This document shows positions 1-64,000 of a DNA stretch of 64,000 bases, piece by piece. The stretch is from Adineta ricciae (taxonomy: Eukaryota; Rotifera; Eurotatoria; Adinetida; Adinetidae): the NCBI GenBank assembly GCA_905250025.1, contig CAJNOJ010000291.1, positions 54,886 to 118,885 of the forward strand, in the 5' to 3' direction. Each line of letters opens with the position of its first letter. Position 1 is the first letter of the stretch. Made by a program: the position numbers and the translations under genes. The notes below the pieces were generated by a model. It saw only the letters and a list, made by a program, of their open reading frames with translations, ran no database searches and had not been told where the DNA came from.

Positions 1-1186
1 GTGTTCAAATAGAAGGCAGCACGATAAATCTAGAACCAAATAATGAGAAACCCTTATTCGAGATCCGTATAATAATCTATCCGTTTTGGTTCAGCAATAT
101 ACTCTCATCTTGGTATGATGGAACAATAAACTAGTATCTCATTATGATATATCAATTTAGCTTTGATGAACCCTCAGTTTCATGAACGCTTTGAATGCCA
201 AACCATTGAAGGGTTCGTCATATAGATATATATCCTTGAAAGGTTTATTGACAAATTTCTTAAGGGCAAGAGTTGATTATTATACGGATTTTTTTTCAGT
301 GTAGTATGCATATATGAGTGGATTGTAACTTTTTGGTGCAATTAGATTTTAAGTGCATTTGGCTAATAACACCAGTTTGCCTCGGCCGATTTCAACGATT
401 TTTTCAAAATGTTATAGTGCTTTGAACACCTCACTACCGTGCAAAATTTCAGGTCATTAACTCATGTTGTTACTGAACTGTAAAAAGTTTATGATGAAAA
501 AACGGCATTTTTTCATGAAGTATGCTACGAAGAGGAAATTTTTCGACTCTAAAGAGGCAAGAGGAAACGGAGATAATCAGTCTATTTTGTAAAGTTTTTG
601 ACACTATCGAAATATGCAACTGATTTGGGTTTGAATTTTCAGTGGTTCGTTCATCTACCGTTCACATTGTTTAACAGACACTTGTTCTTTTCCATGTAGA
701 GTGACGATTCGAAAGTTGTCTCATTTATAACTCTCGAACGGGTCGTCAGATTGAGTTCAAAGTTTTAGAGAATATGTAAAACAAAAAGTTCTATTAGTGG
801 TAAAAATATCCGCCTTTGGTTTCGTATCGCTCAAGAGAAATTGACATTATACTGAAAAATGTAGAGAGACATTCTTTCGAAAAATATGTAGTGACAATTA
901 CTCTATGTATAACTCGTGATTGGCTTAATTGTTTTCGCCTAAACTTATCCCATCGATACATCTCCTAGACGTGTATAACAGGTAAAAATTAAACTCTCTA
1001 TCTTTTATCATTTACACGATATTTACATCATATGATGCCCGCTAAATTCGTGAAATAACAGTTTTAGTAGTACATTTACCCTGAAAAAACTCGTATCTCA
1101 ACTAATATGCGACAAACTGTTGGGGAAGTTCTGCAAAGTAGCGTAGGTAAAGAGTGTATTAAAATTAGCTAGTCAGAAACTGTTTA
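1..1186. other. No gene seen; AT-rich spacer
   Basis: I see no coding exon here. A 15-base inverted match (ATCCGTATAATAATC near 64-78 and its complement near 275-289) hints at an old foldback element in the first 300 bases, but the arms do not align beyond it. Confidence 0.5.
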
Positions 1187-1657
1187 CACTCTAAATAAAA
1201 AACGTTAGGTGACCGAACTCATCAAAAGGATTTTGTAGATGTCAAAAGCTTCAGAATGCGTTGACAAATCGAAAGAAATGATTTTCAAAATCTACGAAAC
1301 CTAGAAAGGACCTGACCGCGGGTACGCATTCCGAACCATCGTCTACGAAACCTTTTTGAGTTTTGTACAGCAAAAAAAAGGTTCCGACAGAAAGTACGAA
1401 ACTTCGGGGTTCAGCACTATGGTTTTATACGAAAACGCTAAGGTTCCGTGGGCAAATAAGAAACCATTTTTCGCTGTATGAAACTTAAAATGGTTTCGTA
1501 GAGGATGGTTCGGAGCGTGTGCCCACGGTCAGATCCTTTTTAGGATTCGTAAATTTTGGAAACCATTTCTTTCGATTTGTCAACGCATGCTGAAGCTTTT
1601 GACATTTACGAAACTTCTTTCATGGGTTTGAACATATTACATTTTTTATTTAGAGTA
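1187..1657. mobile_element. Foldback MITE with long inverted arms
   Basis: The two halves are near-complementary. The left arm runs from about 1187 to 1440 and the right arm from about 1480 to 1657. Shared blocks include the terminal ACTCTAAATAAAAAA, then a segment with AAGCTTCAG, and a segment around CCGAACCATC. There is no coding capacity, so this is a non-autonomous DNA element. The same family begins again at 63782. Outer boundaries are estimated to within about 10 bases and no target-site duplication could be fixed. Confidence 0.75.
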
Positions 1658-2376
1658 CTCAAAGTTATAGCATATAAGCAACTAAGGTTACCCCTATAGT
1701 ACAGTATATAAAGACCTACGGCTACCATTCATCTAAATAAAACAGTTAACACGGCGCAGTACCTGCTAACTCTGTACGGAAACAATATCATCAGACCTCT
1801 CTTATTCCTCAAAAGAAATAAATAAACGTTATTTCATTTGAATGATGGAATCATTTGATAATTTATTCTAGTCTTTTACTCATACTTGATTTGCTTCCTC
1901 AGATCTCATCAAACGAACGCGTAGTCGTTCGCCGGTGTCCCTCCGAGCTCTCATTCACGGCTAGCCGCTGATCCATCATAAATTTCTATGATATTTTCAT
2001 ACTGAGACCGTCTGCAGTCGTAGTTATCAAAATTCTTCGTGACTGTATGATTCAGAGTCCATATTTTATTGTTCGCTTCGATTTAGGGAGCTAATAATGT
2101 GCAGAAGTTTTCCTCGAACTTCGAAGGGACATAAATATAGTCCTTCGAAAAGTCATTGGCACCAACTAGGACTCTTAAAAGCCTCATCTTCCAAGCAAAT
2201 TTCAAAAGAGACGCCTCATTATGCCTTTCATTTTTTATTAGTCGTCAAATTGAATAACTACCTTTCTTTTCATCATCGCTTCCACAGTGGTGACTTTCCA
2301 TTATTTCACTACCAAGAGAAATAAGATAAGAAACGTTGATGCTTTACCGCGAAAAGAGTAGCCATCATAGCACTTT
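1658..2376. other. No gene seen
   Basis: I see no recognisable exon, RNA gene or repeat. A 75-codon open frame at 2097-2324 resembles nothing I know and has no splice or domain support. Confidence 0.4.
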
Positions 2377-3225
2377 ATGTTATTAGAATACTATTTGTAT
2401 AGTAGAACTGCACCATGGAGATCACTAATTCTGGACTCTAGGTCGGTCACAAGTCCAGATAAAGGAGGAACGTTGGACGGAAGGGGTGCAGAAACCGCCG
2501 TCTGTAAAAAGAACAAGACGAGAGAAACCAACCATGAACGATTTAAGAGGAAATTCATACAGGGTTGGACGGCGCCCAGAAGAACGAGGTCCGCGTCCTC
2601 TGTTTACGTTAGTGACCAGGGCAGAGTCGATAAAGTGGCGACTGGAAAGAGCTCATATACGACAAAAAACTCAAAACAATCAGCTCGTGCCAAGAAGTCT
2701 TTGACAGTAGGAGCATGGAATGTGCAGGCCCTATGAACTGTTGGCAAATTAGAACTGTTACGAAACGAAGTGAAACGATTCAGGCATGATATAATTAGTA
2801 TTTGTGAAGTACGATGGACAGAAAAAAGTGAAACACCGAATGCGGGTTTCATCTAGTCAGAAGAAGAAACTGTACATATGAAGGGTGTCGGTTTCTTAGT
2901 AAGTGCACACGTAAAAAAGGCATTAATAGGATATAATCCAATCAGTCCACGAATAATTTCAGCGCGATTTGATGCAAAATCATTCAAAGATAACAGTCAA
3001 ACATGTATATGCACCAACTTCTGCATCATCAGAAGAAGACATTTAAGCATCCTATAGCGATATTGAAAAAGTAATAACGAAGACAGATAAAAAGGCTATA
3101 ATCATTAGGCTAGGAGGCTAGTACGGAAAATGTAGAGTGGAAATCAGTTAAGGATAAATACAGATATGGCGACAGAAATGAACGCGGAGAACGCCTCTTG
3201 GAATGTGCCACAGTACACGACCTCT
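2377..3225 (+). pseudogene. Degenerate non-LTR retrotransposon endonuclease region
   Basis: From about 2700 the plus-strand translation follows the start of an APE-type endonuclease of LINE elements. It shows TVGAWNVQAL, then a stop codon, then GKLELLRNEVKRF, EVRWTEKSETPN, GVGFLVSAHVKKALIGYNP and SPRIISARFDAK. Proteins of this kind are often mislabelled craniofacial development protein 2. In-frame stops (about 2734 and 2854) and later frame shifts show it is dead. The reverse transcriptase half is absent: homology fades near 3225, where the sequence has a single undetermined base (3226). The upstream part (2377-2690) is open in the same frame and may be the element's N-terminal region. Confidence 0.75.
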
Positions 3226-3547
3226 NCGTGTCGGATTATTCGACCGAATTATGTTTCTATAGATAGTTTTTATGCTGAACAAGAAAAACATAAATCGGGA
3301 TTGATCAATAGTCAACATTAGGTAAACGAATCCAGTTTCTGAAAACTAAGCTGGTTTTTCTCACATAAAACATACCATTAGTATTGCCAGTTTTTCTCTT
3401 ATGAAAGAGGTTTAAAAATCCTTTTAAAAATATACTGTTTTACACTGTTTTGATAAGCTCTATCCAACCACACATAAGCCATCGAGAAAAAAAAGTTGCT
3501 CAAATTTTGCGTTGCGCGCATCTTGGAAGATATTAAATCTTACTTAC

Positions 3548-5152
3548 AAGATGTTCTACTAGGAGTGGAATAGTGCGCACAATACGTGAACTGGAAGTGT
3601 CGAGAATAACATATTGACAAAATGCCGAGGAACTTCCAAGATTCATTGGTGCTCGACATGTTATTGTATCATTTATTGAGCATTTAAAACGATTGTGAGC
3701 ATCGAGAAATAAACAACTCTCATTGAATGTTTCATCATCATCGAATGGACAGTCTCGTATGCCATCAACTAGACGATGTTTTGAGATACATTTTGTTGAA
3801 TTCAAACATTGGTATAGGGTTGGATGATTGCAAAAATAAGTCGCGTTCGGTATCACTAGACACCTGCGAAATTTTTCTTCGACAATATTCAGACGTGCTG
3901 CAAAAACAATCGCGCTCTCTGCTTCGAAACCAAACTCATGAAAACGACGACAAGCTGAATCGTTTAAATAAATTGTAGCTGGAAGAAAATCACGGCAAAG
4001 TGTTTCATCGTAGCATATATAGGTTGGTAAAAGAGAGTCTCCGGAGTTCTTGTGTAGATCGCTTGTATTGAACAGAAAGCGTACATGTCCAAAGAGAATA
4101 GGGCCAGGAGGAAATTCATATATAGATGGACATTCTTTTCGCATGCAACTGCTTTCTAAACAAACATTTTTACACGAACTGATTCCAATTAAACAACCCA
4201 AAATTTTTGCACAATTATCAGTAATCAATGATTCGTTACGGACAGCTGGGAACCAAGATTCTGTCTCCCATCGACACCGGTAACTGAGACTAAAAAGAAT
4301 ACTTTCGCTCGGATCGCATGTAGACTCTTTACATCGAAAAGTAGGATCGTTATAGCAAAAACTGTACTGAAACGCATGATAAATTTCGTCTGTTCCATCT
4401 TGACAATCTGGATTCATTTCATCATCAAAGGCGAAATCTTCTGGAATGCATTGACCATTGTAACATCGATATTCATTCGAAGCACATTCATTTATTTCAA
4501 GTTGCCAACAATTCGATTCATCAGATCCATCGAGACAATCCATTTTCTTATTACAAATGTCGCGCCAGTCTAAATACGACGAAACTGACATACAATTATG
4601 ATCTTTATAATATGTTATCTTTGTATCAGTTGTAACAAAGGGTCTATTTCTAAAGTAGAAATATATAATCTGGTCCAGTGATTGACCAGGTGTCAAATCG
4701 AATCTAAAGCGACAGAAGGGCCCAAACCAATTTGATGTACAGTTGTAGAATAACATTTCTTTTTCGCACAACGATGACTGCGAAACATTTTCCAGAAACA
4801 TTTGATAGTATTCAACCAGTTCGATAGGAGCTGACCAAGATAATAACATCAGACTACTTATATTTTGATTTCGTAATTCACCGAAAGTATAGTTAAAATG
4901 ATTAGAATTAGAAAATTTATCATCGACGAGGAGAATATCATCTTCTAATGGTCGAAGACAATATGGAATTATTTTATGTGCATGTTTATACGGAAGAACA
5001 TAAAAAAGACCTTTGAAAATAAAGTCCGGTACATAATATAAAAGACAATATCCGTTTTGATGTCGATCAGTATTGTACATATTCATTTCATATTCTGGTA
5101 TTGCTTGAACATACCATATAATTAAAACATATGTTAGCAGCATCTTCAGCAT
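3548..5152 (-). CDS. LDL-receptor class A domain surface protein, 3' part missing
   Basis: A 535-codon exon. The open frame extends upstream to 5236, but those codons lie in a MITE. I chose the ATG at 5152 because it is followed by a signal peptide (MLKMLLTYVLIIWYVQA). LDLa-like modules with the acidic calcium-binding pattern lie at about residues 187-215 (CLDGSDESNC), 223-256 (CYNGQCIP then DCQDGTDE) and 441-480 (weaker). Many cysteines and N-glycosylation sequons suggest an extracellular protein. Bdelloid relatives of this architecture usually continue into membrane segments. Here the exon ends at a good donor (GTAAGT, 3547-3542) and no continuation was found in the 3 kb downstream, where LINE debris lies. 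The gene is therefore truncated, or its 3' exons are elsewhere. Ligand unknown. Confidence 0.7.
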
Positions 5153-5166
5153 AGAAAATACCCTAG

Positions 5167-5450
5167 CAGACAAGAATTTGAAAAAAATCGTGCAAACGTA
5201 CAGTCGGGAACCCCGACTGTGAACTAAGCACGTCAACTGATAAAATGTAAAAAAAGCCGTTTTTAACGTGTAATTGGCACTTTTACAACGTCAAAACGCT
5301 ACAAATTTGTTTTTCTCAGTGTTTTAACGGTGTGAAAGTGCCAACTACGCGTTAAAAGCGGTCTTTTTGGAGTTTTATTAGTTGACACGTTTAGCTCATA
5401 GTCGAGCTTCCCGACTGTACGTTTGCCCGCGTTCTTCCAAAATCTTGTCG
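5167..5450. mobile_element. Inverted-repeat MITE upstream of the LDLa gene
   Basis: Left arm from CAGACAAGAATTTG (5167) and right arm ending CTTGTCGG pair over about 120 bases. The arms share GCAAACGTACAGTCGGGAA, GTCAACT and AGTTGGCACTTT-type blocks. The element starts about 15 bases upstream of the chosen start codon of the LDLa gene, so it occupies the place of its promoter or 5' UTR. A similar left end (GCAGACAAGAAT) occurs at about 9320. No coding capacity; target duplication unclear. Confidence 0.75.
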
Positions 5451-7063
5451 GTTATGATATATCATTTGGAGCATTCATCCCATTCCGCGATTTGAAACAT
5501 TGCGGAACTGGATCCGCTCCTATAATCAGTTCCATCGATCGTGGAAATGCGTTAAATTGCCACAGCATCTAGTTCTAGATAGGAGTGAACTATTTAATTT
5601 AATTCTACCGAATTAACGGGTTACACTTCAGCTAGGCAGTGTTTTACTCCGGTCGTGCGATATTAACCATGTACCTTTAAGTTTTCGTTCATGAATCTAT
5701 AGTTGCGGAGTCAGAATGGATGAGGGTGAGGGTGTTTTGAAGATCTCAAGATAGTAATAGACCAACCGATTCCGGAATCGGTCGACGTCGCTGGAATTAG
5801 TATCGTCAATTCCAGGATTGGCTAGAATTAGCGCAGTCGAATGCGAAATTAAGTGATATGTCAATTTAATGCATTTCTAGAGTCGATCGGAACTGAATCC
5901 CGATCTGGATTTACTTCCACAATGTTCACCATCGCAAAATAGAATATATTCTCATCATTTCATAAAAGTATACCGAGCTATCAACAAAATTTATATCATG
6001 ATATATGATTTTCCTACAAATAAAGATTATATTTCATCAATGAAATAACATGTCTGACAATTTTATTTCCTACTTTTTTATGTGTTACGCAAATAAATCG
6101 ATGAAAATAAATATACCATACACATAGCTAATAATAAGGAATCTCGTATTCCACCCAAGTCAAAAAGCTTTTAGCGCAATCCTTGCATCACTCAGAATGT
6201 GGAACACGATAGAACTAAACACATTCGCCATGATGCGACCTGCCGGTGGACCACGCCACGTTTTAACAAGAAAGTCTATAGAAAATCACTTTCTTTTGCT
6301 TTTTTTAAATTAGGAACTGAAACATAGGGGGTCATTTCTGCCGTCTTTAGTACTTTATTTGAATCTTTCCACTCAAAGCATAACATATGATCGATGATTA
6401 ACGGGTAGTAATTTTGTAATAAAGAGCTCTTATAAAGAATAATTAACTGTTAATGGTCTGATCTCCAATTATGTTCAAAGATTTAAATACTTTCTTCTAC
6501 ATTTTCTTTTCTGTCTTAAGAATGACTCTACTTGAGTCGAAACGTCGACTTTCAATACATAAATAAATAATGTTTTTCACTGGTGTAAAATCACTTCTCT
6601 TTATTACAGGATTTGAAGAAGATAAAAAATAGCATATTCACAACCAAAACTAACAAAAGTTTATCATTTAAATGTCTAATCAGAAACTTGTCTTTCTTTT
6701 ATTGTTTATCATCTTCCTCCTCTATGTGATGAACGTTATGTGAACTAGAATACGAATCGAAAACATCTCTTTTTTCAATCATTATCCATTAGTAAACTAA
6801 CTACAAGCTTCATTGCTCAGTTTAGAAAATTTTCGTTGGCATCGGAGATCCTACTCAAGCTTCGGAATAATTACTGAGAGCAGCAACGACATATAGACCA
6901 ATAAGTTAATAATCTTATCTATGGTGTTTGATTTCGTTCACATTTTATGAAAAGTAGTGATTTTCACTTTTCGAGAACAAGAAAAAGATATTTCGTTTTT
7001 TACACGTTGATCTTGTTAATTGCATATTTTTCATATGTGTACCAATTCTTTTTTAATAGCATT
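5451..7063. other. No gene seen; intergenic
   Basis: AT-rich sequence without recognisable exons. It separates the divergent LDLa gene and the 3' end of the PDZ gene. Confidence 0.4.
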
Positions 7064-9038
7064 TTAGTCAATTTGCCACTATACATAGTAAACAAAATAG
7101 TATAACTTCCAGATTGTATTATTCCTAAAGAATACTGGCTTACTCGTAATGTTCCCCCTGTTCTGCCACAATTATCACGTGCTATTTGACTCGTTCTACT
7201 TTGCTGACGTCGTATTCTTTCTTCATGAGCACCTCCTAGAAACAACATATTACAAGAATAAGACACATGAAAAATGTTAATTAAAAGAATAATCAATAAC
7301 TTACGAATCGCTGCTTGTTCAACTTTCAATTCCTCTGCAGTTTTCGGTTTAATACCAGCATTTGGATTAGTATTATTTACTTGTGCCTAAGAAAATTCGA
7401 AAAATTAATATTTAAAAATAAACAATAGAGTGTTGAGCCTGTATTAAATCACTGACATAAAAACTCACTAATATAGTCTAATATTTAATACGATACATTG
7501 GATTATGAGAGGAATGCTTTTAAAGTCATGCTTACTTTAAGACTTTGACTGCTTTGATTCACTTGACGATTAGTTTTCGGTTGTGTCATTGGTGTTCTGA
7601 AAATATAGTTCTATATAAAAATTTAACAAGGTAACGATCATATTCACCCAATAGCATTTGCTTGCGACTCCTCATTTGGCAGAGGCCCTGTTGAATGACT
7701 GATATTGCGACCATTTAACAAACGATTGTTGCGATGTTTGCCACGATTTTCATATCTTTGATAATCTAAGATGATCGTAGAAAAGCTAGTTGTTTCATAT
7801 TCTTCCTAGATACCGTCAAAATCGAATGCTGTAATAATAAGACCCTCTTCATTACGCATTGTATTGATTGGCACATGATATTCATCACTAGGCACAGATA
7901 TCATACTGTGACACTTGTACGATGTAGTTTCATAATTGTTTTTATTGACTTCAACAGGCTCTTATCAAACGAAATGAGATTCATTTTTAAAAAAAGAAAG
8001 TGACAATTAGGGATACGCTACTTTGATCGTTTGAGCCAAATGGGTCGTATTGTCCTTCACGTAACACAGGTCGTTTAGTTTGTCTACAAGAAGCAGAAGT
8101 TAAACACTATGCCTGACATGAATTTTAAAGAACGTTCACATCCGTTTCGTGCATCTTGTATGTCCAACATATAATTTAATCGTTTGACTTTCTGTGCAGG
8201 CTAATTGTATACATTTTTGAGCATATTCAAATGTTACAAATCGTAAATCGTACGTGTTCGACTGAAATGCATTGTTTATTCAAAAAAAGGACTAACTCTA
8301 ATCGTTTTACTGTAGAAGAGATTTGTAATAATCGATCACCGATGTCTAATTGTTTATTAGTCTGATATTTACTTATGTCGGTGATAAATATGCCATGATC
8401 GCTGTAGAAGTAACAATCAAGCCAATTAAATAAAGGTGAAAAGAATCATATTGATAATTACTTTATAAAGTATTCACTTCCAATTCCACCTTCAATATAA
8501 ATATTTAATCTTCCATTATGCGTCAATTCAATCTCTTCACTATATTCTGGTGCGAGACGTCGAATCAACTGAGCATATAATAAATAAAGATTCTGATATA
8601 TACATTTGATGCTGCTTACCAGTTGCACTTTCTGACCCGATGATTTCAAAATATCAACGGCAGTTTGATGTTTTATATTATTGAAACAGAAATTATTCAC
8701 ACGTAATATTCTATCATATGGTCTAAAGTAACAAATAAAAAAATCATTGTTGTGATGGAAAGCACTTCCTTACTTTAATTGTTTATTTCTATATGCAAGA
8801 CCATATTCAGTAATACTCGTTACAATAACAGATGTGAAACGATGATTCATGAACGATACATCAATCCCTCCTGCAATAGTGAATCCTAATGGTTCATGGT
8901 CACCGTTTATCTATGGAAAAGAGTACAATGAAAATAAGCTGGAAATAAACATTTAAAAATTATGATACAAACTCTTTCAAGAATAATTTCTTTTTCTTTC
9001 CAGTGATCTTTATAATCGAAACGTATCATGTCAGACAT
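7064..9038 (-). CDS. Two-PDZ-domain protein, Discs-large-like (13 exons, 400 aa)
   Basis: I assembled this from splice sites. Exons: 9038-8973, 8910-8774, 8722-8620, 8568-8462, 8401-8311, 8261-8140, 8083-8022, 7960-7814, 7765-7648, 7596-7536, 7386-7305, 7235-7144 and 7078-7064. Every GT-AG junction keeps phase and the sum is 401 codons. PDZ1 (about 15-104) shows the carboxylate-binding loop LGFTIAGG and the end PYDRILRVNNFCFN...AVDILK. PDZ2 (about 112-203) shows IYIEGGIG, GIFITDI, LDIGDRLLQIS and TIKLYV. This spacing resembles PDZ1-PDZ2 of DLG/PSD-95 scaffolds, which bind C-termini of membrane proteins at junctions or synapses. The rest is polar, rich in Asn, Gln and Arg, with no SH3 or guanylate-kinase domain, so this is a short PDZ-only protein or a partial MAGUK. 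The last exon (five codons) is the least certain. Confidence 0.75.
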
Positions 9039-9390
9039 AATATTTGATCAATGATATTTGCGAGCACTTCACTTACGCAAATCTATAATATATTAAAAGT
9101 ATACGTGAAGCCAAAATTATTGTTTTTTTTTGGAAAAAGAAAAATATTTAACAAGAATCGAGGTAAGAAGAAACGAATAAAAAATACTTATATTTGCTGA
9201 GAATGAAAAAGTATGTTTTTATAAAATATGTAAAGTGTTTTTTCGAAGATTAATCGTCTTTTCAATTGATCGCTACGATGAAACAGAGCATGTTACCACA
9301 TGACCATTATAGTACCTAAGCAGACAAGAATCGCCAAAAACGCGTTTTCACGCCAAGAAACATCGCTTTCGGAGTGATTAATCGCGTGTG
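9039..9390. other. Intergenic, with a possible element end
   Basis: At about 9321 the sequence GCAGACAAGAATCGCC resembles the left end of the MITE at 5167. I found no convincing partner end, so the outer element is not called. Confidence 0.3.
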
Positions 9391-11269
9391 CACTGATAAA
9401 AATTTTCGTAGAATGATAAACCCTCAAAAAAGGGTTTATAACTGAAAACTTCGTTTATCAACGTGATCTACCCCTTGATCAACCCTTTTTTCTTGATAAA
9501 CCTCAAAAAGGTATATGTCACAGTTGACATGAGAATCTAGTTGAATTTGGAATGCGCGAAAAACAATAGAATAGAAAAAAAATGATCTATTTTTTCTGCT
9601 CTACAGTTTCTGTATCCCCATGTCCCGCATCAAAACTCTTTCGATTGAAAAATAAAATCGTCATTTTTTTCTAATTTTTCAATGTCCCGCTGCTCGAAAA
9701 CAAAACTATTTGTTTAACAAAAGTAAAACTACTTGTTTTTTTCTCTCTCTCTCTCTCTACAGTTTCTATATTCCCATGTCCCGCATCAAAACTCTTTCGA
9801 TTGAAAAATAAAATCGTCATATTTTTTTCAAGTTCTTCAATGTCCCGCACATCCCGCTGCTCGAATAAATTTATTGACATAAAGAAAATTCACCAATTTT
9901 TTTCATCTCTGTAAAAGTTTCAATGTCCCACATATCGCCGCCCTGGAAAGAAAACAGAGTCAGCATAAGCTACCTAAATAAATCAAAATTTTCTTTATCA
10001 TTTTCAATCTTTCATCGAAACAGCATGTGATTAATCGTTAATTTATCTCTATGTTGGGTATATGGATTAAGAAGCTAATGTCGAAGTTCATATAGGAAGG
10101 AAGAAAGCAGATAATTGTTGTATATGAAGAGGAAGAGACAGAGAGAAGAGGAAAAGTATACAATCATAGATTGTCATAATACCAAATATCTATAGTTTGA
10201 AACTTAAATTCAACAGTCTACCCTTCCGTTCAATTATTCGAGCATTCGTATACTTGCGAGGGAGTAAAAGGGTTCTGACGGGACATCATTTCAGTGAGGA
10301 TGAACAGAAGAGTTTTGAAAGCAGTCGAATATTCAAATAATTGAAAAAAGACTACAAAAATAGTTGAATAGTTGAGCNTCACCCCTTTTTTCTTGATAAC
10401 CCTCAAAAAGGTATATGTCACAGTTGACATGAGAATCTAGTTGAGTTTGGAATGCGCGAAAAACAATAGAAGAGAAAATAGAATAGAAAAAAAATTATCT
10501 ATTTTTTTCTGCTCTACAGTTTCTATATCCCCATGTCCCGCATCAAAATTCTTTCGGTTGAAAAATAAAATCGTCATTTTTTTTTCAAGTTCTTCAATGT
10601 CCCGCACGTCCCGCTGGTCGAATAAATTTATTGACATAGAGAAAATTCAACAATTTTTTTCATCTCTGAAAAAGTTTCAATGTCCCATATATCGCCGCCC
10701 TGGAAAGAAAACAGACTCAGCATAAGCTACCTAGATAAATCAAAATTTTCTTTATCATTTTCAATCTTTCATCGAAACAACATGTGATTAATCGTTAAAA
10801 CTTTTTACCATTTTATAGAATTCTCAACGATCTTTCGAAATTTCAAAATATTTCCGTACACAATTATAGATTCCGTCTATTTCTCTTTCAAACGTAGAAA
10901 AATATAGCTTTATATATTATTTTGATATTTATGTACATTCCAATCTCAACAAAATTCTCTAACCGACTGTGCCATATATTAACCTTTGCAAACTGATAAA
11001 CCCAACAGTGTATTGTCTCGTGATAAACCCTTTTCCCGTTGATCAACTGAATCAACCCTCAAACTCAGAGTTTATCATCATTTCCAAGAAACCTTTCGAT
11101 TACAATTGATCCAGTTGATCAACGAGAAAATGGTTTATCAAAAGACGATAAACTGTTAGGTTTATCAAGAAAAAAGGTTGATCAAGGGGTAGATCACGTT
11201 GATAAACGAATTTTTCAGTTATAGACCCTTTTTTGAGGGTTTATTATTCTACGAAAATTTTTATCAGTG
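9391..11269. mobile_element. DNA element with about 115-bp terminal inverted repeats
   Basis: The left end from 9391 (CACTGATAAAAATTTTCGTA) and the reverse complement of the sequence ending at 11269 match almost base for base for about 115 bases. The arms are full of TTGATCAA and TTTATCA words and so can fold on themselves. A second, internal foldback lies at about 10985-11180. No transposase was recognised. Two related open frames on the minus strand (9671-9880 and 10437-10637) belong to the duplicated interior and may be non-coding. The interior contains a single-N join at 10378, so the true length may be shorter than 1.9 kb. Confidence 0.7.
9479..10797. repeat. Duplicated block around single-N join at 10378
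   Basis: Sequence starting at 10379, directly after the N, repeats 9479-10040 with a few percent differences and an internal deletion of about 150 bases. Copy 1 has its own internal direct repeat of about 65 bases (near 9603 and 9757) bracketing a CT microsatellite at 9748-9763. The copies diverge abruptly after about 10020 and 10797. The layout suits two haplotype contigs joined end to end. Confidence 0.75.
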
Positions 11270-11742
11270 TAGAAAAAAATGGACGTGAAAGCACAGAGAT
11301 TCTGATTGTTTTCGGCGAACAAGCACGCAAAATGATAATCTCCATCACTTCTTAGTGTATAGTTGCATAGAAAAGCGGTTTTATTGCCGTGTACACGCTG
11401 ACTTTCTCAAATGTGCGTGTTTTCAGTGCAAATTTGCAATTTTAAGGCGTTTTCACGCCTACTTTCTCTATGAAACTTACCGATATATAATACACCATGT
11501 GAATATATCGCCTAATTATAATTCTGAAGCGTTTACACGTAAACTACATGCTGTTGTGGTATCTACGATAATCCAACAAAAAACACATTACCTGTGAGAA
11601 TTTTTCCTCTGATCTTCAGTCAAAATTTCTTAACATTTTAACAAATTTAGAGTTTCATCGCGAATTCTTTTATCTCACTGCACACGTAGAATACCTTCGG
11701 ACAGAATTCGATATTTTTTTGAGCCGATTCGTTTCAACGTAG
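11270..11742. other. No gene seen
   Basis: AT-rich; the only open frame (11355-11597) has no recognisable content. Confidence 0.35.
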
Positions 11743-12557
11743 GTTCCAATCATAAAAACTTTTCGCTCCATTCACACCCATACCCTCAAAATTTTGTGAC
11801 GAGACTACTATCCTCCTGAATTCGGTGAAAGGGTTGGTTTGGAACTTGCCAGGAAAAAAAGATCGTTCGTACCGTCAAGCATCCTGTCAAAGTGAATGTC
11901 TGAGGTTGTTTCTCAAGTAAAGGTTTCGGTCGCATCGCCTGCTTCCCACAAAATCTTGACGCAAAGATTATGTGCAGTGTGAGAGTCATGGAGATTTCGT
12001 TTTATGTTATTAATCAAAATAAACTCTTCGCTTTTATATAATGTGAAGGTTTTCATTTGATCATCATGCTTAGTAAAATAAGAGGTGGACGAAGATTTTT
12101 GTCGGCTACTGTATTTATTATTTCCAAATTACGAATGCGTGTAAATATTCTTGCAGAAGAGATTTTGACCATTGATGACACTCCTGCTGTCAAGAGCAAG
12201 GCGGTATCTGTGCGAGCACATAGAATGCTTTTAATCAAAATGACATGAATGTCATCAATAAGATTCTGTTAGTTTTGAACTCTCCATATTCTTTTCTTCT
12301 TACAAATTTCAACCAAAGTTGTTTATTCTACTTAGAATATCAAAAATGTAGATCTTGACATATTATTGAGAACCTTTGCATTACTCATTATTTATAGAGG
12401 TCGTAAAATATGAAAAATAAATGTGTATCTGTCATATTCAAATATTTCTATATGAAATTCATTTTCTATATATTAAATTAAACAAGAAAATATATTTGAG
12501 AATTAAATATGAATTATGTTCTTTTTATGTTCAATCAATGTTTTCGAGTTATTCGAT
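11743..12557. repeat. Duplicated 815-bp block, copy 1
   Basis: This block is followed by one N (12558) and then an equally long, highly similar copy. Short open frames on both strands differ between copies by mostly amino-acid-changing substitutions, so I see no sign of a conserved protein. It probably lies in the 3' flank of the GPCR gene. Confidence 0.75.
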
Positions 12558-12558
12558 N

Positions 12559-13373
12559 GTTCCAATCATAAAAACTTTTCGCTCCATTCACATCCATACC
12601 CTCAAGATTTTGTGACGAGACTACTATCCTCCTGAATACGGTGAAAGGGTTGGTTTGGAACTTCCAGGAAAAAAAGATCGTTCGTACTGTCAAGCATCCT
12701 GTCAAAGTGAATGTCTGAGGTTGTTTCTCAAGTAAAGGTTTCGGTCGCATCGTCTGCTTCCCACAAAATCTTGACGCAAAGGTGATGTGCAGTGTGAGAG
12801 TCATGGAGATTTCGTTTTATGTTATTGATCAAAATAAACTCTTCGCTTCTATATAATATGAAAGTTTTCATTTGATCATCATGCTAAGTAAAGTAAGAGG
12901 TGGACGAAGATTTTTGTCGGCTACTGTATTTATTATTTCTAAATTACGAATGCGTGTAAATATTCTTGAAGAAGAGATTTTGACCATTAATGACACTCCT
13001 GCTGTCAAGACCAAGGTGGTGTCTGTGCGAGCACATAGAATGCTTTCAATCAAAATGGCACGAATGTCGCCAATAAGATTCTGTTACTTTTGAACTCTCC
13101 ATATTCCTTTCTTCTTACAAATTTCGACCAAAGTTGTCTATTCTACTTAGAATATCAAAAATATAGATCTTGGCATATTATTGAGAACATTTACATTACT
13201 CATTATTCATAAAGGTCGTAGAATATGAAAAATAAATGTGTATCTGTCATGTTCAGATATTTCTATATGAAATTCATTTTCTATATATTAAATTAAACAA
13301 GGAAATATATTTGAGGATCAAATATGAATTATATTCTTATTATGTTCAATCAATGTTTTCGAGTTATTCGATT
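12559..13373. repeat. Duplicated 815-bp block, copy 2
   Basis: It begins immediately after the N at 12558 with the same bases as 11743 and ends with the same GTTTTCGAGTTATTCGAT that ends copy 1. It then runs without a break into the 3' end of the receptor gene at 13380. This copy is therefore contiguous with the gene, while copy 1 is joined to it only through the N. Confidence 0.75.
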
Positions 13374-13379
13374 CGTTTT

Positions 13380-14378
13380 TTAAGACATTGAAATTCTATG
13401 AATTTCAGGTTGTTCTCGAATCATAATTCCAATATGATTATTTCGTTGATTTTTATGACAATAATAATAATAATATTGAATAAATTGCACAAATTTTTTA
13501 CGATAATATGGCGCTGAAATAAGATAAACATAAAAATTGGATGCATAACTAATGTATAGAAGAATATTAAATATATTAGATATCATTGTTTCTTGTTCTA
13601 AACGATCTGATGATTTGACTATTGATGCTGTTAATACTTGATAAATTATGATTGTTGCAAAAGGTGCTAATGGAACTACGATTAAAATAATTTGTAAAAG
13701 TATCATTGAAGTTAAACTTCGTTGAAATACATCACGTAGATGATTATTACCATTAATTGAAGAAATATTACGGTATGTTAAAAAGCCAGTTATACCTAAT
13801 ATTAAAGCAGGTAAAATGCCGGGAAGAATTGGCCGAAGAAAATAATTTTGATAAAGTAGAAAATAAGAATTAATGACTAAACATCTTTTTGTAATTGAGC
13901 CAGTAATATTTATAGATTCAATAATTGTAGTGAAAAATAGAATTGGTATGTTAATTCCTGTAATTATTATAGAAGTAATGAAAATAAATAATTTTGCTGT
14001 TCTTAATTTACTTCGATTACGCCAGATAATATTTCGACATGTAACAAAATATCTATCTATTGAAGCAAAACAAATACATGTTAGAGAAATAAGTGTAACT
14101 GTAAATGAAATAAAAAAACGACTTTTACACCAAATTATATTTGTTGTTGATGAGTCAATACTAAAACTTAATGATAAAATTCTTGGTAAAAGAGCTTCGC
14201 ATAAAGCAATTATATTAAAAAATGATGAAAGAAATAATAAATATGAACTTGGGATTGATCGAGTAGAATATAAAAGACAAATATTTATTAAATTACCAAT
14301 TATGCCAAATATAACAATCGGTAAACCAACATAAATACCAAATTGAACACTTATATTACTATACGATATCGATGACAT
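13380..14378 (-). CDS. Rhodopsin-like 7TM G-protein-coupled receptor (332 aa)
   Basis: A single-exon receptor of typical family length. Seven hydrophobic segments are visible. Key marks are the TM1 Gly-Asn pair (N29), Cys84 at the head of TM3 with a likely partner Cys166 in extracellular loop 2, the DRY motif at 108-110 ending TM3, and a TM7 variant NFYVY (281-285) in place of NPxxY. The N-terminus is short with one sequon (N8). The short tail is Tyr-rich, then basic. Receptors of this style are strongly expanded in bdelloids and loosely resemble peptide (FMRFamide-type) receptors; the ligand cannot be told. A second, broken copy lies at 15498-15872. Confidence 0.85.
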   Translation of the reverse strand: MSSISYSNISVQFGIYVGLPIVIFGIIGNLINICLLYSTRSIPSSYLLFLSSFFNIIALCEALLPRILSLSFSIDSSTTNIIWCKSRFFISFTVTLISLTCICFASIDRYFVTCRNIIWRNRSKLRTAKLFIFITSIIITGINIPILFFTTIIESINITGSITKRCLVINSYFLLYQNYFLRPILPGILPALILGITGFLTYRNISSINGNNHLRDVFQRSLTSMILLQIILIVVPLAPFATIIIYQVLTASIVKSSDRLEQETMISNIFNILLYISYASNFYVYLISAPYYRKKFVQFIQYYYYYCHKNQRNNHIGIMIREQPEIHRISMS

Positions 14379-14661
14379 TTGAAAATAATGTGTCTTGTTT
14401 ACGTGGAGAAATAATCGAAACTAAGAAAATATCTGCACAGACATTTGAGAAGAAACCTTATTTGTTGACGTCAATATAATTGAGTTTATCTGTTAAGGAC
14501 AGATTTAAAATGAGTAAAACTATGGTATGATTATATTCTTGCCGTATTTTAATTAATATTCAGTATCATTTTAAAAGTAATTAACAAGTATCTTGAGGAT
14601 ATGAATATGGATTATATCAATTTTATATTTTCAGATTCACCTTCAAGATGCACATGATATA

Positions 14662-15330
14662 CAGTGGAACTTCCGTAAGATGAACACCTACGGGATCGGA
14701 TGAAAAGCGTTCATTATGGGAGGTGTTCTTCATATAGAAGTTTTCAATCGATTGACAGGATACAAATGTATAATTCACAGTGAATAGAACTGAATGATAT
14801 CTATGAGTCTTTTTTTGTCGTACATTTCATCTAGTAAACGCGAAGTCAACCAAATAGTGCTTCTTAATCACAAAATCCAGTGAAAATAATTATTTTGCAT
14901 CGTCTCGTCAACCTTGTCCAGTTCGATGGGAACATAAACGAGTTTTGAACGTGGACGAGAGATAAAATCATAGTGTTGTGATTGACCATTACTAAAAGAA
15001 AGATTAGGTTATCTAGCTGCTGCGAATACCTTTTTGACGTTGTCAGGAGTGTGAATCTGCTTTCCCATCATCTACCTTGTTTCTACAGTCATTTTAGTGC
15101 CTGCGAAATATTCTCATCACCTATTTTGTTTTCTGTGCAAGGCCACTTTCTATCAATAAAAAGATCGTCAAAAGACTGGACGAAACATAGTTTCAAAATA
15201 TTTTCAACTTCTTTCTTCCCCTAAGAAATTTATTTTACCGCAAATCTGTTAATTTCTTACAGGTTTTCTTTGTGAAAGGGATCGAGGGACGTATTCAAAC
15301 AAGAGGTGTTCATTAAGAGAGGTTCCATTG
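14662..15330. mobile_element. Pogo/Tigger-like MITE, long form
   Basis: The ends are CAGTGGAACTTCCGTAAGATG at the left and the complement of CAATGGAACCTCTCTTAATG at the right, each bordered by TA (14660-14661 and 15331-15332). TA target sites and a CAGTGGAACC end are typical of pogo/Tigger members of the Tc1-mariner superfamily. The interior is 669 bases with no intact transposase. The element separates the receptor's upstream region from the helicase remnant. Confidence 0.7.
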
Positions 15331-15496
15331 TATATGCATTGGTCGAAATGAGCAAATCAAATATTGAATGCAATTTTGAAAAACTTCAACCCAAACTTCT
15401 TCCAATACCCATAATGGAACAAGCATTTCAGGTAGACGTTTCTGACACTCTTCCGATAGTCAACAACAAATCGAAAACAAATGGAAAGGCAATGTT
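15331..15496 (+). pseudogene. PIF1-like helicase remnant, copy 1 (truncated at N)
   Basis: The frame starting YALVEMSKSNIECNFE matches the first part of the remnant at 16575-17043 and stops at the single N. Only the region just before the conserved C-terminal helicase motif is present. Confidence 0.55.
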
Positions 15497-15497
15497 N

Positions 15498-15872
15498 TAA
15501 TTTACTTCGATTACGCCAGATAATATTTCGACATGTAACAAAATATCTATCTATTGAAGCAAAACAAACACATGTGAGAGAAATAAGTGTTACTGTAAAT
15601 GAAATAAAAAAACGACTTTTACACCAAATTATATTTGTTGTTGATGAATCAATACTAAAACTTAGCGATAAAATTCTTGGTAAAAGAGCTTCGCATAAAG
15701 TAATTATATTAAAAAATGATGAAAGAAATAATAAATATGAACTTGGAATTGATCGAGTAGAATATAAAAGACAAATAGTTATTCAACGACCAATTAAGCC
15801 AAATATAACAATCGGTAAACCAACATAAATACCAAATTGAACACTTACATTACTGTACGATATTGATGACAT
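15498..15872 (-). pseudogene. Second copy of the GPCR, N-terminal half with nonsense mutation
   Basis: This matches residues 1 to about 125 of the receptor at 13380-14378. In TM1 the conserved Asn29 is Arg and the next codon (Leu30) is TGA (complement of 15783-15785), so the copy cannot make a receptor. It ends at the N at 15497. The remaining codons are almost identical to the intact copy, which points to a recent loss or to a null allele. Confidence 0.8.
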
Positions 15873-16153
15873 TTTAAAATAACGTCTTGTTTACGTGGAG
15901 AAATAATCGAAACTAATAGAATATCTGCACGGACATTTGAGAAGAAACCTTATTTGTTGACGTCATTATAATTGAGTTTATCTGTTAAGAACAGATTTAA
16001 AATGAGTAAAACTATGGTATGATTATATTCTTGCCGTATTTTAATTAATATTCAATATCATTTCAAAACTAATTAACAAGTATCTTGAGGATGTGAATAT
16101 GGATTATATCAGTTTTATATTTTCAGATTCACCTTCAAGATGAACATGATATA

Positions 16154-16574
16154 CAGTGGAACCTCCGTAAGATGAACACCTACGGGATCGGACGAAAAGT
16201 GTTCAATCCAGTCAAATTAACTATTTTACATCGTCTCGTTAGCCTTGTTGGTCATTACTAATGGAAAGATTAGGTTATCTAGCTGCTGCTAATACCTTTT
16301 TGACGTCGTCAGGAGTGTCAATCTGCTTTCTCATCCTCTACTTTGTTTCTACAGTGTTTTTAGTGTCTACTCTAATTAGGATCGCCGAGAAATCAATTAA
16401 ATGTGCGAAATATTCTCATCGCCTATTTTGTTTTCTGTGCAAGGCCACTTTCTATGGATAAAAAAAATCGTCAAAAGACCGAACAAAACATAGTTTCAAA
16501 ATATTGTCAACTTCTCTTTTCCCCTAAGGAATTTATTTTACCGCAAATCAGTTCATTTTCCAGAGGTTTCACTG
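16154..16574. mobile_element. Pogo/Tigger-like MITE, short form
   Basis: Same insertion point and ends as the element at 14662-15330 (CAGTGGAACCTCCGTAAG at the left, complement of CAGTGAAACCTCTGG at the right), flanked by TA. At 421 bases it carries an internal deletion relative to the long form, so the two copies differ by a size polymorphism inside one insertion. Confidence 0.7.
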
Positions 16575-17043
16575 TATATGCATTGGTCGAAATGAGCAAA
16601 TCAAAAATTGAATGCAATTTAGAAGAACTTCAACCAAAACTCATTGCAATTCCAATAATGGAACAAACATTTCAGATGGACGTTTCTGATACTGTTTCGA
16701 TAGCCAACAACAAATCAAAAAACAAATAGAAAGGCAATGTTATCAATTAAGCGATGCGCATTACCTCTGGTACTCACTTATTCTATCACAACCCATAAAA
16801 GTCAGGGACAAACTTTAAACAAAGTGCTAACTGATTTGAAGTCACCAAAGGATACAGATGGCATCACTGTAGTCTATGTACTATTGTCAAGAGTGAAACG
16901 TTTGACTAATTTAGTAATTATTTTGCGATATTTTGATTACAAAATCTTACTGATCAAACCGAGCAAATCTCTATTGCTTATCATCCATTTTGTGTATCTG
17001 ATTCATTCGCATTTTTGTAACTGTACAATTCACTTGTATAATT
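16575..17043 (+). pseudogene. PIF1-like helicase C-terminal remnant
   Basis: The translation shows YSITTHKSQGQTLNKV followed by VYVLLSRVKRLTNL and a tail DYKILLIKPSKS. These are the last motifs of PIF1/RecD-type helicases, as in Helitrons and PIF1-like orphan genes. A one-base insertion in an A run near 16715 shifts frame relative to copy 1 and puts a TAG in the upstream frame. The N-terminal and Walker regions are missing and a MITE sits directly upstream. It cannot be functional. A Helitron origin is possible, but no Helitron termini were seen. Confidence 0.7.
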
Positions 17044-17045
17044 AA

Positions 17046-18087
17046 AACTTTTTTCTAATCATTGATTGTTTTTAATTTTGCTGTAGATACTATTTTTCGT
17101 TTTACTTTTCTTTTTCTATCTACTCGTTTACGCTCAATATTCATCTGTTTAAACGTTAGTTAAAGCTATACAGATTCACTTTTTTCTTTCGTGCGTACTT
17201 GTACACTATATCATCATAGTATATCCTTATCGCATTGAGAGAGAAATAAATAAGCTTCATATTGGAAAGCATACTCTCTTACTTGGAGTAAAGAAAAACT
17301 AATAACAAATGGATTATGTATTGATCTCTTCAGTAGAGAGCAATGCGAGTCACTCTCGACAAACGTTATTTATTATTGTTTGTCTATGATAAGAAACTAA
17401 ATTCGTCGTCTTGTGTCTTCTAGGAATGAAGGTGACGATAATTATTTTTAATCCAGATACAGATACACATTCCATTCACACTCTCAATTGATAGAATATC
17501 GTTGCATATACTAGAAATTTTTATATTACTTCTCTATTTAGTGGTAGGTCATCGTATTCCCTATATTATGTCTTCCATCTGCTTTTGAGCGCGAGAGAGA
17601 GAGCAATTAAGGAACCTTTTAAATTTCCTTTCTATCTAGTAGGAATCTTGAAAAATTGAAATTCATTAAGATTTTTGCTCATCATCATATTTTGAAGAGG
17701 GCTAGAAATCGCACGCTCTTTCTGCTCTAAGCTCTAACGATAAAAACAGAAATTTTTATTAAATCTAGTGCTGCATATGTATTCGATTATTTTGATAAAT
17801 ATTATGTCAACTGTATGCAGAAAAACTTGAGTCGAATTTTATAATTCATCATTTGTTTTATTATTGAAGAATTAGATTTAATATATTATATTCAAGGAAA
17901 TAAATACTTCAGTACATCGATTGTTCTGTTTTATAATTTTTATAAAAGTTCAAGTGCTCATCAAAATAAGTACAGTTATCTAGATATTCATTCTACTTTT
18001 ATATACTATTTTACAAAGGCGTCATAGTCATTTCACTAGGAAAAGAAAACATTTTACACGTATCTTCATTTCGAATAAAATTATTTT
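17046..18087. other. No gene seen; upstream region of LamG gene
   Basis: AT-rich and without recognisable exons or repeats. The last part should contain the promoter of the gene starting at 18088. Confidence 0.4.
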
Positions 18088-19775
18088 ATGATGATGCGTC
18101 TTGTAATACTTTTATTACCAATTTGCCAACTATTTGTATCAGCAATACCTGTCGTCAAATACCAGAATGCTAAATTGATTGTTGGTGCAAATTATCAACT
18201 TATTAACCAACTATTTGTCGAATCACAAACTCAATGTATTTGTCAATGTTTTGCTAATGAAACTTGTCTCACAGCTACTTACATTGGAACTAATCAAAAC
18301 TGTTCACTATTTTCAACCAAACTGAACGAAACAGATTTGCAACTGGCAACATTTGAAATCAATGCTAGTATTTTAAGTTTTATCAACAGAACTATATCAA
18401 GTAACTAAAATTAAACTAATTTCGAACGAATAAGAATATTTTTCTTTCTAGGTACTATTCGTCAAGCACCAAATATTCAATGGTTGTTCGATGGTAATCT
18501 CAACGATAGTTTTGGTAATTATCCTGGAATATCGGCGAATGGCAATATTCAATGGATATCGCCCGATTACAGCGGAAATCGAAAAGCTGCCTACTTTGCT
18601 AACAAAAGTTATGTTATTGTTCCATATACACTGGAACTCATTGATACAAGTTTTACTGTTTCAACATGGATTCGATTATTATCAAATAGGCCATTAAATA
18701 CATCCGAATTTGGAATTTTTACTCATTGTGAGAATATAAATGATAATAATTGTTTGTATATGAGTATACGATATGGTAAACTTTTCTTTTCTTTGAATAA
18801 CAATAATGTTATAGGAAATTCGTTTTTAACAAGTAATATTTGGTACCATGTTGCATATGTTTATGATCGAATTACTTTAACACAAAGTGTTTATATTAAT
18901 GGACAACTTGATGGAGTACTATCATCAACAGGTATTTATCAAGGTAATGCAAGTCAAATATGGATTGGTGCATCACCTTTTACGTATATGTATCCGAATC
19001 CATTCGCCTATATGGATGAATTAAACTTTGTGCCACGTGCAGAAAGTGCAGATGCACTTCTTGAAGAAGCAACACTTGTTGTCTACTATAAATTTGATAA
19101 TTCATTCTTTGACTCAGGCCCAAATAAGATTTATAATAGTAGTGGTACAAATGTTCGATTCGATGTCAATGGTCGAGTTAATCAAGCTCTTCTTATTAAT
19201 TCAAATAATTCATTTTTCCAATCAACAAGCTTTTATCGCCTTGGACAATCGAATTATCCATATTCATTTTCTCTTTGGATTTATCCTTTGTCAATGAATG
19301 GAACTATTGTTCAGGTATTGTTTTTTTTTCGTAAATATTATTTTTACTAATCAAATTCATATATGTTTAGCTTTTATCTATTAACAATGATTGGTGGTCA
19401 CCTATGCTTGGCTTTGATAGTAGTAATCATCTTGTGACGCAAACATGGAGTGGTTCAGTATTTTACAATGTTGCTTCGAATTCGTTTGCTATGCCTTTAA
19501 ATGTATGGACTCATGTAGTAGCAACTTTTTCAACTACGAATGGACTTCGTCTCTTTATCAATGGAACGATGGTTAACTCGACTAGTTCCAGTCATAGTCA
19601 TGGAGCAAGTGGAACATGGAATATAATGTCTATTGGAGCATGCACTCCAATGATATGGTGCAGCAATGCTGAAACACGAATAGTTGCGAATCAATTCCGT
19701 GGAAAAATTGATGAAATGAGAGTTTATTCACGAGAGTTAACAAATATGGAAATTCAAGCATTCGCAACTATTTGA
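18088..19775 (+). CDS. Secreted protein with apple-like N-terminus and two LamG jelly-roll domains (526 aa)
   Basis: Three exons: 18088-18400, 18452-19314 and 19371-19775, with introns of 51 and 56 bases and matching phase. The start MMMRLVILLLPICQLFVSA is a clear signal peptide. Residues about 50-90 have the CxCQCFxxxxCLTATY pattern of PAN/apple-like modules. Two concanavalin A-like LamG units follow. The first has SFTVSTWIRL, WYHVAYVYD and VYINGQ, ending YMDELNF. The second has SFSLWIYP, VWTHVVATF and LFINGTMV, ending GKIDEMRVYSREL. Such domains bind glycans or matrix proteins; there is no membrane anchor, so it is probably secreted. AATAAA about 90 bases past the stop could be the poly(A) signal. 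The specific partner is unknown. Confidence 0.85.
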
Positions 19776-20235
19776 TGAATTTAATCAATTTGTTTTCTTG
19801 TCGATGAAATGTCGTTTAACTTTTACGTGAGGAAAAAAACAATGATGTAAATTTTTTTCAATCAATAAAAAAGAATTTTTTCAAAAGACTTCAGGAGTAT
19901 GTTTGAATTATCCCATACTATACTATACTATATCTAAGGAAAGAAACAAACATTTTAATATAACTTGAATAATAGAAAATAGCATTGATTCTAATTCACA
20001 TACATAATTAGTTGCATTTGTCACTCGTTTACAGAAATTTTCAAGTTTGATATCGAGCTTTTGAGCACCAGTAGTAATACTATCCTAATTTACATAAGAC
20101 ATTAATGATGATGGTGATGATAAATCATAATTAATTCGCACTGCACTTTTTGTGTTGAACTAGGAACTTTGAAAGCTATTTGTCTCGATATGTTTGTTCT
20201 TCTTAGTTCTATAAAAGATTAGTATTCAAAGAGTA

Positions 20236-20538
20236 TTATTTTTTCTTTTCTTCTTCATCCAGCAAGGGCTTAGTCTTCCGCCACTGCCTGGAAGGCGCAA
20301 TGACTCGTCCGTTTTTTACACGTTCGATCTTATCTGATGTGATCCAGTTACATTTGCAATTACAATTTTGCATAATTTTTTGCGTATTTAACAACGACCC
20401 CGTAGAAGCCGACTGAGACGTTCCACAAAAAGTTTGCCAAAAGGCAGCTGGTTTACGTCGCAGTTGTCTTCGAACAAAGTTCTGTATGCGAACATGATAA
20501 TGCGTTTTGCTCACTAATCTGCCGAAAAAGAATTCCAA
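20236..20538 (-). CDS. Possible small basic protein or last exon (100 aa), unrecognised
   Basis: The open frame is rich in Arg and Lys, with a CNCKCNW cluster and a KPLLDEEEKKK end. I recognise no family. A plausible splice acceptor (TTTCGGCAG) lies just inside the frame at about 20521, so this could be a terminal exon of a gene whose other exons I cannot see. It is longer than most chance frames here but has no other support. Confidence 0.25.
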   Translation of the reverse strand: MEFFFGRLVSKTHYHVRIQNFVRRQLRRKPAAFWQTFCGTSQSASTGSLLNTQKIMQNCNCKCNWITSDKIERVKNGRVIAPSRQWRKTKPLLDEEEKKK

Positions 20539-20885
20539 AAGTAAAGTTGAATGTGAAAAAACGAGCGTATGTTAGTGACAGGTAGCGTTGATTCATAATC
20601 TGTTATAAGTCGTCTTCTTAATTCTTATTAGCCATTTAAGCACATAGTGTATAGGGAGACAAATTCTTTCTTTATCACGTGGTTTTTAGTGACAAAATAA
20701 AAATGATAAAATATAATAACAATCAATCAAACAATAAAATCTCCAGGTCTGTCAGATATCAAGAAAGACCTATTAAGAGATCTTCATAATTCTTTTGACT
20801 GAAGATTATTATAAATCGATTTTTCAATATTTAGAATTCATTTTCGTTTGATTTTCAGACTGAAATACATAAAGATATATTAAAG
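20539..20885. other. No gene seen
   Basis: Short AT-rich spacer before the NACHT pseudogene. The stretch 19776-20235 likewise holds only a TACTA microsatellite near 19915-19935. Confidence 0.35.
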
Positions 20886-23800
20886 ATGCCTGGAAAGAAG
20901 AATAAATCAGAAAAATCTGGCTTTGGACGAAATTTTCACAAATCAATGCAGATTGAGAGAGAATTGAAGCAACGTGATCTGAAATTCTCTGAAAATGTCA
21001 AAGAACAAAAAGACTTACAAGAATTCCTAGATGAACATCAACGATTCTTCGAAGTTTATTTGGAAAATTGTATTTCATTTCATTCAAAACTACCAGTGAG
21101 AAATCTGTTTGAAGACATGATGACATTTTTGGAAGATTTTGTTAATATGAAACATCGAGTAAATTTACAAAAGAAGTTAAACTGTATTGATATAGAATAT
21201 GAATGTTCTGATCAACTTTTATATTTATTTAATTTTGATCATTTGAAAGATAATTATGGATCTCGAAACTTCGTTGAAGATATCAACAATTATTCATTAT
21301 CAAAAGATTTATCAAATTTACATGAAGAATATTCTTGTGTATGTTTCGTACATCTTTTAGAAAAACATCAATGGATTGTTATTCTTAGTGATCCAGGTAA
21401 TTCAAAAACAACTATACTTCGTTGGATTATACATAAATTTGATCGAGCAGTTAAAAATAATTGTCGAATAGTAAGATTTGAAGCTGACAATTGTTCAGCT
21501 ATTAACATTCCAGTTCATATTTCAATTTTAATTCGAATTGTAGAATTCGTTACATGGTTCGAGGAAGATCCAATAAAAACTTTAATAGATTATATTGGTG
21601 AACATACTTGATTTTCAAAACATTATCATTCGGATGAAAACAATGGACAAGTAATATTGAAAGAATTGATTTGTCAAGGTCGCACTTTGATTCTTCTTGA
21701 TGGACTTGATAAAATATCTGATATTCATCAAATCTTATTCATTGTATTGAAACTTTTATCAAAGAATATTTATTGCCATCAAATTTAATCTCAACATTTC
21801 ATGAGAAAATCTTTGATAAAATTCCTCGTTTCACTGAAATGACTGAAACACAACTATCAACAAAATCTGTTTGTAATCGAATTATTATTACAAGTCGATC
21901 TACCAACTATCGATTTACTTCAATCATGGTTCCATTGATAGATCATGATGATGCCAAACGTTTAGTATGCAAATAGTCAAAGCAAATTTTGAAGAGTATT
22001 ATAAATATTTTATATGAGGAAAATATAGAATATGGTTCAAAAGAAACGGAAAAACAATCGAAGAAACGAGAAATCACAATCAAACGAATGTTTAAAGAAA
22101 AATTCATTAGTATTATTTTTAATTACAAAATTAGTTTTTCAATCAACTGATATCATTTCTTTTACACATCGAATAGATATTATCGCTATCATATAGAAAA
22201 AGAATTAAATTCTTGGATTTGCAACTGAAAATACTTTAAATATCTACAGTTTTTTGTATTTATCATTTTCAAGAATATTTTGTTGGAATGAGTTTTGCAG
22301 ATATTGAACATTTTCCTCTTGAAACAATAGCACAACATATGCATTCATTTAATATTTATCCACGTTTTCATAAATCACTTCGTTTAGCTAAGGATTTGAT
22401 TAGTTCGAAATGATCACAAGAAAATTATGATCAATTTTGTCAAACATTATTCACTAAAACTATGAATAAACTATTCAATATCATTTCGAATACTTTTATT
22501 CTACAATTCACTTCGTGATTTACACAAATTACCATAAGAAAATATTCTTTTCAAAGCACTTGACGAATTATTTCATCATCCATGTTATTCTTTTACTAAA
22601 AAAGACTTCTTATCAAGTTTATTAAAAGTATATCGATACCCTATGGAGCGTTGGATTGATTTCTATATTACAAATTGAAATTTCATTGGAGAAATTTTCG
22701 AAATTGTTTCTTATCGAATGTGATTCATATTCAAACAAATATCATCTCAAATTAATCTATGAAAAATTAAGATTATTTTACGATTTCAACTTGTCAAAAG
22801 AGTTTTTTCTCGATCAAATCTTACGACGAACATTTCGAATATCGTTTGAATTAACTTTCAATGAGAATTTCGATTCACACGAAACATCTTTATCACATAT
22901 TCATCTGTTAATAATTTCAATCAGAAATTCTCTTCAGAAACCCTTTCATCAATTTTAAACGTTTTATTACAAATATTCGAATGAAATCTTTGGTTTTCAA
23001 TTTAATCTATTTACATTATTTTTCGAACACAAATCAATTGAATTCAGTTCAAATTCAAAATCTTATTCAAGAATTTCAAAATAATTTGGATAATTCGTTG
23101 CCAACTGATACATCATTCGACATTGTTGAAATTTTCATTGTATTTATTTATTTACAAGGTGTTTCTCGACCATCGATCTATAAAAAATCTGCTCATTATA
23201 AATGATTATCTCTGACACTCGATAAATTCCAACAAACACATTTTTATTTTAAAGAATCTTTAATTCGTAATGAAACTCATAATCCTTTTCAATCGACTTT
23301 CATATCAATATGTTCTCAAACAAAGTCAATTTTGAACAATTTCTCGTCTCATTCCGCAAATATTCATATTGATTGTCAATCATTTGCTATTGCATGTGCA
23401 TCAACATGGAAAATATTCGTATTATTCAATTCAATGGAAAGACACGACAAACCATTGATTGTAATTGAACGTAAATGTATTAAAGAATTTCGAAAAGATG
23501 TTGAAATTTTCACTGCATCGATTTGTCTTGCACGAATTTTTCAAACTTAACATCGTACTCGTAAAGATAAACTCTATGATCCAATCAGTTTCAATACTGA
23601 CAAAAATCAACAAATAATTTCTTAAATAAAAAAAAAACATTTGAAATCTAACTTTACAAATTATCGTATTAAACATTATATTAAATATGAAATATCCATT
23701 GATTATCAATGAAGAACAAAGAAATGATTTAATAGAAAACAAAATCATTTCTTTATTCAACTATTTGTTCACTCATATTATTAACTTTTCTATTTATTCA

Positions 23801-25085
23801 ATTATATCAATTCTATCCGAAATCATTTCAACAAATAAGTTACATCATTCCTGAAAAATGAATTGCAAATCCAACAAGTTGTGAACGACGTGTCAAACAA
23901 GAAGCAGCATATATTGCATTGAAACAATAAAATGATCCTGATCTTTCTTGTGATTTATTTCAATTTGAAAAATCAACAAAAAATTTATGTGATCTTCTTT
24001 ATTTGAATTCAACAATATTTCATCGATATTTGACTACGATCGATTCTTTTCATCTATCAAATCAAAATTTATTATCATCAATGTATTTCGTTGAATTAAC
24101 TTTTCATTGTCAAATTCTTCGAATGTATACGGATATGAATCAGAAAAATATTTTTGATTGAAATCAATTATGGATGTATTCATCAAAACATGAAATTATC
24201 ATATGACATTTAGTATAGCACAATGGATTAATAACAATTTGTAAATATTGAATAAACAAGAAATGAAACAGATTATAAACGATGTTTCGAAATGTCTTCT
24301 AATTGAAAAAAAAAGTTTTGATGATCATTGCAAAATGACTTGAATATCGAAATAATAAAAATTGACAATTTTTTGCTCATTATGCAGCATTAAAATTAAT
24401 TATTCATAATTCAACAGAATCGAATTTAATTCATATAATTGATGAAATGTTTTTTTAGAAAAAAGAAATTTTCAAGAAAATTCCTTTTGTTCATTATTGA
24501 TTAATTCAAATAGTTTTAGTAAAGTTTTATTAAATTTAAAGAAAAACAAATCTTTTTTATCAATGATAAATATGATCGTTGATCAACAAGATCTTTTACA
24601 AATCACATTAAATTTAGAAATTGAACGAATTACATCGAACACATGAAAATGTCATCGATCATTTTTATTAATAATTGAAAGTATTTCAAAAGATTTACAA
24701 GATTATCTTATAGAACATCTTCAACAACAAATTATTGATGCAAATATTATCAAACAAAATTATTCAGAAAAATTATATAATTATTTTCTATCAGACGTAT
24801 TTTATAATCAACAAATTTCTCAAAGTTTTTATTTCACATTTTTTTCCAATACTATGGAAAGAGAGAAAATCGTTCTTTTTGATAAACTAATCGTTTTTTC
24901 TAGAAGAAATTCTTTGTTTATGAATTAAATATCAAAAAGATATTGTGGATATTGCTTTATTAATTTATGGAAATTATCTTTTATGTTTCGAACAATCAGA
25001 AAGAAATGAAAATATATTCAAAGTATTACAAAATATGAACAAATATCCCTTTGATAAACGATTTATTCGAACTAATATGTCTCAT
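20886..25085 (+). pseudogene. Decayed NACHT-type STAND NTPase
   Basis: A long intronless frame begins MPGKKNKSEKSGFGRN and stays open for 241 codons. The degenerate P-loop is at 167-176 (LSDPGNSKTT): the first and last glycines of the usual GDPGSGKT pattern are both Ser. Then come INIPVHISILIRIVEF and IDYIGEHT, followed by a TGA at 21609. Beyond it the same protein continues as ICQGRTLILLDGLDK (Walker B) and NRIIITSRSTNYRF (sensor). From there to about 25085 the coding sense survives only as short frames broken by stops and shifts. NACHT proteins are oligomerising NTPases used in immune and death signalling and are numerous in bdelloids. This copy is clearly dead, and unrelated sequence replaces its 3' end. 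Confidence 0.75.
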
Positions 25086-26547
25086 TTTCCCAGGTCATTC
25101 CCACTCGGTCGTAGCCAATCGGTTTCTTTAAATTCCTTGGCGCCGGATTTTACTGGTTTTTGTCGGAAAAATCGTATAGGTTCCAGACGGAAACGTTGAT
25201 AGTTCAGAACCAACTGGATTTGGCTATAAAAAAATATTACTATCCAGGTCAGAACATTAAAATTCAAACGAAACGCTATTAAAATCCACCTAAATAACAG
25301 ACTCCCACCGGAAAATATTGAACCATCAGCAATTTCGTACACCACCCGGTTTCTTTCCGGCACATATCAACCGTTCGCAACCTCAAGAAGTACAAAAGAC
25401 CATTAAAAACATCACATAGAAGTTCACAATCCGGCTCTTGATTTTTACAATCACGCTGCCATAAATGCTGTCAACGTTTCAAAAGCTTGTTTATCATGAA
25501 CTTCATACAATACTTCAAAGAGTTATACATGTATACAAGGTGAATGTATCTCAGATTCATTTCAAAGTATTTCGACGTGCTCCGAGAAAATAATTTGGAC
25601 ATATCACAGATTGATGTTAACGTACTTTGAAGTGCTTGAGTGAGGTGTGAGTGCACGGAGAGGGATACTACTGTTGAATTGGAAGTGGCGATGGGAAGTC
25701 GATGAATGCTGATATATGTGGTTCCGACTAAATACATCGACAGGAGGTGGGTGAGTTGCCAGGGTTCCAGCTAAACATGTGTCCCGGAAAGTACAGGAAA
25801 AGTTTCGTGAGTTTTCCTGTTGGGATTCTCCTTTAGGAAATTCACACAAACACGGCCAAAGGGAACGGCTGGAATACGTAGCAAGTTTTCATTTATGATT
25901 GTAGGAAGATTCGGTGGTAGGAGTTCGACATGATGATGGCGACCCCGATCGTAGGTAATGATTGGAACAGATCGGAAGGTTCCGCGTGAAGTCCGGCCGA
26001 GAGTCGGCTGGTTTGTATGGGATTTCGATGTTTTCCGTTTCGGTTCCGTTCTGGCTTCGGTGGTTGGAAGGATGGATTTGGGATCTGCTTAATTATATGA
26101 GATGTCAATTAATTGAACAGCAAAACATTTCTTATTCGATGTTAAATAACGACTGAGATTGACATTACTCATCAATATATTGATGTATCCAACAGAGTAA
26201 AATTAAATAAAAGTTTTATTTTGAATAGAACTAATATTGATCACAACTTTTTTAAGTATTAATTTTCGTTATTTTGTGACATACTAAATCAATTATATAT
26301 ATGTGCTTTCATATCAGTTGTTCTAAGGAGAAAAAAAACGAATAAATGCAGATTTTTTATTCTTGTCTAAGAAGGAACTTAAAAAAGAAACGTTACATTC
26401 TTTTTCTTTAACAAATTCAATATGTGTGACTAGTTTATTCTCTACATATTGATATCGATCTAGTAAATTAAATTATCTGTAAGAGAACATATTTAAAGGC
26501 GAGTTGTTTTTCAAGAACGTTAACATTCGACACGATTTTTTTATCAG
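25086..26547. other. Less AT-rich insert of unknown nature
   Basis: Base composition becomes visibly richer in G and C from about 25090 to 26080, between the abrupt end of the NACHT pseudogene and the first visible exon of the FG-GAP gene. Several short frames overlap on both strands but none resembles a protein I know. I looked for terminal inverted repeats and found none convincing. It may be a transposon fragment. Confidence 0.35.
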
Positions 26548-28810
26548 AATGAATCGAATCAATCTCAACATAAGGTATGTTACTCTCGAATTCCGACTGT
26601 TTATTATCAACATATCGTCTTGCGTTAGCCATATGGCTTTGATATTTATCAGTTCATGGATTTATCTATCAACTTATTCAGTGAGAGCTATTTTAATGTG
26701 CGATATATATATGCATATCATCTTTTTAGATTGTTGCTCTTTATGCTGATGAATTTGAAGAAAATTCTCTCGATTTTTCTCCTTTGTCAAATGAAGATGG
26801 TTTTATCGGTATTAAGGAAATACATACTCTGATTTTTCTTTTCTTTTTTGTCTCTTTTATTTAGATAACCTGGGTAGTTTATGGGAAAATACATGTCCTC
26901 CTGATGCTGTATCATACACAGAACTATCACATACTGTAATTGAGAATCGATTAGAAGGAAATCTATGTGAAATTCGATTTAGTCCTGAAATCATGACGTA
27001 TTGTGATGATACATTACTAATTGGAGAATCGACAATTTTAAAATTAATCATCAGTATACAAATTAGTTTCTATGATCAATTCGATAATATTTTAGTTGAT
27101 AATTTCGGTAATCTCATACAATATATGTCACATCCTCATGAACTTGGACATCTTATAAATATTTTCCATACTGATTTTTCATTTTATTATGCAAAATGTC
27201 TCTTAAATTTACAATCGAATTCAAATTTTGATTTAAATAATCTTTTCTTTCATTTTTCACCTTCATCAATTGGTAAAAAAATAATAAATATTTTAAAATA
27301 AAATCTATTAAATGTTTTGTTTCTTGAAGGTAATACAACAGGAATAATCAATGGTCCAACTATATTTACTGTTGGTTTGGATCCAAATATTTATACTGTA
27401 TCTATTAAATGTCCGTCGGATGCTACTTGTATGTGGATGTTAGATAGAAAAGTGATCTTTACCAGTCCAAATACAAATATTACATTAGCATTCAATGAAA
27501 ATGATGTTGGCAATCGAACATTATTCTATGTGAAATTTATTAAAAACAAATGTACAATTTTAGCATCACTTTTACTTCATCTTTTGCCAAGTAAGTTACG
27601 TTACATTATACTGGTATCAATGACGATTTGTTTGAATACAAGACATCATCTTTAACCTCATACTATAGAGTAATCTGTTTTAAATTGTAGTGTTTTACGA
27701 AGTTCGAGAATAATTAACATTTCAATTATTTTGTGTTTATGTTGGTTTCTTTTTTTTAAAACTAGAACTAACAACTTTATCGTCAACAGCACTGACGACG
27801 TTAATGACAACAATTGGTAAGTAAAATGAAGGATAACTGTCATATTATTTGAATATTGATATTTCTACTCTTGAAACAAAGTCATAATTAATATATCTTT
27901 CTTGTTTTGAAAATGCAATTCGTAGGATATACGTATGCGCGAGTGAGAATGTTGGCTGGAAGATATATAGTCTATGTTTCACATTATAATCTATTGATAT
28001 CCAAAATACTGAGCCGATAAGAAATGTTCACTTATAGATTTATTAAAAGTATGATTATAGATAACAATATTTATTTTGGTTTTAGAGACAAAAGAAGTTC
28101 AATGTCGTCAGCCATGCAGTTATATATTTCTTCCTCCAGATGTTTATGAAACTGACGATGATTTATATTCTTTGATAGTAATTGATCTGAACGGGGACAA
28201 CAGACCTGATATTGTGGCTGTGGGTCATTATTCAAATGTAGTCTACGTTTCTCTCAATGAAAAGAATGGTACCTTTCCCCTTTTCACTAATTACTCTCTT
28301 ACTGACACACCGCGATCATTGGTGGTAATAGATGTTAACAACGATGATGCATCTGATATTGTTATTATAACCGATGATAAAATCAATGGAGGTGGCGGCG
28401 GCATTAACATTTTACTGAATTTAGGCAATGGTTCCTTTTTTCCTCCTTCTAATTACCAACTTGAATTCAGTCCTTGGTTATTATCAGTAAAGGATCTGAA
28501 CGACGATAATGTACCTGATATTGTTCTTGGAGGCATATCTAATAATCACATTGAGATTTTATTGAACTTAGGCAATGGCACTTTTATTCCCTCAACTAAT
28601 CACTCTCTTAATAATGAACCAACATCATTGGTAATAATGGATCTTAATAATGATACTGCACCTGATATTGCAGTTGCAAGCAAGAATTGTAATTGCGTCG
28701 AAATTTTCTTGAATCTGCGCAACGGTACCTTTTTCCATTCTGCTAAGTACGTTGTCACCTCTCCAAAGATTTTAGCAATAAAAGATCTTAACAGCGACGG
28801 TGCACCTGAT

Positions 28811-31800
28811 CAGGGTTACCAACTGTACCCCATTTGGGGGTACAGCACCCCATTTGAACCTTTTGCACCTCAAAAAATTTTGTACCTTTGGGGTACGTTT
28901 TTTGTACCCCATTTGCGGTTTTGAGTGACATCTTTACTTTAGCGTATATTTTGATTGGAGACTTCGAAAATTTCGATCATTCTTCCAGATATTCAGTCTG
29001 TCTTTCTGATCGATAGAAATATCGTGAATCAATCGCATTGGTATACTAGTAACCATTGACATTGAAGCAGCTAACAACTGGTTATGTTAAGCCTTCCTCT
29101 CCGGTTCAAGTTTTAAGTCTGACGCTTGTAATCAAGCCGCATCTTGACCGAACTATACGATTTCATTCTGACAGTTCGGTTTTGATTAACGATTCAAAGC
29201 ATGCGTTTGTATTATAGATTTCGACTCTCGAAACAATGAATCTTTTTGGTTCCACCCCATCAGATGTCGAAGACATCGAAGAAGTGACAAGTTCCGGTGA
29301 AGATCAATATGAAGGGTCAACAAAGTCGACACATACCGACTCCATCCCACCGGTGTCTTCCAATAGAGCAGAAAAAAAAGGAAAATCTTCTTCGAAACCA
29401 AAAAGATTTTGCAAGTTTAATAAAGAATGGATAAAAAATCCGCAATACACGTCATTTCTGCAAGAGTATCGAAGCGATTCATCGCTCGCGCATTGCTCCA
29501 TCTGTAAATCGAATTTCTCTATCGCTAATGGTGGTCTATATTTAATCAACCGTCATCGTGAACAGGAAAACCACAAGCGTTTAGCAGTCATTGCAGCTGA
29601 GACAATATGTAATTGTTTTCCAATCTTATTTCGAAAGATACTGATTGCATCTATCTCTTCTGTTTCAGCTCGTTCCATCTTTGATTTCGTACATCCACCA
29701 TCGCAACTAATTGCTATGACGGCTGCTGAAATTACCTTAGTCTATCATGGAGTTCGTCATGGTCATAGTTATATCAGTCAATCGTGTACAGCGAAGGTTT
29801 CAAAGAAGTTATTCCATGATTCAGTTATTGCAAAGGACATTTCATGCGGACGAACAAAAGCTCGCGAAATAGCTGTAAATGTTCTAGGTAAATACGCTTT
29901 TATTTTTCATGCTGAGATACTCACAAATTGTTCAGGAGGTCTGAAAACATTGAGGCAATGGTGTTCTCCAGAAGTTTCGATTCTCACAGTATTTTTTATT
30001 TAGCTCCTTACTTCAACTCAAAAATCACCGAGGCGGTCAATCAAACTCGTTTTTTCTCCTTATCATTTGATGCGTCGAATAAAGGCCATAAGAAAATGTT
30101 TCCATTCGTGATCAACTATTTCACAATTGATCGTGGCATTGTGCGATCTGTGATGGAAGTCATTGAACAGCCCAATGAAACAGCCGACGGAATTGTTGCT
30201 TCGCTTCGAGAGGTGCTGACAATGAACAACATCGACATCATGAACATGACATCGATCGGCGCTGATAATACCAATGTGAATTTCGGTCGATATCATTCAG
30301 TTTTCGCCTTGCTTCAATCGAATTTTCCTAATCTGAAGAAAGGTACGTACTTTTGGACAGAGGGGAAATTATATAAGATAGTTATCACTTCATCTAGGAA
30401 ATTGTTTTTCACATGTACTGAATAATTCAGTCAAAATTTCGCACCAATGTCTGGCGGTTGATGTTGAATCGAGTTTGTCAAAGCTGTACGGTCATTTCTC
30501 TTCCTCAGCGAAACGTGTCGAACATCTCAAAGAATATTTTGATTTTGTTGAACAAGATCAACGAGTACGATATCTCATCCTATTTATAATCGTCAACAAC
30601 CAGTCATTGTCCTTTCAGTTGTTACTGCAACACATCAAAATTCGTTGGCTCAGCCTTTATCCATCTATTGAAAGATTACTGAAAGTCTATGAACCATTGT
30701 CGGCTTACTTTTTGGATATGGGTGATCACGATGAATTCACTTGTCCACCAATTATTGCAGAGTTTCTTACTTCGACCGAAGCCAAATGTACATTGTATTT
30801 TCTTCATAATCTGTTATTTGATATACAAAAGAAAGCCTTGGAACTCCAGCGACACTATGTGTCGATTGTTGATTTGAATCGAATCGTTTCCAGTTTACGC
30901 GTGAAACTGGACGAACGATTGAAACAAAATTATTTCGGTTACCAAACGAGAGTTTTGTTAAATTCGATGATCGAGTCGGAACGAGACAAACTCACCCAGT
31001 CTTTCTTTGAGTATATTTCGACGATGCTTGCATACATCGAAAAGTATTATAGCGAGCAGAAGGAACTCGCAGAACTGGCTGCCATATTTGGTATGCTTGG
31101 AAAAATATCTTAGAGAACATAACGATTCTTTTTCTTCAAGGAGTTTGTGACCTCGATCGAATTACTTTTCATCAGATCGAACAGTGCATTGATTTTCTAA
31201 AGATGGACATCGATCGAGACAGATTATTTGATGAGGTCAGTTTGTTACGGTCAACATGGAAAGAAGTGATTTCATATCGAGAACCATTGGATCTTCAAAT
31301 TCAGCAACACATCAAGAATAACGTTAATCATGTTCCTGAGAAGTTAGACAATGATCTCTGGAACGAATCGGAAGATGACGATAATCTCTTCCACAAACCG
31401 ACGACCAATAACTGTGACAAAGAAATGGAGATCCGGTCTGATCAATTCTGGGCTTTTCTACTTGCAAGATCGAAGCCGATGTGCATCGAAATGCACAAAA
31501 TTGTTTCTTATGTGTTCTCCATTCCCTGCTCGAACGCATTCGTCGAGGGAGTTTTCAGTCATATGAAAAATGCATGGACCGCCAGTCGAAATTTGATGGC
31601 GAATGAAACTATCGCTGCTGAACTGAAAATCAGACTGAATAGTCATATGAAATGCGAAGATTTTTTTTCATTTATACAATCCCAACCAGAATTGATCAAG
31701 GCTGCTCGAAGTAAGCAAAAATATAGTTTCTTGAAAAAACGTGTACCAATTAGTGCAAATGGGAGTGTAAATGGTTTTCTTTAAGTGAACGTTGTTTTTA

Positions 31801-32106
31801 TTGTGATTAATTTAGATATAATAGTATCGAATCGAAATGAAATGAAATTTTATTGTGAAAAGTATTGCCTTGAAATAAACAGTTTAATTCGAAAACTACT
31901 CTTGAAATCAAAGAGATAGATTGAAAGCACTGTTTCCTTCTCGAAAATACTTGGCAAAATTTGCTTCCAGCTTCCGCCACCGATTAGGAAGAAATTAAAT
32001 TGTGTACCCCATGAGGGTACCTCATTAGCAATTAAATTGTACCCCGCGCGCACCCCATTTAAGACTTGCCGCACCCCTTTTGAGACTTGAGCAGTTGGTA
32101 ACCCTG
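28811..32106 (+). mobile_element. hAT-superfamily DNA transposon, apparently complete (3.3 kb)
   Basis: Perfect 15-base terminal inverted repeats CAGGGTTACCAACTG lie at 28811-28825 and, complemented, at 32092-32106. CAGGG ends are typical of hAT elements. Subterminal regions carry repeated TACCCCATTT / GCACCCC words at both ends, as expected of transposase binding sites. The interior is one five-exon transposase gene. No 8-base target duplication is visible: left flank CACCTGAT, right flank CAGATAAC. The right flank also fails to match the uninterrupted host gene, so the right junction may be rearranged or misjoined. Confidence 0.85.
29236..31784 (+). CDS. hAT transposase, 5 exons, 757 aa, no disabling lesion seen
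   Basis: Exons 29236-29887, 30004-30342, 30398-30564, 30619-31090 and 31141-31784; all GT-AG junctions agree in phase. The N-terminus is acidic and Ser-rich. A BED-like zinc finger at about 65-115 shows CSICKSNF and then H and H in LINRHREQENHKR. The catalytic core carries CGRTKAREIAVNVL, FFSLSFDASNKGHKKMFP, SIGADNTNVNFG and HIKIRWLSLYPS. The hAT dimerisation region is near the C-terminus, with FSIPCSNAFVEGVFSHMKN. The order and length fit hAT transposases, which excise and reinsert elements in the nucleus. The ATG at 29236 lies about 425 bases inside the left end. The open frame suggests recent activity. Confidence 0.85.
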
Positions 32107-32310
32107 CAGATAACACAAATTTGCTGTCGCAAAGCAATAATTAGATAGCATTTTCTTGTACAATTGAAGGTGATCCATGGTATATGTATAAACGCGCCGA
32201 AAATCACCAAACCTAAACTGGCATCTTAAAGAAAAAATGCAGTCGGAAATTTTTTGAGGAAGTATACCGATATTTATTTGAAGCAAATCAGCATGCACAA
32301 AAATCTTCTG
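32107..32310. other. Unplaced flank between hAT right end and N join
   Basis: These 204 bases do not match the host gene on the far side of the insertion, nor anything else in the window. They end at the single N at 32311. Confidence 0.5.
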
Positions 32311-32311
32311 N

Positions 32312-32418
32312 TTTTCTTGAATCTGCGCCACGGTACCTTTTTCCATTCTGCTAAGTACGTTGTCACCTCTCCAAAGATTTTAGCAATAAAAGATCTTAAC
32401 AGCGACGGTGCACCTGAT
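32312..32418 (+). repeat. 107-bp copy of 28704-28810 (uninterrupted allele)
   Basis: This is identical to 28704-28810 except for about one base, which changes Asn to His in an FG-GAP repeat. It starts right after the N at 32311 and continues into the rest of the exon, so it represents the site without the hAT insertion. Confidence 0.85.
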
Positions 32419-32931
32419 ATTATTACTGCAACCAATTATAACCATAAGAAATTTGACGGCAGCATTGACATATTATTGAACTTAGGTAATGGTACTTTTC
32501 TTAACTCGTCAAATTACCTTCTCAAACATGGACCAACATCATTGGTGGTGGTAGATGTTAATAACGACACTTCACCTGATATTGTTTCCGCAAGCGATGA
32601 TGATTATGGTTACGTTGACATTTTATTGAACTTAGGCAACGGAACATTTCTTCTTCACGCAAGCTATCCGATTGGTGCTGATCCGATTTCATTAACTGTG
32701 GTTGATGCAAATGGCGATAACGCACCTGATATTATTTTCGGTAATTACGACCATTACTTTTTCTATGTACTTTTTAATTCAGGCGATAATACATATTTAC
32801 TGCATAGTATTTATTACATTGGTACATACCCAGAAGAAGTAGTAGCTGTTGATATAAATGGTGACAATAAAGTTGATATCATTTGTTTGGCCTGGCGGTC
32901 ATCCAAATTATTTGTACTTTTACACTGTTAA

Positions 32932-33929
32932 AACTTACGTACAGAGAAAATGATCTATTCATTAACATTTTGGCTTTTATGTCAAGAACGTTTCTTCTGT
33001 CATATTCTATACAACAGGAACGAGTATGAATGATAATGCCAAATGAATATAATATTCATAGTATTATTCTCACACCCTCTCGTCTTGTTGATTATATGAT
33101 TTTTTTGTTCTCTTCTTATGTCATAACAGTTACTATTGGGAAAATATTTTATTTAATATTATCTCTTATCAATTTTATAAGAGAAAAAATATTTATCATG
33201 AGAGTGAGCTTTAAATAGAACTACAACAAGTAACGCTCATCTTATGGATTCGCCGACTCTTTTCTGAAAAAATTGTGCTACTGCTGAACATATTCAGATA
33301 CATTGAAAACAAATAGAGCACTGCGGTTACCACGGGATCTCAGCTAGACCATGGGCATTATCGGTGTGAAGCTAGCTTCACACCGATGGTAAGTAAAAGG
33401 TTCCCTCGTTAGTTCAAAGCGTTCTATTGTAACTTCATTTTGAAAACGAGAAAATAGTGGAATGAATGTAATTTGAAATTATACGCGTACATATATCAGA
33501 GCATGCGAATAAATGCGTAAATTAATGTAGGGATTAATCCAACTTCAAAACGTATTCATGCATCTTGTATGGACATTCCCCCTACAAACTAGATCATTTC
33601 ACATTGGATTTTTCCTTTTTCTTCTATACATTACTCTTTCGTAAAAGTATGTGCATGTTCGTATACCTTCTCTTCCTTAATCTATGATTTTCTACGATTC
33701 TTTACTAATCACTATTCTCTCGAGAAAGTTGAGTTCATTTTCAAATAAACTTATAGTTAAAGTACAAGGTGTGACTTCGTTTCTCTTTTTAACTCGTCGC
33801 AATAAGGATTCATTGATCTGGGGCAGATGATGCGGGTGATTCAGTAATATGACCTTAAAATGCGAAAAATATGACAATATTTTGTAGTATCAGAGTATTT
33901 TATTCGATGAGTTTAAAATGCGCTCAATC
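32932..33929. other. Intergenic between FG-GAP genes
   Basis: Apart from the palindrome at 33360-33387 and a short dispersed motif near 33224, I see nothing recognisable. The two neighbouring FG-GAP genes converge on this spacer. Confidence 0.4.
33360..33387. repeat. Perfect 28-bp palindrome
   Basis: The half-site ATCGGTGTGAAGCT is followed immediately by its exact complement, with no spacer. A related half-site (ATCAGTGTGAAGCTAGC) occurs once more at about 48784. It could be two element ends fused head to head, or a hairpin. It is too long to be chance at this base composition. Confidence 0.8.
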
Positions 33930-36900
33930 TCAACATTGACATGGATTGAAAAGGACTGATAAGATATTGTTGACTAAATTCATATTGATTATTATATTAT
34001 CACAAGAACTAGAATTGATAATATCATTTGATGAAGTATTCAATGTATTAAAATAAATCGTTTGTGTTTCGAAATATCCAGTTCCGTCTCCTAGAAGACC
34101 ATAGATTTTATCTGATGAAAGTGAACCAATAATAATATCCAAATAATTATCATTATTTAAATCACGTATAATTACTGACTTTGAATCCAATAATACTGAA
34201 GTTTCCATAAGAATTTGCTGATGAATATGAAAAGTACCATTATTATATTGATATAACATGGAAACTGTATAATTTTCCCAACTATGAAGATAAACAATAT
34301 CAGATTGATAATCATTATCAAAATCATCAACTATCATTCGTAATTGAGCAACATCATATGCCGTATAGAACCATTTTGGTAATTGAAAACTTCCATTTGT
34401 ATTTGCAAAAAATACATGAATGTGAAGAGAACGACCATTTAACACAGCTATATCTAAATAATCATTATTATCAAAATCACCAATAGCTAATTGTTGTGGA
34501 TCACTAGTCAATCCTATAAATAATATTGATTCTAATGAAAATGTTCCATTACCATATCCATATGAAATACGAACAACATTATCATATTGAACTATACAAA
34601 TGATATCCAAATTATTATCTTTATTAAGATCAACTATACTAATATCAATCGGAGAATAGATTAAGTTTAATGATACAATATTTTGTATTTGGAATGTTCC
34701 ATTACCGTTACCAAAGAAAATATTTATATTATTGTAGAACAAAATTTGAGTTAACAGAATTAAATCGAGTCGATCATCATTATTTATATCAGCAACATAA
34801 ATTTTATATACACTTCCATTAACATAAGTTGATATTATTTCTCCAAAAGAACCATTCGAATTTGCAATTAAAACATTTATTGTAGATTTATCATGACAAT
34901 AAAAGATAAAATCAACTCGTTTATCATTATTTAAATCAACAATTTCATATAGACTTGTATTTGAGAATAAACATTGTATATTAATTAATTGTCGTTTAAC
35001 TTTTAATTGACATGATAATCTCACTATATTTGAAGATGTTATTGATATTGAATTTATTTTTGTAGTTAAATTATTATTGATTAATATATTCTTTGTCAAA
35101 TCTATCAAATAAAAATATTAAAAGGATATTTAATAAATAATTTATTTTAAACATAAAATTTCATTCTTACCTTCTCGAATATAATATATCGAAAAAATCA
35201 CAATACCAATAAGTAGACATATTAATAGTATAACAATAAATATTATTTTGAAAAGTAATTGACTATGTGATATATTGATATTATTCATTGGTTTGTTTTT
35301 ACAATTTTGAGTTGAATGAATAGTTGTATTTGGTAATATTTCAAAAGAATTAATAGGATGAACAGAAGCACTTCGTTTTTTTTCGATAATAATAAATCTT
35401 TAATCCAATTTGAATAAATTTTGGACAAATCCATTTGAGAACAATTGTTAAACCACCTTGAAGACCAAGAATAATAGTAATTGTATAGAAAATATTAAAT
35501 TGTTCAATACTTATATAAAAACATAGTAAAGGTGAACATTTTTGATAATATAATGAATAATTCATTATTGTTAACCATTGTTCAATAAATAAATTTTGTC
35601 GAAGTTTTTCAATAGTTGTATTTTGAGAAAAATGAGTTAAATTTGTTATTGAAAGAGACTTTGATGAATTTTGATAATTTGTATAATTTTGAATAAAATT
35701 AAGACATAATTGATCATAAAAACATTCGAGAGTTGAAGCAAGAAGTGATTCACTTGGTATACATCCCATTTTCATTCCTTTTATAGAAATGTTTTGAGAA
35801 GAATTTTTATCAATAAAAATTGCTTGTGTTGTACATTTCGAAGATAAACCACAAGAACAATTATTATTATCATAGATTATAGATTTTCCAAGTACAAAAG
35901 TATCACCATTTTCATCAATATTTATATATTCAAAATTTGTTCCATAAATTGTTTCAAAAGCATTTCCATGAATAATACTTTGAGTAAAGAAGAGAAGTTG
36001 AGAAAATACAACAGGAGCATTTAATTTATTTTGTTCGATTAAATTATTGAGACGATCATTAAAATTCTTCTCAGATAAAAGTTCAGTTGTAACTAAAAGT
36101 GATGAAAGAAATTCATTGATCGAATTATTTGCTGTTTCCATTGAAATTTGACACAATCTTTGAAGATATTCTAAATGAGCAGAAAGAAATCGACGATAAT
36201 CAGTTCGTTCATAAATAGATAAATTAGAAACGAGACCATTAGTAAGTCCAATTCGCCATTCATTCGAAATAAATTCACTTAAACAAATCTATAAAAAAAA
36301 ATTTTTGTTTATCAATAACAAAATTTCTCTTACCGAATGAAATATTGGTTGAATATTCACAAATTGATTATATTTCGATGCTATGTTTGAACATGGACAT
36401 GTTAAATCATTATTATAGAGTTTTTTCAAATCTTTATAATAAGTAAAAGAGGGTTTAGTAAAAATTATTTTCATCGTATGTGGTCGAATAACTGTATAGA
36501 ACATTAAAATTGTGAGACCAATCATAAATAATATGAAATAAAGACGAGTTGCCCATCTACCATAACGTTTTGCTAATATTCGATCAATATCACTTCCGAA
36601 ATCACGTAATGAAAATATATTTAATTCTCTTAATGTTGTACGTAATAATTTAATTAAATGATATATTTTCATTTTTAGTCGATTAGTAAAAGTAACTTGA
36701 ATTAAAACTAAAAAATAAATTTAATATAGTTTCTTATTAATTATCAAACAAGTAATGATTAATTACTTTGTTCTGTTTGATTGGAATCTTTTTTGTACAT
36801 TGTTGAAAATCCTGAGACGAATTTAACAAGATGTGGTGTTAAGATACTCAATGATAGAACAATTCCACCAATCATTGATACTAATGTGATGATTATTCCA

Positions 36901-39731
36901 AAAAAATTTTGTTTTCTTACATTTTCCGTATAAGAACAATATACAGGTGCACATGATTCATAGAATTTTTCATATGATGAAACAGGATTCCATTTTTCAA
37001 GCATCAATTCATTGACAATCATTGAAATTGATGTATTAGGAGGATAACGGTTCACTTTTGGATCGTAAGTAAGAGGTCGTAGACGAAATGAAGATGTTGG
37101 AAGTGATAATGTTTCAGTATTTGCTTTTTTTATATAACTCAATAAAAATGGAAAACAATGAGAATTTTCATATAAACATTCAAGTGTTGAAAGTAAAAGA
37201 GAATCACTTGAAAGACAACCTTCAATCCAACCAGATATATTATGCATAAAACTTCCATATAAATAATTTGTATTCTGAATTGGATCGAAATCAGTAACAA
37301 TTGCTGACCTTTGACAATTGGGATTAATAGCACAAACACATGTAACTAAGCCTGTATTGATGTCTTCAACACCATATGGAATAAAATATACCTATAAAAC
37401 AATCATTTTCGAAATTTTCTTACACTTTTTAGTAGAATTTATTTTTGATATACGTATCAAAGTTTGATTTTTTACCTTTCTTTCGATTGCATTAATCGTT
37501 AAAATGTTTTCAAAATAACTACCCGATCCACGTTGATTTGCGAATTCTTCATGAAGTTGATCAATTCGTTGAGTAAGTTGTATAATATCATTCATTAGAA
37601 CAAAATTAAGCGTTGTCGATTGATAAAATTGATTGATATATGAATATAATTGTTGATTAAAATCGATTTCATTCATTATTGAAGAAGCAACAAAGAATTG
37701 TGAAAGAAATTTGTTCATTGCTGCATTGATCACTGTATTGGCTAATTGACAAAGATCAGATAAAATTTGAAATTGTTGATATGCTTTTGCACGCCAATCA
37801 ATTGAGAAAGACGCTAAGATATTGTTCATCATGTGATAAATCCAATCATCTGTAACGAATCCACTTGAACATATTTGATGAAAAACTGGAGAAAATGAAA
37901 GAAACGTTCCAAAAGTCATTGTTTTATTTGCACACGGGCATTGCAATGTTGTTGAATAAATAGATTCGAATGATTTATAAGTTGTCAATGATGGATTCGA
38001 TATAGTTGTTGTTACTATTTCAGTACTTAATGAATTGAAAAGACAAAGAACAGATATTGATCCTAAAAATTTCATTTAATTACAATAATTTGTTTATAAT
38101 AAATACAAATGTTACCTATTAATAATACTAAATAAATACGAGTAGTAATTCTTTGTTGTTGAATATCATTTTCAGATCGATGATTAATATTTTTAAATAA
38201 ATTTAATTGTTTTAATGTTTCAATTGGTTTAAATGTATTTTCATTTGTATTCATTTGAGAATATTTATATTTAAATAAACTATCAATTAAAAATGATACA
38301 ATTAAACGAAATATGATGATAAGACCACCATAAAGACTAATGAGAAGTGTAAAAGCAGAAGAGAAATTTGATCGAATTTTTGTTGAATATGAACATGTTG
38401 ATGGAGAACATTGATTAAAATATGTCGAATAATTCATATTTAATAACCAATTTTCAATGAAAAGATTTTCAAAATGAACAAGTACAGTCTTATTATCATG
38501 TTTTGAAGATAAAATTAAATTATTCCAATGAAATTTGTTTGTCTAAAAAAATCAAATTCATTTATTGAAAATATAATAAAGAAAAATGATACAAACATGA
38601 TTAAGATTTGGAAAATAGTTTAATAACCAAAGAATACATTCCAAATCATATAAACAATCCATTGTACTTTGAAGAAGTGCTTCAAAAGGAGTACATCCAG
38701 TAAAAAATCCATTGACACTTGTATGATCAGATAATCGTATCCATTGTTGGCCAAGATATTTCGAATAATTTAATGGTGAAGGAAGAAATGTTTGAATTAT
38801 TGGATTATCAATACCACATACTACAGCAGAAGAATTAAGTAAATAATATACTTTGGAAAATCCTGTTAGAACAGGTTTTGACTCAGAATATCGCGCTAAA
38901 ATTTGCCAATTTGTACCGAGAGCTGAAATTAAGAAATTTCTTTGAATTGTTGTTCGCCAATATTTTAAAAATGATCTTATTCGACCGAATGCATTCGTTT
39001 TTTGAAATTCGATTGTATTATTTATTTCCAATTGAATTTGCATTTGAGAAAGAAGATTAATAGTAACAAGTTCAGTATTATTAACATCAGATTGAATTTG
39101 AGAAATAATTTCGTTCGAAAGTGAACATAATTTCGATAAAATTTCAAACTAAATCAAAATAGTTCAAATGAATAAAATAGAATAAATATGATTTGAATCG
39201 TTTTACTTGTGAATAGGCTACTATTCGAAAATCATATTGCATATACCAACTTGCATTACTATAATATAATCCTTCAATCCATTCTCGTTTGACAAAAATA
39301 CTCGAACAAACAGAATGCATTGTTACATTGTTTGAAAGAAAAGTTTTATATGGTATTATCACTTGTGAACATGGACATGAAAATGTTTGACCATATTTCG
39401 AATAGAATTGATGATAATTATCAAATGTTATATCGGATATCATCATCGTTTCATATTCAGATTTGTTCAAAGTAGAATAAAACAAAACATAAAAACCGAC
39501 TTAAATAAAGAATAAAAATTTTATATTATTCTCTCAAGTGTAGAAAGAGTCAAAGATTTAGCAATTACCTGTGAGAAATACAACATACAACCAAGTTTGA
39601 TATTTTTGTTTTTTAAGAATAATAGTTGGATCTCTAATTGTATCATCATTATAATCATTTTCTTCCAACATGAAAAGATTATAATCAGATACAATTTTAG
39701 AAATCCAATTGAAGAACGTTTTCAGATTCAT
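33930..39731 (-). CDS. Three-module multi-TM protein with extracellular FG-GAP repeats (9 exons, ~1769 aa), one frameshift
   Basis: Exons: 39731-39569, 39499-39207, 39148-38597, 38542-38116, 38062-37476, 37391-36767, 36707-36334, 36288-35171 and 35101-33930; phases agree at every junction. The chain is cytosolic start, TM1 (about 46-66), Cys-rich ectodomain, TM2 (397-424), cytosolic linker, TM3 (468-490), ectodomain, TM4 (836-860), linker, TM5 (935-957), ectodomain, TM6 (1272-1295), TM7 (1351-1376), then six FG-GAP repeats (DLNNDKRVD, DINNDDRLD and so on). Each module opens with NLF...TRLY before the TM. It then has LxCPC, HxxCxxxF, ESLLxSTLECxY and CxPxxCxY, and closes with a TM carrying Gly-Gly-Leu. 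One extra base in the T8 run at 35376-35383 breaks the frame; with seven T the phase fits exactly. Homologous to 54764-62393. Function unknown. Confidence 0.75.
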
Positions 39732-40770
39732 TATATTGAAGTTAATTTTAACAATGTTGTGTTCTCAATGTCATCAGTTGTCAAGACAAAATGAGAAAGA
39801 AAAAAGGAAAATTGTCGTTTTGTTTTGTGTATAAATATTTCTACATTGTTTCTAAGTTGATTATTACTGTTATGAAAGTTCTTGAAAATACGTGAAATGC
39901 ATTTTGACATTGAACGGAAAGTAGAACAGGTTTTTAAGAAAATTGTTTTTTTTTTAAAGAGAATATATTTTTGAATGAATCACTTTTTGTTAATATTGAT
40001 TATTGAATTCAACGTGAAAAAAAGTAAATAATTGACGTCATAATGACTTATTAATTTTCAAGAAACATTTTTGCAGTTAGAAATATAATAATGATGATGA
40101 AGGTTCATTTAGAGAAAGACTGTAAATGAATATCGAAAAGAAATTGTAAAAATATATTATTTCAATATCATATTGAACATATCTTTTCTTAAAATTCAGT
40201 TCATATAGAAAACGAATCGCTCTTTCCTCGCTTTAATTTTAGGTGTATTCACTGCAAAAGTAAAAAAACTTGAAAAATTCGTCATTGTATATTTTTGTGA
40301 AATCGTTGTAGTCACGTCGGACACACTATTTACCCGAAGTTTCTTTTTTTGTATAGAGACAAAAATAACGTACCAGATCAAGAGAACACAATCTTATTAT
40401 TAGTAGTAAAGATGTATCATTTTTGGGCAAAATGAACTTTATATTTGAAATCAAGATAAAAAATTTAGTTTGTAATTACTATTCAACAAAAAGTTGTGCA
40501 ATAAAATCTCATTAGCATGGCTAAAAATACTTTTGTCATCGATAGTTATGATCATTTAGTTGATATTTTATAAATTTTGATAGTTAAATCATGTAAAACA
40601 GTGAATCGATATTGTGGTTTTATTGCCGATCTCAGCGAGGGAATGATTGTACCTTATCCACTTGCATAATCTCGATATCTAAATATTGAACATGAAATCT
40701 TAGTTTTCTCGGTAACATTTCCTTCATTGAAATATTTTATTGATATAAGAATGATTTACATGTCTTTTTT
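39732..40770. other. Intergenic, promoter side of the three-module gene
   Basis: AT-rich spacer between divergent genes. I see no exon or repeat; the promoter of the minus-strand gene should lie in its first few hundred bases. Confidence 0.4.
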
Positions 40771-41116
40771 ATGGTAATGAATCGAAACGAACGATTCTCA
40801 AAGATATCACAATCAGGAGAATATCATTCTTCCATAAATTCATCAATTGGATTTAATGAACTTAGAATTTTCACTAGCGTTAGTCGACAAGATATAAAGC
40901 TAAACTCTGAGTCTGTGAAACTGAGCAAACGACTAACTCAAAAGGGTGGCGAAGGTTAGATAATCCTTTCTAACATTAATAAAACATATTTTTCCTTTTT
41001 TCACAGGTTGGATTCACGGAATTCGTAGTTATCATCAGTTCGATCCATTGGCAGTGAGTCGCATCAGTTGTCGTAAAACATCCAGTAGCTCAGACTCAAA
41101 AGCATTCGCACTCTAA
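40771..41116 (+). CDS. Small Ser-rich protein, 2 exons, 97 aa, unrecognised
   Basis: Exons 40771-40954 and 41007-41116 join across a 52-base intron (GTTAGA to TTTCACAG) in matching phase. The product is hydrophilic, rich in Ser and Arg, with no signal peptide, TM or known domain, and ends SSSSDSKAFAL. The splice and the open frame on both sides support a real gene or the last exons of one. No upstream acceptor was seen before the ATG. Confidence 0.4.
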
Positions 41117-42147
41117 CATGTTCTTTCACGGTTTCTTCTTCTTCTCATGCTTGCAAAACCAGGCTTTTCTTATAATTAAAATATTAACATTGCAGTACTG
41201 ATCTATGAACACATGTATCAATGGAAAATAGCATAGATTTAAGGGGTCTTCGACGCACATACGGTTCGATATATCTTTTGATGTTCTATCAAATGAGATG
41301 TTTCGCGAAGTCCAGAGTTCTCTAGTTATGAAGTTTTTGAGCCTCGAATACTAGGGCGTTAAAAAGAGTTTACAGAGGCCCGTCGTTCTGACAGGAACCC
41401 AAAAACATTTTTAAAGTAGTGATTCTGATAGCCCTAATGACGAGGAATTCAAATATTTGATCAAAATTTCTGTAGCACAAAATAATGCAAAACTACGTGT
41501 GTTTCAAAGAATAAGGTACTTTGAAAAAACGTTCCAGAGAGTACTTGGTGTTTGGGCTAGAGCTCTTCAACAAAACATCCTAGAACTTTCGCCCAAGAGC
41601 AAAAAGTCTTAGAATTGTTTCTTATATAAGTCCTGGAAGTTTCAAACGATTTGTTGAATCTTGTGCATATCGTGTCACAAGTCCCATGGAATCGCCCACG
41701 TATAAAAATAAAAATGACTTAAATTTTCATTCCTTGAATTCTAGAGAAAATTTCTTGATCATCATCGAATGTCGTTTATGATTGAAATATAATTAATTAA
41801 TTAGTTATAGTACAGTCAAAGCAAACTACGAAGTTGATCATTGTAGGAATGAATGAAATCATTAGGATTTGGGCATTTCGAGACTCTACAGGTTGGAATG
41901 AGTAAGTTGAGAATAGAATTTAAATTTGATGTATTTTCGATACATAGTCAATTGCTTAGACACAACATTTGATATTAGCAAACTTATTTATCTTTCATAT
42001 AGAACGAGATAGAATCGTTTTATTCTTCGATTAATTTTTCTCATTTCTTTTCACGTGTTTTGATTAAAATACGGAAAGTAGAACAGAATCTCTTTTGGAT
42101 TAAATATGAAATCAAGTTCATAATAAATATGATAAAAAGAAGTGCTA

Positions 42148-42558
42148 TTAATCAATGTCGTTGTAAAAGACATGGTTGCTAATTTTAGCTGCTGGTTTTT
42201 TATGTGTTGGCCAATAATGGGGAACGCTTTCAACATGAGAGTGTTTTGATTTATAGGTTTTATCAGGACGTCTTTTATTAACCGCATCTTCGACAATGCC
42301 ATAGATATGTCGATAATCTTTATCAGTATTCTTCAACTTCTTTATTTTTTGATAATTCACATCATCCGAATTCCAATAAGAAAATTGTTTATCTTTCAAA
42401 CAAATACGTGCAATACTATTACCATATCCGACAGCATAGAAACGGTTCATAATTACATGAGCCACAGCAGCCTTGCCTTCATCCGATTCTCTCCGTGCTG
42501 CACCCCAAACCGTTCTTGTCAATATATCTAAATCATCATTACTTGCGGCGGAAGTCAT
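42148..42558 (-). CDS. SleB-like cell-wall hydrolase, copy 1 (136 aa)
   Basis: An intronless frame that closely follows the bacterial and phage SleB / Hydrolase_2 family, which cleaves peptidoglycan, for example the spore cortex. Visible marks are LTRTVW near 13-18, GKAAVAHVIMNRFY, a DKQFSYWN block and the C-terminal VPHYWPTHKKPAAKISNHVFYND. The family motif E-A-R-G-E reads A-A-R-R-E here, losing the first Glu and the Gly. QFSCWN has Tyr for Cys and KIGNHVF has Ser for Gly. The first Glu of the motif is a candidate catalytic residue, so activity is doubtful. No signal peptide and no intron. The family is not normally animal, so horizontal transfer from bacteria is likely. Confidence 0.75.
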   Translation of the reverse strand: MTSAASNDDLDILTRTVWGAARRESDEGKAAVAHVIMNRFYAVGYGNSIARICLKDKQFSYWNSDDVNYQKIKKLKNTDKDYRHIYGIVEDAVNKRRPDKTYKSKHSHVESVPHYWPTHKKPAAKISNHVFYNDID

Positions 42559-42943
42559 TTTTAAAAAAACAAGAGCACATATATACGCTCATGTTGAAAA
42601 GTACGGATTGGATCCGGAAGGACGAAACCGGAAATGAACGGAAAGTGGAAGAAGGAATCCTTAGGTTCTCTCCGCAATTGAAAGAAACTGGACAAAACCG
42701 GTCGTAGGATTCGGTTAAACGATCCTTGCTTCCGTTTTCCGTCGATTTTCGGTATCTTCTTGAAGCAACCATTGCTTTTCCCCTAGGGTTCCAGCAGAAA
42801 TTACATTGATCCGGGACCCAGAATCATTGTCCTGGGCAGCAAAAGTATCTACCAATCAGACCATATACGTCGTCTATCACTCATTGACTAAAGTATTCTC
42901 ATGGTGATTTTTAACACATAGGATCGTCTCCGTCCTCATACAT

Positions 42944-43139
42944 CAGTGGCGGATCTAGGATTTTGGGAGCAAAGGGCGATCGCTGAGTAGAGGGTGCGTG
43001 ATGTAGACCAAAAATCATTTTCGAAGGTTAAGCAAAGTAGTGTAAACTCTTATTTTCGACCATTTTTGCTGGAAAAATCAAAAAAAGTTCCGGAGGGGAG
43101 GGACGACTGCCCCATCGCTCCTCTCTAAATTCGCCACTG
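42944..43139. mobile_element. hAT-type MITE with 8-bp target duplication, copy 1
   Basis: The ends are CAGTGGCGGATC and the complement of CAGTGGCGAATT. The flanks are the direct repeat TCATACAT at 42936-42943 and 43140-43147. An 8-base duplication and CAGTGGCGGA ends are classical for non-autonomous hAT elements. 196 bases, no coding capacity. Confidence 0.85.
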
Positions 43140-43811
43140 TCATACATTCTTTGTAACATGAAGCGTATACGAATGCAAACAACATAGTGTGATATATGGC
43201 AATGATCATAGTGAGGAATAGATAATCTCGACTAATCCAAGAGTGAAATTCAGTTGATTGTATTGTCACATTGGTAAACATGCATGCGAGCGCACGAATA
43301 TTCTCTGTCCGCTCAAGAACAAAATCTTTTCTCGTCGAGATCGACATATGTAAACAAAAGAAGCCAAAATATCATCTTATCCATCACAGAGGGGAACAGT
43401 GTTTTTTCTTTCTTTCTCTTCTCTGTCTATAATAGCATTTCTCTTTTGGTCAATAAAACGATCTCCTTAAAAGCAAACCGGGCGAACTGCGGTAACAATG
43501 GATATAAAGGGTAATACTGAAAATAGATCAAAGAAACAACAAACTACATCTTATTTGTTGTAAATCAATCTGCATAGATTGAGGAAACAGAAGGGAGTTT
43601 CTTGCTGTTTAAATGTACATCATTGTCGCTTTCTCAAACTGTCTGAAATTACATAGAATTTTGTATTTGTTAACTTGCTTTGTATGACAAGAAAATAAAT
43701 AATGATTGGTAAATACATCGTAGAATATTATGCTGTGTTCAGTGCCGATTGTTAACTATTAGCATTACAATAACACTCTTCTTTATATAATCACGATATT
43801 GTCTTATTTAA

Positions 43812-45863
43812 CAAGTAACGCTCGTCTGGTGACTCGCTCAGCTCTTTCTCGTAGAAATCATGCTTTCAGATATTACACTTTAAAGCTATTATTGTGTATA
43901 TTAATTTATTTTTAGTGTAGATTCGATATTTTCACAAAAGTAGTAATAGATATTTATACCAAATATCAAATCGAGAACCAGATATTCTAAATAAGTATCA
44001 ATGCAATTAAGTAGATTATGAATTATTACGTGAAAAAGCTTTCAGCGCAATCCCTAACGGGATTAAATATGTCAAACACGACCCAACTGGAGAAAATTTC
44101 AACACATAGAATGGTCAATTTACTTCCCAGTGTGCATTCTTATTTATTTAAACTTAAGCTATAAAAGATGCACCTAAAAATGAAGAGAGAGAGAGAGAGG
44201 TCGTTATGTGAAAAGGCAAATAAACTCTATATCATTGTCTCACAGACAGCGTGACTCTCAACTTCGTTACGTCGACCCACGCAGATCTCAGCACAGATCG
44301 TGAGCGGTTAATGGAAGCGCAATAAGAAGCATCACATATTGTGACCAATGAAACGAAGATAAAAGAAAATAAGAAAACACGATAGGAAATATCTGCTACA
44401 ATGAAAGAAAAGAAACGATTACCACAATGATTAAGATAAATGTAAAGAGGGAGGTAAAAAAATGAATATATACGAATAATTATTTTAAGATAATTTGAAA
44501 AATGATAATACATTTTATATGCTTGTAATAACACTAAACTCTTAACAGTGTATCGATTTATACACGTTCAAAAAGCGGAAGAGGTACATTCTCGTTGTGT
44601 CTTTTTTGTCAAGCTCATCTAGTCGTTTCTGTTCAGCGTCTTGAGCACGAGAGGGTCGAACTCGTAAACAAGGTATAAATGTTTTTGTGAAAATCGGTAT
44701 CTTTGGTTTGAAAAAATTTTTTTCAATCTCAAAAAAATAACATCAGATTTGTCCTCTTCGACCCCAAAATCTCTTCGGTAAATTTTTATAAAAAGAAACT
44801 TTTTTTCACAAAAAAGTCGCCCGTTGTGTAAAAAAATTGATCCATGTAAACATTTGAAAAAAATAACGCCAGATTCGAGTTCATCGACCCAAAAAACTCC
44901 TTAGTCAAATTTTATAAAAAAAACCTTTTTTGTAGAAAACGGCCCTTTGTTTAAAAAAATATTTTTTTAATGAAAAATTTATAAAAACTAACATCAGATT
45001 CGAAGTCTCCGCATCGAAATACCTCTGGAAATGTCTTTTTGGAAAAAGCGATTTTCGATGTTTTTCTTTACCCTGCGGACATACAAGCAAGCAAGCAAGC
45101 AATTTATGTTTCTAAGACTCTTCTCTACGAGAAAGAGAATAAAAGTCTATAAGAACAGATGGTATGTTTGCATACGGAAAAACGTATTAATTACAGATCA
45201 ATTTTTTGCGATGCAAATAAGTGAACCTCTTTTTAACAACTAGTAACGCTCGTCGAGGCAGACTCGCTATACCCTCGACTGAACCACTGGCTGAAAATAC
45301 AATAGTCTTATATGCATTTTATGCAAAAAAAGATAGAAGTATAACCTTTGAACGGGTCCCCCAGAAACTGATCTTCATTCGCCTCACAGTCTTCAAAAGA
45401 ACCAAAAGACTACTTATGTTCCTTTTAATTATTCGATATTCCTAACTGACAATCACTCTTCACAGGAAGCAGAAGTTTGCCACAAATGATTATTATGGAT
45501 TTGCACCTTACACACATCCTCCTTTTTCCAAAAGAAAGATAATTTCAGTAAGACCAAATGAGACTCGGTATAGATTTCGCATTCGAACGTGTCGGATTGT
45601 TTATACTTTTGTAACTGGCTAGATAACCAGGCGCAGCTCATTGTTCGTCGGCGCTCCACAGGGGCGCCACTCACAACTCGCCGCTCCAAAGCTGTCCCTG
45701 TCTATCATATAATTACGCGTGTGCTACTAAAAAGTAACGAAAATTAATTAGCATTCCATCAACATCTCATGGATAAGATTATCCTCGTCCGAACATTTGA
45801 GGTTATCTCCTTAACCCTCATACGCGCACTTATGGGACTACCACTTATTACCCACCTGGGGTC
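43812..45863. other. Unique non-coding stretch in copy 1 side
   Basis: No gene recognised. It holds a degenerate tandem repeat (44700-45070), short GA and AAGC microsatellites (44189 and 45087), and two copies of a short dispersed motif at 43812 and 45238. It ends at the single N at 45864. Confidence 0.45.
44700..45070. repeat. Three diverged tandem units of about 125 bp
   Basis: The anchor words AACATCAGATT, AACGCCAGATT and AACATCAGATT start near 44739, 44865 and 44990. Each is followed by a TCGACCC-like block, an ACTCCTT-like block and poly-A/T runs in the same order. Spacing is 125-126 bases. The units are clearly diverged, so this is an old array. Confidence 0.65.
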
Positions 45864-46552
45864 NCGATATATCTTTTGATGTTCTATCAAATGAGATGTT
45901 TCGCGAAGTCCAGAGTTCTCTAGTTATGAAGTTTTTGAGCCTCGAATACTAGAGCGTTAAAAAGGGTTTACAGAGACCCGTCGTTCTGACACGAACCCAA
46001 AAACATTTTTAAAGTAATGATTCTGATAGCACTAATGACGAGGAATTCAAATATTTGATCAGAATATCTGTAGCACAAAGTAATGCAAAACTACGTGTGT
46101 TTCAAAGAATAAGGCACTTTGAAAAAACGTTCCAGAGGGTACTTGGTGTTTGGGCTACAGCTCTTCAACAAAACATCCTAGAACTTTCGTCCAATAGCAA
46201 AAAGTCTTAGAATTGTTTCTTATATAAGTCCTGGAAGTTTCAAACGATTTGGTGAATCTTGTGTATATCGTGTCACAAGTCCCATGGAATCACCCACGTA
46301 TAAAAATAAAAATGACTTTAATTTTCATTCCTTGAATTCTAGATAAAATTTCTTGGCCATCATCGAATCTCGTTTATGATTGAAATATAATTAATTAATT
46401 AGTTATAGTACAGTCAAAGCAAACTACGAAGTTGATCATTGTAGGAATGAATGAAATCATTAGGATGTTGGCATTTCGAGACTCTACAGGTTGGAATGAG
46501 TAACTTGAGAATAGAATCTCTTTTCGATTAAATATGATAAAAAGAAGTGCTG

Positions 46553-46963
46553 TTAATCAATGTCGTTGTAAAAGACATGGTTGCCAATTTTAGCTGCTGG
46601 TTTTTTGTGTGTTGACCAATAATGGGGAACGCTTTCAACAGGATAGTGTTTTGATTTATAGGTGTTATCAGGACGTCTTTTATTAACCACACCTTCGACG
46701 ATGCCATAGATATGTCGATAATCTTTATCAGTATTCTTCAACTTCTTTATTTTATGATAATTCACATCATCCGAATTCCAACAAGAAAATTGTTTATCTT
46801 TCAAACAAACACCTGCGATACTATTACCATATCCACCAGCATAGAAACGATTCATAATTACATGAGCCACAGCAGCCTTGCCTTCATCCGATTCTCCCCG
46901 TGCTTCACCTCAAACCGTTCTTGTCAATATATCCAAATCATCATTACTTGCGGCGGAAGTCAT
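46553..46963 (-). pseudogene. SleB-like cell-wall hydrolase, copy 2, nonsense at codon 18
   Basis: Same length as copy 1 (137 codons including stop), but the Trp18 codon is TGA (complement of 46910-46912). Elsewhere this copy keeps the family residues that copy 1 has lost: EARGE, QFSCWN, GNSIAGVC and KIGNHVFY. An internal ATG at codon 36 (46858) leaves a 105-codon frame without the catalytic motif. It therefore looks like the better-preserved allele, recently killed by one stop. Confidence 0.8.
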
Positions 46964-47348
46964 TTCTAAAAAAACAAGAGCACATATATACGCTCATGTT
47001 GAAAAGTACGGATTGGATCCGGAAGGACGAAACCGGAAATGAGCGGAAAGTGGAAGGAGGAATTCTTAGGTTCTCTCCGCAATTGAAAGAAACTGGGCAA
47101 AACCGATCGTAGGACTCGGTTAAACGATCCTTGCTTCCATTTTTCGTCGATTTCCGGTATCTTCTTGAAACAACCATTGCTTTTCCCCTAGGGTTCCAGC
47201 AGAAATTACATTGATCCGGGAGCGAGAATCATTGCCCTAGGCAGCAAAAGTATCTACCAATCAGACCATATACGTCGTCTATTATTCATTGACTAAAGTA
47301 TTCTCATGGTGATTTTTAACACATAGGATCGTCTCCGTCCTCATACAT

Positions 47349-47545
47349 CAGTGGCGGATCTAGGATTTTGGAAGCAGAGGGCGATCGCTGAGTAGAGGGT
47401 GCGTGATGTAGACCAAAAATCATTTTCGAAGGTTAAGCAAAGTAGTGTAAACTCTTATTTTCGACCATTTTTGCTGGAAAAATCAAAGAAAGTTCCGGAG
47501 GGGAAGGACGACTGCCCTCATTGCTCCTCTCTAAATTCGCCACTG
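47349..47545. mobile_element. hAT-type MITE, copy 2
   Basis: Same element and insertion point as 42944-43139. The left target repeat is TCATACAT and the right one has drifted to TCAAACAA. Confidence 0.8.
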
Positions 47546-48192
47546 TCAAACAATCTTTGTAACATGAAACGTATACGAATACAAACAACACAGTGTGATA
47601 TATGGCAGAGATCATAGTGAGGAATAGATAATCTCGAATAATCCAAGAGTGAAATTCAGTTGATTGTATTGTCACATCGGTCAACATGCATGCGAGCGCA
47701 CGAATATTCTCTGTCCGCTCAAGAACAAAATCTTTTCGCGTCGAGATCGACATATGTAAACAAAAGAAGCCAAAATATCATCTTATCCATCACAAAGGGG
47801 AACAGTGTTTTCTCTTTCTTTCTCTTTTGGTCAATAAAACGATCTCCTTAAAAGCAAACCGGACGAACTGCGATAACAATGGATATAAAGGGTAATACTG
47901 AAAATAGATCAAAGAAACAACAAACTACATCTTATTTGTTGTAAATCAACCTGCATAGAATGAGGAGACAGAAGGGAGTTTCTTACTGCTTAAACGTACA
48001 TCATTGTCGCTTTCTCAAACTGTCTGAAATTACATAGAATTTAGTGTTTGTTAACTTGATTTGTATGACAAGAAAATAAATAATGATTGATAAATACATC
48101 GTAGAATATTATGTTGTGTTCAGTGCCGATTGTTAACTATTACCATTACAATAATACTCTTCTTTATATAATCACGATAGTGTCTTATTTAA

Positions 48193-49118
48193 TGGGATTT
48201 TCCCATTGTTTCTTTACACAGATATCGTTACAAAACCCTCGTTGTCAATTGTTCTTATCTAATGGATTATCTTGCTTACGTACGTGTTTCTGGACCTCTT
48301 GATGTACTTTGACATGATACTTTCTTTCGTCCTCTCCAATGAATGAGTACCTAAACGAGTACTTTCCATCAAAACGATCCGATTGATGAGGAAGAAATAA
48401 ATAAAAACGTAGTTCCATCAGCTCGTATATCTTTTTCATCAAAAATAATCACAGTCATTCAATACTTTGAATCATTCCTCTATCTTGCGAAATAGTAAAC
48501 ACATCGTTTCTTATGTTCTCTCATCTCTATTAAGTGATGGACTTTATCCCTCGATATGTCTAGCACACATAACGAGAACCATAAGTCACACACGATAACA
48601 GCTTCGAATATTCAGCAAACGCCGGTTCAAAATCGGGGCTAAACCAGCAATGATGTTACAAACAAACGTCCCAGAACATACACATCACTATTTGGACAAC
48701 AGCAGCTTGTAAGGCGGCACCAACATGGATTAAGTCAATAGTCAATAACTCATTCAGCAACAATAAACATGAAATCGTTGTTATCAGTGTGAAGCTAGCA
48801 CGAAGAAACGATGTGTTATGGTTTATCAGATTATGACATCTATTCCCGTGTGATTTCTTTCTCATCTAATCTTTGTTATTTTTCTATACATATACATGTT
48901 GTTGTCAAAATAAAGCCAGTTATGTCCTAATCGACTTCACGAATACACGCGCCTATTCTCATAACGTCTTCGGACATAACAGTGGTGACAGCGGTCTATA
49001 GAAGAAGAAAAAAGAATTTTCTTCTTCTAATCCATCGATAAACGTATAACAAAGAAGGAATCCTTCTTCATCAGTAGTAGCTGATTCTATATTAGGTGTT
49101 CGACAACGCAATTCAAGA
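48193..49118. other. No gene seen; possible LTR end near 48985
   Basis: Non-coding. The sequence ACATAACAGTGGTGACAGCGG near 48975-48995, just upstream of a gag-like remnant, resembles the end of an LTR plus a primer-binding site. The matching second LTR is not in the window, so this is only a suggestion. Confidence 0.3.
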
Positions 49119-50026
49119 TGCTATTATGATTAACGCTGGTACATCCTCGAATGCAACCGATGACTCGAAAACGATGAAAAAAAAACCGTACAACCAGTTA
49201 TCACTCGACAAGTCCAGCGACCACCTACGGCTGAAGAGTCAATACGCAGCCATGTGCGAATGTTAATGGAAGGTGACCGAATTGGAACGGAGGAATTATT
49301 TATTGCATTAAAGAAATTCTTTGATGAACAAAATTATTCATCATCACAACGAATTACTTGTACACAGATGTTTTTGAACGACGAAGGAAAAGCGTGGTAT
49401 GAAGAAAACAAGCCCTCAATAAAGGATAATTAGTTGTTCTTTTGTGAACGATGCAAACAACATTTACAAAGCTGTCGGCAAGTTCGTGCACGTCCAACGC
49501 CACTAGGTGAAAATTTATTAGTCAACAATGAACAAACATCTTCGTTGGAAGATATCATTCAGGCACATTTCAACAAATATTCAGGTATTGGTGATGCAAG
49601 AAGTTGGTTGTTAGAAACCATGAATCGATTCAGATCACAGCGATTACGACGTGATGATCAGTTCGAAGCAATATCTTTATTATTAAAAGGAGAAGCTTAT
49701 TTATGGTATACGGCAAACATCGAAATCATTCTCAATTTCGAAATATTCAACAAGTTATTTCTGGAACAGTGCGTAGCATCAACGGCGTCAACGACAATTT
49801 CGATCAGGGGGTACTGGTGCATCAGCGACCGACGTATGTTCGTGGTTCACCGGATGATGTACACGATTGGTTAGATAAATTGGAACAACGATTTACCATG
49901 CCACATTGGTCCGATGAAAACAAGTTACAATACATATCGATACATTTGCAAAAAGATGCTTATCGATGTTGGATGCAGACATCTTCGACAATAAAGACCT
50001 GGCCTTTGTTCACAGATGCAGTTGTA
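49119..50026 (+). pseudogene. Degenerate retrotransposon gag-like region
   Basis: Three successive capsid-like segments are visible in shifting frames. The first ends TCTQMFLNDEGKAWYEEN. The second has MNRFRSQRLRRDDQFEAI and LLKGEAYLWY. The third has DDVHDWLDKLEQRF and SDENKLQYISIHLQKDAYRCW. This alternation of a helical segment and an A-x-x-W motif is typical of gag of Ty3-like elements. Stops and frame shifts separate the pieces and no protease, reverse transcriptase or integrase follows. It may be three nested or tandem gag fragments, or one gene with repeated capsid units. Confidence 0.6.
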
Positions 50027-50034
50027 CCCTACAG

Positions 50035-50430
50035 TTTCATTTTTATTTATTCAATTTAACGGAAACCAGTAAAAACATAACCTATTCAATTCATTTGGAA
50101 GTTCATCCATCAGAGTCGAATATTTCTTATTTATTAATCTATGAATCTGACCGTAAACCACAATTGAAACCTATTCAAAATTGGACGTTCTTGTGCCCAT
50201 CGAATTCCACAGTTGAGCCTTTAGAAGAAATGAACGAATATTGTTCGAATAAAACGTTGTATCCAAAACTCAATCAATCGAGAAAATTCACTTCTGATTA
50301 TCAAATTCGATTGTATCAATCAGCTTGTTTTTATCTGGATTCAGATAATAACTGGCAATCGGACGGATTGGTCGTTGGATCATTGACAAATTATAATCAA
50401 ACACAATGCTTTATAACATATCCACCATAA
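50035..50430 (+). pseudogene. Polycystin-like extracellular fragment with GPS-like end
   Basis: The frame from a likely acceptor (CCCTACAG) reads FHFYLFNLTETSKNITYSI, then a Cys-bearing segment, ACFYLDSDNNWQSDGL and YNQTQCFITYPP before a stop. The last part resembles the GPS/GAIN end of polycystin-1 and adhesion receptors (C-x-Y...W-x-S-x-G-L...T-x-C). However, it ends where CNHLT and the first TM should follow. The gag remnant lies directly upstream, so this looks like the stump of a larger surface-protein gene. It could instead be a short exon of an unseen gene. Confidence 0.45.
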
Positions 50431-50646
50431 ACTAACCAATAGTACAAATTTTGAACATTTGATCTACGTTTTCTATTTCTTCATATCTCTGAATCTTGGA
50501 TAGAGGATCGGATCTTTTCTCTTACTCATAGTTTCGTTTTCACATTGCAACTGACTTTTGTGATAATCGTATGAAAACAGATACAATTTTTATTATATCA
50601 CATATTGTAAAAGTGCATATATTATTTTAATTACTAAAGAATAAAT

Positions 50647-51988
50647 TTACTGACGTAAACGATGAAAAAACACGAAAAAAGTCAGAAGATGAAAAGAGAA
50701 ATTGTTGATTAGATTTGTCGCATGATTTCGATCGATCATTTGTGCAATATCTTTTATCATTGTTTTATATCGATGATCAATATCAATCACTTGAGTTTCC
50801 AATCGATTGACAACATATGCAAATGAAAGATTTTTCTCAGGCGCAGCAAATCCAATACTTCCTCCAATTCCTGCAAATATAAAACAACATTAAATACAAT
50901 CTAAGGAAAAAAATCAAACCTTGATGACCAAAAATTTCCGATCCCAATGATGGAAATAGGTCATTCATTACAGAAAATCCCATAGCAAATGTTGTTGTAA
51001 TATTCAAAACGAAATCAATTTCATGTGGAGGTGTATTCGATTTGATTGCTCGTTTTAAAATATCTTCGGTTAAGATTTGTTGATAACGATTATTTTCGAC
51101 ATTACCAATTAAACTCGCATAAAGTCTCGCTAAAGATCGAGCATTTGTTATTCCGTTTCCACCTGGAATTTCTGCTCTATGTGTAGTATTTTTATTGAAA
51201 TCATCAAGTGAAGATTGATATGGTTGGAGATCTAACGGTGAAACACGATATTCTTGTTCGGATGGTAAACCAACATAAAATTCAATTTGTAAAGGTTTTG
51301 CAATTTCATCTCGAATAAATTCACCTAAAGTTCGATTTTTTGGATCAACTCGTCGAACAAGTTCACCTGCTAACCAACCATATGTTAATGCATGATAACC
51401 ATGAGTTGTTCCTGGTTTCCATACAGGTTGACCTTGTTCTAATCTATTTGTCATCAACGTCCAATTCAAATAGTCATCAAATGGTGAAAAATCAAATGGT
51501 AAACCAGCACGATGTGAAAGAATATCGGCGACTGTCGTATTTTCTTTTCCATTTTGTCCATATTCAGGCCAATAGTTTGTAACTAATTTAGAATAATCGA
51601 GAAGACCTTGTTGAACACATAATGCAACAGCTATTGCCACTAAACCTTTTGTCGTTGAGAATACTAATTGTAACGAATTATTATCGTAAGATTTTGATTT
51701 CAATTTATCAAACCATCCGCCTTGGAGGTCAACAACTAAATTTCCTTGATAATAGATCGCTAACGATGCACCTAAATCTCGTTCTTCGACAAAGTTTTCT
51801 CGAAATAAATCTCGAACAAATTCCCAACCATCAGCTGTTGTTCCATCTATATTGAATTCATCGTTATTACCAGAAATACATGTGATAATAAGAAAAAAGC
51901 AAATCCAAATGTAGCTGTACATTCCTGTGCGTATTGATAATGAAAGCCAACGTAATAGAGTAAGACACGTATTTAAATGCGTCGTCAT
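50647..51988 (-). CDS. Serine beta-lactamase-like hydrolase (LACTB/EstB type), 2 exons, 430 aa
   Basis: Exons 51988-50920 and 50870-50647 join in phase across a 49-base intron. The catalytic S-x-x-K is STTKG at 111-114, the tyrosine motif is in HGYHALTYGW near 196-205, and the third motif is FGHQGIGGSIGFA across the splice. LSHRAGLP at 158-165 is a usual family landmark. Members are penicillin-binding-protein-fold hydrolases or esterases; animals have several (LACTB, nematode lact genes). The second Met (51922) starts a better signal peptide, MYSYIWICFFLIITCISG, so the true start may be there and the enzyme secreted or lysosomal. A hydrophobic C-terminus (NNFSFHLLTFFVFF) might be an anchor. 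Substrate unknown. Confidence 0.85.
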
Positions 51989-52115
51989 TCTATGCGATAC
52001 GAAGAAAACTCGTCATTGTGCAAATATAACATAAATGAGTAAGATAAAGGATTGTCACGTCTTGATAAGAAATAAAAGATCTTGAGAGAAGTATGTTTAT
52101 TTCAAGCATACATGT

Positions 52116-52682
52116 AAAACTCGAAACTTGAATTCGAGTATTCTTGAGGGCGTGGGTGTTGGGTGGGAGGGTGTTGGTGGGTATAATCTGTGTGAGGGTG
52201 CGGGGCAAGGTGTTGAGCAGGTATCGTTCACGTAGGGGTAAGTTACATGGTATTTGAGAGAAAGCATAGGTAAAAATATTTAGCAGTGCTCTCTGACACA
52301 TTTACATGGAAAGTTGGGTTAGTGTTAAATAGAATAAAAGAAGGTTTAGTGACAGAAACCCTAATGTCCGATGGATAGGGATGCTGCATTTCGTTGTGTT
52401 CTTCGTCTATATGTATGTGTAGGGAAAAACGCTTCACTGGTCGCTGTGCCTTTACTGCTGGTAATAGCTGACGTCGGCAAGTGTTCGACGACATGTCCTG
52501 TGACCCATAGCAAAGTTCAGATCTACTTTCGTGCCGAACACTATGCCACGCGCTACCTGGCAGTATGCTGTGTAACTGAGCAACAGGGCCGAAGGCCTTC
52601 TGAGTGTTCGTACCCAAAAATCGAATGCTGGGTCACTCGAATAATTGAATACTCGAATATTTGAATTCAAGTTTCGAGTTTG
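52116..52682. mobile_element. Small element with ~30-bp terminal inverted repeats
   Basis: The left end AAAACTCGAAACTTGAATTC and the complement of the right end match over about 28-35 bases. The right end has an extra AATATT-like insertion. Interior 500 bases, non-coding by eye. Target duplication not resolved. Confidence 0.65.
52154..52171 (+). other. Potential G-quadruplex
   Basis: Four G3 runs with loops of 4, 1 and 1 bases (GGGTGTTGGGTGGGAGGG), with further GGG runs on both sides. It stands out in an AT-rich window and lies inside the inverted-repeat element. Confidence 0.6.
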
Positions 52683-53504
52683 ACACTACTGAATAACAGT
52701 TCAGCAAATAAATCTAAACAATTTTTATGTGAATCGATGTTTCTACACAGTGAAAAATGCAGCTCCCTATCTTATTCCTATGGAAAATTATTTCAAAAGA
52801 CCTACATGATCCTTTATTTCGAAATGAACAATACTATCTATATTTGTTTGGTTCTTGAGATTGATGAATATCAAATTATTTATTGACTGTCAAAGTGCTA
52901 ATCATATATTTTAATAATGCCAATAAGTACTGTAATAAGCACTAATGTTGTTAATATGGTTTTCTCTTTTTTGCTCATGGTATTATCATATAACCAAGTG
53001 TTGTGGCTACCCGATATGTTTCATCAGTCATAAAAGAATAATCAACACCATTTAACACATGATCGAACATACAAGTTTTCCTTTTGTTTTTATTCAATAG
53101 TTGATCGTTTTCTTCTAGCTTTTCAATCAGTTTTTGTCAAGGGGGAAACAGGGCAGAGACCTCAGAATTGAACTACTTCACTGTACTTCAAATACTATCT
53201 GAAGTTGATGAAGTCTAGCTTTTCCTCACTTGTATGGAGAGCAGTACATGCCAGTATTTCGATGAACACACCCAAATCTATCCTTCGTTTCGTATACAAT
53301 GTTTATGAGAATCTCGAGCGAAGTGTTAAATCTGTCGTTTAACCTTTTCAATCAGCACCTTTGGTGAGAGTAATTAACGTTTCCCAACACGAGTAGAAAC
53401 GCCGTATTTTCTAAATGAAATAGTGAATCAACTTAGAGCAGAGAAATATGAAAGTCTATGGCGAAGCAGAATTCATAACTTAGGACCATTTTGTTTACTT
53501 CTTT

Positions 53505-53790
53505 GTGACGATCCCTTCAACGATAGAGCAGCTCAAAACGTATCAAGAATGCTTCTCGTATTCGATCGAACATTACTCATTTCAGGGGTTTATCTCATGC
53601 AGCCGCAATCGTGCTGTAGCCGAGATGTATTCCACAAACGCCTTGTCTATCATGGAGACACGCCGAACTTTCACTACAGATCTTACGCCGTGGGCTCAAT
53701 ATCCGCAATAAGAACTTGTCATGCCTGCCGTTCAAGATTGAAAAAATAGGATTTGACAATGGAAGACATCGTTTCTTTAGTAAGTACAGA
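53505..53790 (+). pseudogene. ADP-ribosyltransferase-like fragment
   Basis: The translation holds SFQGFISCSRNRAVAEMYS followed by FTTDLTPWAQYPQ, a stop (about 53709), then ELVMPAVQ and a second stop. This resembles the C-terminal half of rotifer proteins with a mono-ADP-ribosyltransferase-like fold, where a serine-rich strand and an E-x-E loop are expected. Here the E-x-E region is broken by the stop. N-terminal parts are not visible. Recognition is from memory of the family pattern and is tentative. Confidence 0.4.
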
Positions 53791-54763
53791 TAGTTCTTTT
53801 TCAAAATGCAGAGATTCTAGGAACTGTAGTTTCGGGGTTTGTGAATCGAAACAGAAATAAATAAGAGATATATGCTGATGTTTCATCATTTTTTCTGACC
53901 TGTGATGCCCGTAATACTCTTTGAACAAAAATGAATGCTGTTGGCATAATGTCCCACCTTGTCGCTTGTTATTATCGAATTGGTCGTATCATCCGTACAA
54001 GACTATGATGATAAAGTTGCCATTTGTTCTGTCAGTGTTACAGATCAGCTTGCCGATTGTTTAAATTGCATGGAACGTATTGATCTTCGTCGCGCCGTCG
54101 TAATATTCGTGATTCTTCTGATCATTTTTTTCTTCATTTTGATCGTAAAAGCGGTAGAGACTCATGTGAAGTTATTGGTTTAATATCGACAGATGGGAAT
54201 ACATTGTCTTCTAGATTCACACCCATACCTTTCAATATATATTGCCAGCATTTTCGCACAGGCCTCTGGTCCATCAAAAGAAAGAACAAAATTGAAGCTT
54301 TTCGGACAATATCAATCGGCAAATTTTCGACTTTTATTGCGCCTCGGTTCAAAGACTGTTCTATATCGCATCCTCAAGAAGATTAAATACTATCGGATAC
54401 ATTTAAAAAAACCAGAAAAAAGATATTGTTGATAATACATTTTTAACGGACAATGCGTCAGTCGCCACTATTTCAATGAATACAACGCAGAATCAACGCG
54501 AGTTTGTACTGTTTTATAGCTAATTGCGCTTGTTCGAAACGTTTATTTTTTTTCAAAAGACGAGTGTTCACTTGTATTCTCACTCTCACACCCTCACATC
54601 TAGTCGAGACTGAACATCTATACATATGATAATGTGAAATATTTATAGCAAAGAAAAGCGAAGAGGATTTACAATAAATAAAAACTTTTTTTTTCTTTGT
54701 TCAAAAGAAATCGTTTTTCTAATGAAGTTCAATATAAATGAAATTAATTAAGTAAGATTTAAC
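53791..54763. other. No gene seen
   Basis: Short overlapping frames only (for example 53959-54183 with a hydrophobic run). No consistent protein in any frame. Confidence 0.35.
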
Positions 54764-57700
54764 TCATGTTTCATGTACACAATATTCACCCAAGTTGAGA
54801 AAAATATTGATAGTAGACAATTGATCATCGATAACCAATATATCTTTGTAATTGTCACTGTTGAAATCCTTAACAATGAAACCATTCAGAACATCATCTT
54901 CATTCAAAGATACTGTTATTGTAGAATAGGTTCCATTTTCATTTTCAAGTATTATTTTCATATTCGGCTCTAAAGGGTACATAATAGCTATATCGATATA
55001 ACCATCACGATTAAAATCGCTTCCAGTAGCTACCGATGGCTGTGATGCAACTGGTATGATAATAGGTTGTCTTGTATTAAAAGTAGTATCACCATATCCA
55101 AACCAAATATGAATCGCTCCTTTATGATAATTCCAAGTAACAAGATCGAGCCGATTATCTTTATTAACATCGTTGATTGTCATGTATAGATGCATATAAT
55201 TATCGAACGGATGAAATTTGTGTTTTTCAAAACTGCCATTACCGTGACCGCGAAAAACAGTAAACCCGCAGAGTTTTGTATTGAAAGTAATAAGGTCAAT
55301 GTTATTATCATTGTCTAAATCAGCAGCAGTTAGGTTTTGTGGATAACTTGAACGTCCAGTAAAAATTGTCGTTTGGAGTGAAAAATTCCCATTATTCATT
55401 GCAATGTATATAAGAATTATGTTTGCAAACGTATCCATGACAGTGATATCTAAATATTTGTCACCATTAAAATCAGCCAGAGCAATAGAGTTGGAAAGTG
55501 GAATTTTTTCAAAGGAAAATGTTGAAACTAATTGAAAACCCCCATTTCCATATCCTGCTAACATTAATATTTGTTTGGTTTCAAATTCAACAAAGGCAAG
55601 ATCAAGTTGTCCATCATTGTTAAAATCAATAATATCGAGTTGAAATGTATCAGAATACGTTTCTATTGGAGTTATGACTTGTCTAGAAAAATTTCCATTA
55701 TCAATTCCAAGTCGCACAAGAACAGCCTTAAGACTCGAGCAAAAATATATGAGGTCAAGTCGATTATCTTTATTGAGATCAGCAACAACGGGTGATTTAA
55801 AAAGCGAAGAAGAACAATATGTAGGTATTGGTATGGTTTGAAATTTTAATGGACAATTTGATACTAATCAGACAACAAATGTAAATGATCATATATTTTT
55901 CTGTTTCTTCACTGACCTGAATTACGTGAATATGTTGTTGTCGTCACCGTCGTTGTATCGATATTAATTGTTGTGTTATTTGAAGAAGCTGACACGTAAA
56001 AAAAAAACAAATACTCTATAACTTTTCTTAGTTTTATCAATTGATTTCTTATACAATATTGAGACATATTTCAATGAACAATGTATTCGATTGTACGTAC
56101 TATATCGACATCTGAAACTGAAAGGTTAACTTCTTCCTAATTACAGTTATTCAGTTTGTAACGCAATGGACAATTCATTGAAATGGATTTTAAGAACTTG
56201 ACAGAAATACAGTTTAGAGGTTATAACACTTTTTGCGTTTCATACTCTCAGAATGGGTAACACCGACACTCCTTTTACAGTCTATAAAATTAAAGGTAAA
56301 CTTGTCAAAACCACAAGATCACGTGAAATAAAGGGAAATCATGGAGCTATGTATATATCACAGATTGCTTCCTCCCGAATCATTAGCCAAATGTTAATCC
56401 CTACCTGATTGAACCATATAAATAGAAAAGATCGTAAGAAGAACTGCCACAATTATCACCGAAATGCACATTAAGATAATCTTGAGAGAGTTTTGCCATA
56501 TAGTTGTTGTCGATGATGCATTTGAATTGTTTGTAGAATTTTGATGAGTTTCAATAGTTGTGATTCTCATCGAACTACTTGGTTGAATAGTATTCGTTCC
56601 TTTCTTTCGATATTCATTTATTTTAAATACACATAGAATTATCTGAGGACATATCCATTGAAGAACGATTGTCAAACCACCTTGAATACCAAGTAGAAAT
56701 GTTATCATGTAAACTAAATTAATTCGTTCAACGTAAGTATAAGAACATGACAAGGGTAAACATTTTTCAAAATAATTTGAATAATTCACCTTTGGTATCC
56801 ATTTTTCAACAAATAGATCATTGATCAATTTGAGTATAGTAGTATTTAATGGAAATCGAGTGTTGACTAGAGATAATGGAGTGATTTTTGCTGTATATTT
56901 CGTATGTTCACGAATAAGATCAAGACATGATTGATTATAAAAGCATTCAAGTGTTGATTGAAGAAATGATTCTGTTGGTAAACATCCCACTTTTAAACCT
57001 TGAAGTGGAATTTTTTCAAAATCATTCATCTTTAGAAAATTTCCTTGTGTTGTACAATTTGAATACAATTCACATGAACATTGATTATCATATATCATAG
57101 GTTTAGTCAATAGATAATTGACAGATTTGTTAAAAATATAATTGAAATTACTTCCAAATCCTGATATTAAAGCACTTCCATGTTTAATACTTTGAGTTAA
57201 AGAGAAATAACGAGTGAATATTGTATGGACATTGGATTTTGTCTGATCAATCTTCAAATTGAGACGTTCGTTAAAGTCTTCTTCAGTTAAGAGTTGAGTA
57301 GTAATCATAAAAGAAGACATAATTTGTGTAATACTACTGTTTGTTAATTCATTGAAAATATTACATAAACCACTGAGAAATTGTAAATGGGGAGAGAGAA
57401 AACGTCGATAATCATCACCTTGTTCGTATATCGCAGTACTTAAGTGTAGATTATCTGTAAGATTCATTCTCCATTCATTCGAAACGAATGGACTTGAACA
57501 AACCTATCGTTATAATAGAAGAAGGAAAAGAAGATAATTTTTAAATTAATTTAGATTATCTCAATCATAAAAATGTATTGATCTTCGACGGCTGACTAAA
57601 CTTTATCAGTTCTTTCATTTGTCAGCAGCGTAAAAAGTGTAGAAGCAGAAGGGAGGAGTGAATCTATATTTTTCTATTCTGACAATCGAAAAAATGGAAT

Positions 57701-60700
57701 TTTTAGTGTCGAGGTCGAAAACTCCTTTTTTTTTCTTTTGATTTTCGAAAGCAGAGAGCACTACACCCCATATCCCCTTGTATTTACGTTGCTGTTTTCA
57801 CTAGATCTGCACATCGAAAAATCTTCCTTACCTCATGCAATTCTACTTCATTCTCCACAAAATTATCATATTTTGATGCAATATTTGTACATGGACATTC
57901 TAATTTATTTCCATGTTTCTTCTCGAGCTGTTTGTAGAAATCGAATGTTAGATGATCAAAAGTTTCTCTTTGTGTTGCAGGTCGAACAATATTATAGAAG
58001 ATAATAATAACAAATGCAACAATATGTAAAATGATATATAGACGAGTAGCTATTTGACCAAGACGTTTAGCTTTTATTCGATCAGTGTTACTTCCAAAGT
58101 ATCTCATAGGAAAAAGATTTAAATTTGTTATACTAATAATACAAAATCTGATAGAATTTTGTATAGTTATTTTCAATCGATTCGACCATTTCTGACGAAC
58201 TATGAATGAATCAAATCAATATTATACATATATGTGAATTCGAATGATTACCTTGTGATTCTTGTTCGTTTCGTCTTTTGCTAATTAGAGTTAATAAACG
58301 ATAGACAAGACTAACAATTTGAGGTGTAATAAGACGTAGAGAGACTGTTAAACCACCAATCAAAGACATTAATGTTACCATTAATTCAGCAAAAGTTTTT
58401 ACTCGAACTCTCTCAAAATAAGTACAATGATTCGGTGCACATAATTCATAAAATTTCTTGTATGAATGAATTGTATTTAATTGATCTATCATCAAATTTT
58501 CTACCATAACTGAAATTGGTGTATTTGAAGAAAAACGATCTCTTGTCGGATTATAAGTAAAAGATTGAAAATCGAGCACCCATTGTGGTAGTTTGTCGAC
58601 GTTTTGTGTCAAAATTGGAAATACACGAGATTTAATTATTGGATAACAATCAGAATCAACATAGAAACATTCAAGTGTTGAATCCAGAACAGAATCAATA
58701 ATAGAACAACTCTCGACTATTCCTTGTAGTGAATTGTTACGATTCTTTCCATCATCATTTAGTAGACCTGGAAAATTAAAGGTGAAAAAGACTTCTGTTG
58801 TGCAACGAGAATTGATGATACAAGAACAATTGGTCGATCCCAAAAACTGATGATACTGAACCAAACGAGATAATATCTAAATAAAACAAAATAATTTTCG
58901 TTCTGTCGTAACTCATGAATTCAGACTACACATATGCGTTTAGAAATGTCGGGATTTCATCTTCATTCTTTCATTCATATAGATTCTAACTGTTAAAGAA
59001 AGATCATCACTTGAGATATCTTTTTTGAAGCGAAACTTTACTGAATCGAACTCTAGAGAATTGCGAACATAATCTCGATCAGGTTTAAGTTCTGTCTATG
59101 AAAATTGTAAAATACCTTTGATAATGATTGTGATTGATTATTAATTTCACTTGCATCATTATAAATTGAAACAGTATATCTGCTTACAGTAAATATATGA
59201 TAAATGCTTTGTATCTTATACGGTTGATCGATATGGAGCAGAAGACGTGATAATTCAATGATGAAACGAAAATGGAAAATGATCGGTTGAAAAAATTGAT
59301 TAATATTCACATCAATCTGTGTTTTAAAATCGAGCTCATTAAGTACAGTTGTAGTAATAAAGGATTGCGTATTAAAGCGAAGAATAGCATTATTGATTCT
59401 CTCATTAGCCAGTTGGCAAAGAACTCGTAACAATTCGAAATGTTCTTCAATAGTACAACTCCATGGTAAAAGTGGGCATTGTCTCGTCTGCATGTTAAAA
59501 TAACTGAATAGAGATTCGGAACCATTTGGTGAAAAAGCGGTTGTGCATAGCTTATGTAAAACTATACTTAATGAAATAAATTTCTGATGTGGTATTGCCA
59601 TAGTAGTGCATGGACATTTGAGTGTATTTGCATGTTTCATTTGTAGATCATTATAAATGGTTAATGATGGATTCGGCACAGTTATCATAGTCATATGAGT
59701 GCTCAGTGAATTAAAGAGAACGAGAGATATAATACTGACTAATAAGAGATAAAAAGAAATAATATACTGATATCGATACTTGTCTTAGTGAGTTAATATC
59801 CTCTACAAAGTTGAGTGTTTTTCTTTTGTTTTTACAATCAGAGATAATTGACGACATGTTGTAGCACAACTTTTTTTTTTGAGAATATGAGATCTTAGAT
59901 CGTATTTATGATAAATGAGTTGCGAATATATCAGTTGAAACGCAATGGCGTTCTCTTCATAGAAAAACAATTGGGAAACTTGTATTTCTTACAAGCAACT
60001 ACGATTCTCATTAATTTCGTAAATTGTCAATGAGTTTCGCACTGCATAATTGAGAAAGTGTATTAGAGATATCTAATCAAACGTGCTGACGAACAAAACC
60101 CGAAAATTCGAGTGCTTCGTTTTTTTTGCATCCATCTGCTATTGCGAGAAAACTGTACTTACACCTGTTAATAACTAGAAGACACTGATGGAAACAGCAC
60201 AAAAGTCTTTTAAAGATCTAATGGGATGACACGTTACATGTTCAAGTAGATATACAAAAGTTTCGTTGATTTTTGCTTTAATTTACTCAGAAATTTCATT
60301 ATTTGTTGCACTTTCTTTCAAAACTAGATTTTAATGTGTAATAATGATCGCACACAGAGAACTCTCTTATTAGATAAAAAGACAAAGAACAATCTTACTT
60401 GACAACAGAGTCAAATAAAGATGTGTTGTAATCTTTTGTTGTTTAATATCACTTTCTGTTTGTTGATGAATTCTTCTAAATAAATTCAATTGTTTGATGG
60501 ATTTAAAGGATTTCGATGGATGTATTTGTCGAAATACTAAAATTTATGTATTCAAAAGCTTTTATTCGAGACAATCACATTGTATTTATAAGACGTACCT
60601 AAAGCAATGTTTCGACTTTTAAAACAATATTTCAATTCCATAAAAGTGCTCATTAAGAGTGGTGCCATCAAGCGAAGTATAATAATGAGACCACCATATA

Positions 60701-62393
60701 AACTAATAAAAAGTGTTAATGCACGAGAAAAATTGATCTGATTCGTTTTTGTATATGTGCAAAATGATGGAGCACATTCGCTAAAATAATTTGAATAATT
60801 TGATACTATTTCCAATTCTTCAGTGAAAAATTTAGAAAAATATTCTTGTACAGAAATATTTCTTTGTTGTGTTCTTAAAATATGATCGGCCCAGCTAATA
60901 TTCATCTAGATTAAAAAATATGTGTGTGTAGAAAAACGAGACAAAGTAAAATACTTGTTGAAGGAACGGAAAATGGTTGATTATTGAATGGACACATTTG
61001 ATATCATATAAGCATTCAAGTGTGCTTGAAAGAATACTTGAAAATGGACTACATCCAACGAAGAATCCTTTGATATCTCCTTCCAGTATCAAATGGTCAG
61101 TTATATCACTAGGATTATTAAATATTTGATGATACGGTCCTGTATTGAGATTTGCTCTCGCAAAAACATCAGATTCGAAACAATTTATGCTACCCGTATT
61201 ATTAATAGAAGTGGAGGGGGGCGTTAATGCTATTTGAAGTAATTCAGTTTCAGAATTGTATGTAGCATTTAACCATATATTTGTATTGAGTGCAGAAACG
61301 AATTTACTCCTGTGAATAATTTTCATAATATAGTTCACAAACAGAATATTTGGATCAAATGCATCGGTTTTGATATAGTGCATGATGTTATTCACTTGTG
61401 TTTCCAGTTGTATTTCAGTATAAAGATGTATAGAAACAAGTTCATGATTGCGCATATTAAATTGAATGTCGGAAACTTTGTTTTCAGAGAACAAACAAAG
61501 ACTCGCCAAAATATTAAACTAAATGGAAAAGAGAAGCTATTTACGTATATAAACATCTTTATGTGTATATTTCCGTGTGAAAGATCGAATGAAAAATTAG
61601 TTCATCTGACTACCATGTGTTTAAAGAGCCGTATAAAATTTATCGGATCACTTCTGATAGTTGTACCTCAATTGTCAGTTTTAGTTTATCGTGAAACGAG
61701 TCATTTAAGTCGTAAGAAAAAGTGTCAAATAGAAAACACTGTTTGTTCGTTGTCATACAGCCGAGAGCATTTTAATTAGTAAGTACTATGGAGATTGGAT
61801 TAATGTCGGTACTTACATTGTTATCTTCAAAAAAAAGTGAAGCAAACTAACCTGAAGTTGAGCTACTGTTGGAAAGTCCCAAAGTGTATAATTGCTTTGC
61901 ATTTTATTAGATAATCCTTCGATCCATTCTTCGTGAATAAAGATACTCTTGCAAATAGGATGAAACGTGATTGAAAAAGAAACAAAATCCTTATACAATA
62001 GTGTGGGTTTCGAACATGGACATATGAGAGTTGTTCTGTATTCCAAATGAAGTTCATTGAATTTAGCAAGAGTAACATGAGGCTCGGTAATAGTTCTTGG
62101 TTGTGTTTTGATCAAAACAGCGTAGAACAAAACATACAAACATGCTAGAAAAACAAATTCCCATGCAAATCATTTCTTGATCAAATTATACGATGAAATA
62201 CTCGATTACGATTACTTTTACACTTACTGATGAGTAGAAGAACATACAGTCGAGTCGTATATTTTTGGTGTTTAAGAATATCACTTGGTTCTTGTACTTC
62301 ATCGTTGTTATCCACATGATCATCTTCGGACATAAAAACATTGTAATTTCGAATTCGATCAAGTAACCAGGAAAGTATATCTTTAAGTTTCAT
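54764..62393 (-). CDS. Three-module multi-TM protein with extracellular FG-GAP repeats (11 exons, 1784 aa), intact paralog
   Basis: Exons: 62393-62228, 62144-61852, 61518-60955, 60905-60599, 60536-60399, 59738-59116, 58876-58252, 58199-57832, 57503-56405, 55988-55917 and 55863-54764; every junction is in phase and no stop interrupts. The architecture equals that of 33930-39731: three TM / Cys-rich ectodomain / TM modules, TM7 (LMCISVIIVAVLLTIFSIYM) and seven FG-GAP repeats (DLNKDNRLD, DFNGDKYLD and so on). Exons 2 (293 nt) and the fourth ectodomain exon (625 nt) have identical lengths in both paralogs and intron phases are shared. Differences are one extra intron in the first linker and a separate 72-base Thr-rich exon before the FG-GAP part. 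Introns of 660, 416, 333 and 328 bases are long for this window. Plasma-membrane location is predicted; function unknown. Confidence 0.8.
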
Positions 62394-63781
62394 CGTTTAC
62401 AGAATGATTGAAATTGATGAATAACTTATTTTGTACGAATTTAATTTATCGCACTTACACAATTATATCTGAAGAACAAAATTAGTGTGCTGATGGATAA
62501 AAAGCGCATCTTCTATTCTTGAAAGTGTGTAGAAGGAATATCGTTTGGGAAAGATTTACAATTCTATATGGATACTGAATAATTGTTTTATCTATACGAA
62601 GTGTTTGAATTCACCTTTTATGTTTGACAGCGCTGTCTTATGTCATAGACACAGCAGAGTATGTTGCGGTAGTATATGAAAACTTACAAGCACACCGATT
62701 TCTGAAATTTCTGTCGTTATCTAATGTATAAAATTATGTTCAAGTAAAATATAAATTATCCTACATTTTCCATTTTATTGTCTTGTTCTTTTTAAAAGCT
62801 GTTTTATTTCCTTTTCCGCCTTACTTTGATAACCATTCGATGTTTAATACAAGTAGAACTAACGATATATAGTAGCATTTTGTTTTATTTACCAACTATA
62901 TTCACAAAAAGGTATGGTCTTGTCCAAACGTAACGTTGTGACATTTTGACAAAGTATTTTTCGATTTTTTCGAAGACTATAAAAGTTACGGATCTCGTTC
63001 AAACGTTCATGGATGCAACTCGTTAAACTCTATCAATAATAAAAAATTCAAATGTTTTGGTTGAGTCCTTGTATTTCTGTGATCATTTTAGAGTCGCGTA
63101 ACAGCGTGACGTAAAAGCATGAGAAATTTAGTGTTATGGTATTTATAGCAGATGAAAGTATTCGTTTTTTCTCTCAATGAATATTTCGATCTCACTGTTA
63201 ACGATAATCAATATTCATCAAATATCATCTGTGATATCGAATAATTTTACAAATGATTTTAAATCTTTTAAAGAATTTCTACTTTCATATCTTAATGAGT
63301 TGATTCGACTGTAGTACAATCATATTTAAAATGATCGTATTCAAGTCTTTACTAAATATATTAATTCATTTACCTGATAAAATTCCATTATCATCAATAT
63401 TTACAAGGATGAAGATCGTTCATAAAGGTGTTAAGAATGAAAGCGTGGATATTTTCATTGACATAGAACTTCATTTTCATATGAAAACGGATAGAACTCC
63501 TCTTGACAGTGATTGAGAAAGCATATGCATGTTGTCAAAGAAGCAATATTCATCCATTTAATAAATATCATATGTCGTTTTTTGAATAACGTCACATCTG
63601 CGTTTATTTTTGATCCATTTATGGTATTTTCTAGCTGAAATAAATATAAATCATAGAAAATTCGAGTCACAGTGACTTTTTGGCTCTTATAAATATATAT
63701 GCTTATCGTCAACATCAAAGTACCGCAAATAATTTTCTCTCTGTTTGTCATTATCCCTCTATTAAATATATTACATTCGTG
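62394..63781. other. Intergenic; promoter side of the three-module gene
   Basis: AT-rich with no recognisable exon. A 61-codon frame at 63331-63516 has no support. Confidence 0.4.
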
Positions 63782-64000
63782 CACTGAAAAAAATAAGGTA
63801 TTCTACCAAACCCATCAAAAAGGTTTCGTAGGTGTCCAAAGCTTCCAAATGTGTCGACAAGTTAAAAAAAATGGTTTTAAAAAATCTACGAAACCAAAAA
63901 GGATCGGTCGGCGGGCACACGCTCCGAACCATCGTCTCGAAACCATTTAAAGTGTCGCACGGTTCCAATAAAGGTTCGCCAGAAAATACGGAACCTTAAG
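63782..64000. mobile_element. Foldback MITE, second copy, cut by the window end
   Basis: From CACTGAAAAAAATAAGG on, the sequence matches both arms of the element at 1187-1657. Shared blocks include CCCATCAAAAAGG, AAGCTTCCAA, CGGGCACACGCTCCGAACCA and the following GAAACCATTT. Its right half lies outside the window. Confidence 0.8.

What the first reader, a model, noticed from the sequence alone, without database searches (positions are those of the whole stretch)
33930..62393. Two paralogous genes encode three fused TM-ectodomain-TM modules plus FG-GAP repeats
From splice sites alone, two 1.77-1.78 kDa-scale residue-count proteins (about 1770 and 1784 aa) can be built at 33930-39731 and 54764-62393. 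Both repeat one module three times: a cytosolic NLF...TRLY stretch, a TM, a LxCPC / HxxC / STLECxY / CxPxxCxY ectodomain, and a TM with Gly-Gly-Leu. Both then add a seventh TM that puts FG-GAP propeller repeats outside the cell. The predicted topology is self-consistent. I know no named family with this layout, and it seems typical of bdelloids.
Basis: partly seen in the sequence, partly recalled or inferred. Interest (0 to 1): 0.78.

Follow-up and report, generated by a model that had tools for sequence, protein, structure and literature searches.

The report
Triple-module membrane proteins with propellers
Two neighbouring animal genes (probably from a bdelloid rotifer) encode giant surface proteins made of one two-pass membrane unit repeated three times plus an outside propeller, part of a large gene family that matches no named protein family and may work as three-part channels or receptors fused into one chain.

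Summary
Gene 2 (62393-54764, minus) reads as an open 1784-residue protein over 11 GT-AG exons. Gene 1 (39731-33930, minus) has the same layout but a one-base frame break, or an unrecognised intron, at eight A, 35376-35383. The best blastp E-value for every module pair is 3e-21 or better.

The family is large in this genome: 117 and 102 matches from two queries, lower bounds. Eleven of 12 gene tracts read, chosen not at random, have exactly three modules; the twelfth is incomplete in its stretch. One copy carries all three in a single 1266-aa frame. Among 102 matches, runs reach three, never four. The outside end varies: FG-GAP or NHL downstream, or none in frame. Copies compared are under purifying selection.

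The module has no Pfam match above cut-off, no PDB sequence match and no significant similarity to this genome's DEG/ENaC profile. My best mechanism, unproven, is a single-chain pseudo-trimeric receptor channel. The one structure prediction was too poor to test it.

The parts
60599..62393 (-). Gene 2 exons 1-4: N-terminus and module 1 (62393-62228, 62144-61852, 61518-60955, 60905-60599)
   Evidence: GT-AG exon model, TM and motif positions
58252..60536 (-). Gene 2 exons 5-7: cytosolic leader and module 2 (60536-60399, 59738-59116, 58876-58252)
   Evidence: homologous to the other modules
56405..58199 (-). Gene 2 exons 8-9: module 3 and seventh TM (58199-57832, 57503-56405)
   Evidence: 117 matches of exon 9 in own genome (itself included)
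55917..55988 (-). Gene 2 exon 10: Thr/Asn-rich stalk after TM7
54764..55863 (-). Gene 2 exon 11: FG-GAP beta-propeller with seven DxNxD-type loops spaced 50-51 aa, and stop codon
38116..39731 (-). Gene 1 exons 1-4: module 1 and leader of module 2 (39731-39569, 39499-39207, 39148-38597, 38542-38116)
36767..38062 (-). Gene 1 exons 5-6: module 2 (38062-37476, 37391-36767)
35171..36707 (-). Gene 1 exons 7-8: module 3 and seventh TM (36707-36334, 36288-35171)
   Evidence: dN/dS 0.23-0.49 against the ten nearest paralogue segments
35376..35383 (-). Run of eight A where gene 1's reading frame breaks
   Evidence: paralogue L028 compared
33930..35101 (-). Gene 1 exon 9: FG-GAP beta-propeller, six DxNxD-type loops found

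Best explanation
Both genes belong to a large family of surface proteins. Each protein is one chain with three tandem copies of a subunit: short cytosolic leader, TM, ectodomain of about 313-357 residues with 12 conserved cysteines, TM with Gly-Gly. The window genes add a seventh TM and an extracellular FG-GAP beta-propeller; other copies have FG-GAP or NHL exons downstream (linkage inferred) or none in frame. SHOWN from sequence: homology of the modules, three modules in one frame in L038, recurrence of three, hydropathy and charge pattern, purifying selection. INFERRED: the three modules pack around a pseudo-threefold axis as subunits of trimeric two-TM channels do; the three Gly-Gly TM2 helices line a shared pathway; the propeller, held outside by TM7, binds a ligand and shifts the ectodomains to open or modulate it. 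Three fused copies let each position diverge while stoichiometry stays fixed.
For: Homologous modules. L038 holds three modules in one 1266-aa ATG-to-stop frame. Exactly three in 11 of 12 gene tracts; among 102 matches, 5 to 10 runs of three by gap limit and none of four. M1 and M2 each form a 100/100 clade of five rows and M3 of six in the window's subfamily, so the positions diverged before those genes did. TM2 is the most conserved of five parts compared: mean 2.28 bits against TM1 2.06, leader 1.94, ectodomain 1.84, tail 1.54; Gly390 and Gly391 in 32 of 34 modules each. 12 cysteine columns at 90% or more. K/R 16% in inside segments against 6-7% outside. Outside end differs between copies. 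dN/dS 0.10-0.39 in 57 pairs (not independent) over 60% identity; gene 1 0.23-0.49.
Against: No direct sign of a pore: G[AS]S in TM2 in 0 of 34 modules, G-x-[SGC] in 5 of 34, no acidic residue among the common ones within TM2, no conservation peak near 100 degrees per residue. No similarity to trimeric channels in sequence. AlphaFold2 on window pieces gave mean pLDDT 51, pTM 0.24, uninformative. The tree does not show one ancestral triplication: M1, M2 and M3 need 7 label changes against a minimum of 2, deep forks are weak, and L041 and L063 do not pair by position (L041 M2 with L063 M1, 90/79). L036 showed only half a module and module 3 in the stretch fetched. The genes read were not a random sample. 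Expression is unknown.
Confidence: 0.38

Rival explanations
1. A non-conducting recognition or adhesion receptor: the six or seven helices anchor three ectodomains and a propeller, which bind partners, prey, microbes or matrix; expansion reflects diversification of recognition.
For: Propeller of integrin-alpha type with seven calcium-type loops in gene 2 and NHL type downstream of two other copies; large expansion; PMC3846280 suggests expanded bdelloid families serve defence, chemosensory perception, extracellular signalling and cell-cell communication (passages).
Against: A plain anchor gives no reason for a recurring count of three two-TM units or for TM2 being the most conserved part (inference). 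L038 shows no propeller in its open frame.
Confidence: 0.36
2. A fused, highly diverged member of a known trimeric two-TM channel family (DEG/ENaC or P2X).
For: Same topology per module, trimeric stoichiometry would match (recalled), cysteine-rich ectodomain.
Against: No ASC or P2X match for 13 modules in Pfam; hhalign against an own-genome ASC profile probability 0.2%, only 40 columns around TM1; no G[AS]S in TM2 and no HG before TM1 in 34 modules; ASC and P2X genes lie elsewhere in the genome.
Confidence: 0.12
3. A carrier, transporter accessory or lipid/sterol-handling protein with threefold repeat.
For: Only that it is a polytopic repeat protein; the helix-rich first half in the low-confidence model carries no weight.
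Against: No transporter family above cut-off in Pfam.
Confidence: 0.1
4. Artefact: separate single-module genes or pseudogenes joined by over-generous exon linking.
For: Gene 1 has a frame break; some matches hold stop codons.
Against: Single-frame three-module copy L038; gene 2 open over 1784 aa, its seven introns shared with gene 1 in the same phases; purifying selection.
Confidence: 0.03

Closest known systems
DEG/ENaC/ASIC channels (Pfam PF00858, ASC)
   Same: Two TMs around a large cysteine-rich ectodomain; trimers (recalled)
   Different: No sequence or profile match; no G[AS]S filter, no HG motif; here three units in one chain plus TM7 and propeller
P2X receptors (PF00864)
   Same: Two TMs, disulfide-rich ectodomain, trimers (recalled)
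   Different: No Pfam match; P2X matches are elsewhere in the genome
Integrin alpha FG-GAP propeller (PF01839, PF13517)
   Same: Seven repeats of about 51 aa with calcium-type DxNxD loops in gene 2
   Different: Carried on the seventh TM of a six-TM body, not on a single-pass alpha subunit (recalled)
NHL and teneurin-type propellers (PF01436, PF25021)
   Same: NHL repeats downstream of the modules in L041 and L063
   Different: Only these exons were scanned; the upstream body is the three-module one
Fused-subunit channels: four-domain Nav/Cav, K2P (recalled)
   Same: Tandem fusion of a channel subunit into one chain
   Different: Threefold rather than four- or twofold; two-TM unit with large ectodomain; channel function unproven
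Expanded FG-GAP and NHL gene families of Adineta vaga (PMC3846280; passages seen)
   Same: Lineage expansions of proteins with FG-GAP and NHL repeats, and of 7-TM receptors, are mentioned
   Different: The passages seen do not describe a three-module body

Membership tests
DEG/ENaC (ASC) | Match to Pfam PF00858 or its profile | tested here: not met
   No ASC match for 13 modules at E<=5; hhalign vs own-genome ASC prob 0.2%, E 0.26. Sensitivity is limited.
DEG/ENaC (ASC) | G-[AS]-S selectivity filter in TM2 (recalled) | tested here: not met
   0 of 34 modules; looser G-x-[SGC] in 5 of 34
DEG/ENaC (ASC) | His-Gly before TM1 (recalled) | tested here: not met
   0 of 34 modules; some rows lack part of these columns
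DEG/ENaC (ASC) | Two TMs with cysteine-rich ectodomain, N and C inside | tested here: met
   Per module, by hydropathy, charge and cysteines
DEG/ENaC (ASC) | Trimeric channel fold | tested here: inconclusive
P2X receptor | Match to Pfam PF00864 | tested here: not met
   No match; P2X matches at other places
P2X receptor | Ten-cysteine ectodomain (recalled) | tested here: not met
   Twelve cysteine columns conserved at 90% or more
Integrin-type FG-GAP propeller | Seven FG-GAP repeats with calcium loops | tested here: met
   Gene 2: seven loops spaced 50-51 aa, PF13517 6e-38. Gene 1: six found.
GPCR (7TM) | Seven TMs with short loops, N outside (recalled) | tested here: not met
   Three loops of 313-357 aa; N-terminus placed inside by K/R near the TMs, a modest signal for the first one
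Single-chain pseudo-trimeric channel | Three homologous two-TM units in one chain | tested here: met
Single-chain pseudo-trimeric channel | Ion conduction | not testable with these tools
   needs electrophysiology

The most novel reading that the evidence does not exclude
A lineage-specific superfamily, possibly of hundreds of genes, of natural single-chain pseudo-trimeric channels in which a constant triple-module membrane body is combined with exchangeable beta-propeller sensors (FG-GAP, NHL): a new class of animal receptor channel unrelated to DEG/ENaC and P2X.
Probability: 0.25. Interest if true: 0.87.

Novelty: categorically new. Interest (0 to 1): 0.62.

Why it matters
The membrane body matches no Pfam family above cut-off and no solved structure by sequence, yet it has over a hundred exon matches in this genome and is kept by purifying selection. 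A recurring count of three fused two-TM units is what one would expect if a trimeric membrane complex had been locked into one chain. If that is right, it would add a threefold case to the four- and twofold fused channels known (recalled), and a receptor repertoire to test. Limits: other animal proteomes could not be searched, so 'new' means new against Pfam, PDB sequences, the prokaryote and plasmid scans (close relatives) and the papers searched.

Tried and rejected
Separate genes per module: disfavoured because L038 carries three in one frame. DEG/ENaC or P2X membership: not supported. Prokaryotic relatives: a scan of genome contigs with one module exon, which reaches close relatives only, found 63 pattern stretches and confirmed none; plasmids none at 1e-5. 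Viral contigs: the scan with A1 was rejected by the tool and not repeated. Structure: AlphaFold2 on window-only exon pieces, pLDDT 51; I ran no fold search on it because such a model gives meaningless matches. One ancestral triplication: not shown, deep forks unresolved. Gene 1 as a long-decayed pseudogene: disfavoured by dN/dS 0.23-0.49 and an otherwise open frame, but not excluded. Helical periodicity in TM2: no peak near 100 degrees; the highest values are at 80 and 140. Literature: seven searches, seen as listings; PMC3846280 is the only held paper with both 'bdelloid' and 'FG-GAP', read as passages. In PMC5916493 the terms FG-GAP, NHL, transmembrane, ion channel and bdelloid-specific had no occurrence. 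The A. vaga genome paper was not held.

Full report
What is there. The window is C291:54886-118885 of an unnamed assembly of 130.5 Mb in 1033 contigs. I rebuilt both genes by hand from three-frame displays and joined exons at GT..AG sites. Gene 2 (minus, 62393-54764) has 11 exons and 1784 residues without a stop. Gene 1 (minus, 39731-33930) has 9 exons; the frame is open for about 1305 codons, breaks at a run of eight A (35376-35383), then is open for 464 codons in the next frame. The seven introns the two genes share lie in the same phases. The paralogue L028 reads on in one frame past the point of the break, then meets a stop before its TM7, where an intron is likely. So gene 1 carries a real frameshift, an assembly error in a homopolymer, or an extra intron with a weak donor (my reading). 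Its module 3 is still constrained: dN/dS 0.23-0.49 against its ten nearest paralogue segments.

Modules. Each protein shows six TMs in three pairs and a seventh TM before the propeller (gene 2's profile also flags an overlapping segment at TM6 and one weak peak inside the propeller, which I do not count as TMs). The best blastp alignment of every module pair has E of 3e-21 or better. M1-M1, M2-M2 and M3-M3 between genes are 37, 35 and 47% identical, against 22-29% for unlike positions. Basic residues make 16% of predicted inside segments against 6-7% outside; 41 of 43 and 41 of 45 loop cysteines fall outside; sequons are denser outside, 2.5 and 1.8 per 100 residues against 1.3 and 1.2, though the inside segment before TM7 also holds two or three. 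In 104 rows of the family (many partial; the conserved columns are filled by 36-64 rows), 12 cysteine columns are conserved at 90% or more, and Leu-Asn-x-Phe before TM1, CxC, HxxC, STLxC, CxPxxCxY and GG in TM2 at 85% or more.

One chain, three modules. A search of the own genome with the module 3 exon of gene 2 gave 117 matches, the exon itself included (1151 first-look candidates, 112 scored). Some matches contain stop codons. I read ten stretches, not a random sample: four of the closer matches, one of them the neighbour on the same contig (L034-L037), and six with lower identity or long frames (L038-L041, L062, L063). With both window genes this is 12 gene tracts: 11 have exactly three modules in order, and L036 shows only the second half of one module and module 3 in the stretch fetched. 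L039's first module is cut by the end of the stretch. A further partial copy at the edge of L034 (plus strand) is not counted. In L038 the three modules lie in one 1266-aa ATG-to-stop frame. A second query (module 3 of L063) gave 102 matches (1389 candidates, 102 scored). Clustering all 102 by gap limits of 400, 1000, 1500 and 2500 bases gives 5, 8, 9 and 10 runs of three and none longer. Only the best candidates are scored by that tool, so missing neighbours are possible and shorter runs say nothing.

Outside end. Gene 2 has seven DxNxD-type loops spaced 50-51 residues, the pattern of a seven-bladed calcium-binding FG-GAP propeller; gene 1 has six that fit the pattern. L039 and L040 carry FG-GAP, L041 and L063 NHL repeats, in frames downstream on the same strand; their exon linkage is inferred. 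L038 ends shortly after its sixth TM in its own frame.

Evolution. In a tree of 34 modules, M1, M2 and M3 of the window's subfamily form separate clades with 100/100 support, and like positions pair with 100% bootstrap in L038/L062 and in L039/L040. The threefold layout is thus older than these duplications. Against this, L041 and L063 do not pair by position (L041 M2 goes with L063 M1, 90/79), deep forks are weak, and the labels need 7 changes where 2 is the least (shuffled mean 16.6). One ancestral triplication is neither shown nor excluded. Among 57 pairs (not independent) of the longest module segment per locus, over 60% identical, dN/dS is 0.10-0.39.

Relatives. Eight module pieces gave only chance-level Pfam hits under the curated cut-offs (best E 0.02), as did 13 whole modules (best E 0.02, each family in one member). 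No PDB sequence reached E 10 with the 13-row profile. Profile comparison with the genome's own ASC channels aligned only 40 columns around TM1, probability 0.2%; this has limited power, since a shared fold need not show in sequence. ASC (90 matches; its control also rings in 1 of 14 named genomes) and P2X (46 matches) lie at other places than the matches (compared by eye). One module exon found no confirmed relative in genome contigs (close relatives only) or in plasmids. Other animals could not be searched.

Structure. AlphaFold2 on the gene 2 module 3 exon with nine other window pieces gave mean pLDDT 51 and pTM 0.24; its helices and strands are not evidence.

Mechanism. The recurring count of three, the two-TM unit, the conservation of TM2 (2.28 bits against 1.54-2.06 for the other parts) and the varying propeller make a single-chain pseudo-trimeric receptor channel my first choice (0.38). 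No pore feature was found. A recognition receptor without a pore is nearly as likely (0.36). Membership of DEG/ENaC or P2X is not supported, though a shared fold is not excluded (0.12).

Known context. PMC3846280 (passages seen) lists FG-GAP and NHL proteins and 7-TM receptors among expanded gene families of the bdelloid Adineta vaga. I found no description of the three-module body in seven paper searches, seen as listings, which cover open-licence papers only. That the genome is a bdelloid's rests on TGTGGG arrays (the built-in reversed control is the same repeat and so gives no contrast), bacterial-type genes and recall.

Noticed in passing
42151-42588 and 46556-46909: Two near copies of a bacterial-type cell wall hydrolase (PF07486) in what looks like a duplicated stretch (about 42.1-43.4 and 46.5-47.8 kb, by eye).
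   Followed up: partly
50840-52012: Beta-lactamase-family serine hydrolase (PF00144, 1.6e-51), minus strand.
   Followed up: no
28061-32931: FG-GAP-like frames on the plus strand on both sides of frames that look like a hAT-type transposase (29218-31784; by eye), with repeated FG-GAP sequence flanking it.
   Followed up: no
49164-50430: Frames resembling a retroelement gag (by eye); no Pfam match for the 49918-50427 piece.
   Followed up: no
C227:81478 and C345:1428 of the own genome: TGTGGG arrays lie about 2 and 7 kb from family matches (C227:83537, C345:8191), possibly a subtelomeric setting.
   Followed up: no
L036 (C291:38500-47400): A third family copy lies on the same contig outside the window, opposite strand, with module 1 and half of module 2 not found in the stretch fetched.
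   Followed up: partly
13380-14420 and 3533-5290: A GPCR-like frame and a frame with LDL-receptor-A-like cysteine repeats, minus strand (by eye).
   Followed up: no
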